Of a DNA stretch of 64,000 bases, positions 1 through 64,000 are shown piece after piece; positions within the stretch are counted from its first letter, which is position 1, and each line of letters starts with the position of its first letter. Location of the stretch: positions 558,001 through 622,000 of the forward strand of contig JBAIAA010000784.1 of assembly GCA_037893245.1 (NCBI GenBank). The letters are read 5' to 3'. Source of the DNA: Crossaster papposus (Eukaryota; Echinodermata; Asteroidea; Velatida; Solasteridae). The notes under the pieces are model-generated. The model searched no databases. It saw only the letters and a program-made list of their open reading frames with translations, and was not told the origin of the DNA. A program made the position numbers and the translations under genes.

Positions 1-31
1 GCCCATCACGCTCCCGCTGCACTACTCTGCG
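1..31 (-). tRNA. Partial initiator-tRNA-like module (m3 type), cut by window edge
   Basis: This is the 5' part of an m3-type module on the minus strand. It holds the 5' acceptor strand CGCAGAG at 25-31, the D arm and the start of the anticodon stem. The rest lies outside the window. Confidence 0.6.
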
Positions 32-183
32 TAACTATTTGTAATGAAAATGAAATCACTTTCAAGGAAATAATTATCCTGAGCAGACCGAGGTTGTGGT
101 CAACCAAACTCTCGGTTACTGACCAAGAAAGTGTCTACTTTGTCACTCCGAGTCGAGTACCTCATGTCATACCAAAAACTTGT

Positions 184-255
184 TAGCAGAGCAAGGTTTC
201 GATCCTCGGACCTCTGGGTTATGGGCCCAGCACGCTTCAACTGCGCCACTATGCC
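184..255 (-). tRNA. Initiator tRNA-Met-like module, m2 type (CAT)
   Basis: The 72-nt minus-strand module has anticodon stem CTGGG/CCCAG, loop CCCATAA and T-loop ATCGAAA. The T-stem has one mismatch (plus-strand CAAGG instead of CGAGG), so this copy is slightly damaged. It is the first complete module in the window. Confidence 0.6.
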
Positions 256-359
256 TCATGTAAATTTAGAAGAACAACAAACAAAATAAAAGTAGACATT
301 CTAAAAACATTATAAAATATTTATTAAATTTGAATAACAGTGAAGCAAAAACACCTCTT

Positions 360-431
360 TAGCAGAGCGAGGTTTCGGTCCTCGGGCTTCTGGGTTATGG
401 GCCCATCACGCTCCCACTGCACCACTCTGCG
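360..431 (-). tRNA. Initiator tRNA-Met-like module, m1 type (CAT)
   Basis: Minus strand, 72 nt. The acceptor strands CGCAGAG and CTCTGCT pair at six of seven positions. The variable region is altered (plus strand GGGCTTC where neighbours have GGGCCTC). The anticodon loop is CCCATAA. Confidence 0.6.
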
Positions 432-583
432 TAACTATTTGTAATGAAAATGAAATCAATTTCAAGGAAATATTTATCCTGAGCAGACCGAGGTTGTGGT
501 CAACCAAACTCTCGGGTACTGACCAAGAAAGTGTCTACTTTGTCACTCCGAGTCGAGTACCTCATGTCATACCAAAAACTTGT

Positions 584-655
584 TAGCAGAGCGAGGTTTA
601 GATCCTCGGACCTCTGGGTTATGGGCCCAGCACGCTTCAACTGCGCCACTATGCC
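584..655 (-). tRNA. Initiator tRNA-Met-like module, m2 type with mutated B box
   Basis: Same fold as the other m2 modules, but the T-loop reads ATCTAAA instead of ATCGAAA, which weakens the B box. The same rare variant reappears near 53079-53150. Confidence 0.55.
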
Positions 656-759
656 TCATGTAAATTTAGAAAAACAACAAACAAAATAAAAGCAGACATT
701 CTAAAAACATTCTAAAATATTTATTAAATTTGAATAACAGTGAAGCAAAAATACCTCTT

Positions 760-831
760 TAGCAGAGCGAGGTTTTGGTCCTCGGGCCTCTGGGTTATGG
801 GCCCATCACGCTCCCACTGCACCACTCTGCG
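760..831 (-). tRNA. Initiator tRNA-Met-like module, m1 type
   Basis: Minus strand, 72 nt, anticodon CAT. The T-loop is ACCAAAA, so two B-box positions differ from consensus. An A5 run lies just upstream on the plus strand, which is T5 downstream on the transcribed strand. Confidence 0.55.
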
Positions 832-986
832 TAACTATTTGTAATGAAAATGAAATCACTTTCAAGGAAATAATTATCCTGAGCAGACCGAGGTTGTGGT
901 CAACCAAACTCTCGGGTACTGACCAAGAAAGTGTCTACTTTGTCACTCCGAGTCGAGTACTTCAAGTCATACCAAAAACTTATTAG

Positions 987-1058
987 CAGCAGAGCGAGGT
1001 TTTGATCCTCGGCACTCTGGGTTATAGGCCCAGCAAGCTTCCACTGCGCCACCATGCC
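987..1058 (-). tRNA. Initiator-tRNA-like module, m4 type with TAT anticodon
   Basis: The loop is CCTATAA, so the anticodon is TAT rather than CAT. The T-loop is ATCAAAA. The acceptor 5' strand GGCATGG pairs imperfectly with CTCTGCT. This is the only m4-type copy in the left array. Confidence 0.5.
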
Positions 1059-1162
1059 TCATGTAAATTTAGAAAAACAACAAACAAAATAAAAGCAGAC
1101 ATTATAAAAACATTCTAAAATATTTATTAAATTTGAATAACAGTGAAGCAAAAATACCTCTT

Positions 1163-1234
1163 TAGCAGAGCGAGGTTTCGGTCCTCGGGCCTCTGGGTTA
1201 TGGGCCCATCACGCTCCCACTGCACCACTCTGCG
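1163..1234 (-). tRNA. Initiator tRNA-Met-like module, m1 type (CAT)
   Basis: Minus strand, 72 nt. Acceptor CGCAGAG/CTCTGCT, loop CCCATAA and T-loop ACCGAAA are all present. Confidence 0.6.
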
Positions 1235-1386
1235 TAACTATTTGTAATGAAAATGAAATCACTTTCAAGGAAATAATTATCCTGAGCAGACCGAGGTTGT
1301 GGTCAACCAAACTCTCGGGTACTGACCAAGAAAGTGTCTACTTTGTCACTCCGAGTCGAGTACCTCATGTCATACCAAAAACTTGT

Positions 1387-1458
1387 TAGCAGAGCGAGGT
1401 TTCGATCCTCGGACCTCTGGGTTATGGGCCCAGCACGCTTCAACTGCGCCACTATGCC
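1387..1458 (-). tRNA. Initiator tRNA-Met-like module, m2 type (CAT), consensus copy
   Basis: Consensus m2 copy: A box TGGCGCAGTTG, anticodon stem CTGGG/CCCAG, loop CCCATAA, T-arm CGAGG-ATCGAAA-CCTCG, 3' acceptor CTCTGCT then A, with TTTTT a few bases further on. Confidence 0.65.
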
Positions 1459-1560
1459 TCATGTAAATTTAGAAAATGCAAACAAAATGAAAGCAGACAT
1501 TCTAAAAACATTCTACAATATTTATTAAATGTGAATAGCAGTGAAGCAAAAATACCTCGT

Positions 1561-1632
1561 TAGCAAAGCGAGGTTTTGGTCCTCGGACCTCTGGGTTATG
1601 GGCCCATCACGCTCCCGCTGCACCACTCTGCG
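1561..1632 (-). tRNA. Initiator tRNA-Met-like module, m1/m3 intermediate
   Basis: It combines the m3 3' acceptor (CTTTGCT) and T-loop (ACCAAAA) with an m1-like loop CCCATAA. The left array therefore holds forms intermediate between the two types that alternate in the right array. Confidence 0.6.
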
Positions 1633-1784
1633 TAACTATTTGTAATGAAAATGAAATCACTTTCAAGGAAATAATTATCCTGAGCAGACCGAGGTTGTGG
1701 TCAACCAAACTCTCGGGTACTGACCAAGAAAGTGTCTACTTTGTCACTCCGAGTCGAGTACCTCATGTCATACCAAAAACTTGT

Positions 1785-1856
1785 TAGCAGAGCGAGGTTT
1801 CGATCCTCGGACCTCTGGGTTATGGGCCCAGCACGCTTCAACTGCGCCACTATGCC
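1785..1856 (-). tRNA. Initiator tRNA-Met-like module, m2 type (CAT)
   Basis: By eye identical to the copy 398 bp earlier; all arms are preserved as in the consensus m2. Confidence 0.65.
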
Positions 1857-1958
1857 TCATGTAAATTTAGAAAATGCAAACAAAATGAAAGCAGACATTC
1901 TAAAAACATTCTACAATATTTATTAAATGTGAAAAGCAGTGAAGCAAAAATACCTAGT

Positions 1959-2030
1959 TAGCAAAGCGAGGTTTTGGTCCTCGGACCTCTGGGTTATGGG
2001 CCCATCACGCTCCCGCTGCACCACTCTGCG
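1959..2030 (-). tRNA. Initiator tRNA-Met-like module, m1/m3 intermediate
   Basis: Same form as the module at 1561-1632. It is preceded on the plus strand by GAAAAGCAG, where most copies have GAATAGCAG. Confidence 0.6.
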
Positions 2031-2182
2031 TAACTATTTGTAATGAAAATGAAATCACTTTCAAGGAAATAATTATCCTGAGCAGACCGAGGTTGTGGTC
2101 AACCAAACTCTCGGGTACTGACCAAGAAAGTGTCTACTTTGTCACTCCGAGTCGAGTACCTCATGTCATACCAAAAACTTGT

Positions 2183-2254
2183 TAGCAGAGCGAGGTTTCG
2201 ATCCTCGGACCTCTGGGTTATGGGCCCAGCACGCTTCAACTGCGCCACTATGCC
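2183..2254 (-). tRNA. Initiator tRNA-Met-like module, m2 type, last before the insertion
   Basis: Complete consensus m2 module. The satellite is broken 63 bp further on, in the spacer at 2317. Confidence 0.65.
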
Positions 2255-2319
2255 TCATGTAAATTTAGAAAATGCAAACAAAATGAAAGCAGACATTCTA
2301 AAAACATTCTACAATATCT

Positions 2320-2382
2320 AGGGTGACGCGGGAGCGTCACGCCCAACGGGTTCGCCCGGCTGGGAGTGGCAGCGCCGCGGCA
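2320..2382 (+). repeat. 63-bp GC-rich hairpin repeat A, copy 1
   Basis: Matches 6972-7034 over 63 bp with one mismatch (position 2341). It begins AGGGTGACGCGGGAGCGTCAC, which folds as GTGACGC-GGGA-GCGTCAC, and ends GCCGCGGCA. It forms the left edge of the 9.25-kb insertion. Its GC content contrasts strongly with the AT-rich surroundings. Confidence 0.9.
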
Positions 2383-2556
2383 CCCTTACTTTGCCAGTGC
2401 ACCGATTTTGCGTTAATTTTATTCTTTCTTTCTTCTTCAGTCCGACTGGAATAACTCGCGATCGCTCCACGGAATCGAAAAGAACCCAATAACGAAAATG
2501 ATTAGGAGATCAAGGGCATGAGTTCTATTGGGACAGAATTTTGATTTTCGACTTCT
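2383..2556. other. Unassigned sequence between repeat A and repeat B
   Basis: No ORF, RNA or further repeat was recognised. There is a pyrimidine run ending TTCTTCAG (about 2425-2440) that resembles a splice acceptor, but no exon can be supported. Confidence 0.5.
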
Positions 2557-2591
2557 CAGAGGGGGTTGTCATACAAATCTGACCATCTGAC
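2557..2591 (+). repeat. Repeat B, copy 1 (partial)
   Basis: A 35-bp stretch CAGAGGGGGTTGTC...CATCTGAC with one mismatch to copy 2 at 2636-2670. It is part of a short tandem array with a unit of roughly 79 bp. Confidence 0.8.
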
Positions 2592-2616
2592 AATGACAAA
2601 AAAAAATGTGAAAATT

Positions 2617-2670
2617 AATTTCCTCAGTTCGACGACAGAGGGGGTTGTCATACGAATCTGACCATCTGAC
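2617..2670 (+). repeat. Repeat B, copy 2
   Basis: 54 bp identical to 6913-6966. It ends CATCTGAC directly against the left arm of the foldback element, which therefore lies inside a small tandem array of B units. Confidence 0.9.
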
Positions 2671-2912
2671 CAACCCAGTCTCTTCTTAAATTGTGTACAT
2701 ATCACAATTGACCAATTGTGTGTATATCACAATTTAAGAAACTGTACATGCGCAGTAATACCGGCAAAACGGAGGTTGGTCTTGAAAGAGTGAATAAACA
2801 AGTGTACAAGTGTATGATGTTCTTATTACTTGAATTAGTTGGTTTAAGTTCATTACTTTGTTTTGGGGTAGAATAAGGGAAAAGTCGGGTTAGGGTACAG
2901 AAAGAAAAACAA
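2671..2912 (+). repeat. Left inverted arm of the foldback element
   Basis: Inverse of about 6677-6895. Shared landmarks include GTACATGCGCAGTAAT, GCAAAACGGAGGTTGG and GTCGGGTTAGGGTAC. The left arm has an extra GTGTACAA near 2805. Confidence 0.85.
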
Positions 2913-3219
2913 AACTTGAGGGCGCTCTTGTCCTGAGCAGCCGTGTTTATTTTTCTCTGAGATCAGTTGCTTTTTAAAATCGTTTTTAATTCGTATTTGT
3001 ACTGGCCATCACCTGGATTTTTCCTAACTATTTTGACGTTGAAGATCTCAGCCTTCCGATTGTGTCGCTATTTGTGACTTTGTGGGCTCTGTGAGTTAGT
3101 ATTTTAACTTTTGAGATTTCGTTTTTTCGTTGTGACTGTGATAACTGTGTTTACATGTTTTCAAGATGGCCGTCACGCATGTCGTCGTTGTTTTGCTACA
3201 GTGAACACTGGACGCAGAT

Positions 3220-6200
3220 ATGAAATTCCTTATTTATTCAAAGGATAGTTTGCTTGCGATGAGACATTTGTCGTCCAATCTCAGACTGGGACACACCGTC
3301 TGGAATACCATAAACGCCCTAAAAATCAACAAATTTCGTCGGGGTTGTCGTGGCGGACAGATGAAACAGCGGAAAATTGTCACTCGCGTAGGTTATTTTT
3401 GGCAGAATTCTGACAATCGTTTCATAAACCATGGCAGTAACCCAGCTAACCTTATCAAGATCTCACTACAACATTCCATTAACTGTGCATCATCAGTTAG
3501 ATTTGCAGCATGGAATGCGCGGTCCATTAAATCAAAGACTGCATCTGTGTGTGACTTCATCATTTCAAGTAAGTTGGACATTTTGGCAATTACAGAGTCG
3601 TGGTTAACTGATGATGATCGCTGTCATCGTGCAATTGCTGATATTAAACACAGCTTACTGAACTTTGAACTGCATCATATTCCTAGAACTCATTCGATCG
3701 GTGGGGGTGTGTGCGTAATTGTGCGAAAGGGGTTCTCTGTGTCGCCTAACACTAGTTTGACGTTTGAATCCTTTGAGCACATGGACCTCACCATCACGGC
3801 CAAGTCCACGTCTCTGAGACTTTTCATTGTGTACCGGCCGCCGTATTCCAAGAAGAATAAGCTGACATCTCGCATGTTCTTCGCAGACTTTTCAACGATG
3901 TTGGAATGTGTCAGTAATGTTACCGGGAGTGTATTGCTCGCAGGAGATTTTAATTTCCATATGGAAGATAATGCAGACAGTGACGCAAACACCATGGTCA
4001 ACATGCTGAATGTGACAGGTCTCAAACAACATGTTACTACACCAACCCACAGAAGTGGTCATACACTTGACCTCTTAATCACCAGGGACAGCGATAATGT
4101 GATATCTGCCATCACCACTCAAACTGATCTTCCATCTGATCATGCTGCTACGGTGTGCTCTCTTAATTTAGCACGCCCTGACCCTGTGAGGCACCAGGCG
4201 AGTTTTCGGAAGCTGCGCCAAATAGACACAAAGCAGTTTAAATCGGACATTACTGCTTCACCTCTGAATCTGCAGCCTGGCACAAGTCTAGAGACACGCG
4301 TTGAGCAATACAACTGTGAACTATCGGCGCTGCTTGAAGCACATGCGCCCAATGTGACAAGATGTATTACTCTGAGACCACACGCACCCTGGTACAATAC
4401 CATTCTCCGTGAACAGAAACGGGCGAAACGTCGGCTGGAACGCAAGTGGGTGTCATCTGGACTAGAAGTGCACAAGCAGTTGTACCAAGAAGAATGTCGG
4501 AACTACACTCAATCACTCGACAAGTCCAAAATTGACTATCACAAAGCACAGGTCAGTGGTTGTGAGCAGGGAAGGCTCTTCCGCCTTATTGATAAACTTT
4601 CTGCTGTTAGACCAAAAAAAGTCCTTCCATTGCACGAATCATCCAATCAGCTTGCAGGAGAATTCTCCGAGTTCTTCTGTGAAAAGATTGAAGCTGTGAA
4701 AACTGAATTAGATAGCTTCATCGGAACTATCGTTCCCACTCATGACGCAAAAAGTGATGTTCATCAGCTCTGTAATTTTCAGAGGCTGACACCCGACGCG
4801 ATTCGCAAAATTATTAAGGACTCGAATTCAAAGTCTTGCCCTCTCGATCCTATTCCAACCTGGCTGCTGAAGTTGTGTTTGGACGAACTTCTACCGGCTG
4901 TTCTTGATATTGTGAACTTCTCCATCACATCTGGGGAAGTACCTGGTAGTTTCAAAGCAGCTCAAATAACACCATTGATCAAGAAACCATCACTCGACCC
5001 CGATCGTCTGAAGAACTACCGACCAGTGTCAAACCTCTCTTACTTGTCTAAGATTACTGAGCGCTGTGTCGCTGCTCAGTTAACTAGACATCTTGACATG
5101 CATAACTTACATGCTGAGAGACAGTCTGCCTATCGTAAACACCACTCTACAGAGACGGCTCTTGTGCGTGTTTCGAACGACATTTTTCGAGCTGTGGATA
5201 CACATGGGGAGGTTGTTCTTGTCCTGTTGGATTTGACAGCCGCGTTTGATACAATAGACCATGGTATTTTCTTACAAAGATTGTCAAACCGTTACAGTGT
5301 AACTGGAACGGCTCTCCAATGGTTCAAGTCGTATCTTTCCGGCCGCACTCAATCGGTTGTGATTGACGGAGCGCAGTCTGACCCAGCAATTTTGACAAAT
5401 GGCGTCCCACAGGGCTCCGTGCTTGGACCACTATGCTTCACAATGTACATCGCACCTCTTGAAGAAGTGGTTGCATCATTTGATGGTGTTCAGTTGATGT
5501 CATACGCGGATGACACACAACTCTATATGGTCATCAACTCATTGAAGAGGACTGCTGCAATTTCGGAACTCGAACAATGCATCAACTGCGTGAAATCCTG
5601 GATGATCGCGAATAGGCTGAAACTCAATGGTGGGAAGACAGAGGTTCTGCACATCACATCCAAGTTCCTGAGGCGGTCATCACCTATTGACACAATTACA
5701 GTTGGTTCGGATGTCACTCACACAGCGTCTGCTGTACGCAACCTCGGGGTAACATTTGATAAGCACGCTGGCATGACCACACACATAAATAATGTATGTC
5801 GGGCTGCAAATTTGGCACTACGTAGGATTGGGCAAATTCGTAAATATCTTGATCAGTCAACTGCTGAGAAACTTGTTCACGCATTTATCAGCTCCCGCTT
5901 AGACTATTGCAATAGTTTATTGTATCGTTTACCAGACCGTGAGATTGCTAAGTTGCAACAAGTCCAAAATGCTGCTGCCAGAATGGTGACACGTGTGAAA
6001 AAGTATCGCCATATAACACCAGTCCTTCTGCAATTGCATTGGCTGCCAGTCCGCAAGCGCATTTCGTTTAAGATCTTGTTGCTAACGTACAAAGCACTCC
6101 ACGGGCTTGCACCTGGTTATATTATTGAATTATTGACAGATCACAGGCCAATCCGCTCACTTAGATCAAGTAGCAAACATCTTCTGAAAATGGCCAAAAC

Positions 6201-6345
6201 ATCAACATCATATGGTGATAGAGCATTCTCTGCAGCTGCTCCCAAACTTTGGAATGAGCTTCCATTGTCTATTAGATGTGCCAAGTCGGTAGATGATTTT
6301 AAGAAATTACTTAAGACTCATCTTTTTAACTGTAATTCAACATAA
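3220..6345 (+). CDS. LINE endonuclease/reverse transcriptase, L2-like, intact ORF (1041 aa)
   Basis: This replication protein of a non-LTR retrotransposon nicks target DNA and copies the element RNA in place. Residues 1-90 have no recognised domain. The APE-type endonuclease spans about 92-320, with WNARS 98-102, TESW 125-128 (Glu126), YRPP 205-208, GDFNFH 242-247, HTLDLLI 281-287 and SDH 306-308. The reverse transcriptase spans about 520-800, with NYRPVS 599-604, DLTAAFDTIDH 671-681 (Asp671, Asp677), GVPQGSVLGP 728-737 and the catalytic YADD 762-765. The C-terminal region (about 880-1041), with LHWLPVRKRI and YGDRAFSAAAPKLWN, is typical of L2/CR1-type proteins. There is no internal stop or frameshift and all catalytic motifs are present, so the copy is young or still active. 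The start is the first in-frame ATG; the true start could be nearer the endonuclease domain. Confidence 0.93.
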   Translation: MKFLIYSKDSLLAMRHLSSNLRLGHTVWNTINALKINKFRRGCRGGQMKQRKIVTRVGYFWQNSDNRFINHGSNPANLIKISLQHSINCASSVRFAAWNARSIKSKTASVCDFIISSKLDILAITESWLTDDDRCHRAIADIKHSLLNFELHHIPRTHSIGGGVCVIVRKGFSVSPNTSLTFESFEHMDLTITAKSTSLRLFIVYRPPYSKKNKLTSRMFFADFSTMLECVSNVTGSVLLAGDFNFHMEDNADSDANTMVNMLNVTGLKQHVTTPTHRSGHTLDLLITRDSDNVISAITTQTDLPSDHAATVCSLNLARPDPVRHQASFRKLRQIDTKQFKSDITASPLNLQPGTSLETRVEQYNCELSALLEAHAPNVTRCITLRPHAPWYNTILREQKRAKRRLERKWVSSGLEVHKQLYQEECRNYTQSLDKSKIDYHKAQVSGCEQGRLFRLIDKLSAVRPKKVLPLHESSNQLAGEFSEFFCEKIEAVKTELDSFIGTIVPTHDAKSDVHQLCNFQRLTPDAIRKIIKDSNSKSCPLDPIPTWLLKLCLDELLPAVLDIVNFSITSGEVPGSFKAAQITPLIKKPSLDPDRLKNYRPVSNLSYLSKITERCVAAQLTRHLDMHNLHAERQSAYRKHHSTETALVRVSNDIFRAVDTHGEVVLVLLDLTAAFDTIDHGIFLQRLSNRYSVTGTALQWFKSYLSGRTQSVVIDGAQSDPAILTNGVPQGSVLGPLCFTMYIAPLEEVVASFDGVQLMSYADDTQLYMVINSLKRTAAISELEQCINCVKSWMIANRLKLNGGKTEVLHITSKFLRRSSPIDTITVGSDVTHTASAVRNLGVTFDKHAGMTTHINNVCRAANLALRRIGQIRKYLDQSTAEKLVHAFISSRLDYCNSLLYRLPDREIAKLQQVQNAAARMVTRVKKYRHITPVLLQLHWLPVRKRISFKILLLTYKALHGLAPGYIIELLTDHRPIRSLRSSSKHLLKMAKTSTSYGDRAFSAAAPKLWNELPLSIRCAKSVDDFKKLLKTHLFNCNST

Positions 6346-6609
6346 GTCTTTATTTTATTCATGTTTTAGTTTTCATTTGAACCGTTACATGCATTTGTTT
6401 TTTGTCCATTCATTTACTAGGAATAATAGTGATTGGGGTTTTTAATATACAATGTAGTTTTTACAGTATTTTATTGTAATGGTATTTTAACTATGTGCGT
6501 TACTGCGGTATTTAACAGTTTACAATATTTTATAATATTTTTGTAAAGCGCTTTGAGGAATCTTTGATTTATATTGCGCTATATAAATGCTGTTTTATTA
6601 TTATTATTA
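6346..6609 (+). other. LINE 3' UTR with conserved L2-type tail and TTA repeat
   Basis: AT-rich 3' UTR. The last 70 bp hold GCGCTTTGAGG and GCGCTATATAAATGC, then TTATTATTATTATTA (6595-6609). In L2-type LINEs this tail is thought to be what the reverse transcriptase recognises (family knowledge). Confidence 0.8.
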
Positions 6610-6676
6610 CAATGCAATTAAACTTGCGTCAAATAATAACAATAATAAGAATTGCTGTTAATGCGGTAATATGAAT

Positions 6677-6895
6677 TGTTTTTTTCTTGTACCCTAACCC
6701 GACTTTTTCCTTTTCCAATCCCAAACTTAAACAACTACTGCAACTAATAAGAACATCATACACTTGTTTATTCACTCTTTGAGGGCCAACCTCCGTTTTG
6801 CCAGCATTACTGCGCATGTACAGTTTCTTAAATTGTGATATACACACAATTGGTCAATTGTGATATGTACACAATTTAAGAAGGAGACTGGGTTG
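6677..6895 (-). repeat. Right inverted arm of the foldback element
   Basis: Reverse complement of the left arm. It ends GACTGGGTTG at 6895, with CTGAC nearby at 6899-6903. Confidence 0.85.
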
Positions 6896-6912
6896 CAACT
6901 GACATGTGAATG

Positions 6913-6966
6913 AATTTCCTCAGTTCGACGACAGAGGGGGTTGTCATACGAATCTGACCATCTGAC
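6913..6966 (+). repeat. Repeat B, copy 3
   Basis: 54 bp identical to 2617-2670. It is followed after ATGTG by the second copy of repeat A. Confidence 0.9.
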
Positions 6967-6971
6967 ATGTG

Positions 6972-7034
6972 AGGGTGACGCGGGAGCGTCACACCCAACG
7001 GGTTCGCCCGGCTGGGAGTGGCAGCGCCGCGGCA
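6972..7034 (+). repeat. 63-bp GC-rich hairpin repeat A, copy 2
   Basis: Direct repeat of 2320-2382 with one mismatch. Unlike copy 1 it is preceded by ATGTG rather than CT, which shows that the repeated unit begins at AGGGTGACG. Confidence 0.9.
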
Positions 7035-8014
7035 AGAATGTGTGATATTTCTTGCGTTTTTGTGAGTTTCGGGCGTTTTAGCATTTGCTAGTGTCAGTGC
7101 GCATGTACTGCGCAATTGTGCGGCGTTGTTTGCAAGTGTGCGCTGCGCAAATGCCGCCAAAACGCTTGCGCACGCAACCACAAATTTCAGCTCTGGTAAT
7201 AATTTTCGCTGTCTGAATCGCTTCAAATTATCGGCAATTTCGGTCAATTCTGTGTTTCTGTCTAACTTTCTTGCTTCTGTCGCAATTTTGTTTCATTTCC
7301 TGCTGAAAATTGTCAAACTATTTCGCTTTTTTGCAGCAGTCACAGTGTGCCCTTTGTAGTGAAGCACAACGGCAACTTGACGCTGGGCAATATCATCACA
7401 ATCGCAGACGTTCGCCGATGACAACGACGACGCCGACTCGCAGGAGGGGGGGGGGGAGGTTAAAAAAAATAACAAAACACCCGAAATAACGAAGCTAAAA
7501 CGTATTTTGGCTTCAAAAGTGACCAATTTAGACAATTAAGACAGAAACAACGAAGTAGCAGCTGCTATTGACTAGTGCTATCTCCTCACAGGGTAGGAGC
7601 TAATGGGTATACGGAGAACAATGTAATGGTGTACAGTACTATATAGTATATACATACTAGTAGCCCGTAGGTCTGTGGCAAGACGCAACACCGTAGGTCT
7701 GACGGCAAAGTAGGCTGATTGGTTTATTTAGAGTCGGGTAGGTTAGTGGCTCGACTAACTGTAACGGGTGGTTCTGTTCTGTGCGGGAACAACGTGTACC
7801 GAGGTGTCAACTTGCATCTATACTCAACAACCGTTTGCTGTTTGTTCGCACATCGGCAAACTTACATTGTGTTTTTTTGCAGGTTTCCTTCGCTCGGAAT
7901 CTACGCATCGATTTCCGGGCACAACAAGCGATAGACGATTGCTTGTAAGAGGTAAGAGAAAAAAACGTAAAAAAACCTTCAAAACAAAAACAAAACACAA
8001 AACTAAAAAAAATA
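7035..8014. other. Region upstream of the first orphan ORF; weak exon signals only
   Basis: No convincing ORF. CTTTTTTGCAG (about 7327-7337) and GTTTTTTTGCAG (7871-7882) look like splice acceptors, and AG/GTAAGAG at 7950-7957 looks like a donor, so 7883-7951 could be a 69-nt exon. A 12-bp palindrome TACTATATAGTA lies near 7637-7648. There is a G run near 7446-7456. From about 7957 to 8014 the sequence is extremely A-rich, directly before the ATG at 8015. Promoter or splicing roles are inference. Confidence 0.35.
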
Positions 8015-8560
8015 ATGGCGCGCAGTGCGGCCGACAAGCGACGGCCGCCCAAGGCGTCGCCGCGTCGCCGACTGCGTCGCAAACCCTACGGGGCGCGGGA
8101 GAGTGAGCTGCCACTCGTCGACAGCAGCCAGTCGCAGTACACTAGCGACGCGCACGAGATACAAGCGCACATGCCCAAGTTGCCCTGCGGCGACAACACC
8201 GGGCCGCAGGCGGCGCATCGCGCGCGGGCGCACTCGTGCTCGCGCGATAGGGCGCATAAGATCAATCGGCGTCGGCGCAGTCACTCCGCGCAGCCACGCG
8301 ACGACACGCGTCCGGCCCAGCACGTGCAGCTGCTCTACACGCAGTTTATGCACATATGGCTGGACGCGCGTCGCGACCGCATGGCGCGCATTCCGCGTCG
8401 AAAGCGACGCCCCAAGTTCCATGCGCCGGCGCCGCTCACCATCACCAAGCGAGAGAGTGAGCTGACACTCTGCAACAACAGCCCGCCGCAGTACAAGGGC
8501 ACCTCACTGCCGCACAAACAGAAGTGTGCCGGCAAGTGCAGCCAGCTGCCCTCCGAGTAG
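8015..8560 (+). CDS. Orphan basic protein with internal duplication (181 aa)
   Basis: Not recognised. It is an Arg/Lys-rich protein (KRRPP, SPRRRLRRK, RRRR and RRKRRPK clusters) that would suit nucleic-acid binding or nuclear location. It has two related halves: MAR at 1 and 123, RESEL at 28-32 and 146-150, and QY at 41-42 and 159-160. The duplication is also visible in the DNA (GAGAGTGAGCTG at about 8098 and 8452). Coding potential is supported by GC-rich codons in an AT-rich setting and by a good start context (A at -3, G at +4). Overlapping ORFs in other frames are low-complexity Arg/Ala/Ser shadows. It lies inside mobile DNA with another basic-protein ORF downstream on the same strand, so it probably belongs to an unidentified element. 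No enzyme motif is seen. Confidence 0.5.
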   Translation: MARSAADKRRPPKASPRRRLRRKPYGARESELPLVDSSQSQYTSDAHEIQAHMPKLPCGDNTGPQAAHRARAHSCSRDRAHKINRRRRSHSAQPRDDTRPAQHVQLLYTQFMHIWLDARRDRMARIPRRKRRPKFHAPAPLTITKRESELTLCNNSPPQYKGTSLPHKQKCAGKCSQLPSE

Positions 8561-8567
8561 ACTTGAT

Positions 8568-8703
8568 CCAAGTCGGGATTATGTGGTAACATTGCTCATG
8601 GTCATCCACACTGTGCGCCTCGCGTCACGTCCACGCTTATCAGTAGCGCGCCCTCATGCGCCACCCATGCTCATGTGTGGTTCAGAAATCCCGACTTGAC
8701 GGA
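8568..8703. promoter_or_regulatory. Inverted pair of a CAAGTCGGGATT motif after the first orphan ORF
   Basis: CCAAGTCGGGATT (8568-8580) starts eight bases after the stop codon, and AAATCCCGACTTGACGGA (8686-8703) is its inverse about 105 bp on. The extended form TCCGTCAAGTCGG recurs on the plus strand at 9180. It could bracket a transcript end, bind a protein, or be a transposon-end relic. Function is inferred only. Confidence 0.35.
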
Positions 8704-8840
8704 TGTGCCACACGTTTGTACACAACCTATGGGCTCATCTACCGAAAACGGTAGAGGCCAATCAAATTGCAGAATTGTATAAATTAGCATATATCTGTAA
8801 TAATATGAACTTTGACCCAGTTGTGTGACGGACATACGTG

Positions 8841-8902
8841 GACATTGTGATGTACAATGTACATACACATGTGCATTGTGTACATTATGTGTAAATGTAC
8901 AA
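8841..8902. repeat. Short palindrome-rich block of TGTACATTGT variants
   Basis: Several near-copies in both orientations (ACATTGTGATGTACAATGTACA, GCATTGTGTACATTATG), with one more at 8926-8935. This is low-complexity, hairpin-prone DNA. Confidence 0.5.
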
Positions 8903-9332
8903 ACGGTTTAATAGTCTTGCTATCGTGTACATTGTCCGGCCGTTAAGTTTTCACTATACCATACTCTAACTAAATAAACGAAGTATGGACGCAGTTATTT
9001 AATTTGAAAAAGGCATCTAGTGACAGTACTGCCTACCATTCCTCCATAGTCCGTTAGCGGTCTAGCGAGTCCGTACCGATTGGCGGACTTATTTGGCATA
9101 CATCGCGCATAACCATGTGATGCGTATGCAAATAATTTATGAATAACTACATATCACCGCGGGGGGTTTGATTGGCCGATCCGTCAAGTCGGATTTACTG
9201 CACTGACATGATGACATCGCGTTGATGCCGATAGCGGAACGACAACCAGATGACGGCGCCTTTTTTCTAAGGCCAACAAAGCACATAACTATTCGGCCGG
9301 ATTGACGAAAGCAAATTGGTAGTCTTAACTCC

Positions 9333-10016
9333 ATGGTAAGTCCGACTTGGGTCAAGTCTACCCTCCGAGTACATTGCGCGCGCCTCTACGCGGCATACGA
9401 GAAATTGCGCCGACTGCGCACGCACAAGCGGCGTATCGCCCGCCTCTTCAAAGAGGATGCGCAGTGGTGGGCGCACACGGGCGTCAAAGCGCTGCTGCCG
9501 CCGTCGCCGGCCACCATCATCGAGCTCCTCTTCAAAGAGGATGCGCAGTGGTGGGCGCAAACGGGCGCAAAAGCGCTGCTGGCGCCGCCCGTGACGGTCG
9601 AGCAGACGTCGCTCCCAACGCCTGCCATGCAAATCGTACAGTCGCCCGGCGCCGACATGACGATGCTCGGTCACGTCGCTGGCGCTCGTACGGCGAAAGC
9701 CAAAAAGAAGCGCGCGAGCGTTGCAGTGAAAAATCTGCCCAAGCGCGCCGCCACCAGCACATCCGCGCAGCCAAGCAGCGCAGCGCCGCCACCGCAAAAG
9801 CGGGCGCAACCGAAGCGCAAAGAGCAGCGCGAGCGTCTGTGGCAGTTGCAGTCGGCCGCTGTCGACGCCGAGTTTGCCGCTTACGACAGTCGCGCCGACA
9901 ACCGTGACGCGCTCGAAGCGCGCTTGCGTGAGCTTGTTGCCATGGCGGCGGACGGTGACTGCATTCTGTCGGCGCGCGAAAAACTTCTTACTGTTCAAAC
10001 ACAAGCTACTAAATAA
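9333..10016 (+). CDS. Orphan basic protein with tandem LFKEDAQWWA motif (227 aa)
   Basis: Not recognised. Residues 11-40 are a basic, probably helical segment. LFKEDAQWWA-TG-KALL occurs twice, at 38-55 and 66-83, from an 84-bp in-frame tandem duplication (9443-9497 and 9527-9581). Residues 120-168 form a Lys/Arg/Ala/Pro-rich linker. Residues 168-220 look like an amphipathic helix (LWQLQSAAVDAEF, ALEARLRELV). GC-rich codons and an AATAAA overlapping the stop codon (10013-10018) support expression from the plus strand. The opposite-strand ORF over 9267-10004 is Arg/Leu-rich and looks like a shadow. The start context ATGGTAAGT is also a perfect splice-donor sequence, so the true 5' end may come from splicing. 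Confidence 0.5.
   Translation: MVSPTWVKSTLRVHCARLYAAYEKLRRLRTHKRRIARLFKEDAQWWAHTGVKALLPPSPATIIELLFKEDAQWWAQTGAKALLAPPVTVEQTSLPTPAMQIVQSPGADMTMLGHVAGARTAKAKKKRASVAVKNLPKRAATSTSAQPSSAAPPPQKRAQPKRKEQRERLWQLQSAAVDAEFAAYDSRADNRDALEARLRELVAMAADGDCILSAREKLLTVQTQATK
9443..9581 (+). repeat. 84-bp in-frame tandem duplication inside the second orphan ORF
   Basis: CCTCTTCAAAGAGGATGCGC begins at 9443 and at 9527, 84 bp (28 codons) apart, with near identity over about 55 bp. The reading frame is maintained, which suggests selection or recency. Confidence 0.85.
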
Positions 10017-10018
10017 AA
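10013..10018 (+). terminator. Polyadenylation signal AATAAA overlapping the stop codon
   Basis: AATAAA lies at the end of the 227-aa ORF, ten bases before the terminal inverted repeat of the next element. A second AATAAA lies inside that repeat at about 10057-10062. Confidence 0.4.
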
Positions 10019-10027
10019 GAAAGTGGA

Positions 10028-10281
10028 CAAGTCAAAGGTAAAATGCTCTGAGAGCATAATAAAAGGGCCAACGGGTTTCCAGTTAAAGTAAAATGCTGTG
10101 CGAGCATTCCAGCTAAAGTAAAATGCTGTCTCAGCACTGCACTCGCGTCAAAAAGGAAGTGGACAAGAGAATGCCAACGAGTTTTACCTCTTACCCCCCA
10201 ACAAGCGCAGACCGAGCGAAAGGTCAGCAGGTGTGGGCCACTAGTTCGGTGTGGGCGGGTCGAAACCGTTGCCCTCCCACC
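10028..10281 (+). repeat. Left 254-bp terminal inverted repeat with stem-loop iterons
   Basis: Three successive units GGTAAAATGCTCTGAGAGCAT, AGTAAAATGCTGTGCGAGCAT and AGTAAAATGCTGTCTCAGCA lie at about 10038-10136. Each ends in a small dyad (ATGCTCT-G-AGAGCAT, AATGCT-GTGCG-AGCATT, TGCTG-TCT-CAGCA). They are candidate binding sites for a transposase or replication protein (inference). Confidence 0.85.
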
Positions 10282-11316
10282 GAGCAGTAGATGTTAACTG
10301 GTTAGCACCGTACCGTAATCACTGCATTTATTTGCATACACTAATGCTGGTGGGTCATCGTAAGATAGCCATTACGGCTTGGATGGAGTTCAATTTTGGT
10401 TTTGCGTTGCTATAAAGAGTACTATCACCAATGTTCGATATACGCTGCGCGCTCTCCTGCACTGACGACACTGTCTGAGAGGTCCTAGGTGCCGCTATGC
10501 ACGCTCTTCTACTCTGGCGCATACTAGCTACGCCCATAATTCTAACCTACACCCTCCAGCTAGCCCAAGACACTTGACAGCCTTCGCTCCGCTTTGCATG
10601 CACATCTGCGCCGGCGTACTTTCAGCATCTGTCAGCTACACCTAATGCATGAGCGCCTGTGCCTGCATAGGGTTGCACTTCATACACTGCAACAGGTCAT
10701 CACGTCAGTTGACAATGACAATTCTACTTAGCACCGCCTTCTTTCTCCCCCTTTAGACCACCGTACGTAGCTGTGCATTGCGCGCATTTGTCTCACAAAC
10801 GCTCGCAAATACACAGCGAACGCACGCTTTCTCTAATTCATCCGACACGTGTGCCGGATTCCAAAAAAACCGATGTCACCTTGCTTCAATACTCAACAAC
10901 TTTCGCACGGAAACATGTGAGCGCCAACAGCAGCATACTTACTACTTGATACACAGCGCGCACAGAGCGGGTAAGAAGTGAACTTCACCGTGGGCCCACA
11001 GCGCGTGTCGAGATTATCCGTTAATAAGCCCATTATAAGCTTATTTATAAGCTCGTGCTCATCCGCCCTATCGCGCGAGCACGAGTTATTGTTTACGCGC
11101 CGTCTATTTCGTGCCAGTTATTCAGCTACGTGACCACCGACCGCGTTACATAGCCGGTGATCGCCTTCCCACTCTCTTGCGTTGCGGCCTTCTCTCTCTC
11201 GCAGAGAGTGCAGCGCTTTCCCCTCCAATGCGTGTGTCTCTCTCTCATTGGCTCATTGAGTCGGTGCTTTAGACTACCCGATTGTGAGTCCATGCTGCTA
11301 TGGGAGGAGGGGGCGA
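10282..11316. other. Interior of the inverted-repeat element, no gene seen
   Basis: About 1 kb with no supported ORF. It holds a hairpin CTCGTGCTC...GAGCACGAG (about 11052-11085) whose right half is part of a 23-bp exact antisense match (11064-11086) to the first orphan ORF at 8232-8254, plus TATAAGCTTATTTATAAGC near 11034-11052 and a CT-rich stretch around 11190-11260. Confidence 0.5.
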
Positions 11317-11570
11317 GGTGGGAGGGCAACGGTTTCGACCCGCCCACACCGAACTAGTGGCCCACACCGGCTGACCTTTCGCTCGGTCTGCGCTTGTTGG
11401 GGGGTAAGAGGTAAAACTCGTTGGCATTCTCTTGTCCACTTCCTTTTTGACGCGAGTGCAGTGCTGAGACAGCATTTTACTTTAGCTGGAATGCTCGCAC
11501 AGCATTTTACTTTAACTGGAAACCCGTTGGCCCTTTTATTATGCTCTCAGAGCATTTTACCTTTGACTTG
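11317..11570 (-). repeat. Right 254-bp terminal inverted repeat, abutting the satellite
   Basis: Reverse complement of 10028-10281 with one mismatch. The base after its final CTTG (11570) is already satellite spacer (TTTATTAAATG). Confidence 0.85.
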
Positions 11571-12467
11571 TTTATTAAATGTGAATAGCAGTGAAGCAAA
11601 AATACCTAGTTAGCAAAGCGAGGTTTTGGTCCTCGGACCTCTGGGTTATGGGCCCATCACGCTCCCGCTGCACCACTCTGCGTAACTATTTGTAATGAAA
11701 ATGAAATCACTTTCAAGGAAATAATTATCCTGAGCAGACCGAGGTTGTGGTCAACCAAACTCTCGGGTACTGACCAAGAAAGTGTCTACTTTGTCACTCC
11801 GAGTCGAGTACCTCATGTCATACCAAAAACTTGTTAGCAGAGCGAGGTTTCGATCCTCGGACCTCTGGGTTATGGGCCCAGCACGCTTCAACTGCGCCAC
11901 TATGCCTCATGTAAATTTAGAAAATGCAAACAAAATTAAAGCAGACATTCTAAAAACATTCTACAATATTTATTAAATGTGAATAGCAGTGAAGCAAAAA
12001 TAACTAGTTAGCAAAGCGAGGTTTTGGTCCTCGGACCTCTGGGCTATGGGCCCATCACGCTCCCGCTGCACTACTCTGCGTAACTATTTTTAATGAAAAT
12101 GAAATCCCTATCAAATACAAAATTATCCTGAGCAGACCGAGGTTGTGATCATCCGAAAATGCAAACAAAATGAAAGCAGACATTCTAAAAACATTCTACA
12201 ATATTTATTAAATGTGAATAGCAGTGAAGCAAAAATACCTCGTTAGCAAAGCGAGGTTTTGGTCTTCGGACCTCTGGGTTATGGGCCCATCACGCTCCCA
12301 CAGCACCACTCTGCGTAACTATTTGTAATGAAAATGAAATCACTTTCAAGAAAATAATTTTCCTGAGCAGACCGAGGTTGTGGTCAACCAAACTCTCGGG
12401 TACTGACCAAGAAAGTGTCTACTTTGTCACTCCGAGTCGAGTACCTCATGTCATACCAAAAACTTGT

Positions 12468-12539
12468 TAGCAGAGCGAGGTTTCGATCCTCGGACCTCTG
12501 GGCTATGGGCCCATCACGCTCCCGCTGCACTACTCTGCG
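12468..12539 (-). tRNA. Hybrid m2/m3 initiator-tRNA module, best-preserved fold in the window
   Basis: Recombination inside the module joined an m2 3' half (T-loop ATCGAAA, 3' acceptor CTCTGCT) to an m3 5' half (CGCAGAG, D-loop AGCGGGA). The acceptor pairs at six of seven positions, the D stem GTGC/GCGT pairs with wobble, the anticodon loop is CCCATAG, T-arm CGAGG/CCTCG is perfect, and the A and B boxes are intact. Further copies are at 14931-15002, 18599-18670 and 23231-23302. Of all modules seen, this is closest to a functional initiator tRNA gene. Confidence 0.65.
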
Positions 12540-13094
12540 TAACTATTTTTAATGAAAATGAAATCCCTATCAAATACAAAATTATCCTGAGCAGACCGAG
12601 GTTGTGATCATCCGAACTCTCGGTTACTGACCAAGAAAGGGTCTACTTTGTCACTCTGAGTCGAGTACTTCAAGTCATACCAAAAACTTATTAGCAGCAG
12701 AACGAGGTTTTGATCCTCGGCACTCTGGGTTATAGGCCCAGCAAGCTTCCACTGCGCCACCATGCCTCATGTAAATTTAGAAAAACAACAAACAAAATAA
12801 AAGCAGACATTCAAAAAACATTCTAAAATAATTATTAAATTTGAATAACAGTGAAGCAAAAATACCTCTTTAGCAGAGCGAGGTTTCGGTCCTCGGGCCT
12901 CTGGGTTATGGGCCCATCACGATCCCACTGCACCACTCTGTGTAACTATTTGTAATGAAAATGAAATCACTTTCAAAGAAATAATTATCCTGAACAGACC
13001 GAGGTTGTGGTCAACCAAACTCTCGGGTACTGACCAAGAAAGTGTCTACTTTGTCACTCCGAGTCGAGTACCTCATGTCATACCAAAAACTTGT

Positions 13095-13166
13095 TAGCAG
13101 AGCGAGGTTTCGATCCTCGGACCTCTGGGTTACGGGCCCAGCACGCTTCAACTGCGCCACTATGCC
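13095..13166 (-). tRNA. m2 module with CGT anticodon
   Basis: Plus-strand GGGTTACGGGCCC gives loop CCCGTAA, anticodon CGT instead of CAT; the rest of the fold is unchanged. The same variant is at 15558, 16359, 19226, 20430, 55493, 56697 and 59503 (each 72 nt). It is confined to the two edge blocks and absent from the homogeneous core. Confidence 0.6.
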
Positions 13167-16100
13167 TCATGTAAATTTAGAAAATGAAAACAAAATGAAA
13201 GCAGACATTCTAAAAACATTCTACAATATTTATTAAATGTGAATAGCAGTGAAGCAAAAATACCTAGTTAGCAAAGCGAGGTTTTGGTCCTCGGACCTCT
13301 GGGCTATGGGCCCATCACGGTCCCGCTGCACTACTCTGCGTAACTATTTTTAATGAAAATGAAATCCCTATCAAATACAAAATTATCCTGAGAAGACCGA
13401 GGTTGTGATCATCCGAACTCTCGGTTACTGACCAAGAAAGGGTCTACTTTGTCACTCTGAGTCGAGTACTTCAAGTCATACCAAAAACTTATTAGCAGCA
13501 GAACGAGGTTTTGATCCTCGGCACTCTGGGTTATAGGCCCAGCAAGCTTCCACTGCGCCACCATGCCTCATGTAAATTTAGAAAAACAACAAACAAAATA
13601 AAAGCAGACTTTCTAAAAACATTCTAAAATAATTATTAAATTTGAATAACAGTGAAGCAAAAATACCTCTTTAGCAGAGCGAGGTTTCGGTCCTCGGGCC
13701 TCTGGGTTATGGGCCCATCACGATCCCACTGCACCACTCTGCGTAACTATTTGTAATGAAAATGACATCACTTTCAAGGAAATAATTATCCTGAGCAGAC
13801 CGAGGTTGTGGTCAACCAAACTCTCGATACTGACCAAGAAAGTGTCTACTTTGTCACTCTGAGTCGAGTACTTCAAGTCATACCAAAAACTTATTAGCAG
13901 CAGAACGAGGTTTTGATCCTCGGCACTCTGGGTTATAGGCCCAGCAAGCTTCCACTGCGCCACCATGCCTCATGTAAATTTAGAAAAACAACAAACAAAA
14001 TAAAAGCAGACATTCAAAAAACATTCTAAAATAATTATTAAATTTGAATAACAGTAAAGCAAAAATACCTCTTTAGCAGAGCGAGGTTTCGGTCCTCGGG
14101 CCTCTGGGTTATGGGCCCATCACGATCCCACTGCACCACTCTGCGTAACTATTTGTAATGAAAATGAAATCACTTTCAAGGAAATAATTATCCTGAGCAG
14201 ACCGAGGTTGTGGTCAACCAAACTCTCGGGTACTGACCAAGAAAGTGTCTACTTTGTCACTCCGAGTCGAGTACCTCATGTCATACCAAAAACTTGTTAG
14301 CAGAGCGAGGTTTCGATCCTCGGACCTCTGGGTTATGGGCCCAGCACGCTTCAACTGCGCCACTATGCCTCATGTAAATTTAGAAAATGCAAACAAAATT
14401 AAAGCAGACATTCTAAAAACATTCTACAATATTTATTAAATGTGAATAGCAGTGAAGCAAAAATAACTAGTTAGCAAAGCGAGGTTTTCGTCCTCGGACC
14501 TCTGGGCTATGGGCCCATCACGCTCCCGCTGCACTACTCTGCGTAACTATTTTTAATGAAAATGAAATCCCTATCAAATACAAAATTATCCTGAGCAGAC
14601 CGAGGTTGTGATCATCCGAAAATGCAAACAAAATGAAAGCAGACATTCTAAAAACATTCTACAATATTTATTAAATGTGAATAGCAGTGAAGCAAAAATA
14701 CCTCGTTAGCAAAGCGAGGTTTTGGTCTTCGGACCTCTGGGTTATGGGCCCATCACGCTCCCACAGCACCACTCTGCGTAACTATTTGTAATGAAAATGA
14801 AATCACTTTCAAGAAAATAATTTTCCTGAGCAGACCGAGGTTGTGGTCAACCAAACTCTCGGGTACTGACCAAGAAAGTGTCTACTTTGTCACTCCGAGT
14901 CGAGTACCTCATGTCATACCAAAAACTTGTTAGCAGAGCGAGGTTTCGATCCTCGGACCTCTGGGCTATGGGCCCATCACGCTCCCGCTGCACTACTCTG
15001 CGTAACTATTTTTAATGAAAATGAAATCCCTATCAAATACAAAATTATCCTGAGCAGACCGAGGTTGTGATCATCCGAACTCTCGGTTACTGACCAAGAA
15101 AGGGTCTACTTTGTCACTCTGAGTCGAGTACTTCAAGTCATACCAAAAACTTATTAGCAGCAGAACGAGGTTTTGATCCTCGGCACTCTGGGTTATAGGC
15201 CCAGCAAGCTTCCACTGCGCCACCATGCCTCATGTAAATTTAGAAAAACAACAAACAAAATAAAAGCAGACATTCAAAAAACATTCTAAAATAATTATTA
15301 AATTTGAATAACAGTGAAGCAAAAATACCTCTTTAGCAGAGCGAGGTTTCGGTCCTCGGGCCTCTGGGTTATGGGCCCATCACGATCCCACTGCACCACT
15401 CTGTGTAACTATTTGTAATGAAAATGAAATCACTTTCAAAGAAATAATTATCCTGAACAGACCGAGGTTGTGGTCAACCAAACTCTCGGGTACTGACCAA
15501 GAAAGTGTCTACTTTGTCACTCCGAGTCGAGTACCTCATGTCATACCAAAAACTTGTTAGCAGAGCGAGGTTTCGATCCTCGGACCTCTGGGTTACGGGC
15601 CCAGCACGCTTCAACTGCGCCACTATGCCTCATGTAAATTTAGAAAATGCAAACAAAATGAAAGCAGACATTCTAAAAACATTCTACAATATTTATTAAA
15701 TGTGAATAGCAGTGAAGCAAAAATACCTAGTTAGCAAAGCGAGGTTTTGGTCCTCGGACCTCTGGGCTATGGGCCCATCACGCTCCCGCTGCACTACTCT
15801 GCGTAACTATTTTTAATGAAAATGAAATCCCTATCAAATACAAAATTATCCTGAGCAGACCGAGGTTGTGATCATCCGAACTCTCGGTTACTGACCAAGA
15901 AAGGGTCTACTTTGTCACTCTGAGTCGAGTACTTCAAGTCATACCAAAAACTTATTAGCAGCAGAACGAGGTTTTGATCCTCGGCACTCTGGGTTATAGG
16001 CCCAGCAAGCTTCCACTGCGCCACCATGCCTCATGTAAATTTAGAAAAACAACAAACAAAATAAAAGCAGACATTCAAAAAACATTCTAAAATAATTATT

Positions 16101-19100
16101 AAATTTGAATAACAGTGAAGCAAAAATACCTCTTTAGCAGAGCGAGGTTTCGGTCCTCGGGCCTCTGGGTTATGGGCCCATCACGATCCCACTGCACCAC
16201 TCTGTGTAACTATTTGTAATGAAAATGAAATCACTTTCAAAGAAATAATTATCCTGAACAGACCGAGGTTGTGGTCAACCAAACTCTCGGGTACTGACCA
16301 AGAAAGTGTCTACTTTGTCACTCCGAGTCGAGTACCTCATGTCATACCAAAAACTTGTTAGCAGAGCGAGGTTTCGATCCTCGGACCTCTGGGTTACGGG
16401 CCCAGCACGCTTCAACTGCGCCACTATGCCTCATGTAAATTTAGAAAATGCAAACAAAATGAAAGCAGACATTCTAAAAACATTCTACAATATTTATTAA
16501 ATGTGAATAGCAGTGAAGCAAAAATACCTAGTTAGCAAAGCGAGGTTTTGGTCCTCGGACCTCTGGGCTATGGGCCCATCACGCTCCCGCTGCACTACTC
16601 TGCGTAACTATTTTTAATGAAAATGAAATCCCTATCAAATACAAAATTATCCTGAGAAGACCGAGGTTGTGATCATCCGAACTCTCGGTTACTGACCAAG
16701 AAAGGGTCTACTTTGTCACTCTGAGTCGAGTACTTCAAGTCATACCAAAAACTTATTAGCAGCAGAACGAGGTTTTGATCCTCGGCACTCTGGGTTATAG
16801 GCCCAGCAAGCTTCCACTGCGCCACCATGCCTCATGTAAATTTAGAAAAACAACAAACAAAATAAAAGCAGACTTTCTAAAAACATTCTAAAATAATTAT
16901 TAAATTTGAATAACAGTGAAGCAAAAATACCTCTTTAGCAGAGCGAGGTTTCGGTCCTCGGGCCTCTGGGTTATGGGCCCATCACGATCCCACTGCACCA
17001 CTCTGCGTAACTATTTGTAATGAAAATGACATCACTTTCAAGGAAATAATTATCCTGAGCAGACCGAGGTTGTGGTCAACCAAACTCTCGGGTACTGACC
17101 AAGAAAGTGTCTACTTTGTCACTCTGAGTCGAGTACTTCAAGTCATACCAAAAACTTATTAGCAGCAGAACGAGGTTTTGATCCTCGGCACTCTGGGTTA
17201 TAGGCCCAGCAAGCTTCCACTGCGCCACCATGCCTCATGTAAATTTAGAAAAACAACAAACAAAATAAAAGCAGACATTCAAAAAACATTCTAAAATAAT
17301 TATTAAATTTGAATAACAGTAAAGCAAAAATACCTCTTTAGCAGAGCGAGGTTTCGGTCCTCGGGCCTCTGGGTTATGGGCCCATCACGATCCCACTGCA
17401 CCACTCTGCGTAACTATTTGTAATGAAAATGACATCACTTTCAAGGAAATAATTATCCTGAGCAGACCGAGGTTGTGGTCAACCAAACTCTCGGGTACTG
17501 ACCAAGAAAGTGTCTACTTTGTCACTCTGAGTCGAGTACTTCAAGTCATACCAAAAACTTATTAGCAGCAGAACGAGGTTTTGATCCTCGGCACTCTGGG
17601 TTATAGGCCCAGCAAGCTTCCACTGCGCCACCATGCCTCATGTAAATTTAGAAAAACAACAAACAAAATAAAAGCAGACATTCAAAAAACATTCTAAAAT
17701 AATTATTAAATTTGAATAACAGTAAAGCAAAAATACCTCTTTAGCAGAGCGAGGTTTCGGTCCTCGGGCCTCTGGGTTATGGGCCCATCACGATCCCACT
17801 GCACCACTCTGCGTAACTATTTGTAATGAAAATGAAATCACTTTCAAGGAAATAATTATCCTGAGCAGACCGAGGTTGTGGTCAACCAAACTCTCGGGTA
17901 CTGACCAAGAAAGTGTCTACTTTGTCACTCCGAGTCGAGTACCTCATGTCATACCAAAAACTTGTTAGCAGAGCGAGGTTTCGATCCTCGGACCTCTGGG
18001 TTATGGGCCCAGCACGCTTCAACTGCGCCACTATGCCTCATGTAAATTTAGAAAATGCAAACAAAATTAAAGCAGACATTCTAAAAACATTCTACAATAT
18101 TTATTAAATGTGAATAGCAGTGAAGCAAAAATAACTAGTTAGCAAAGCGAGGTTTTGGTCCTCGGACCTCTGGGCTATGGGCCCATCACGCTCCCGCTGC
18201 ACTACTCTGCGTAACTATTTTTAATGAAAATGAAATCCCTATCAAATACAAAATTATCCTGAGCAGACCGAGGTTGTGATCATCCGAAAATGCAAACAAA
18301 ATGAAAGCAGACATTCTAAAAACATTCTACAATATTTATTAAATGTGAATAGCAGTGAAGCAAAAATACCTCGTTTGCAAAGCGAGGTTTTGGTCTTCGG
18401 ACCTCTGGGTTATGGGCCCATCACGCTCCCACAGCACCACTCTGCGTAACTATTTGTAATGAAAATGAAATCACTTTCAAGAAAATAATTTTCCTGAGCA
18501 GACCGAGGTTGTGGTCAACCAAACTCTCGGGTACTGACCAAGAAAGTGTCTACTTTGTCACTCCGAGTCGAGTACCTCATGTCATACCAAAAACTTGTTA
18601 GCAGAGCGAGGTTTCGATCCTCGGACCTCTGGGCTATGGGCCCATCACGCTCCCGCTGCACTACTCTGCGTAACTATTTTTAATGAAAATGAAATCCCTA
18701 TCAAATACAAAATTATCCTGAGCAGACCGAGGTTGTGATCATCCGAACTCTCGGTTACTGACCAAGAAAGGGTCTACTTTGTCACTCTGAGTCGAGTACT
18801 TCAAGTCATACCAAAAACTTATTAGCAGCAGAACGAGGTTTTGATCCTCGGCACTCTGGGTTATAGGCCCAGCAAGCTTCCACTGCGCCACCATGCCTCA
18901 TGTAAATTTAGAAAAACAACAAACAAAATAAAAGCAGACATTCAAAAAACATTCTAAAATAATTATTAAATTTGAATAACAGTGAAGCAAAAATACCTCT
19001 TTAGCAGAGCGAGGTTTCGGTCCTCGGGCCTCTGGGTTATGGGCCCATCACGATCCCACTGCACCACTCTGTGTAACTATTTGTAATGAAAATGAAATCA

Positions 19101-22100
19101 CTTTCAAAGAAATAATTATCCTGAACAGACCGAGGTTGTGGTCAACCAAACTCTCGGGTACTGACCAAGAAAGTGTCTACTTTGTCACTCCGAGTCGAGT
19201 ACCTCATGTCATACCAAAAACTTGTTAGCAGAGCGAGGTTTCGATCCTCGGACCTCTGGGTTACGGGCCCAGCACGCTTCAACTGCGCCACTATGCCTCA
19301 TGTAAATTTAGAAAATGCAAACAAAATGAAAGCAGACATTCTAAAAACATTCTACAATATTTATTAAATGTGAATAGCAGTGAAGCAAAAATACCTAGTT
19401 AGCAAAGCGAGGTTTTGGTCCTCGGACCTCTGGGCTATGGGCCCATCACGCTCCCGCTGCACTACTCTGCGTAACTATTTTTAATGAAAATGAAATCCCT
19501 ATCAAATACAAAATTATCCTGAGAAGACCGAGGTTGTGATCATCCGAACTCTCGGTTACTGACCAAGAAAGGGTCTACTTTGTCACTCTGAGTCGAGTAC
19601 TTCAAGTCATACCAAAAACTTATTAGCAGCAGAACGAGGTTTTGATCCTCGGCACTCTGGGTTATAGGCCCAGCAAGCTTCCACTGCGCCACCATGCCTC
19701 ATGTAAATTTAGAAAAACAACAAACAAAATAAAAGCAGACTTTCTAAAAACATTCTAAAATAATTATTAAATTTGAATAACAGTGAAGCAAAAATACCTC
19801 TTTAGCAGAGCGAGGTTTCGGTCCTCGGGCCTCTGGGTTATGGGCCCATCACGATCCCACTGCACCACTCTGCGTAACTATTTGTAATGAAAATGACATC
19901 ACTTTCAAGGAAATAATTATCCTGAGCAGACCGAGGTTGTGGTCAACCAAACTCTCGGGTACTGACCAAGAAAGTGTCTACTTTGTCACTCTGAGTCGAG
20001 TACTTCAAGTCATACCAAAAACTTATTAGCAGCAGAACGAGGTTTTGATCCTCGGCACTCTGGGTTATAGGCCCAGCAAGCTTCCACTGCGCCACCATGC
20101 CTCATGTAAATTTAGAAAAACAACAAACAAAATAAAAGCAGACATTCAAAAAACATTCTAAAATAATTATTAAATTTGAATAACAGTAAAGCAAAAATAC
20201 CTCTTTAGCAGAGCGAGGTTTCGGTCCTCGGGCCTCTGGGTTATGGGCCCATCACGATCCCACTGCACCACTCTGCGTAACTATTTGTAATGAAAATGAA
20301 ATCACTTTCAAGGAAATAATTATCCTGAGCAGACCGAGGTTGTGGTCAACCAAACTCTCGGGTACTGACCAAGAAAGTGTCTACTTTGTCACTCCGAGTC
20401 GAGTACCTCATGTCATACCAAAAACTTGTTAGCAGAGCGAGGTTTCGATCCTCGGACCTCTGGGTTACGGGCCCAGCACGCTTCAACTGCGCCACTATGC
20501 CTCATGTAAATTTAGAAAATGAAAACAAAATGAAAGCAGACATTCTAAAAACATTCTACAATATTTATTAAATGTGAATAGCAGTGAAGCAAAAATACCT
20601 AGTTAGCAAAGCGAGGTTTTGGTCCTCGGACCTCTGGGCTATGGGCCCATCACGCTCCCGCTGCACTACTCTGCGTAACTATTTTTAATGAAAATGAAAT
20701 CCCTATCAAATACAAAATTATCCTGAGCAGACCTAGGTTGTGATCATCCGAACTCTCGGTTACTGACCAAGAAAGGGTCTACTTTGTCACTCTGAGTCGA
20801 GTACTTCAAGTCATACCAAAAACTTATTAGCAGCAGAACGAGGTTTTGATCCTCGGCACTCTGGGTTATAGGCCCAGCAAGCTTCCACTGCGCCACCATG
20901 CCTCATGTAAATTTAGAAAAACAACAAACAAAATAAAAGCAGACATTCTAAAAACATTCTAAAATAATTATTAAATTTGAATAACAGTGAAGCAAAAATA
21001 CCTCTTTAGCAGAGCGAGGTTTCGGTCCTCGGGCCTCTGGGTTATGGGCCCATCACGATCCCACTGCACCACTCTGCGTAACTATTTGTAATGAAAATGA
21101 AATCACTTTCAAGGAAATAATTATCCTGAGCAGACAGAGGTTGTGGTCAACCAAACTCTCGGGTACTGACCAAGAAAGTGTCTACTTTGTCACTCCGAGT
21201 CGAGTACCTCATGTCATACCAAAAACTTGTTAGCAGAGCGAGGTTTCGATCCTCGGACCTCTGGGTTATGGGCCCAGCACGCTTCAACTGCGCCACTATG
21301 CCTCATGTAAATTTAGAAAATGCAAACAAAATGAAAGCAGACATTCTAAAAACATTCTACAATATTTATTAAATGTGAATAGCAGTGAAACAAAAATACC
21401 TAGTTAGCAAAGCGAGGTTTTGGTCCTCGGACCTCTGGGCTATGGGCCCATCACGCTCCCGCTGCACTACTCTGCGTAACTATTTTTAATGAAAATGAAA
21501 TTCCTATCAAATACAAAATTATCCTGAGCAGACCGAGGTTGTGATCATCCGAACTCTCGGTTACTGACCAAGAAAGGGTCTACTTTGTCACTCTGAGTCG
21601 AGTACTTCAAGTCATACCAAAAACTTATTAGCAGCAGAACGAGGTTTTGATCCTCGGCACTCTGGGTTATAGGCCCAGCAAGCTTCCACTGCGCCACCAT
21701 GCCTCATGTAAATTTAGAAAAACAACAAACAAAATAAAAGCAGACATTCTAAAAACATTCTAAAATAATTATTAAATTTGAATAACAGTGAAGCAAAAAT
21801 ACCTCTTTAGCAGAGCGAGGTTTCGGTCCTCGGGCCTCTGGGTTATGGGCCCATCACGATCCCACTGCACCACTCTGCGTAACTATTTGTAATGAAAATG
21901 AAATCACTTTCAAGGAAATAATTATCCTGAGCAGACCGAGGTTGTGGTCAACCAAACTCTCGGGTACTGACCAAGAAAGTGTCTACTTTGTCACTCCGAG
22001 TCGAGTACCTCATGTCATACCAAAAACTTGTTAGCAGAGCGAGGTTTCGATCCTCGGACCTCTGGGTTATGGGCCCAGCACGCTTCAACTGCGCCACTAT

Positions 22101-25100
22101 GCCTCATGTAAATTTAGAAAATGCAAACAAAATGAAAGCAGACATTCTAAAAACATTCTACAATATTTATTAAATGTGAATAGCAGTGAAGCAAAAATAC
22201 CTAGTTAGCAAAGCGAGGTTTTGGTCCTCGGACCTCTGGGCTATGGGCCCATCACGCTCCCGCTGCACTACTCTGCGTAACTATTTTTAATGAAAATGAA
22301 ATCCCTATCAAATACAAAATTATCCTGAGCAGACCGAGGTTGTGATCATCCGAACTCTCGGTTACTGACCAAGAAAGGGTCTACTTTGTCACTCTGAGTC
22401 GAGTACTTCAAGTCATACCAAAAACTTATTAGCAGCAGAACGAGGTTTTGATCCTCGGCACTCTGGGTTATAGGCCCAGCAAGCTTCCACTGCGCCACCA
22501 TGCCTCATGTAAATTTAGAAAAACAACAAACAAAATAAAAGCAGACATTCTAAAAACATTCTAAAATAATTATTAAATTTGAATAACAGTGAAGCAAAAA
22601 TACCTCTTTAGCAGAGCGAGGTTTCGGTCCTCGGGCCTCTGGGTTATGGGCCCATCACGATCCCACTGCACCACTCTGCGTAACTATTTGTAATGAAAAT
22701 GAAATCACTTTCAAGGAAATAATTATCCTGAGCAGACCGAGGTTGTGGTCAACCAAACTCTCAGGTACTGACCAAGAAAGTGTCTACTTTGTCACTCCGA
22801 GTCGAGTACCTCATGTCATACCAAAAACTTGTTAGCAGAGCGAGGTTTCGATCCTCGGACCTCTGGGTTATGGGCCCAGCACGCTTCAACTGCGCCACTA
22901 TGCCTCATGTAAATTTAGAAAATGCAAACAAAATGAAAGCAGACATTCTAAAAACATTCTACAATATTTATTAAATGTGAATAGCAGTGAAGCAAAAATA
23001 CCTCGTTAGCAAAGCGAGGTTTTGGTCTTCGGACCTCTGGGTTATGGGCCCATCACGCTCCCACAGCACCACTCTGCGTAACTATTTGTAATGAAAATGA
23101 AATCACTTTCAAGAAAATAATTTTCCTGAGCAGACCGAGGTTGTGGTCAACCAAACTCTCGGGTACTGACCAAGAAAGTGTCTACTTTGTCACTCCGAGT
23201 CGAGTACCTCATGTCATACCAAAAACTTGTTAGCAGAGCGAGGTTTCGATCCTCGGACCTCTGGGCTATGGGCCCATCACGCTCCCGCTGCACTACTCTG
23301 CGTAACTATTTTTAATGAAAATGAAATCCCTATCAAATACAAAATTATCCTGAGCAGACCGAGGTTGTGATCATCCGAACTCTCGGTTACTGACCAAGAA
23401 AGGGTCTACTTTGTCACTCTGAGTCGAGTACTTCAAGTCATACCAAAAACTTATTAGCAGCAGAACGAGGTTTTGATCCTCGGCACTCTGGGTTATAGGC
23501 CCAGCAAGCTTCCACTGCGCCACCATGCCTCATGTAAATTTAGAAAAACAACAAACAAAATAAAAGCAGACATTCTAAAAACATTCTAAAATAATTATTA
23601 AATTTGAATAACAGTGAAGCAAAAATACCTCTTTAGCAGAGCGAGGTTTCGGTCCTCGGGCCTCTGGGTTATGGGCCCATCACGATCCCACTGCACCACT
23701 CTGCGTAACTATTTGTAATGAAAATGAAATCACTTTCAAGGAAATAATTATCCTGAGCAGACAGAGGTTGTGGTCAACCAAACTCTCGGGTACTGACCAA
23801 GAAAGTGTCTACTTTGTCACTCCGAGTCGAGTACCTCATGTCATACCAAAAACTTGTTAGCAGAGCGAGGTTTCGATCCTCGGACCTCTGGGTTATGGGC
23901 CCAGCACGCTTCAACTGCGCCACTATGCCTCATGTAAATTTAGAAAATGCAAACAAAATGAAAGCAGACATTCTAAAAACATTCTACAATATTTATTAAA
24001 TGTGAATAGCAGTGAAACAAAAATACCTAGTTAGCAAAGCGAGGTTTTGGTCCTCGGACCTCTGGGCTATGGGCCCATCACGCTCCCGCTGCACTACTCT
24101 GCGTAACTATTTTTAATGAAAATGAAATTCCTATCAAATACAAAATTATCCTGAGCAGACCGAGGTTGTGATCATCCGAACTCTCGGTTACTGACCAAGA
24201 AAGGGTCTACTTTGTCACTCTGAGTCGAGTACTTCAAGTCATACCAAAAACTTATTAGCAGCAGAACGAGGTTTTGATCCTCGGCACTCTGGGTTATAGG
24301 CCCAGCAAGCTTCCACTGCGCCACCATGCCTCATGTAAATTTAGAAAAACAACAAACAAAATAAAAGCAGACATTCTAAAAACATTCTAAAATAATTATT
24401 AAATTTGAATAACAGTGAAGCAAAAATACCTCTTTAGCAGAGCGAGGTTTCGGTCCTCGGGCCTCTGGGTTATGGGCCCATCACGATCCCACTGCACCAC
24501 TCTGCGTAACTATTTGTAATGAAAATGAAATCACTTTCAAGGAAATAATTATCCTGAGCAGACCGAGGTTGTGGTCAACCAAACTCTCGGGTACTGACCA
24601 AGAAAGTGTCTACTTTGTCACTCCGAGTCGAGTACCTCATGTCATACCAAAAACTTGTTAGCAGAGCGAGGTTTCGATCCTCGGACCTCTGGGTTATGGG
24701 CCCAGCACGCTTCAACTGCGCCACTATGCCTCATGTAAATTTAGAAAATGCAAACAAAATGAAAGCAGACATTCTAAAAACATTCTACAATATTTATTAA
24801 ATGTGAATAGCAGTGAAGCAAAAATACCTAGTTAGCAAAGCGAGGTTTTGGTCCTCGGACCTCTGGGCTATGGGCCCATCACGCTCCCGCTGCACTACTC
24901 TGCGTAACTATTTTTAATGAAAATGAAATCCCTATCAAATACAAAATTATCCTGAGCAGACCGAGGTTGTGATCATCCGAACTCTCGGTTACTGACCAAG
25001 AAAGGGTCTACTTTGTCACTCTGAGTCGAGTACTTCAAGTCATACCAAAAACTTATTAGCAGCAGAACGAGGTTTTGATCCTCGGCACTCTGGGTTATAG

Positions 25101-28100
25101 GCCCAGCAAGCTTCCACTGCGCCACCATGCCTCATGTAAATTTAGAAAAACAACAAACAAAATAAAAGCAGACATTCTAAAAACATTCTAAAATAATTAT
25201 TAAATTTGAATAACAGTGAAGCAAAAATACCTCTTTAGCAGAGCGAGGTTTCGGTCCTCGGGCCTCTGGGTTATGGGCCCATCACGATCCCACTGCACCA
25301 CTCTGCGTAACTATTTGTAATGAAAATGAAATCACTTTCAAGGAAATAATTATCCTGAGCAGACCGAGGTTGTGGTCAACCAAACTCTCAGGTACTGACC
25401 AAGAAAGTGTCTACTTTGTCACTCCGAGTCGAGTACCTCATGTCATACCAAAAACTTGTTAGCAGAGCGAGGTTTCGATCCTCGGACCTCTGGGTTATGG
25501 GCCCAGCACGCTTCAACTGCGCCACTATGCCTCATGTAAATTTAGAAAATGCAAACAAAATGAAAGCAGACATTCTAAAAACATTCTACAATATTTATTA
25601 AATGTGAATAGCAGTGAAGCAAAAATACCTAGTTAGCAAAGCGAGGTTTTGGTCCTCGGACCTCTGGGCTATGGGCCCATCACGCTCCCGCTGCACTACT
25701 CTGCATAACTATTTTTAATGAAAATGAAATCCCTATCAAATACAAAATTATCCTGAGCAGACCGAGGTTGTGATCATCCGAACTCTCGGTTACTGACCAA
25801 GAAAGGGTCTACTTTGTCACTCTGAGTCAAGTACTTCAAGTCATACCAAAAACTTATTAGCAGCAGAACGAGGTTTTGATCCTCGGCACTCTGGGTTATA
25901 GGCCCAGCAAGCTTCCACTGCGCCACCATGCCTCATGTAAATTTAGAAAAACAACAAACAAAATAAAAGCAGACATTCTAAAAACATTCTAAAATAATTA
26001 TTAAATTTGAATAACAGTGAAGCAAAAATACCTCTTTAGCAGAGCGAGGTTTCGGTCCTCGGGCCTCTGGGTTATGGGCCCATCACGATCCCACTGCGCC
26101 ACTCTGCGTAACTATTTGTAATGAAAATGAAATCACTTTCAAGGAAATAATTATCCTGAGCAGACCGAGGTTGTGGTCAACCAAACTCTCGGGTACTGAC
26201 CAAGAAAGTGTCTACTTTGTCACTCCGAGTCGAGTACCTCATGTCATACCAAAAACTTGTTAGCAGAGCGAGGTTTCGATCCTCGGACCTCTGGGTTATG
26301 GGCCCAGCACGCTTCAACTGCGCCACTATGCCTCATGTAAATTTAGAAAATGCAAACAAAATGAAAGCAGACATTCTAAAAACATTCTACAATATTTATT
26401 AAATGTGAATAGCAGTGAAGCAAAAATACCTAGTTAGCAAAGCGAGGTTTTGGTCCTCGGACCTCTGGGCTATGGGCCCATCACGCTCCCGCTGCACTAC
26501 TCTGCATAACTATTTTTAATGAAAATGAAATCCCTATCAAATACAAAATTATCCTGAGCAGACCGAGGTTGTGATCATCCGAACTCTCGGTTACTGACCA
26601 AGAAAGGGTCTACTTTGTCACTCTGAGTCGAGTACTTCAAGTCATACCAAAAACTTATTAGCAGCAGAACGAGGTTTTGATCCTCGGCACTCTGGGTTAT
26701 AGGTCCAGCAAGCTTCCACTGCGCCACCATGCCTCATGTAAATTTAGAAAAACAACAAACAAAATAAAAGCAGACATTCTAAAAACATTCTAAAATAATT
26801 ATTAAATTTGAATAACAGTGAAGCAAAAATACCTCTTTAGCAGAGCGAGGTTTCGGTCCTCGGGCCTCTGGGTTATGGGCCCATCACGATCCCACTGCAC
26901 CACTCTGCGTAACTATTTGTAATGAAAATGAAATCACTTTCAAGGAAATAATTATCCTGAGCAGACCGAGGTTGTGGTCAACCAAACTCTCGGGTACTGA
27001 CCAAGAAAGTGTCTACTTTGTCACTCCGAGTCGAGTACCTCATGTCATACCAAAAACTTGTTAGCAGAGCGAGGTTTCGATCCTCGGACCTCTGGGTTAT
27101 GGGCCCAGCACGCTTCAACTGCGCCACTATGCCTCATGTAAATTTAGAAAATGCAAACAAAATGAAAGCAGACATTCTAAAAACATTCTACAATATTTAT
27201 TAAATGTGAATAGCAGTGAAGCAAAAATACCTAGTTAGCAAAGCGAGGTTTTGGTCCTCGGACCTCTGGGCTATGGGCCCATCACGCTCCCGCTGCACTA
27301 CTCTGCGTAACTATTTTTAATGAAAATGAAATCCCTATCAAATACAAAATTATCCTGAGCAGACCGAGGTTGTGATCATCCGAACTCTCGGTTACTGACC
27401 AAGAAAGGGTCTACTTTGTCACTCTGAGTCGAGTACTTCAAGTCATACCAAAAACTTATTAGCAGCAGAACGATGTTTTGATCCTCGGCACTCTGCGTTA
27501 TAGGCCCAGCAAGCTTCCACTGCGCCACCATGCCTCATGTAAATTTAGAAAAACAACAAACAAAATAAAAGCAGACATTCTAAAAACATTCTAAAATAAT
27601 TATTAAATTTGAATAACAGTGAAGCAAAAATACCTCTTTAGCAGAGCGAGGTTTCGGTCCTCGGGCCTCTGGGTTATGGGCCCATCACGATCCCACTGCA
27701 CCACTCTGCGTAACTATTTGTAATGAAAATGAAATCACTTTCAAGGAAATAATTATCCTGAGCAGACCGAGGTTGTGGTCAACCAAACTCTCGGGTACTG
27801 ACCAAGAAAGTGTCTACTTTGTCACTCCGAGTCGAGTACCTCATGTCATACCAAAAACTTGTTAGCAGAGCGAGGTTTCGATCCTCGGACCTCTGGGTTA
27901 TGGGCCCAGCACGCTTCAACTGCGCCACTATGCCTCATGTAAATTTAGAAAATGCAAACAAAATGAAAGCAGACATTCTAAAAACATTCTACAATATTTA
28001 TTAAATGTGAATAGCAGTGAAGCAAAAATACCTAGTTAGCAAAGCGAGGTTTTGGTCCTCGGACCTCTGGGCTATGGGCCCATCACGCTCCCGCTGCACT

Positions 28101-30255
28101 ACTCTGCGTAACTATTTTTAATGAAAATGAAATCCCTATCAAATACAAAATTATCCTGAGCAGACCGAGGTTGTGATCATCCGAACTCTCGGTTACTGAC
28201 CAAGAAAGGGTCTACTTTGTCACTCTGAGTCGAGTACTTCAAGTCATACCAAAAACTTATTAGCAGCAGAACGAGGTTTTGATCCTCGGCACTCTGGGTT
28301 ATAGGCCCAGCAAGCTTCCACTGCGCCACCATGCCTCATGTAAATTTAGAAAAACAACAAACAAAATAAAAGCAGACATTCTAAAAACATTCTAAAATAA
28401 TTATTAAATTTGAATAACAGTGAAGCAAAAATACCTCTTTAGCAGAGCGAGGTTTCGGTCCTCGGGCCTCTGGGTTATGGGCCCATCACGATCCCACTGC
28501 ACCACTCTGCGTAACTATTTGTAATGAAAATGAAATCACTTTCAAGGAAATAATTATCCTGAGCAGACCGAGGTTGTGGTCAACCAAACTCTCGGGTACT
28601 GACCAAGAAAGTGTCTACTTTGTCACTCCGAGTCGAGTACCTCATGTCATACCAAAAACTTGTTAGCAGAGCGAGGTTTCGATCCTCGGACCTCTGGGTT
28701 ATGGGCCCAGCACGCTTCAACTGCGCCACTATGCCTCATGTAAATTTAGAAAATGCAAACAAAATGAAAGCAGACATTCTAAAAACATTCTACAATATTT
28801 ATTAAATGTGAATAGCAGTGAAGCAAAAATACCTAGTTAGCAAAGCGAGGTTTTGGTCCTCGGACCTCTGGGCTATGGGCCCATCACGCTCCCGCTGCAC
28901 TACTCTGCATAACTATTTTTAATGAAAATGAAATCCCTATCAAATACAAAATTATCCTGAGCAGACCGAGGTTGTGATCATCCGAACTCTCGGTTACTGA
29001 CCAAGAAAGGGTCTACTTTGTCACTCTGAGTCGAGTACTTCAAGTCATACCAAAAACTTATTAGCAGCAGAACGAGGTTTTGATCCTCGGCACTCTGGGT
29101 TATAGGTCCAGCAAGCTTCCACTGCGCCACCATGCCTCATGTAAATTTAGAAAAACAACAAACAAAATAAAAGCAGACATTCTAAAAACATTCTAAAATA
29201 ATTATTAAATTTGAATAACAGTGAAGCAAAAATACCTCTTTAGCAGAGCGAGGTTTCGGTCCTCGGGCCTCTGGGTTATGGGCCCATCACGATCCCACTG
29301 CACCACTCTGCGTAACTATTTGTAATGAAAATGAAATCACTTTCAAGGAAATAATTATCCTGAGCAGACCGAGGTTGTGGTCAACCAAACTCTCGGGTAC
29401 TGACCAAGAAAGTGTCTACTTTGTCACTCCGAGTCGAGTACCTCATGTCATACCAAAAACTTGTTAGCAGAGCGAGGTTTCGATCCTCGGACCTCTGGGT
29501 TATGGGCCCAGCACGCTTCAACTGCGCCACTATGCCTCATGTAAATTTAGAAAATGCAAACAAAATGAAAGCAGACATTCTAAAAACATTCTACAATATT
29601 TATTAAATGTGAATAGCAGTGAAGCAAAAATACCTAGTTAGCAAAGCGAGGTTTTGGTCCTCGGACCTCTGGGCTATGGGCCCATCACGCTCCCGCTGCA
29701 CTACTCTGCGTAACTATTTTTAATGAAAATGAAATCCCTATCAAATACAAAATTATCCTGAGCAGACCGAGGTTGTGATCATCCGAACTCTCGGTTACTG
29801 ACCAAGAAAGGGTCTACTTTGTCACTCTGAGTCGAGTACTTCAAGTCATACCAAAAACTTATTAGCAGCAGAACGAGGTTTTGATCCTCGGCACTCTGCG
29901 TTATAGGCCCAGCAAGCTTCCACTGCGCCACCATGCCTCATGTAAATTTAGAAAAACAACAAACAAAATAAAAGCAGACATTCTAAAAACATTCTAAAAT
30001 AATTATTAAATTTGAATAACAGTGAAGCAAAAATACCTCTTTAGCAGAGCGAGGTTTCGGTCCTCGGGCCTCTGGGTTATGGGCCCATCACGATCCCACT
30101 GCACCACTCTGCGTAACTATTTGTAATGAAAATGAAATCACTTTCAAGGAAATAATTATCCTGAGCAGACCGAGGTTGTGGTCAACCAAACTCTCGGGTA
30201 CTGACCAAGAAAGTGTCTACTTTGTCACTCCGAGTCGAGTACCTCATGTCATACC

Positions 30256-30260
30256 AAAAA
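30256..30260 (-). terminator. Pol III terminator-like T5 after m2
   Basis: Plus-strand AAAAA (TTTTT on the transcribed strand) five bases past the module 3' end, present in essentially every unit. Confidence 0.55.
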
Positions 30261-30265
30261 CTTGT

Positions 30266-30337
30266 TAGCAGAGCGAGGTTTCGATCCTCGGACCTCTGGG
30301 TTATGGGCCCAGCACGCTTCAACTGCGCCACTATGCC
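30266..30337 (-). tRNA. Reference m2: initiator tRNA-Met-like gene (CAT)
   Basis: Minus strand, arms in order: acceptor GGCATAG, TG, D arm GCGC-AGTTGAA-GCGT, G26, anticodon arm CTGGG-CCCATAA-CCCAG, variable AGGTC, T arm CGAGG-ATCGAAA-CCTCG, 3' acceptor CTCTGCT, then A. Three G:C pairs in the anticodon stem, C at position 33, and A54/A60 in the T-loop are hallmarks of metazoan initiator tRNA. Acceptor pairing has one mismatch (5:68) and one G:U (1:72). A box TGGCGCAGTTG and B box GGATCGAAACC are intact. TTTTT lies five bases downstream. It could be a gene, a pseudogene, or a SINE head frozen in a satellite; the fold favours recent tRNA ancestry. Confidence 0.65.
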
Positions 30338-30426
30338 TCATGTAAATTTAGAAAATGCAAACAAAATGAAAGCAGACATTCTAAAAACATTCTACAATAT
30401 TTATTAAATGTGAATAGCAGTGAAGC

Positions 30427-30431
30427 AAAAA
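30427..30431 (-). terminator. Pol III terminator-like T5 after m3
   Basis: Plus-strand AAAAA in GAAGCAAAAATACC, eight bases beyond the 3' end of m3. Confidence 0.5.
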
Positions 30432-30439
30432 TACCTAGT

Positions 30440-30511
30440 TAGCAAAGCGAGGTTTTGGTCCTCGGACCTCTGGGCTATGGGCCCATCACGCTCCCGCTGC
30501 ACTACTCTGCG
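30440..30511 (-). tRNA. Reference m3: initiator tRNA-Met-like module (CAT)
   Basis: Acceptor CGCAGAG/CTTTGCT pairs at six of seven positions (one G:U). D arm GTGC-AGCGGGA-GCGT, anticodon arm ATGGG-CCCATAG-CCCAG with one mismatch at 27:43, T arm CGAGG-ACCAAAA-CCTCG. The A box is good; the B box GGACCAAAACC differs from consensus at one position, so promoter strength may be reduced. T5 lies eight bases downstream (30427-30431). Confidence 0.6.
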
Positions 30512-30560
30512 TAACTATTTTTAATGAAAATGAAATCCCTATCAAATACAAAATTATCCT

Positions 30561-30632
30561 GAGCAGACCGAGGTTGTGATCATCCGAACTCTCGGTTACT
30601 GACCAAGAAAGGGTCTACTTTGTCACTCTGAG
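30561..30632 (-). pseudogene. Degenerate 72-nt tRNA module between m3 and m4
   Basis: Collinear over exactly 72 nt with the preserved modules: AGCAGACCGAGGTTGTG at the plus-strand start and CTCTGAG at the end, where m1/m3 have AGCAGAGCGAGGTTTTG and CTCTGCG. The anticodon stem CTTGG/CCGAG still pairs with a 7-nt loop TCAGTAA, but the D and T stems are lost. It is an old tRNA copy no longer able to fold. Confidence 0.6.
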
Positions 30633-30666
30633 TCGAGTACTTCAAGTCATACCAAAAACTTATTAG

Positions 30667-30738
30667 CAGCAGAACGAGGTTTTGATCCTCGGCACTCTGG
30701 GTTATAGGCCCAGCAAGCTTCCACTGCGCCACCATGCC
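30667..30738 (-). tRNA. Reference m4: initiator-type module with TAT anticodon
   Basis: Acceptor GGCATGG/TTCTGCT has one mismatch and three G:U pairs. D arm GCGC-AGTGGAA-GCTT has one mismatch. Anticodon arm CTGGG-CCTATAA-CCCAG keeps the initiator G:C pairs but reads TAT. T arm CGAGG-ATCAAAA-CCTCG. The A box is intact and the B box GGATCAAAACC fits the consensus core. T5 is at 30654-30658. It may be a pseudogene given the weakened acceptor. Confidence 0.5.
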
Positions 30739-30842
30739 TTATGTAAATTTAGAAAAACAACAAACAAAATAAAAGCAGACATTCTAAAAACATTCTAAAA
30801 TAATTATTAAATTTGAATAACAGTGAAGCAAAAATACCTCTT

Positions 30843-30914
30843 TAGCAGAGCGAGGTTTCGGTCCTCGGGCCTCTGGGTTATGGGCCCATCACGATCCCAC
30901 TGCACCACTCTGCG
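30843..30914 (-). tRNA. Reference m1: initiator tRNA-Met-like module (CAT)
   Basis: Acceptor CGCAGAG/CTCTGCT pairs at six of seven positions without G:U. D arm GTGC-AGTGGGA-TCGT has one mismatch, anticodon arm ATGGG-CCCATAA-CCCAG, variable AGGCC, T arm CGAGG-ACCGAAA-CCTCG. The B box GGACCGAAACC has one deviation. T5 lies at 30830-30834, eight bases past the 3' end. Confidence 0.6.
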
Positions 30915-30963
30915 TAACTATTTGTAATGAAAATGAAATCACTTTCAAGGAAATAATTATCCT

Positions 30964-31035
30964 GAGCAGACCGAGGTTGTGGTCAACCAAACTCTCGGGT
31001 ACTGACCAAGAAAGTGTCTACTTTGTCACTCCGAG
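30964..31035 (-). pseudogene. Degenerate 72-nt tRNA module between m1 and m2
   Basis: Sister of the module at 30561-30632: exact 72-nt length, anticodon stem CTTGG/CCGAG paired around TCAGTAC, other stems decayed. The left-array equivalent is 481-552. It shows that the ancestral 400-bp monomer had three tRNA copies. Confidence 0.6.
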
Positions 31036-34000
31036 TCGAGTACCTCATGTCATACCAAAAACTTGTTAGCAGAGCGAGGTTTCGATCCTCGGACCTCTGG
31101 GTTATGGGCCCAGCACGCTTCAACTGCGCCACTATGCCTCATGTAAATTTAGAAAATGCAAACAAAATGAAAGCAGACATTCTAAAAACATTCTACAATA
31201 TTTATTAAATGTGAATAGCAGTGAAGCAAAAATACCTAGTTAGCAAAGCGAGGTTTTGGTCCTCGGACCTCTGGGCTATGGGCCCATCACGCTCCCGCTG
31301 CACTACTCTGCGTAACTATTTTTAATGAAAATGAAATCCCTATCAAATACAAAATTATCCTGAGCAGACCGAGGTTGTGATCATCCGAACTCTCGGTTAC
31401 TGACCAAGAAAGGGTCTACTTTGTCACTCTGAGTCGAGTACTTCAAGTCATACCAAAAACTTATTAGCAGCAGAACGAGGTTTTGATCCTCGGCACTCTG
31501 GGTTATAGGCCCAGCAAGCTTCCACTGCGCCACCATGCCTCATGTAAATTTAGAAAAACAACAAACAAAATAAAAGCAGACATTCTAAAAACATTCTAAA
31601 ATAATTATTAAATTTGAATAACAGTGAAGCAAAAATACCTCTTTAGCAGAGCGAGGTTTCGGTCCTCGGGCCTCTGGGTTATGGGCCCATCACGATCCCA
31701 CTGCACCACTCTGCGTAACTATTTGTAATGAAAATGAAATCACTTTCAAGGAAATAATTATCCTGAGCAGACCGAGGTTGTGGTCAACCAAACTCTCGGG
31801 TACTGACCAAGAAAGTGTCTACTTTGTCACTCCGAGTCGAGTACCTCATGTCATACCAAAAACTTGTTAGCAGAGCGAGGTTTCGATCCTCGGACCTCTG
31901 GGTTATGGGCCCAGCACGCTTCAACTGCGCCACTATGCCTCATGTAAATTTAGAAAATGCAAACAAAATGAAAGCAGACATTCTAAAAACATTCTACAAT
32001 ATTTATTAAATGTGAATAGCAGTGAAGCAAAAATACCTAGTTAGCAAAGCGAGGTTTTGGTCCTCGGACCTCTGGGCTATGGGCCCATCACGCTCCCGCT
32101 GCACTACTCTGCGTAACTATTTTTAATGAAAATGAAATCCCTATCAAATACAAAATTATCCTGAGCAGACCGAGGTTGTGATCATCCGAACTCTCGGTTA
32201 CTGACCAAGAAAGGGTCTACTTTGTCACTCTGAGTCGAGTACTTCAAGTCATACCAAAAACTTATTAGCAGCAGAACGAGGTTTTGATCCTCGGCACTCT
32301 GGGTTATAGGCCCAGCAAGCTTCCACTGCGCCACCATGCCTCATGTAAATTTAGAAAAACAACAAACAAAATAAAAGCAGACATTCTAAAAACATTCTAA
32401 AATAATTATTAAATTTGAATAACAGTGAAGCAAAAATACCTCTTTAGCAGAGCGAGGTTTCGGTCCTCGGGCCTCTGGGTTATGGGCCCATCACGATCCC
32501 ACTGCACCACTCTGCGTAACTATTTGTAATGAAAATGAAATCACTTTCAAGGAAATAATTATCCTGAGCAGACCGAGGTTGTGGTCAACCAAACTCTCGG
32601 GTACTGACCAAGAAAGTGTCTACTTTGTCACTCCGAGTCGAGTACCTCATGTCATACCAAAAACTTGTTAGCAGAGCGAGGTTTCGATCCTCGGACCTCT
32701 GGGTTATGGGCCCAGCACGCTTCAACTGCGCCACTATGCCTCATGTAAATTTAGAAAATGCAAACAAAATGAAAGCAGACATTCTAAAAACATTCTACAA
32801 TATTTATTAAATGTGAATAGCAGTGAAGCAAAAATACCTAGTTAGCAAAGCGAGGTTTTGGTCCTCGGACCTCTGGGCTATGGGCCCATCACGCTCCCGC
32901 TGCACTACTCTGCATAACTATTTTTAATGAAAATGAAATCCCTATCAAATACAAAATTATCCTGAGCAGACCGAGGTTGTGATCATCCGAACTCTCGGTT
33001 ACTGACCAAGAAAGGGTCTACTTTGTCACTCTGAGTCGAGTACTTCAAGTCATACCAAAAACTTATTAGCAGCAGAACGAGGTTTTGATCCTCGGCACTC
33101 TGGGTTATAGGTCCAGCAAGCTTCCACTGCGCCACCATGCCTCATGTAAATTTAGAAAAACAACAAACAAAATAAAAGCAGACATTCTAAAAACATTCTA
33201 AAATAATTATTAAATTTGAATAACAGTGAAGCAAAAATACCTCTTTAGCAGAGCGAGGTTTCGGTCCTCGGGCCTCTGGGTTATGGGCCCATCACGATCC
33301 CACTGCACCACTCTGCGTAACTATTTGTAATGAAAATGAAATCACTTTCAAGGAAATAATTATCCTGAGCAGACCGAGGTTGTGGTCAACCAAACTCTCG
33401 GGTACTGACCAAGAAAGTGTCTACTTTGTCACTCCGAGTCGAGTACCTCATGTCATACCAAAAACTTGTTAGCAGAGCGAGGTTTCGATCCTCGGACCTC
33501 TGGGTTATGGGCCCAGCACGCTTCAACTGCGCCACTATGCCTCATGTAAATTTAGAAAATGCAAACAAAATGAAAGCAGACATTCTAAAAACATTCTACA
33601 ATATTTATTAAATGTGAATAGCAGTGAAGCAAAAATACCTAGTTAGCAAAGCGAGGTTTTGGTCCTCGGACCTCTGGGCTATGGGCCCATCACGCTCCCG
33701 CTGCACTACTCTGCGTAACTATTTTTAATGAAAATGAAATCCCTATCAAATACAAAATTATCCTGAGCAGACCGAGGTTGTGATCATCCGAACTCTCGGT
33801 TACTGACCAAGAAAGGGTCTACTTTGTCACTCTGAGTCGAGTACTTCAAGTCATACCAAAAACGTATTAGCAGCAGAACGAGGTTTTGATCCTCGGCACT
33901 CTGCGTTATAGGCCCAGCAAGCTTCCACTGCGCCACCATGCCTCATGTAAATTTAGAAAAACAACAAACAAAATAAAAGCAGACATTCTAAAAACATTCT

Positions 34001-37000
34001 AAAATAATTATTAAATTTGAATAACAGTGAAGCAAAAATACCTCTTTAGCAGAGCGAGGTTTCGGTCCTCGGGCCTCTGGGTTATGGGCCCATCACGATC
34101 CCACTGCACCACTCTGCGTAACTATTTGTAATGAAAATGAAATCACTTTCAAGGAAATAATTATCCTGAGCAGACCGAGGTTGTGGTCAACCAAACTCTC
34201 GGGTACTGACCAAGAAAGTGTCTACTTTGTCACTCCGAGTCGAGTACCTCATGTCATACCAAAAACTTGTTAGCAGAGCGAGGTTTCGATCCTCGGACCT
34301 CTGGGTTATGGGCCCAGCACGCTTCAACTGCGCCACTATGCCTCATGTAAATTTAGAAAATGCAAACAAAATGAAAGCAGACATTCTAAAAACATTCTAC
34401 AATATTTATTAAATGTGAATAGCAGTGAAGCAAAAATACCTAGTTAGCAAAGCGAGGTTTTGGTCCTCGGACCTCTGGGCTATGGGCCCATCACGCTCCC
34501 GCTGCACTACTCTGCGTAACTATTTTTAATGAAAATGAAATCCCTATCAAATACAAAATTATCCTGAGCAGACCGAGGTTGTGATCATCCGAACTCTCGG
34601 TTACTGACCAAGAAAGGGTCTACTTTGTCACTCTGAGTCGAGTACTTCAAGTCATACCAAAAACTTATTAGCAGCAGAACGAGGTTTTGATCCTCGGCAC
34701 TCTGGGTTATAGGCCCAGCAAGCTTCCACTGCGCCACCATGCCTCATGTAAATTTAGAAAAACAACAAACAAAATAAAAGCAGACATTCTAAAAACATTC
34801 TAAAATAATTATTAAATTTGAATAACAGTGAAGCAAAAATACCTCTTTAGCAGAGCGAGGTTTCGGTCCTCGGGCCTCTGGGTTATGGGCCCATCACGAT
34901 CCCACTGCACCACTCTGCGTAACTATTTGTAATGAAAATGAAATCACTTTCAAGGAAATAATTATCCTGAGCAGACCGAGGTTGTGGTCAACCAAACTCT
35001 CGGGTACTGACCAAGAAAGTGTCTACTTTGTCACTCCGAGTCGAGTACCTCATGTCATACCAAAAACTTGTTAGCAGAGCGAGGTTTCGATCCTCGGACC
35101 TCTGGGTTATGGGCCCAGCACGCTTCAACTGCGCCACTATGCCTCATGTAAATTTAGAAAATGCAAACAAAATGAAAGCAGACATTCTAAAAACATTCTA
35201 CAATATTTATTAAATGTGAATAGCAGTGAAGCAAAAATACCTAGTTAGCAAAGCGAGGTTTTGGTCCTCGGACCTCTGGGCTATGGGCCCATCACGCTCC
35301 CGCTGCACTACTCTGCGTAACTATTTTTAATGAAAATGAAATCCCTATCAAATACAAAATTATCCTGAGCAGACCGAGGTTGTGATCATCCGAACTCTCG
35401 GTTACTGACCAAGAAAGGGTCTACTTTGTCACTCTGAGTCGAGTACTTCAAGTCATACCAAAAACTTATTAGCAGCAGAACGAGGTTTTGATCCTCGGCA
35501 CTCTGGGTTATAGGCCCAGCAAGCTTCCACTGCGCCACCATGCCTCATGTAAATTTAGAAAAACAACAAACAAAATAAAAGCAGACATTCTAAAAACATT
35601 CTAAAATAATTATTAAATTTGAATAACAGTGAAGCAAAAATACCTCTTTAGCAGAGCGAGGTTTCGGTCCTCGGGCCTCTGGGTTATGGGCCCATCACGA
35701 TCCCACTGCACCACTCTGCGTAACTATTTGTAATGAAAATGAAATCACTTTCAAGGAAATAATTATCCTGAGCAGACCGAGGTTGTGGTCAACCAAACTC
35801 TCGGGTACTGACCAAGAAAGTGTCTACTTTGTCACTCCGAGTCGAGTACCTCATGTCATACCAAAAACTTGTTAGCAGAGCGAGGTTTCGATCCTCGGAC
35901 CTCTGGGTTATGGGCCCAGCACGCTTCAACTGCGCCACTATGCCTCATGTAAATTTAGAAAATGCAAACAAAATGAAAGCAGACATTCTAAAAACATTCT
36001 ACAATATTTATTAAATGTGAATAGCAGTGAAGCAAAAATACCTAGTTAGCAAAGCGAGGTTTTGGTCCTCGGACCTCTGGGCTATGGGCCCATCACGCTC
36101 CCGCTGCACTACTCTGCGTAACTATTTTTAATGAAAATGAAATCCCTATCAAATACAAAATTATCCTGAGCAGACCGAGGTTGTGATCATCCGAACTCTC
36201 GGTTACTGACCAAGAAAGGGTCTACTTTGTCACTCTGAGTCGAGTACTTCAAGTCATACCAAAAACTTATTAGCAGCAGAACGAGGTTTTGATCCTCGGC
36301 ACTCTGGGTTATAGGCCCAGCAAGCTTCCACTGCGCCACCATGCCTTATGTAAATTTAGAAAAACAACAAACAAAATAAAAGCAGACATTCTAAAAACAT
36401 TCTAAAATAATTATTAAATTTGAATAACAGTGAAGCAAAAATACCTCTTTAGCAGAGCGAGGTTTCGGTCCTCGGGCCTCTGGGTTATGGGCCCATCACG
36501 ATCCCACTGCACCACTCTGCGTAACTATTTGTAATGAAAATGAAATCACTTTCAAGGAAATAATTATCCTGAGCAGACCGAGGTTGTGGTCAACCAAACT
36601 CTCGGGTACTGACCAAGAAAGTGTCTACTTTGTCACTCCGAGTCGAGTACCTCATGTCATACCAAAGACTTGTTAGCAGAGCGAGGTTTCGATCCTCGGA
36701 CCTCTGGGTTATGGGCCCAGCACGCTTCAACTGCGCCACTATGCCTCATGTAAATTTAGAAAATGCAAACAAAATGAAAGCAGACATTCTAAAAACATTC
36801 TACAATATTTATTAAATGTGAATAGCAGTGAAGCAAAAATACCTAGTTAGCAAAGCGAGGTTTTGGTCCTCGGACCTCTGGGCTATGGGCCCATCACGCT
36901 CCCGCTGCACTACTCTGCGTAACTATTTTTAATGAAAATGAAATCCCTATCAAATACAAAATTATCCTGAGCAGACCGAGGTTGTGATCATCCGAACTCT

Positions 37001-38051
37001 CGGTTACTGACCAAGAAAGGGTCTACTTTGTCACTCTGAGTCGAGTACTTCAAGTCATACCAAAAACTTATTAGCAGCAGAACGAGGTTTTGATCCTCGG
37101 CACTCTGGGTTATAGGCCCAGCAAGCTTCCACTGCGCCACCATGCCTCATGTAAATTTAGAAAAACAACAAACAAAATAAAAGCAGACATTCTAAAAACA
37201 TTCTAAAATAATTATTAAATTTGAATAACAGTGAAGCAAAAATACCTCTTTAGCAGAGCGAGGTTTCGGTCCTCGGGCCTCTGGGTTATGGGCCCATCAC
37301 GATCCCACTGCACCACTCTGCGTAACTATTTGTAATGAAAATGAAATCACTTTCAAGGAAATAATTATCCTGAGCAGACCGAGGTTGTGGTCAACCAAAC
37401 TCTCGGGTACTGACCAAGAAAGTGTCTACTTTGTCACTCCGAGTCGAGTACCTCATGTCATACCAAAAACTTGTTAGCAGAGCGAGGTTTCGATCCTCGG
37501 ACCTCTGGGTTATGGGCCCAGCACGCTTCAACTGCGCCACTATGCCTCATGTAAATTTAGAAAATGCAAACAAAATGAAAGCAGACATTCTAAAAACATT
37601 CTACAATATTTATTAAATGTGAATAGCAGTGAAGCAAAAATACCTAGTTAGCAAAGCGAGGTTTTGGTCCTCGGACCTCTGGGCTATGGGCCCATCACGC
37701 TCCCGCTGCACTACTCTGCGTAACTATTTTTAATGAAAATGAAATCCCTATCAAATACAAAATTATCCTGAGCAGACCGAGGTTGTGATCATCCGAACTC
37801 TCGGTTACTGACCAAGAAAGGGTCTACTTTGTCACTCTGAGTCGAGTACTTCAAGTCATACCAAAAACTTATTAGCAGCAGAACGAGGTTTTGATCCTCG
37901 GCACTCTGGGTTATAGGCCCAGCAAGCTTCCACTGCGCCACCATGCCTCATGTAAATTTAGAAAAACAACAAACAAAATAAAAGCAGACATTCTAAAAAC
38001 ATTCTAAAATAATTATTAAATTTGAATAACAGTGAAGCAAAAATACCTCTT

Positions 38052-38116
38052 TAGCAGAGCGAGGTTTCGGTCCTCGGGCCTCTGGGCCCATCACGATCCC
38101 ACTGCACCACTCTGCG
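38052..38116 (-). pseudogene. m1 module with 7-base deletion removing the anticodon
   Basis: Plus strand reads CTCTGGGCCCATC where intact copies have CTCTGGGTTATGGGCCCATC. The 65-nt module cannot form an anticodon loop. The loss lies between GGG direct repeats, typical of slippage. Confidence 0.7.
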
Positions 38117-41100
38117 TAACTATTTGTAATGAAAATGAAATCACTTTCAAGGAAATAATTATCCTGAGCAGACCGAGGTTGTGGTCAACCAAACTCTCGG
38201 GTACTGACCAAGAAAGTGTCTACTTTGTCACTCCGAGTCGAGTACCTCATGTCATACCAAAAACTTGTTAGCAGAGCGAGGTTTCGATCCTCGGACCTCT
38301 GGGTTATGGGCCCAGCACGCTTCAACTGCGCCACTATGCCTCATGTAAATTTAGAAAATGCAAACAAAATGAAAGCAGACATTCTAAAAACATTCTACAA
38401 TATTTATTAAATGTGAATAGCAGTGAAGCAAAAATACCTAGTTAGCAAAGCGAGGTTTTGGTCCTCGGACCTCTGGGCTATGGGCCCATCACGCTCCCGC
38501 TGCACTACTCTGCGTAACTATTTTTAATGAAAATGAAATCCCTATCAAATACAAAATTATCCTGAGCAGACCGAGGTTGTGATCATCCGAACTCTCGGTT
38601 ACTGACCAAGAAAGGGTCTACTTTGTCACTCTGAGTCGAGTACTTCAAGTCATACCAAAAACTTATTAGCAGCAGAACGAGGTTTTGATCCTCGGCACTC
38701 TGGGTTATAGGCCCAGCAAGCTTCCACTGCGCCACCATGCCTCATGTAAATTTAGAAAAACAACAAACAAAATAAAAGCAGACATTCTAAAAACATTCTA
38801 AAATAATTATTAAATTTGAATAACAGTGAAGCAAAAATACCTCTTTAGCAGAGCGAGGTTTCGGTCCTCGGGCCTCTGGGTTATGGGCCCATCACGATCC
38901 CACTGCACCACTCTGCGTAACTATTTGTAATGAAAATGAAATCACTTTCAAGGAAATAATTATCCTGAGCAGACCGAGGTTGTGGTCAACCAAACTCTCG
39001 GGTACTGACCAAGAAAGTGTCTACTTTGTCACTCCGAGTCGAGTACCTCATGTCATACCAAAAACTTGTTAGCAGAGCGAGGTTTCGATCCTCGGACCTC
39101 TGGGTTATGGGCCCAGCACGCTTCAACTGCGCCACTATGCCTCATGTAAATTTAGAAAATGCAAACAAAATGAAAGCAGACATTCTAAAAACATTCTACA
39201 ATATTTATTAAATGTGAATAGCAGTGAAGCAAAAATACCTAGTTAGCAAAGCGAGGTTTTGGTCCTCGGACCTCTGGGCTATGGGCCCATCACGCTCCCG
39301 CTGCACTACTCTGCGTAACTATTTTTAATGAAAATGAAATCCCTATCAAATACAAAATTATCCTGAGCAGACCGAGGTTGTGATCATCCGAACTCTCGGT
39401 TACTGACCAAGAAAGGGTCTACTTTGTCACTCTGAGTCGAGTACTTCAAGTCATACCAAAAACTTATTAGCAGCAGAACGAGGTTTTGATCCTCGGCACT
39501 CTGGGTTATAGGCCCAGCAAGCTTCCACTGCGCCACCATGCCTCATGTAAATTTAGAAAAACAACAAACAAAATAAAAGCAGACATTCTAAAAACATTCT
39601 AAAATAATTATTAAATTTGAATAACAGTGAAGCAAAAATACCTCTTTAGCAGAGCGAGGTTTCGGTCCTCGGGCCTCTGGGTTATGGGCCCATCACGATC
39701 CCACTGCACCACTTTGCGTAACTATTTGTAATGAAAATGAAATCACTTTCAAGGAAATAATTATCCTGAGCAGACCGAGGTTGTGGTCAACCAAACTCTC
39801 GGGTACTGACCAAGAAAGTGTCTACTTTGTCACTCCGAGTCGAGTACCTCATGTCATACCAAAAACTTGTTAGCAGAGCGAGGTTTCGATCCTCGGACCT
39901 CTGGGTTATGGGCCCAGCACGCTTCAACTGCGCCACTATGCCTCATGTAAATTTAGAAAATGCAAACAAAATGAAAGCAGACATTCTAAAAACATTCTAC
40001 AATATTTATTAAATGTGAATAGCAGTGAAGCAAAAATACCTAGTTAGCAAAGCGAGGTTTTGGTCCTCGGACCTCTGGGCTATGGGCCCATCACGCTCCC
40101 GCTGCACTACTCTGCGTAACTATTTTTAATGAAAATGAAATCCCTATCAAATACAAAATTATCCTGAGCAGACCGAGGTTGTGATCATCCGAACTCTCGG
40201 TTACTGACCAAGAAAGGGTCTACTTTGTCACTCTGAGTCGAGTACTTCAAGTCATACCAAAAACTTATTAGCAGCAGAACGAGGTTTTGATCCTCGGCAC
40301 TCTGGGTTATAGGCCCAGCAAGCTTCCACTGCGCCACCATGCCTCATGTAAATTTAGAAAAACAACAAACAAAATAAAAGCAGACATTCTAAAAACATTC
40401 TAAAATAATTATTAAATTTGAATAACAGTGAAGCAAAAATACCTCTTTAGCAGAGCGAGGTTTCGGGCCTCGGGCCTCTGGGTTATGGGCCCATCACGAT
40501 CCCACTGCACCACTCTGCGTAACTATTTGTAATGAAAATGAAATCACTTTCAAGGAAATAATTATCCTGAGCAGACCGAGGTTGTGGTCAACCAAACTCT
40601 CGGGTACTGACCAAGAAAGTGTCTACTTTGTCACTCCGAGTCGAGTACCTCATGTCATACCAAAAACTTGTTAGCAGAGCGAGGTTTCGATCCTCGGACC
40701 TCTGGGTTATGGGCCCAGCACGCTTCAACTGCGCCACTATGCCTCATGTAAATTTAGAAAATGCAAACAAAATGAAAGCAGACATTCTAAAAACATTCTA
40801 CAATATATTTATTAAATGTGAATAGCAGTGAAGCAAAAATACCTAGTTAGCAAAGCGAGGTTTTGGTCCTCGGACCTCTGGGCTATGGGCCCATCACGCT
40901 CCCGCTGCACTACTCTGCGTAACTATTTTTAATGAAAATGAAATCCCTATCAAATACAAAATTATCCTGAGCAGACCGAGGTTGTGATCATCCGAACTCT
41001 CGGTTACTGACCAAGAAAGGGTCTACTTTGTCACTCTGAGTCGAGTACTTCAAGTCATACCAAAAACTTATTAGCAGCAGAACGAGGTTTTGATCCTCGG

Positions 41101-44100
41101 CACTCTGGGTTATAGGCCCAGCAAGCTTCCACTGCGCCACCATGCCTCATGTAAATTTAGAAAAACAACAAACAAAATAAAAGCAGACATTCTAAAAACA
41201 TTCTAAAATAATTATTAAATTTGAATAACAGTGAAGCAAAAATACCTCTTTAGCAGAGCGAGGTTTCGGTCCTCGGGCCTCTGGGTTATGGGCCCATCAC
41301 GATCCCACTGCACCACTCTGCGTAACTATTTGTAATGAAAATGAAATCACTTTCAAGGAAATAATTATCCTGAGCAGACCGAGGTTGTGGTCAACCAAAC
41401 TCTCGGGTACTGACCAAGAAAGTGTCTACTTTGTCACTCCGAGTCGAGTACCTCATGTCATACCAAAAACTTGTTAGCAGAGCGAGGTTTCGATCCTCGG
41501 ACCTCTGGGTTATGGGCCCAGCACGCTTTAACTGCGCCACTATGCCTCATGTAAATTTAGAAAATGCAAACAAAATGAAAGCAGACATTCTAAAAACATT
41601 CTACAATATTTATTAAATTTGAATAGCAGTGAAGCAAAAATACCTAGTTAGCAAAGCGAGGTTTTGGTCCTCGGACCTCTGGGCTATGGGCCCATCACGC
41701 TCCCGCTGCACTACTCTGCGTAACTATTTTTAATGAAAATGAAATCCCTATCAAATACAAAATTATCCTGAGCAGACCGAGGTTGTGATCATCCGAACTC
41801 TCGGTTACTGACCAAGAAAGGGTCTACTTTGTCACTCTGAGTCGAGTACTTCAAGTCATACCAAAAACTTATTAGCAGCAGAACGAGGTTTTGATCCTCG
41901 GCACTCTGCATTATAGGCCCAGCAAGCTTCCACTGCGCCACCATGCCTCATGTAAATTTAGAAAAACAACAAACAAAATAAAAGCAGACATTCTAAAAAC
42001 ATTCTAAAATAATTATTAAATTTGAATAACAGTGAAGCAAAAATACCTCTTTAGCAGAGCGAGGTTTCGGTCCTCGGGCCTCTGGGTTATGGGCCCATCA
42101 CGATCCCACTGCACCACTCTGCGTAACTATTTGTAATGAAAATGAAATCACTTTCAAGGAAATAATTATCCTGAGCAGACCGAGGTTGTGGTCAACCAAA
42201 CTCTCGGGTACTGACCAAGAAGGTGTCTACTTTGTCACTCCGAGTCGAGTACCTCATGTCATACCAAAAACTTGTTAGCAGAGCGAGGTTTCGATCCTCG
42301 GACCTCTGGGTTATGGGCCCAGCACGCTTCAACTGCGCCACTATGCCTCATGTAAATTTAGAAAATGCAAACAAAATGAAAGCAGACATTCTAAAAACAT
42401 TCTACAATATTTATTAAATGTGAATAGCAGTGAAGCAAAAATACCTAGTTAGCAAAGCGAGGTTTTGGTCCTCGGACCTCTGGGCTATGGGCCCATCACG
42501 CTCCCGCTGCACTACTCTGCGTAACTATTTTTAATGAAAATGAAATCCCTATCAAATACAAAATTATCCTGAGCAGACCGAGGTTGTGATCATCCGAACT
42601 CTCGGTTACTGACCAAGAAAGGGTCTACTTTGTCACTCTGAGTCGAGTACTTCAAGTCATACCAAAAACTTATTAGCAGCAGAACGAGGTTTTGATCCTC
42701 GGCACTCTGGGTTATAGGCCCAGCAAGCTTCCACTGCGCCACCATGCCTCATGTAAATTTAGAAAAACAACAAACAAAATAAAAGCAGACATTCTAAAAA
42801 CATTCTAAAATAATTATTAAATTTGAATAACAGTGAAGCAAAAATACCTCTTTAGCAGAGCGAGGTTTCGGTCCTCGGGCCTCTGGGTTATGGGCCCATC
42901 ACGATCCCACTGCACCACTCTGCGTAACTATTTGTAATGAAAATGAAATCACTTTCAAGGAAATAATTATCCTGAGCAGACCGAGGTTGTGGTCAACCAA
43001 ACTCTCGGGTACTGACCAAGAAAGTGTCTACTTTGTCACTCCGAGTCGAGTACCTCATGTCATACCAAAAACTTGTTAGCAGAGCGAGGTTTCGATCCTC
43101 GGACCTCTGGGTTATGGGCCCAGCACGCTTTAACTGCGCCACTATGCCTCATGTAAATTTAGAAAATGCAAACAAAATGAAAGCAGACATTCTAAAAACA
43201 TTCTACAATATTTATTAAATGTGAATAGCAGTGAAGCAAAAATACCTAGTTAGCAAAGCGAGGTTTTGGTCCTCGGACCTCTGGGCTATGGGCCCATCAC
43301 GCTCCCGCTGCACTACTCTGCGTAACTATTTTTAATGAAAATGAAATCCCTATCAAATACAAAATTATCCTGAGCAGACCGAGGTTGTGATCATCCGAAC
43401 TCTCGGTTACTGACCAAGAAAGGGTCTACTTTGTCACTCTGAGTCGAGTACTTCAAGTCATACCAAAAACTTATTAGCAGCAGAACGAGGTTTTGATCCT
43501 CGGCACTCTGCATTATAGGCCCAGCAAGCTTCCACTGCGCCACCATGCCTCATGTAAATTTAGAAAAACAACAAACAAAATAAAAGCAGACATTCTAAAA
43601 ACATTCTAAAATAATTATTAAATTTGAATAACAGTGAAGCAAAAATACCTCTTTAGCAGAGCGAGGTTTCGGTCCTCGGGCCTCTGGGTTATGGGCCCAT
43701 CACGATCCCACTGCACCACTCTGCGTAACTATTTGTAATGAAAATGAAATCACTTTCAAGGAAATAATTATCCTGAGCAGACCGAGGTTGTGGTCAACCA
43801 AACTCTCGGGTACTGACCAAGAAAGTGTCTACTTTGTCACTCCGAGTCGAGTACCTCATGTCATACCAAAAACTTGTTAGCAGAGCGAGGTTTCGATCCT
43901 CGGACCTCTGGGTTATGGGCCCAGCACGCTTCAACTGCGCCACTATGCCTCATGTAAATTTAGAAAATGCAAACAAAATGAAAGCAGACATTCTAAAAAC
44001 ATTCTACAATATTTATTAAATGTGAATAGCAGTGAAGCAAAAATACCTAGTTAGCAAAACGAGGTTTTGGTCCTCGGACCTCTGTGCTATGGGCCCATCA

Positions 44101-47100
44101 CGCTCCCGCTGCACTACTCTGCGTAACTATTTTTAATGAAAATGAAATCCCTATCAAATACAAAATTATCCTGAGCAGACCGAGGTTGTGATCATCCGAA
44201 CTCTCGGTTACTGACCAAGAAAGGGTCTACTTTGTCACTCTGAGTCGAGTACTTCGAGTCATACCAAAAACTTATTAGCAGCAGAACGAGGTTTTGATCC
44301 TCGGCACTCTGGGTTATAGGCCCAGCAAGCTTCCACTGCGCCACCATGCCTCATGTAAATTTAGAAAAACAACAAACAAAATAAAAGCAGACATTCTAAA
44401 AACATTCTAAAATAATTATTAAATTTGAATAACAGTGAAGCAAAAATACCTCTTTAGCAGAGCGAGGTTTCGGTCCTCGGGCCTCTGGGTTATGGGCCCA
44501 TCACGATCCCACTGCACCACTCTGCGTAACTATTTGTAATGAAAATGAAATCACTTTCAAGGAAATAATTATCCTGAGCAGACCGAGGTTGTGGTCAACC
44601 AAACTCTCGGGTACTGACCAAGAAAGTGTCTACTTTGTCACTCCGAGTCGAGTACCTCATGTCATACCAAAAACTTGTCAGCAGAGCGAGGTTTCGATCC
44701 TCGGACCTCTGGGTTATGGGCCCAGCACGCTTCAACTGCGCCACTATGCCTCATGTAAATTTAGAAAATGCAAACAAAATGAAAGCAGACATTCTAAAAA
44801 CATTCTACAATATTTATTAAATGTGAATAGCAGTGAAGCAAAAATACCTAGTTAGCAAAGCGAGGTTTTGGTCCTCGGACCTCTGGGCTATGGGCCCATC
44901 ACGCTCCCGCTGCACTACTCTGCGTAACTATTTTTAATGAAAATGAAATCCCTATCAAATACAAAATTATCCTGAGCAGACCGAGGTTGTGATCATCCGA
45001 ACTCTCGGTTACTGACCAAGAAAGGGTCTACTTTGTCACTCTGAGTCGAGTACTTCAAGTCATACCAAAAACTTATTAGCAGCAGAACGAGGTTTTGATC
45101 CTCGGCACTCTGGGTTATAGGCCCAGCAAGCTTCCACTGCGCCACCATGCCTCATGTAAATTTAGAAAAACAACAAACAAAATAAAAGCAGACATTCTAA
45201 AAACATTCTAAAATAATTATTAAATTTGAATAACAGTGAAGCAAAAATACCTCTTTAGCAGAGCGAGGTTTCGGTCCTCGGGCCTCTGGGTTATGGGCCC
45301 ATCACGATCCCACTGCACCACTCTGCGTAACTATTTGTAATGAAAATGAAATCACTTTCAAGGAAATAATTATCCTGAGCAGACCGAGGTTGTGGTCAAC
45401 CAAACTCTCGGGTACTGACCAAGAAAGTGTCTACTTTGTCACTCCGAGTCGAGTACCTCATGTCATACCAAAAACTTGTTAGCAGAGCGAGGTTTCGATC
45501 CTCGGACCTCTGGGTTATGGGCCCAGCACGCTTTAACTGCGCCACTATGCCTCATGTAAATTTAGAAAATGCAAACAAAATGAAAGCAGACATTCTAAAA
45601 ACATTCTACAATATTTATTAAATGTGAATAGCAGTGAAGCAAAAATACCTAGTTAGCAAAGCGAGGTTTTGGTCCTCGGACCTCTGGGCTATGGGCCCAT
45701 CACGCTCCCGCTGCACTACTCTGCGTAACTATTTTTAATGAAAATGAAATCCCTATCAAATACAAAATTATCCTGAGCAGACCGAGGTTGTGATCATCCG
45801 AACTCTCGGTTACTGACCAAGAAAGGGTCTACTTTGTCACTCTGAGTCGAGTACTTCAAGTCATACCAAAAACTTATTAGCAGCAGAACGAGGTTTTGAT
45901 CCTCGGCACTCTGGGTTATAGGCCCAGCAAGCTTCCACTGCGCCACCATGCCTCATGTAAATTTAGAAAAACAACAAACAAAATAAAAGCAGACATTCTA
46001 AAAACATTCTAAAATAATTATTAAATTTGAATAACAGTGAAGCAAAAATACCTCTTTAGCAGAGCGAGGTTTCGGTCCTCGGGCCTCTGGGTTATGGGCC
46101 CATCACGATCCCACTGCACCACTCTGCGTAACTATTTGTAATGAAAATGAAATCACTTTCAAGGAAATAATTATCCTGAGCAGACCGAGGTTGTGGTCAA
46201 CCAAACTCTCGGGTACTGACCAAGAAAGTGTCTACTTTGTCACTCCGAGTCGAGTACCTCATGTCATACCAAAAACTTGTTAGCAGAGCGAGGTTTCGAT
46301 CCTCGGACCTCTGGGTTATGGGCCCAGCACGCTTCAACTGCGCCACTATGCCTCATGTAAATTTAGAAAATGCAAACAAAATGAAAGCAGACATTCTAAA
46401 AACATTCTACAATATTTATTAAATGTGAATAGCAGTGAAGCAAAAATACCTAGTTAGCAAAGCGAGGTTTTGGTCCTCGGACCTCTGGGCTATGGGCCCA
46501 TCACGCTCCCGCTGCACTACTCTGCGTAACTATTTTTAATGAAAATGAAATCCCTATCAAATACAAAATTATCCTGAGCAGACCGAGGTTGTGATCATCC
46601 GAACTCTCGGTTACTGACCAAGAAAGGGTCTACTTTGTCACTCTGAGTCGAGTACTTCAAGTCATACCAAAAACTTATTAGCAGCAGAACGAGGTTTTGA
46701 TCCTCGGCACTCTGGGTTATAGGCCCAGCAAGCTTCCACTGCGCCACCATGCCTCATGTAAATTTAGAAAAACAACAAACAAAATAAAAGCAGACATTCT
46801 AAAAACATTCTAAAATAATTATTAAATTTGAATAACAGTGAAGCAACAATACCTCTTTAGCAGAGCGAGGTTTCAGTCCTCGGGCCTCTGGGTTATGGGC
46901 CCATCAGGATCCCACTGCACCACTCTGCGTAACTATTTGTAATGAAAATGAAATCACTTTCAAGGAAATAATTATCCTGAGCAGACCGAGGTTGTGGTCA
47001 ACCAAACTCTCGGGTACTGACCAAGAAAGTGTCTACTTTGTCACTCCGAGTCGAGTACCTCATGTCATACCAAAAACTTGTTAGCAGAGCGAGGTTTCGA

Positions 47101-48056
47101 TCCTCGGACCTCTGGGTTATGGGCCCAGCACGCTTCAACTGCGCCACTATGCCTCATGTAAATTTAGAAAATGCAAACAAAATGAAAGCAGACATTCTAA
47201 AAACATTCTACAATATTTATTAAATGTGAATAGCAGTGAAGCAAAAATACCTAGTTAGCAAAGCGAGGTTTTGGTCCTCGGACCTCTGGGCTATGGGCCC
47301 ATCACGCTCCCGCTGCACTACTCTGTGTAACTATTTTTAATGAAAATGAAATCCCTATCAAATACAAAATTATCCTGAGCAGACCGAGGTTGTGATCATC
47401 CGAACTCTCGGTTACTGACCAAGAAAGGGTCTACTTTGTCACTCTGAGTCGAGTACTTCAAGTCATACCAAAAACTTATTAGCAGCAGAACGAGGTTTTG
47501 ATCCTCGGCACTCTGGGTTATAGGCCCAGCAAGCTTCCACTGCGCCACCATGCCTCATGTAAATTTAGAAAAACAACAAACAAAATAAAAGCAGACATTC
47601 TAAAAACATTCTAAAATAATTATTAAATTTGAATAACAGTGAAGCAAAAATACCTCTTTAGCAGAGCGAGGTTTCGGTCCTCGGGCCTCTGGGTTATGGG
47701 CCCATCACGATCCCACTGCACCACTCTGCGTAACTATTTGTAATGAAAATGAAATCACTTTCAAGGAAATAATTATCCTGAGCAGACCGAGGTTGTGGTC
47801 AACCAAACTCTCGGGTACTGACCAAGAAAGTGTCTACTTTGTCACTCCGAGTCGAGTACCTCATGTCATACCAAAAACTTGTTAGCAGAGCGAGGTTTCG
47901 ATCCTCGGACCTCTGGGTTATGGGCCCAGCACGCTTCAACTGCGCCACTATGCCTCATGTAAATTTAGAAAATGCAAACAAAATGAAAGCAGACATTCTA
48001 AAAACATCCTACAATATTTATTAAATGTGAATAGCAGTGAAGCAAAAATACCTAGT

Positions 48057-48121
48057 TAGCAAAGCGAGGTTTTGGTCCTCGGACCTCTGGGCCCATCACG
48101 CTCCCGCTGCACTACTCTGCG
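48057..48121 (-). pseudogene. m3 module with 7-base anticodon deletion
   Basis: CTATGGG is lost between GGG repeats, leaving a 65-nt module. The same lesion occurs in the module at 49652-49716. Confidence 0.7.
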
Positions 48122-49651
48122 TAACTATTTTTAATGAAAATGAAATCCCTATCAAATACAAAATTATCCTGAGCAGACCGAGGTTGTGATCATCCGAACT
48201 CTCGGTTACTGACCAAGAAAGGGTCTACTTTGTCACTCTGAGTCGAGTACTTCAAGTCATACCAAAAACTTATTAGCAGCAGAACGAGGTTTTGATCCTC
48301 GGCACTCTGGGTTATAGGCCCAGCAAGCTTCCACTGCGCCACCATGCCTCATGTAAATTTAGAAAAACAACAAACAAAATAAAAGCAGACATTCTAAAAA
48401 CATTCTAAAATAATTATTAAATTTGAATAACAGTGAAGCAAAAATACCTCTTTAGCAGAGCGAGGTTTCGGTCCTCGGGCCTCTGGGTTATGGGCCCATC
48501 ACGATCCCACTGCACCACTCTGCGTAACTATTTGTAATGAAAATGAAATCACTTTCAAGGAAATAATTATCCTGAGCAGACCGAGGTTGTGGTCAACCAA
48601 ACTCTCGGGTACTGACCAAGAAAGTGTCTACTTTGTCACTCCGAGTCGAGTACCTCATGTCATACCAAAAACTTGTTAGCAGAGCGAGGTTTCGATCCTC
48701 GGACCTCTGGGTTATGTGCCCAGCACGCTTCAACTGCGCCACTATGCCTCATGTAAATTTAGAAAATGCAAACAAAATGAAAGCAGACATTCTAAAAACA
48801 TTCTACAATATTTATTAAATGTGAATAGCAGTGAAGCAAAAATACCTAGTTAGCAAAGCAAGGTTTTGGTCCTCGGACCTCTGGGCTATGGGCCCATCAC
48901 GCTCCCGCTGCACTACTCTGCGTAACTATTTTTAATGAAAATGAAATCCCTATCAAATACAAAATTATCCTGAGCAGACCGAGGTTGTGATCATCCGAAC
49001 TCTCGGTTACTGACCAAGAAAGGGTCTACTTTGTCACTCTGAGTCGAGTACTTCAAGTCATACCAAAAACTTATTAGCAGCAGAACGAGGTTTTGATCCT
49101 CGGCACTCTGGGTTATAGGCCCAGCAAGCTTCCACTGCGCCACCATGCCTCATGTAAATTTAGAAAAACAACAAACAAAATAAAAGCAGACATTCTAAAA
49201 ACATTCTAAAATAATTATTAAATTTGAATAACAGTGAAGCAAAAATACCTCTTTAGCAGAGCGAGGTTTCGGTCCTCGGGCCTCTGGGTTATGGGCCCAT
49301 CACGATCCCACTGCACCACTCTGCGTAACTATTTGTAATGAAAATGAAATCACTTTCAAGGAAATAATTATCCTGAGCAGACCGAGGTTGTGGTCAACCA
49401 AACTCTCGGGTACTGACCAAGAAAGTGTCTACTTTGTCACTCCGAGTCGAGTACCTCATGTCATACCAAAAACTTGTTAGCAGAGCGAGGTTTCGATCCT
49501 CGGACCTCTGGGTTATGGGCCCAGCACGCTTCAACTGCGCCACTATGCCTCATGTAAATTTAGAAAATGCAAACAAAATGAAAGCAGACATTCTAAAAAC
49601 ATTCTACAATATTTATTAAATGTGAATAGCAGTGAAGCAAAAATACCTAGT

Positions 49652-49716
49652 TAGCAAAGCGAGGTTTTGGTCCTCGGACCTCTGGGCCCATCACGCTCCC
49701 GCTGCACTACTCTGCG
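49652..49716 (-). pseudogene. m3 module with 7-base anticodon deletion, second copy
   Basis: Same deletion as at 48057, two units downstream. It may have been copied by unequal exchange rather than arisen independently. Confidence 0.7.
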
Positions 49717-52700
49717 TAACTATTTTTAATGAAAATGAAATCCCTATCAAATACAAAATTATCCTGAGCAGACCGAGGTTGTGATCATCCGAACTCTCGG
49801 TTACTGACCAAGAAAGGGTCTACTTTGTCACTCTGAGTCGAGTACTTCAAGTCATACCAAAAACTTATTAGCAGCAGAACGAGGTTTTGATCCTCGGCAC
49901 TCTGGGTTATAGGCCCAGCAAGCTTCCACTGCGCCACCATGCCTCATGTAAATTTAGAAAAACAACAAACAAAATAAAAGCAGACATTCTAAAAACATTC
50001 TAAAATAATTATTAAATTTGAATAACAGTGAAGCAAAAATACCTCTTTAGCAGAGCGAGGTTTCGGTCCTCGGGCCTCTGGGTTATGGGCCCATCACGAT
50101 CCCACTGCACCACTCTGCGTAACTATTTGTAATGAAAATGAAATCACTTTCAAGGAAATAATTATCCTGAGCAGACCGAGGTTGTGGTCAACCAAACTCT
50201 CGGGTACTGACCAAGAAAGTGTCTACTTTGTCACTCCGAGTCGAGTACCTCATGTCATACCAAAAACTTGTTAGCAGAGCGAGGTTTCGATCCTCGGACC
50301 TCTGGGTTATGGGCCCAGCACGCTTCAACTGCGCCACTATGCCTCATGTAAATTTAGAAAATGCAAACAAAATGAAAGCAGACATTCTAAAAACATTCTA
50401 CAATATTTATTAAATGTGAATAGCAGTGAAGCAAAAATACCTAGTTAGCAAAGCGAGGTTTTGGTCCTCGGACCTCTGGGCTATGGGCCCATCACGCTCC
50501 CGCTGCACTACTCTGCGTAACTATTTTTAATGAAAATGAAATCCCTATCAAATACAAAATTATCCTGAGCAGACCGAGGTTGTGATCATCCGAACTCTCG
50601 GTTACTGACCAAGAAAGGGTCTACTTTGTCACTCTGAGTCGAGTACTTCAAGTCATACCAAAAACTTATTAGCAGCAGAACGAGGTTTTGATCCTCGGCA
50701 CTCTGGGTTATAGGCCCAGCAAGCTTCCACTGCGCCACCATGCCTCATGTAAATTTAGAAAAACAACAAACAAAATAAAAGCAGACATTCTAAAAACATT
50801 CTAAAATAATTATTAAATTTGAATAACAGTGAAGCAAAAATACCTCTTTAGCAGAGCGAGGTTTCGGTCCTCGGGCCTCTGGGTTATGGGCCCATCACGA
50901 TCCCACTGCACCACTCTGCGTAACTATTTGTAATGAAAATGAAATCACTTTCAAGGAAATAATTATCCTGAGCAGACCGAGGTTGTGGTCAACCAAACTC
51001 TCGGGTACTGACCAAGAAAGTGTCTACTTTGTCACTCCGAGTCGAGTACCTCATGTCATACCAAAAACTTGTTAGCAGAGCGAGGTTTCGATCCTCGGAC
51101 CTCTGGGTTATGGGCCCAGCACGCTTCAACTGCGCCACTATGCCTCATGTAAATTTAGAAAATGCAAACAAAATGAAAGCAGACATTCTAAAAGCATTCT
51201 ACAATATTTATTAAATGTGAATAGCAGTGAAGCAAAAATACCTAGTTAGCAAAGCGAGGTTTTGGTCCTCGGACCTCTGGGCTATGGGCCCATCACGCTC
51301 CCGCTGCACTACTCTGCGTAACTATTTTTAATGAAAATGAAATCCCTATCAAATACAAAATTATCCTGAGCAGACCGAGGTTGTGATCATCCGAACTCTC
51401 GGTTACTGACCAAGAAAGGGTCTACTTTGTCACTCTGAGTCGAGTACTTCAAGTCATACCAAAAACTTATTAGCAGCAGAACGAGGTTTTGATCCTCGGC
51501 ACTCTGGGTTATAGGCCCAGCAAGCTTCCACTGCGCCACCATGCCTCATGTAAATTTAGAAAAACAACAAACAAAATAAAAGCAGACATTCTAAAAACAT
51601 TCTAAAATAATTATTAAATTTGAATAACAGTGAAGCAACAATACCTCTTTAGCAGAGCGAGGTTTCAGTCCTCGGGCCTCTGGGTTATGGGCCCATCACG
51701 ATCCCACTGCACCACTCTGCGTAACTATTTGTAATGAAAATGAAATCACTTTCAAGGAAATAATTATCCTGAGCAGACCGAGGTTGTGGTCAACCAAACT
51801 CTCGGGTACTGACCAAGAAAGTGTCTACTTTGTCACTCCGAGTCGAGTACCTCATGTCATACCAAAAACTTGTTAGCAGAGCGAGGTTTCGATCCTCGGA
51901 CCTCTGGGTTATGGGCCCAGCACGCTTCAACTGCGCCACTATGCCTCATGTAAATTTAGAAAATGCAAACAAAATGAAAGCAGACATTCTAAAAACATTC
52001 TACAATATTTATTAAATGTGAATAGCAGTGAAGCAAAAATACCTAGTTAGCAAAGCGAGGTTTTGGTCCTCGGACCTCTGGGCTATGGGCCCATCACGCT
52101 CCCGCTGCACTACTCTGTGTAACTATTTTTAATGAAAATGAAATCCCTATCAAATACAAAATTATCCTGAGCAGACCGAGGTTGTGATCATCCGAACTCT
52201 CGGTTACTGACCAAGAAAGGGTCTACTTTGTCACTCTGAGTCGAGTACTTCAAGTCATACCAAAAACTTATTAGCAGCAGAACGAGGTTTTGATCCTCGG
52301 CACTCTGGGTTATAGGCCCAGCAAGCTTCCACTGCGCCACCATGCCTCATGTAAATTTAGAAAAACAACAAACAAAATAAAAGCAGACATTCTAAAAACA
52401 TTCTAAAATAATTATTAAATTTGAATAACAGTGAAGCAAAAATACCTCTTTAGCAGAGCGAGGTTTCGGTCCTCGGGCCTCTGGGTTATGGGCCCATCAC
52501 GATCCCACTGCACTACTCTGCGTAACTATTTGTAATGAAAATGAAATCACTTTCAAGGAAATAATTATCCTGAGCAGACCGAGGTTGTGGTCAACCAAAC
52601 TCTGGGGTACTGACCAAGAAAGTGTCTACTTTGTCACTCCGAGTCGAGTACCTCATGTCATACCAAAAACTTGTTAGCAGAGCGAGGTTTCGATCCTCGG

Positions 52701-52799
52701 ACCTCTGGGTTATAGGCCCAGCACGCTTCAACTGCGCCACTATGCCTCATGTAAATTTAGAAAATGCAAACAAAATGAAAGCAGACATTCTAAAAACAT

Positions 52800-53435
52800 T
52801 CTAAAATAATTATTAAATTTGAATAACAGTGAAGCAAAAATACCTCTTTAGCAGAGCGAGGTTTCGGTCCTCGGGCCTCTGGGTTATGGGCCCATCACGA
52901 TCCCACTGCACCACTCTGCGTAACTATTTGTAATGAAAATGAAATCACTGAAAATGAAATCACTTTCAAGGAAATAATTATCCTGAGCAGACCGAGGTTG
53001 TGGTCAACCAAACTCTCGGGTACTGACCAAGAAAGTGTCTACTTTGTCACTCCGAGTCGAGTACCTCATGTCATACCAAAAACTTGTTAGCAGAGCGAGG
53101 TTTAGATCCTCGGACCTCTGGGTTATGGGCCCAGCACGCTTCAACTGCGCCACTATGCCTCATGTAAATTTAGAAAAACAACAAACAAAATAAAAGCAGA
53201 CATTCTAAAAACATTCTAAAATATTTATTAAATTTGAATAACAGTGAAGCAAAAATACCTCTTTAGCAGAGCGAGGTTTTGGTCCTCGGGCCTCTGGGTT
53301 ATGGGCCCATCACGCTCCCACTGCACCACTCTGCGTAACTATTTGTAATGAAAATGAAATCACTTTCAAGGAAATAATTATCCTGAGCAGACCGAGGTTG
53401 TGGTCAACCAAACTCTCGGGTACTGACCAAGAAAG
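52800..53435. repeat. Patch with left-array variants inside the core
   Basis: After an m2 at 52675-52746 (anticodon TAT here, plus strand TTATAGG) the array goes straight to an m1-type unit, skipping m3/m4. The next m2 (53079-53150) has the rare T-loop TTTAGATCC and is followed by an m1 with GGTTTTGGTCCTCGGG and CACGCTCCCACTG, the same combination as at 584-831. A tandem duplication of TGAAAATGAAATCAC lies at about 52932-52962. Confidence 0.8.
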
Positions 53436-54650
53436 TGTCTACTTTGTCACTCCGAGTCGAGTACCTCATGTCATACCAAAAACTTGTTAGCAGAGCGAGG
53501 TTTCGATCCTCGGACCTCTGGGTTATGGGCCCAGCACGCTTCAACTGCGCCACTATGCCTCATGTAAATTTAGAAAATGCAAACAAAATGAAAGCAGACA
53601 TTCTAAAAACATTCTACAATATTTATTAAATGTGAATAGCAGTGAAGCAAAAATACCTAGTTAGCAAAGCGAGGTTTTGGTCCTCGGACCTCTGGGCTAT
53701 GGGCCCATCACGCTCCCGCTGCACTACTCTGCGTAACTATTTTTAATGAAAATGAAATCCCTATCAAATACAAAATTATCCTGAGCAGACCGAGGTTGTG
53801 ATCATCCGAACTCTCGGTTACTGACCAAGAAAGGGTCTACTTTGTCACTCTGAGTCGAGTACTTCAAGTCATACCAAAAACTTATTAGCAGCAGAACGAG
53901 GTTTTGATCCTCGGCACTCTGGGTTATAGGCCCAGCAAGCTTCCACTGCGCCACCATGCCTCATGTAAATTTAGAAAAACAACAAACAAAATAAAAGCAG
54001 ACATTCTAAAAACATTCTAAAATAATTATTAAATTTGAATAACAGTGAAGCAAAAATACCTCTTTAGCAGAGCGAGGTTTCGGTCCTCGGGCCTCTGGGT
54101 TATGGGCCCATCACGATCCCACTGCACCACTCTGCGTAACTATTTGTAATGAAAATGAAATCACTTTCAAGGAAATAATTATCCTGAGCAGACCGAGGTT
54201 GTGGTCAACCAAACTCTCGGGTACTGACCAAGAAAGTGTCTACTTTGTCACTCCGAGTCGAGTACCTCATGTCATACCAAAAACTTGTTAGCAGAGCGAG
54301 GTTTCGATCCTCGGACCTCTGGGTTATGGGCCCAGCACGTTTCAACTGCGCCACTATGCCTCATGTAAATTTAGAAAATGCAAACAAAATGAAAGCAGAC
54401 ATTCTAAAAACATTCTACAATATTTATTAAATGTGAATAGCAGTGAAGCAAAAATACCTAGTTAGCAAAGCGAGGTTTTGGTCCTCGGACCTCTGGGCTA
54501 TGGGCCCATCACGCTCCCGCTGCACTACTCTGCGTAACTATTTTTAATGAAAATGAAATCCCTATCAAATACAAAATTATCCTGAGCAGACCGAGGTTGT
54601 GATCATCCGAACTCTCGGTTACTGACCAAGAAAGGGTCTACTTTGTCACT

Positions 54651-57600
54651 CTGAGTCGAGTACTTCAAGTCATACCAAAAACTTATTAGCAGCAGAACGA
54701 GGTTTTGATCCTCGGCACTCTGGGTTATAGGCCCAGCAAGCTTCCACTGCGCCACCATGCCTCATGTAAATTTAGAAAAACAACAAACGAAATAAAAGCA
54801 GACATTCTAAAAACATTCTAAAATAATTATTAAATTTAAATAACAGTGAAGCAAAAATACCTCTTTAGCAGAGCGAGGTTTTGGTCCTCGGGCCTCTGGG
54901 TTATGGGCCCATCACGATCCCACTGCACAACTCTGCGTAGCTATTTGTAATGAAAATGAAATCACTTTCAAGGAAATAATTATCCTGAGCAGACCGAGGT
55001 TGTGGTCAACCAAACTCTCGGGTACTGACCAAGAAAGTGTCTACTTTGTCACTCTGAGTCGAGTACTTCAAGTCATACCAAAAACTTATTAGCAGCAGAA
55101 CGAGGTTTTGATCCTTGGCACTCTGGGTTATAGGCCCAGCAAGCTTCCACTGCGCCACCATGCCTCATGTAAATTTAGAAAAACAACAAACAAAATAAAA
55201 GCAGACATTCAAAAAACATTCTAAAATAATTATTAAATTTGAATAACAGTGAAGCAAAAATACCTCTTTAGCAGAGCGAGGTTTCGGTCCTCGGGCCTCT
55301 GGGTTATGGGCCCATCACGATCACACTGCACCACTCTGCGTAACTATTTGTAATGAAAATGAAATCACTTTCAAAGAAATAATTATCCTGAACAGACCGA
55401 GGTTGTGGTCAACCAAACTCTCGGGTACTGACCAAGAAAGTGTCTACTTTGTCACTCCGAGTCGAGTACCTCATGTCATACCAAAAACTTGTTAGCAGAG
55501 CGAGGTTTCGATCCTCGGACCTCTGGGTTACGGGCCCAGCACGCTTCAACTGCGCCACTATGCCTCATGTAAATTTAGAAAATGCAAACAAAATGAAAGC
55601 AGACATTCTAAAAACATTCTACAATATTTATTAAATGTGAATAGCAGTGAAGCAAAAATACCTAGTTAGCAAAGCGAGGTTTTGGTCCTCGGACCTCTGG
55701 GCTATGGGCCCATCACGCTCCCGCTGCACTACTCTGCGTAACTATTTTTAATGAAAATGAAATCCCTATCAAATACAAAATTATCCTGAGAAGACCGAGG
55801 TTGTGATCATCCGAACTCTCGGTTACTGACCAAGAAAGGGTCTACTTTGTCACTCTGAGTCGAGTACTTCAAGTCATACCAAAAACTTATTAGCAGCAGA
55901 ACGAGGTGTTGATCCTCGGCACTCTGGGTTATAGGCCTAGCAAGCTTCCACTGCGCCACCATGCCTCATGTAAATTTAGAAAAACAACAAACAAAATAAA
56001 AGCAGACTTTCTAAAAACATTCTAAAATAATTATTAAATTTGAATAACAGTGAAGCAAAAATACCTCTTTAGCAGAGCGAGGTTTCGGTCCTCGGGCCTC
56101 TGGGTTATGGGCCCATCACGATCCCACTGCACCACTCTGCGTAACTATTTGTAATGAAAAAGACATCACTTTCAAGGAAATAATTATCCTGAGCAGACCG
56201 AGGTTGTGGTCAACCAAACTCTCGGGTACTGACCAAGAAAGTGTCTACTTTGTCACTCTGAGTCGAGTACTTCAAGTCATACCAAAAACTTATTAGCAGC
56301 AGAACGAGGTTTTGATCCTCGGCACTCTGGGTTATAGGCCCAGCAAGCTTCCACTGCGCCACCATGCCTCATGTAAATTTAGAAAAACAACAAACAAAAT
56401 AAAAGCACACATTCAAAAAACATTCTAAAATAATTATTAAATTTGAATAACAGTAAAGCAAAAATACCTCTTTAGCAGAGCGAGGTTTCGGTCCTCGGGC
56501 CTCTGGGTTATGGGCCCATCACGATCCCACTGCACCACTCTGCGTAACTATTTGTAATGAAAATGAAATCACTTTCAAGGAAATAATTATCCTGAGCAGA
56601 CCGAGGTTGTGGTCAACCAAACTCTCGGGTACTGACCAAGAAAGTGTCTACTTTGTCACTCCGAGTCGAGTACCTCATGTCATACCAAAAACTTGTTAGC
56701 AGAGCGAGGTTTCGATCCTCGGACCTCTGGGTTACGGGCCCAGCACGCTTCAACTGCGCCACTATGCCTCATGTAAATTTAGAAAATGCAAACAAAATGA
56801 AAGCAGACATTCTAAAAACATTCTACAATATTTATTAAATGTGAATAGCAGTGAAGCAAAAATACCTAGTTAGCAAAGCGAGGTTTTGGTCCTCGGACCT
56901 CTGGGCTATGGGCCCATCACGCTCCCGCTGCACTACTCTGCGTAACTATTTTTAATGAAAATGAAATCCCTATCAAATACAAAATTATCCTGAGCAGACC
57001 GAGGTTGTGATCATCCGAACTCTCGGTTACTGACCAAGAAAGGGTCTACTTTGTCACTCTGAGTCGAGTACTTCAAGTCATACCAAAAACTTATTAGCAG
57101 CAGAACGAGGTTTTGATCCTCGGCACTCTGGGTTATAGGCCCAGCAAGCTTCCACTGCGCCACCATGCCTCATGTAAATTTAGAAAAACAACAAACAAAA
57201 TAAAAGCAGACATTCTAAAACTATTCTAAAATAATTATTAAATTTGAATAACAGTGAAGCAAAAATACCTCTTTAGCAGAGCGAGGTTTCGGTCCTCGGG
57301 CCTCTGGGTTATGGGCCCATCACGATCCCACTGCACCACTCTGCGTAACTATTTGTAATGAAAATGAAATCACTTTCAAGGAAATAATTATCTTGAGCAG
57401 ACAGAGGTTGTGGTCAACCAAACTCTCGAGTACTGACCAAGAAAGTGTCTACTTTGTCACTCCGAGTCGAGTACCTCATGTCATACCAAAAACTTGTTAG
57501 CAGAGCGAGGTTTCGATCCTCGGACCTCTGGGTTATGGGCCCAGCACGCTTCAACTGCGCCACTATGCCTCATGTAAATTTAGAAAATGCAAACAAAATG

Positions 57601-60445
57601 AAAGCAGACATTCTAAAAACATTCTACAATATTTATTAAATGTGAATAGCAGTGAAGCAAAAATACCTAGTTAGCAAAGCGAGGTTTTGGTCCTCGGACC
57701 TCTGGGCTATGGGCCCATCACGCTCCCGCTGCACTACTCTGCGTAACTATTTTTAATGAAAATGAAATCCCTATCAAATACAAAATTATCCTGAGCAGAC
57801 CGAGGTTGTGATCATCCGAACTCTCGGTTACTGACCAAGAAAGGGTCTACTTTGTCACTCTGAGTCGAGTACTTCAAGTCATACCAAAAACTTATTAGCA
57901 GCAGAACGAGGTTTTGATCCTCGGCACTCTGGGTTATAGGCCCAGCAAGCTTCCACTGCGCCACCATGCCTCATGTAAATTTAGAAAAACAACAAACAAA
58001 ATAAAAGCAGACATTCTAAAAACATTCTAAAATAATTATTAAATTTGAATAACAGTGAAGCAAAAATACCTCTTTAGCAGAGCGAGGTTTCGGTCCTCGG
58101 GCCTCTGGGTTATGGGCCCATCACGATCCCACTGCACCACTCTGCGTAACTATTTGTAATGAAAATGAAATCACTTTCAAGGAAATAATTATCCTGAGCA
58201 GACCGAGGTTGTGGTCAACCAAACTCTCGGGTACTGACCAAGAAAGTGTCTACTTTGTCACTCCGAGTCGAGTACCTCATGTCATACCAAAAACTTGTTA
58301 GCAGAGCGAGGTTTCGATCCTCGGACCTCTGGGTTATGGGCCCAGCACGCTTCAACTGCGCCACTATGCCTCATGTAAATTTAGAAAATGCAAACAAAAT
58401 GAAAGCAGACATTCTAAAAACATTCTACAATATTTATTAAATGTGAATAGCAGTGAAGCAAAAATACCTAGTTAGCAAAGCGAGGTTTTGGTCCTCGGAC
58501 CTCTGGGCTATGGGCCCATCACGCTCCCGCTGCACTACTCTGCGTAACTATTTTTAATGAAAATGAAATCCCTATCAAATACAAAATTATCCTGAGCAGA
58601 CCGAGGTTGTGATCATCCGAACTCTCGGTTACTGACCAAGAAAGGGTCTACTTTGTCACTCTGAGTCGAGTACTTCAAGTCATACCAAAAACTTATTAGC
58701 AGCAGAACGAGGTGTTGATCCTCGGCACTCTGGGTTATAGGCCTAGCAAGCTTCCACTGCGCCACCATGCCTCATGTAAATTTAGAAAAACAACAAACAA
58801 AATAAAAGCAGACTTTCTAAAAACATTCTAAAATAATTATTAAATTTGAATAACAGTGAAGCAAAAATACCTCTTTAGCAGAGCGAGGTTTCGGTCCTCG
58901 GGCCTCTGGGTTATGGGCCCATCACGATCCCACTGCACCACTCTGCGTAACTATTTGTAATGAAAAAGACATCACTTTCAAGGAAATAATTATCCTGAGC
59001 AGACCGAGGTTGTGGTCAACCAAACTCTCGGGTACTGACCAAGAAAGTGTCTACTTTGTCACTCTGAGTCGAGTACTTCAAGTCATACCAAAAACTTATT
59101 AGCAGCAGAACGAGGTTTTGATCCTCGGCACTCTGGGTTATAGGCCCAGCAAGCTTCCACTGCGCCACCATGCCTCATGTAAATTTAGAAAAACAACAAA
59201 CAAAATAAAAGCACACATTCAAAAAACATTCTAAAATAATTATTAAATTTGAATAACAGTAAAGCAAAAATACCTCTTTAGCAGAGCGAGGTTTCGGTCC
59301 TCGGGCCTCTGGGTTATGGGCCCATCACGATCCCACTGCACCACTCTGCGTAACTATTTGTAATGAAAATGAAATCACTTTCAAGGAAATAATTATCCTG
59401 AGCAGACCGAGGTTGTGGTCAACCAAACTCTCGGGTACTGACCAAGAAAGTGTCTACTTTGTCACTCCGAGTCGAGTACCTCATGTCATACCAAAAACTT
59501 GTTAGCAGAGCGAGGTTTCGATCCTCGGACCTCTGGGTTACGGGCCCAGCACGCTTCAACTGCGCCACTATGCCTCATGTAAATTTAGAAAATGCAAACA
59601 AAATGAAAGCAGACATTCTAAAAACATTCTACAATATTTATTAAATGTGAATAGCAGTGAAGCAAAAATACCTAGTTAGCAAAGCGAGGTTTTGGTCCTC
59701 GGACCTCTGGGCTATGGGCCCATCACGCTCCCGCTGCACTACTCTGCGTAACTATTTTTAATGAAAATGAAATCCCTATCAAATACAAAATTATCCTGAG
59801 CAGACCGAGGTTGTGATCATCCGAACTCTCGGTTACTGACCAAGAAAGGGTCTATTTTGTCACTCTGAGTCGAGTACTTCAAGTCATACCAAAAACTTAT
59901 TAGCAGCAGAACGAGGTTTTGATCCTCGGCACTCTGGGTTATAGGCCCAGCAAGCTTCCACTGCGCCACCATGCCTCATGTAAATTTAGAAAAACAACAA
60001 ACAAAATAAAAGCAGACATTCTAAAACTATTCTAAAATAATTATTAAATTTGAATAACAGTGAAGCAAAAATACCTCTTTAGCAGAGCGAGGTTTCGGTC
60101 CTCGGGCCTCTGGGTTATGGGCCCATCACGATCCCACTGCACCACTCTGCGTAACTATTTGTAATGAAAATGAAATCACTTTCAAGGAAATAATTATCTT
60201 GAGCAGACAGAGGTTGTGGTCAACCAAACTCTCGAGTACTGACCAAGAAAGTGTCTACTTTGTCACTCCGAGTCGAGTACCTCATGTCATACCAAAAACT
60301 TGTTAGCAGAGCGAGGTTTCGATCCTCGGACCTCTGGGTTATGGGCCCAGCACGCTTCAACTGCGCCACTATGCCTCATGTAAATTTAGAAAATGCAAAC
60401 AAAATGAAAGCAGACATTCTAAAAACATTCTACAATATTTATTAA
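54651..60445. repeat. Right edge block with 1204-bp spacings and a 2.8-kb duplication
   Basis: Shares CGT anticodons, CAGTAAAGC and the shortened ATTCAAAAAACATTC with the 11.6-20.6 kb block. Private variants repeat about 2807 bp apart: GAGGTGTTGATCC at 55905 and 58711, GCACACATTC at 56405 and 59211, CTAAAACTATTC at 57213 and 60021. This marks a recent duplication of that segment. Confidence 0.8.
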
Positions 60446-63400
60446 ATGTGAATAGCAGTGAAGCAAAAATACCTAGTTAGCAAAGCGAGGTTTTGGTCCT
60501 CGGACCTCTGGGCTATGGGCCCATCACGCTCCCGCTGCACTACTCTGCGTAACTATTTTTAATGAAAATGAAATCCCTATCAAATACAAAATTATCCTGA
60601 GCAGACCGAGGTTGTGATCATCCGAACTCTCGGTTACTGACCAAGAAAGGGTCTACTTTGTCACTCTGAGTCGAGTACTTCAAGTCATACCAAAAACTTA
60701 TTAGCAGCAGAACGAGGTTTTGATCCTCGGCACTCTGGGTTATAGGCCCAGCAAGCTTCCACTGCGCCACCATGCCTCATGTAAATTTAGAAAAACAACA
60801 AACAAAATAAAAGCAGACATTCTAAAAACATTCTAAAATAATTATTAAATTTGAATAACAGTGAAGCAAAAATACCTCTTTAGCAGAGCGAGGTTTCGGT
60901 CCTCGGGCCTCTGGGTTATGGGCCCATCACGATCCCACTGCACCACTCTGCGTAACTATTTGTAATGAAAATGAAATCACTTTCAAGGAAATAATTATCC
61001 TGAGCAGACCGAGGTTGTGGTCAACCAAACTCTCGGGTACTGACCAAGAAAGTGTCTACTTTGTCACTCCGAGTCGAGTACCTCATGTCATACCAAAAAC
61101 TTGTTAGCAGAGCGAGGTTTCGATCCTCGGACCTCTGGGTTATGGGCCCAGCACGCTTCAACTGCGCCACTATGCCTCATGTAAATTTAGAAAATGCAAA
61201 CAAAATGAAAGCAGACATTCTAAAAACATTCTACAATATTTATTAAATGTGAATAGCAGTGAAGCAAAAATACCTAGTTAGCAAAGCGAGGTTTTGGTCC
61301 TCGGACCTCTGGGCTATGGGCCCATCACGCTCCCGCTGCACTACTCTGCGTAACTATTTTTAATGAAAATGAAATCCCTATCAAATACAAAATTATCCTG
61401 AGCAGACCGAGGTTGTGATCATCCGAACTCTCGGTTACTGACCAAGAAAGGGTCTACTTTGTCACTCTGAGTCGAGTACTTCAAGTCATACCAAAAACTT
61501 ATTAGCAGCAGAACGAGGTTTTGATCCTCGGCACTCTGGGTTATAGGCCCAGCAAGCTTCCACTGCGCAACCATGCCTCATGTAAATTTAGAAAAACAAC
61601 AAACAAAATAAAAGCAGACATTCTAAAAACATTCTAAAATAATTATTAAATTTGAATAACAGTGAAGCAAAAATACCTCTTTAGCAGAGCGAGGTTTCGG
61701 TCCTCGGGCCTCTGGGTTATGGGCCCATCACGATCCCACTGCACCACTCTGCGTAACTATTTGTAATGAAAATGAAATCACTTTCAAGGAAATAATTATC
61801 CTGAGCAGACCGAGGTTGTGGTCAACCAAACTCTCGGGTACTGACCAAGAAAGTGTCTACTTTGTCACTCCGAGTCGAGTACCTCATGTCATACCAAAAA
61901 CTTGTTAGCAGAGCGAGGTTTCGATCCTCGGACCTCTGGGTTATGGGCCCAGCACGCTTCAACTGCGCCACTATGCCTCATGTAAATTTAGAAAATGCAA
62001 ACAAAATGAAAGCAGACATTCTAAAAACATTCTACAATATTTATTAAATGTGAATAGCAGTGAAGCAAAAATACCTAGTTAGCAAAGCGAGGTTTTGGTC
62101 CTCGGACCTCTGGGCTATGGGCCCATCACGCTCCCGCTGCACTACTCTGCGTAACTATTTTTAATGAAAATGAAATCCCTATCAAATACAACATTATCCT
62201 GAGCAGACCGAGGTTGTGATCATCCGAACTCTCGGTTACTGACCAAGAAAGGGTCTACTTTGTCACTCTGAGTCGAGTACTTCAAGTCATACCAAAAACT
62301 TATTAGCAGCAGAACGAGGTTTTGATCCTCGGCACTCTGGGTTATAGGCCCAGCAAGCTTCCACTGCGCCACCATGCCTCATGTAAATTTAAAAAAACAA
62401 CAAACAAAATAAAAGCAGACATTCTAAAAACATTCTAAAATAATTATTAAATTTGAATAACAGTGAAGCAAAAATACCTCTTTAGCAGAGCGAGGTTTCG
62501 GTCCTCGGGCCTCTGGGTTATGGGCCCATCACGATCCCACTGCACCACTCTGCGTAACTATTTGTAATGAAAATGAAATCACTTTCAAGGAAATAATTAT
62601 CCTGAGCAGACCGAGGTTGTGGTCAACCAAACTCTCGGGTACTGACCAAGAAAGTGTCTACTTTGTCACTCCGAGTCGAGTACCTCATGTCATACCAAAA
62701 ACTTGTTAGCAGAGCGAGGTTTCGATCCTCGGACCTCTGGGTTATGGGCCCAGCACGCTTCAACTGCACCACTATGCCTCATGTAATTTAGAAAATGCAA
62801 ACAAAATGAAAGCAGACATTCTAAAAACATTCTACAATATTTATTAAATGTGAATAGCAGTGAAGCAAAAATACCTAGTTAGCAAAGCGAGGTTTTGGTC
62901 CTCGGACCTCTGGGCTATGGGCCCATCACGCTCCCGCTGCACTACTCTGCGTAACTATTTTTAATGAAAATGAAATCCCAATCAAATACAACATTATCCT
63001 GAGCAGACCGAGGTTGTGATCATCCGAACTCTCGGTTACTGACCAAGAAAGGGTCTACTTTGTCACTCTGAGTCGAGTAAATCAAGTCATACCAAAAACT
63101 TATTAGCAGCAGAACGAGGTTTTGATCCTCGGCACTCTGGGTTATAGGCCCAGCAAGCTTCCACTGCGCCACCATGCCTCATGTAAATTTAGAAAAACAA
63201 CAAACAAAATAAAAGCAGACATTCTAAAAACATTCTAAAATAATTATTAAATTTGAATAACAGTGAAGCAAAAATACCTCTTTAGCAGAGCGAGGTTTCG
63301 GTCCTCGGGCCTCTGGGTTATGGGCCCATCACGATCCCACTGCACCACTCTGCGTAACTATTTGTAATGAAAATGAAATCACTTTCAAGGAAATAATTAT

Positions 63401-64000
63401 CCTGAGCAGACCGAGGTTGTGGTCAACCAAACTCTCGGGTACTGACCAAGAAAGTGTCTACTTTGTCACTCCGAGTCGAGTACCTCATGTCATACCAAAA
63501 ACTTGTTAGCAGAGCGAGGTTTCGATCCTCGGACCTCTGGGTTATGGGCCCAGCACGCTTCAACTGCGCCACTATGCCTCATGTAAATTTAGAAAATGCA
63601 AACAAAATGAAAGCAGACATTCTAAAAACATTCTACAATATTTATTAAATGTGAATAGCAGTGAAGCAAAAATACCTAGTTAGCAAAGCGAGGTTTTGGT
63701 CCTCGGACCTCTGGGCTATGGGCCCATCACGCTCCCGCTGCACTACTCTGCGTAACTATTTTTAATGAAAATGAAATCCCTATCAAATACAAAATTATCC
63801 TGAGCAGACCGAGGTTGTGATCATCCGAACTCTCGGTTACTGACCAAGAAAGGGTCTACTTTGTCACTCTGAGTCGAGTACTTCAAGTCATACCAAAAAC
63901 TTATAAGCAGCAGAACGAGGTTTTGATCCTCGGCACTCTGGGTTATAGGCCCAGCAAGCTTCCACTGCGCCACCATGCCTCATGTAAATTTAGAAAAACA
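60446..64000. repeat. Terminal 801-bp units running out of the window
   Basis: Standard dimers with m2 modules at 60304, 61105, 61906, about 62707 and 63507. The copy near 62707 has TGCACC for TGCGCC at the D stem. Just beyond its 5' acceptor end, one A is missing from the spacer (ATGTAATTTAG for ATGTAAATTTAG). Confidence 0.85.

Follow-up and report, generated by a model that had tools for sequence, protein, structure and literature searches.

A 64,000-nucleotide stretch of sea star DNA (the window) raises the question of whether the initiator-tRNA-like modules that recur along it are working genes, relics of genes, or parts of some other kind of repeat.

Layout of the tandem array

The window is a single tandem array, split by a transposon insertion. 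The first-pass annotation had placed the array at 11571-64000, which holds, but the array additionally fills 1-2317 and resumes past the insertion. Its parts, and one example unit with the T-runs of its modules, are as follows.

1-2317, minus strand: left part of the array, 11 of the 270 strong modules; continues past the left end of the window
2318-11570, no strand assigned: transposon insertion of 9.25 kb between the array parts; the joined flanks rebuild a unit with one extra T
11571-64000, minus strand: main part of the array, 259 of the 270 strong modules; continues past the right end
24435-25235, minus strand: example of a canonical 801-bp unit, T1-L1-T2-L2-T4-L1'-T3-L2'
24422-24426, minus strand: TTTTT, 8 nt downstream of T1
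24435-24506, minus strand: module T1, A type; consensus with 7 differences from the intact gene and a C1xU72 mismatch
24557-24623, minus strand: third module of the half-unit, decayed, within linker L1; 15.1 bits
24649-24653, minus strand: TTTTT, 5 nt downstream of T2
24659-24730, minus strand: module T2, B type; consensus nearest to the gene (A1G, G5T, G17T)
24820-24824, minus strand: TTTTT, 8 nt downstream of T4
24833-24904, minus strand: module T4, A type; consensus with 10 differences from the gene
24955-25023, minus strand: its counterpart, likewise decayed, within linker L1'; 27.6 bits
25047-25051, minus strand: TTTTT, 8 nt downstream of T3
25060-25131, minus strand: module T3, of B type and with anticodon TAT; 10 consensus differences from the gene

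Strong modules, defined as nhmmer matches scoring above 60 bits, number 270 in the window, all on the minus strand, as an earlier estimate of 260-270 had anticipated; two extra modules of 57.8 bits lie one in each of two 322-bp gaps. The modules mostly follow the order T1-T2-T4-T3, which forms an 801-bp higher-order repeat, with 26 non-canonical neighbour pairs across the 270, and unit length is exactly 801 bp in 48 of 50 canonical units. A 24-nt marker of the array occurs 133 times, versus a maximum of 0 in any of 100 shuffles. Within the window, identity between units declines with distance, nearer units being more alike, and an irregular block repeats at offsets 2463, 6131 and 10763. With its 801-bp units and the likeness of neighbours, the array has the properties of a satellite, that is, of long head-to-tail arrays homogenised by exchange; samples at 530, 640, 760 and 860 kb of contig C784 (1,141,936 bp) are array too.

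The count of four modules per 801 bp, also made earlier, stands for recognisable modules. Each half-unit holds a decayed third module as well, so that a unit contains six in all. The decayed modules have a 66-69 nt ungapped match to T2 that was equalled by none of 2000 shuffles (1 of 2000 and 0 of 2000 for their matches to T1), and they account for 137 of the 144 weaker matches in the window. For the LINE, 74 stretches among prokaryote contigs matched a pattern, and none was confirmed as a relative; relatives of the LINE and of the integrase pointed to animals in general.

State of the modules in the window

Per-position counts were made on 269 full-length modules, one 65-nt module of the 270 being excluded. 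The initiator fold that the first-pass annotation described is retained in part: the anticodon stem has three G:C pairs in 258 of the 269, and A54 and A60 of the T-loop, which together are a hallmark of eukaryotic initiator tRNA, are present in 268. The A1:U72 pair, on the other hand, occurs in none of the 269 (pair 1:72 is GU in 133, CU in 131, UU in 4 and CA in 1), and every acceptor stem carries at least one mismatch, so that none is fully paired. The loop CCCATAA, thought to run throughout the array, depends on module type, the anticodon being CAT in 193 of the 269, TAT in 68 and CGT in 8. All tested hallmarks together are found in 0 of the 270 modules, and even the T2 consensus differs from the intact initiator gene of the genome at 3 of 72 positions. 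An array built from iMet genes, as the locus had been characterized, is thus an apt description of the satellite family but, given pair 1:72 and the acceptor stems, not of the window.

Higher conservation of modules than of linkers was sought in the window and not found: divergence between half-units is 15/144 in modules and 25/254 in linkers (Fisher p 0.86), and π among 50 units is 0.0072 for modules versus 0.0045 for linkers. Since module divergence resembles linker divergence, the modules evolve as satellite DNA. The closeness of the T2 consensus to the gene supports a derivation of the window modules from initiator tRNA; judged by the hallmarks, they are not the working initiator genes that they had been taken for, one type in four having the anticodon TAT. 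The window array would represent a decayed lineage, and it should not supply initiator tRNA. Automatic tRNA annotation overcounts initiator genes here, as 195 window matches pass the Rfam tRNA gathering threshold, the highest at 51.3 bits, and ARAGORN makes 69 tRNA calls, versus no module with the joint hallmarks.

A T5 run lies 5 or 8 nt downstream of 267 of the 270 window modules; per unit there are seven T5 runs on the module strand, three of them without a preceding module. A and B boxes were judged by eye against the consensus, and position 55 is mostly C in T1 and T4 modules. Going by sequence only, the window has both Pol III-type internal boxes and a T-run terminator. The retention of A/B-box-like sequences and T5 runs suggests that Pol III transcription may persist, and the array may still yield short, non-translating Pol III RNAs.

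Intact genes, hybrid modules and the origin of the satellite

Our genome survey covered the rest of one 1.02-Gb sea star assembly, in which the intact 72-mer initiator gene has 1,281 exact copies outside the window (41 + 1240; reversed control, 0), all with A1:U72. The attribution to a sea star comes from COX1 on the 16,330-bp contig C1841 (code 9), whose identity to a record under the name of the sea star Meridiastra gunnii is 97.3%, the highest among 34 compared; C1841 and C784 are treated as belonging to the same organism. The B/L1 half-unit junction occurs 23,261 times within 2 mismatches (13610 + 9651; control, 0), and from this count we infer that the satellite makes up ~0.9% of the assembly. 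At least 5 of the exact gene copies belong to an ordinary, spaced iMet cluster on contig C885, where an upstream stretch is similar in 4 of 5 genes; near one of these genes the satellite has a partial, tRNA-like match, so the cluster is not free of satellite pieces. Trailer sequences differ between the A, B and C885 types. The C885 genes, as well as the exact copies on contig C146, have an Rfam score of 58.7 bits, versus the best window score of 51.3. No related array was found in exact-pattern scans of viral and prokaryote collections. All counts come from this one assembly, which apparently includes a contig of bacterial origin.

How an array could grow from such a gene is suggested by modules of mixed type. 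The A and B flanks (45 bp on each side) have no homology, the 72-bp tRNA gene being the sole stretch that the two flank types have in common. Hybrid modules exist in both directions, B upstream with A downstream and A upstream with B downstream, with matching internal markers: in C146, 5'B/3'A markers are carried by 49 of 70 BA-flanked modules, and 5'A/3'B markers by 2 of 2 AB-flanked modules. A further 20 of the 70 BA-flanked modules have B markers at both ends, which would place their exchanges near or beyond the 3' marker, and on contig C79 the four AB-flanked modules have A markers at both ends. The hybrids with matching internal markers indicate that crossovers took place inside the tRNA gene.

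The first-pass annotation had proposed an iMet cluster captured by unequal exchange, and this proposal gains from both the hybrids and the C146 sample (loci L046-L051), from arrays decayed to a lesser degree, in which the consensus of BB-flanked modules is the intact initiator gene. We consider it quite probable that the satellite family grew from an initiator tRNA (iMet) gene cluster via unequal exchange, with the window as a decayed lineage; the direction, from gene to satellite, we infer from the shared consensus. In this course of events the tRNA gene would have served unequal exchange as the homology shared between A and B repeats, 174-bp and 224-bp steps would have been amplified into ~400-bp half-units and these into 801-bp units, which could then have spread or been duplicated in large segments.

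Selection might instead maintain the arrays as a reservoir of working initiator genes, e.g. for egg production, the window being a pseudogene fringe. The 1,281 exact copies would suit such a reservoir, as would the C146 sample, where 27 of 261 modules are identical to the gene, 89 of 261 have all tested hallmarks (versus 0 of 251 in the HOR-like loci L009-L015) and 241 of 261 have a run of at least 4 T within 30 nt downstream. Lower variability of modules than of flanks was, however, sought in this sample and not found (π for module, upstream and downstream: BB 0.058, 0.0745 and 0.0237; AA 0.051, 0.045 and 0.063; BA 0.061, 0.067 and 0.057), a conventional iMet cluster exists separately on C885, and no window copy combines the hallmarks, which makes this explanation improbable. 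Within the BB modules of C146, variation is lowest in the 3' acceptor, the rest of the D region, the T loop, the 3' anticodon stem and the A-box region, a pattern that could hint at constraint. Somewhat less doubtful, if still unlikely, is a dual role of the satellite as heterochromatin and as a living initiator-tRNA gene bank, in which more than 1,200 gene-perfect copies would be transcribed (perhaps in oocytes) and intragenic crossovers would remove and restore coding copies; if true, satellite turnover would set initiator dosage.

We disfavour, as very improbable, a unit that began as a tRNA-bearing mobile element (a SINE or a Helenus-type TRIM) and was later arrayed in tandem. According to PMC10886601, the LTRs of Helenus TRIMs contain tRNA-like sequence, LTR-11_DR tandem arrays are known, and target duplications of 4 bp accompany Helenus insertions in animals; one short solitary copy of 582 bp has ATGG on either side, a 4-bp match that is weak. 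But the unit lacks an iMet-type primer binding site (the only PBS type covered) and a PPT (purine run of at least 10), the unrelated A and B flanks give no sign of an LTR pair, and the stretches around further genome matches are array parts in 7 of 7 fetched loci, including an array border in L014. The iMet-type PBS and PPT results and these 7 loci also speak against a SINE with an iMet-like head, which the first-pass annotation had named as a competing identification, within a non-exhaustive search for dispersed copies. Long near-identical repeats are difficult to assemble, but a small cluster falsely expanded by the assembly is hardly credible, given irregular units unlike a simple echo, strand switches in L009 and L014, divergence graded with distance, mobile elements at array borders, and matches on at least 12 contigs.

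In one genome an ordinary gene cluster stands beside arrays with gene-perfect copies, hybrids left by crossovers, and higher-order repeats that have decayed; with the origin from a gene cluster, this would be a satellite caught in formation from an essential gene. The path from gene cluster to satellite DNA becomes testable, as does the way in which cells handle initiator-like units in the thousands, to which Pol III may be drawn.

Relation to known tRNA-derived repeats

No initiator-tRNA satellite was found in the literature, within open-licence publications. The nearest likeness, a tandem unit containing tRNA-like sequence, is offered by the amphibian Pol III repeats Cynops PolIII/TAN, Xenopus OAX/satellite I and Rana/polIII; as described in PMC10702118, these have one tRNA-like segment per unit, whereas a unit of the present array contains six modules that all go back to one identified tRNA, four of them recognisable and two decayed, and sister arrays still hold copies identical to the gene. 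The same source shows, with squamate satellites, that tandem repeats can include tRNA-derived sequence, but those satellites derive from portions of dispersed SINEs, and here a non-exhaustive search found no SINE source. Entamoeba shares tandem tRNA gene arrays that take up a sizeable part of the genome (>10% in Entamoeba), but its 25 array units, with up to 5 tRNA genes each, comprise almost all tRNA genes (PMC2652664), whereas a single tRNA species, wholly decayed in the window, is arranged here in satellite-style higher-order repeats. In Helenus TRIMs and zebrafish LTR-11_DR arrays, tRNA-like sequence is likewise partly amplified in tandem, but Helenus TRIMs are LTR retrotransposons with PBS and PPT (PMC10886601). 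Nematostella, with a tRNA gene and pseudogene expansion of >17000, is comparable in copy-number scale, yet its copies are mostly heterogeneous tRNA pairs (PMC2888827), and here one initiator family is involved. As known from its sequence, the array is a variant of tRNA-derived satellites.

Structure of the array and identity of its modules

The window (C784:558001-622000, in an assembly of 1.023 Gb and 1841 contigs) consists of a tandem array and its sole interruption:

1-2317 and 11571-64000, modules on the minus strand: tandem array of initiator-tRNA-like modules
2318-11570: insertion

A profile built from four modules gave 270 strong matches in the window, all on the minus strand, together with 144 weaker ones. 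The strong modules sorted into four near-equally represented types, T1 (69 and one shortened copy), T2 (66), T4 (67) and T3 (67), with T1-T2-T4-T3 as the prevailing order. Among all canonical units that could be cut from the window, 48 of 50 measured exactly 801 bp, and 26 neighbour pairs were non-canonical, two of them owing only to the shortened copy. The linkers leading from A-type (T1/T4) to B-type (T2/T3) modules, L1 and L1', are 152 or 155 bp long in most units and contain a degraded tRNA, with an ungapped match to T2 of 66 nt (L1) and 69 nt (L1') that was equalled by none of 2000 dinucleotide shuffles; in the other linker the tRNA match scored no better than shuffles. Since 137 of the 144 weaker profile matches fall at this decayed position, the half-unit is a three-module cluster. 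In related arrays, no T-run follows the corresponding decayed modules among the matches listed.

The first-pass annotation had taken the modules for initiator tRNA-Met genes, a reading that fails for the window because pair 1:72 (G-U, C-U, U-U or C-A) and the acceptor stem, which carries a mismatch, are defective in all 269 full-length modules. The anticodon-stem hallmark is kept in 258 of these and the T-loop hallmark in 268; the anticodon is TAT in all 67 T3 modules and one T2, and CGT in eight T2 modules. The window modules are not initiator tRNA genes, and as ARAGORN accepts 69 hits in the window and Rfam 195, annotation pipelines will be misled by the array.

Intact genes and spread of the satellite

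Contig C885 carries a 72-nt initiator gene, whose hallmarks include an A1:U72 pair, in five exact copies spaced 0.8 to 5.6 kb apart; four share a similar upstream stretch, and between the genes lie a few partial tRNA-like pieces, one of which matches satellite modules. Genome-wide there are 1,281 exact matches to the gene sequence, against none for the reversed control; among the matches listed, all lie on contig C146. In six sampled C146 stretches 27 of 261 modules were exact and 89 carried all tested hallmarks, as did 0/251 in seven stretches resembling the 801-bp repeat, 0/38 in C79:948-956 kb, 0/33 at two other C146 stretches and 0/270 in the window. The consensus of C146 modules with B-type flanks on both sides (BB) is identical to the gene, from which the window consensuses differ by 3 (T2), 7 (T1), 10 (T3) and 10 (T4) letters. 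Rfam scored all five genes on C885 at 58.7 bits, as it did six exact copies at locus L048.

Across the whole assembly, the array junction was found 23,261 times within two mismatches, which at about 400 bp per half-unit would put the satellite at ~9.3 Mb, or some 0.9% of the assembled sequence. A-type 5' halves numbered 15,329 and gene/B-type 5' halves 12,633 at the same tolerance, counts that may share a few members and neither of which includes the too diverged T3. Sampling C784 at seven points showed pure array at four (530, 640, 760 and 860 kb, two per strand) and not at 300, 450 and 980 kb. Arrays switch strand with little or no spacer at L009 (~3095-3110) and L014 (~5310-5334).

Exchange, copying and insertion

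Within the window, the consensuses of the two half-units are mismatched at 15 of 144 positions in modules vs 25 of 254 in linkers (Fisher p 0.86), and over the 50 units modules, if anything, vary more than linkers. Mean unit divergence is 0.40% at <1 kb apart and 0.68% at >24 kb, and an irregular block is repeated at offsets of 2463, 6131 and 10763 bases, with at least 97% match in 20, 20 and 15 of 21 hundred-base windows, respectively. Such a pattern is what local exchange and segmental copying leave behind, with selection on the modules not visible. On C146, gene-perfect copies show no sign of selection in their variability relative to flanks; differences between regions within BB modules still allow for some.

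Outside the gene, A and B flanks are unrelated (45 bp per side). Among 586 modules of 17 loci, four of them with one side unclassed, 71 were flanked by B upstream and A downstream (BA) and 11 the reverse (AB). In the C146 sample, 49 of 70 BA modules joined a B-type 5' to an A-type 3' marker, 20 had B markers at both ends and one was unclear, while both AB modules joined an A-type 5' to a B-type 3' marker. Judging from these markers, BA and AB modules are products of crossover inside the 72-bp gene; 174-bp steps on C146 accompany BA modules. At a larger scale, array borders at the C146 loci L014, L054 and L055 have a common outer flank (L054 vs L055, 99.75% over 2401 bp; L014 vs L054, 99.4% over the compared 361 bp). 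As this flank encodes an LTR-retrotransposon-type integrase in L054, one insertion was probably copied together with the array. The three arrays lie some 290 and 380 kb apart.

Further features of the insertion, and a solitary satellite copy elsewhere:

3220-6345: uninterrupted LINE reading frame, 1041 aa, endonuclease and reverse transcriptase domains
2320-2382 and 6972-7034: GC-rich direct repeat of 63 bp (98% identity) bracketing the LINE-bearing part
2682-2806 and 6759-6883: 125-nt inverted repeats, 96%, inside the direct-repeat pair
10027-10281 and 11317-11571: inverted repeats of 255 bp with 100% complementarity, extending up to the array border
L056:2792-3373: solitary satellite copy, 582 bp, ATGG on both sides

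The 255-bp pair probably marks a young element; GC-rich frames at 8015-8560 and 9333-10016 had no Pfam match at E 0.001. The solitary copy starts and stops at nearly the same module point and may derive from a circle that reinserted, or the arrangement may be due to chance. The mitochondrial COX1 of the assembly, translated with code 9, shares 97.3% identity with a record named for the sea star Meridiastra gunnii, the highest among 34 compared. Contig C8 has two places where a COX1 frame is uninterrupted in the standard code, and may be of bacterial origin (symbiont or contaminant).

Possible transcription and known systems

TTTTT follows 5 or 8 nt downstream of 267 of the 270 window modules, in every type; only 8.7% of unit positions have it within the next 14 nt, and three of the seven such runs per unit on the module strand are not behind a module. 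Together with A/B-box-like sequences inside the modules, these runs make Pol III transcription plausible; the RNAs, if made, should not initiate translation.

The 3.18-kb tRNA repeat of Xenopus includes an initiator gene. Tandem repeats bearing tRNA sequence are already described in amphibians and squamates (PMC10702118), as are tRNA genes in arrays in Entamoeba (PMC2652664) and a tRNA-bearing TRIM in tandem arrays in zebrafish (PMC10886601). To our knowledge, from the open-licence literature searched, what is new here is the single initiator origin of the satellite, its six-module higher-order unit, and the presence of genes, gene-perfect arrays, crossover hybrids and decayed arrays side by side in one genome.
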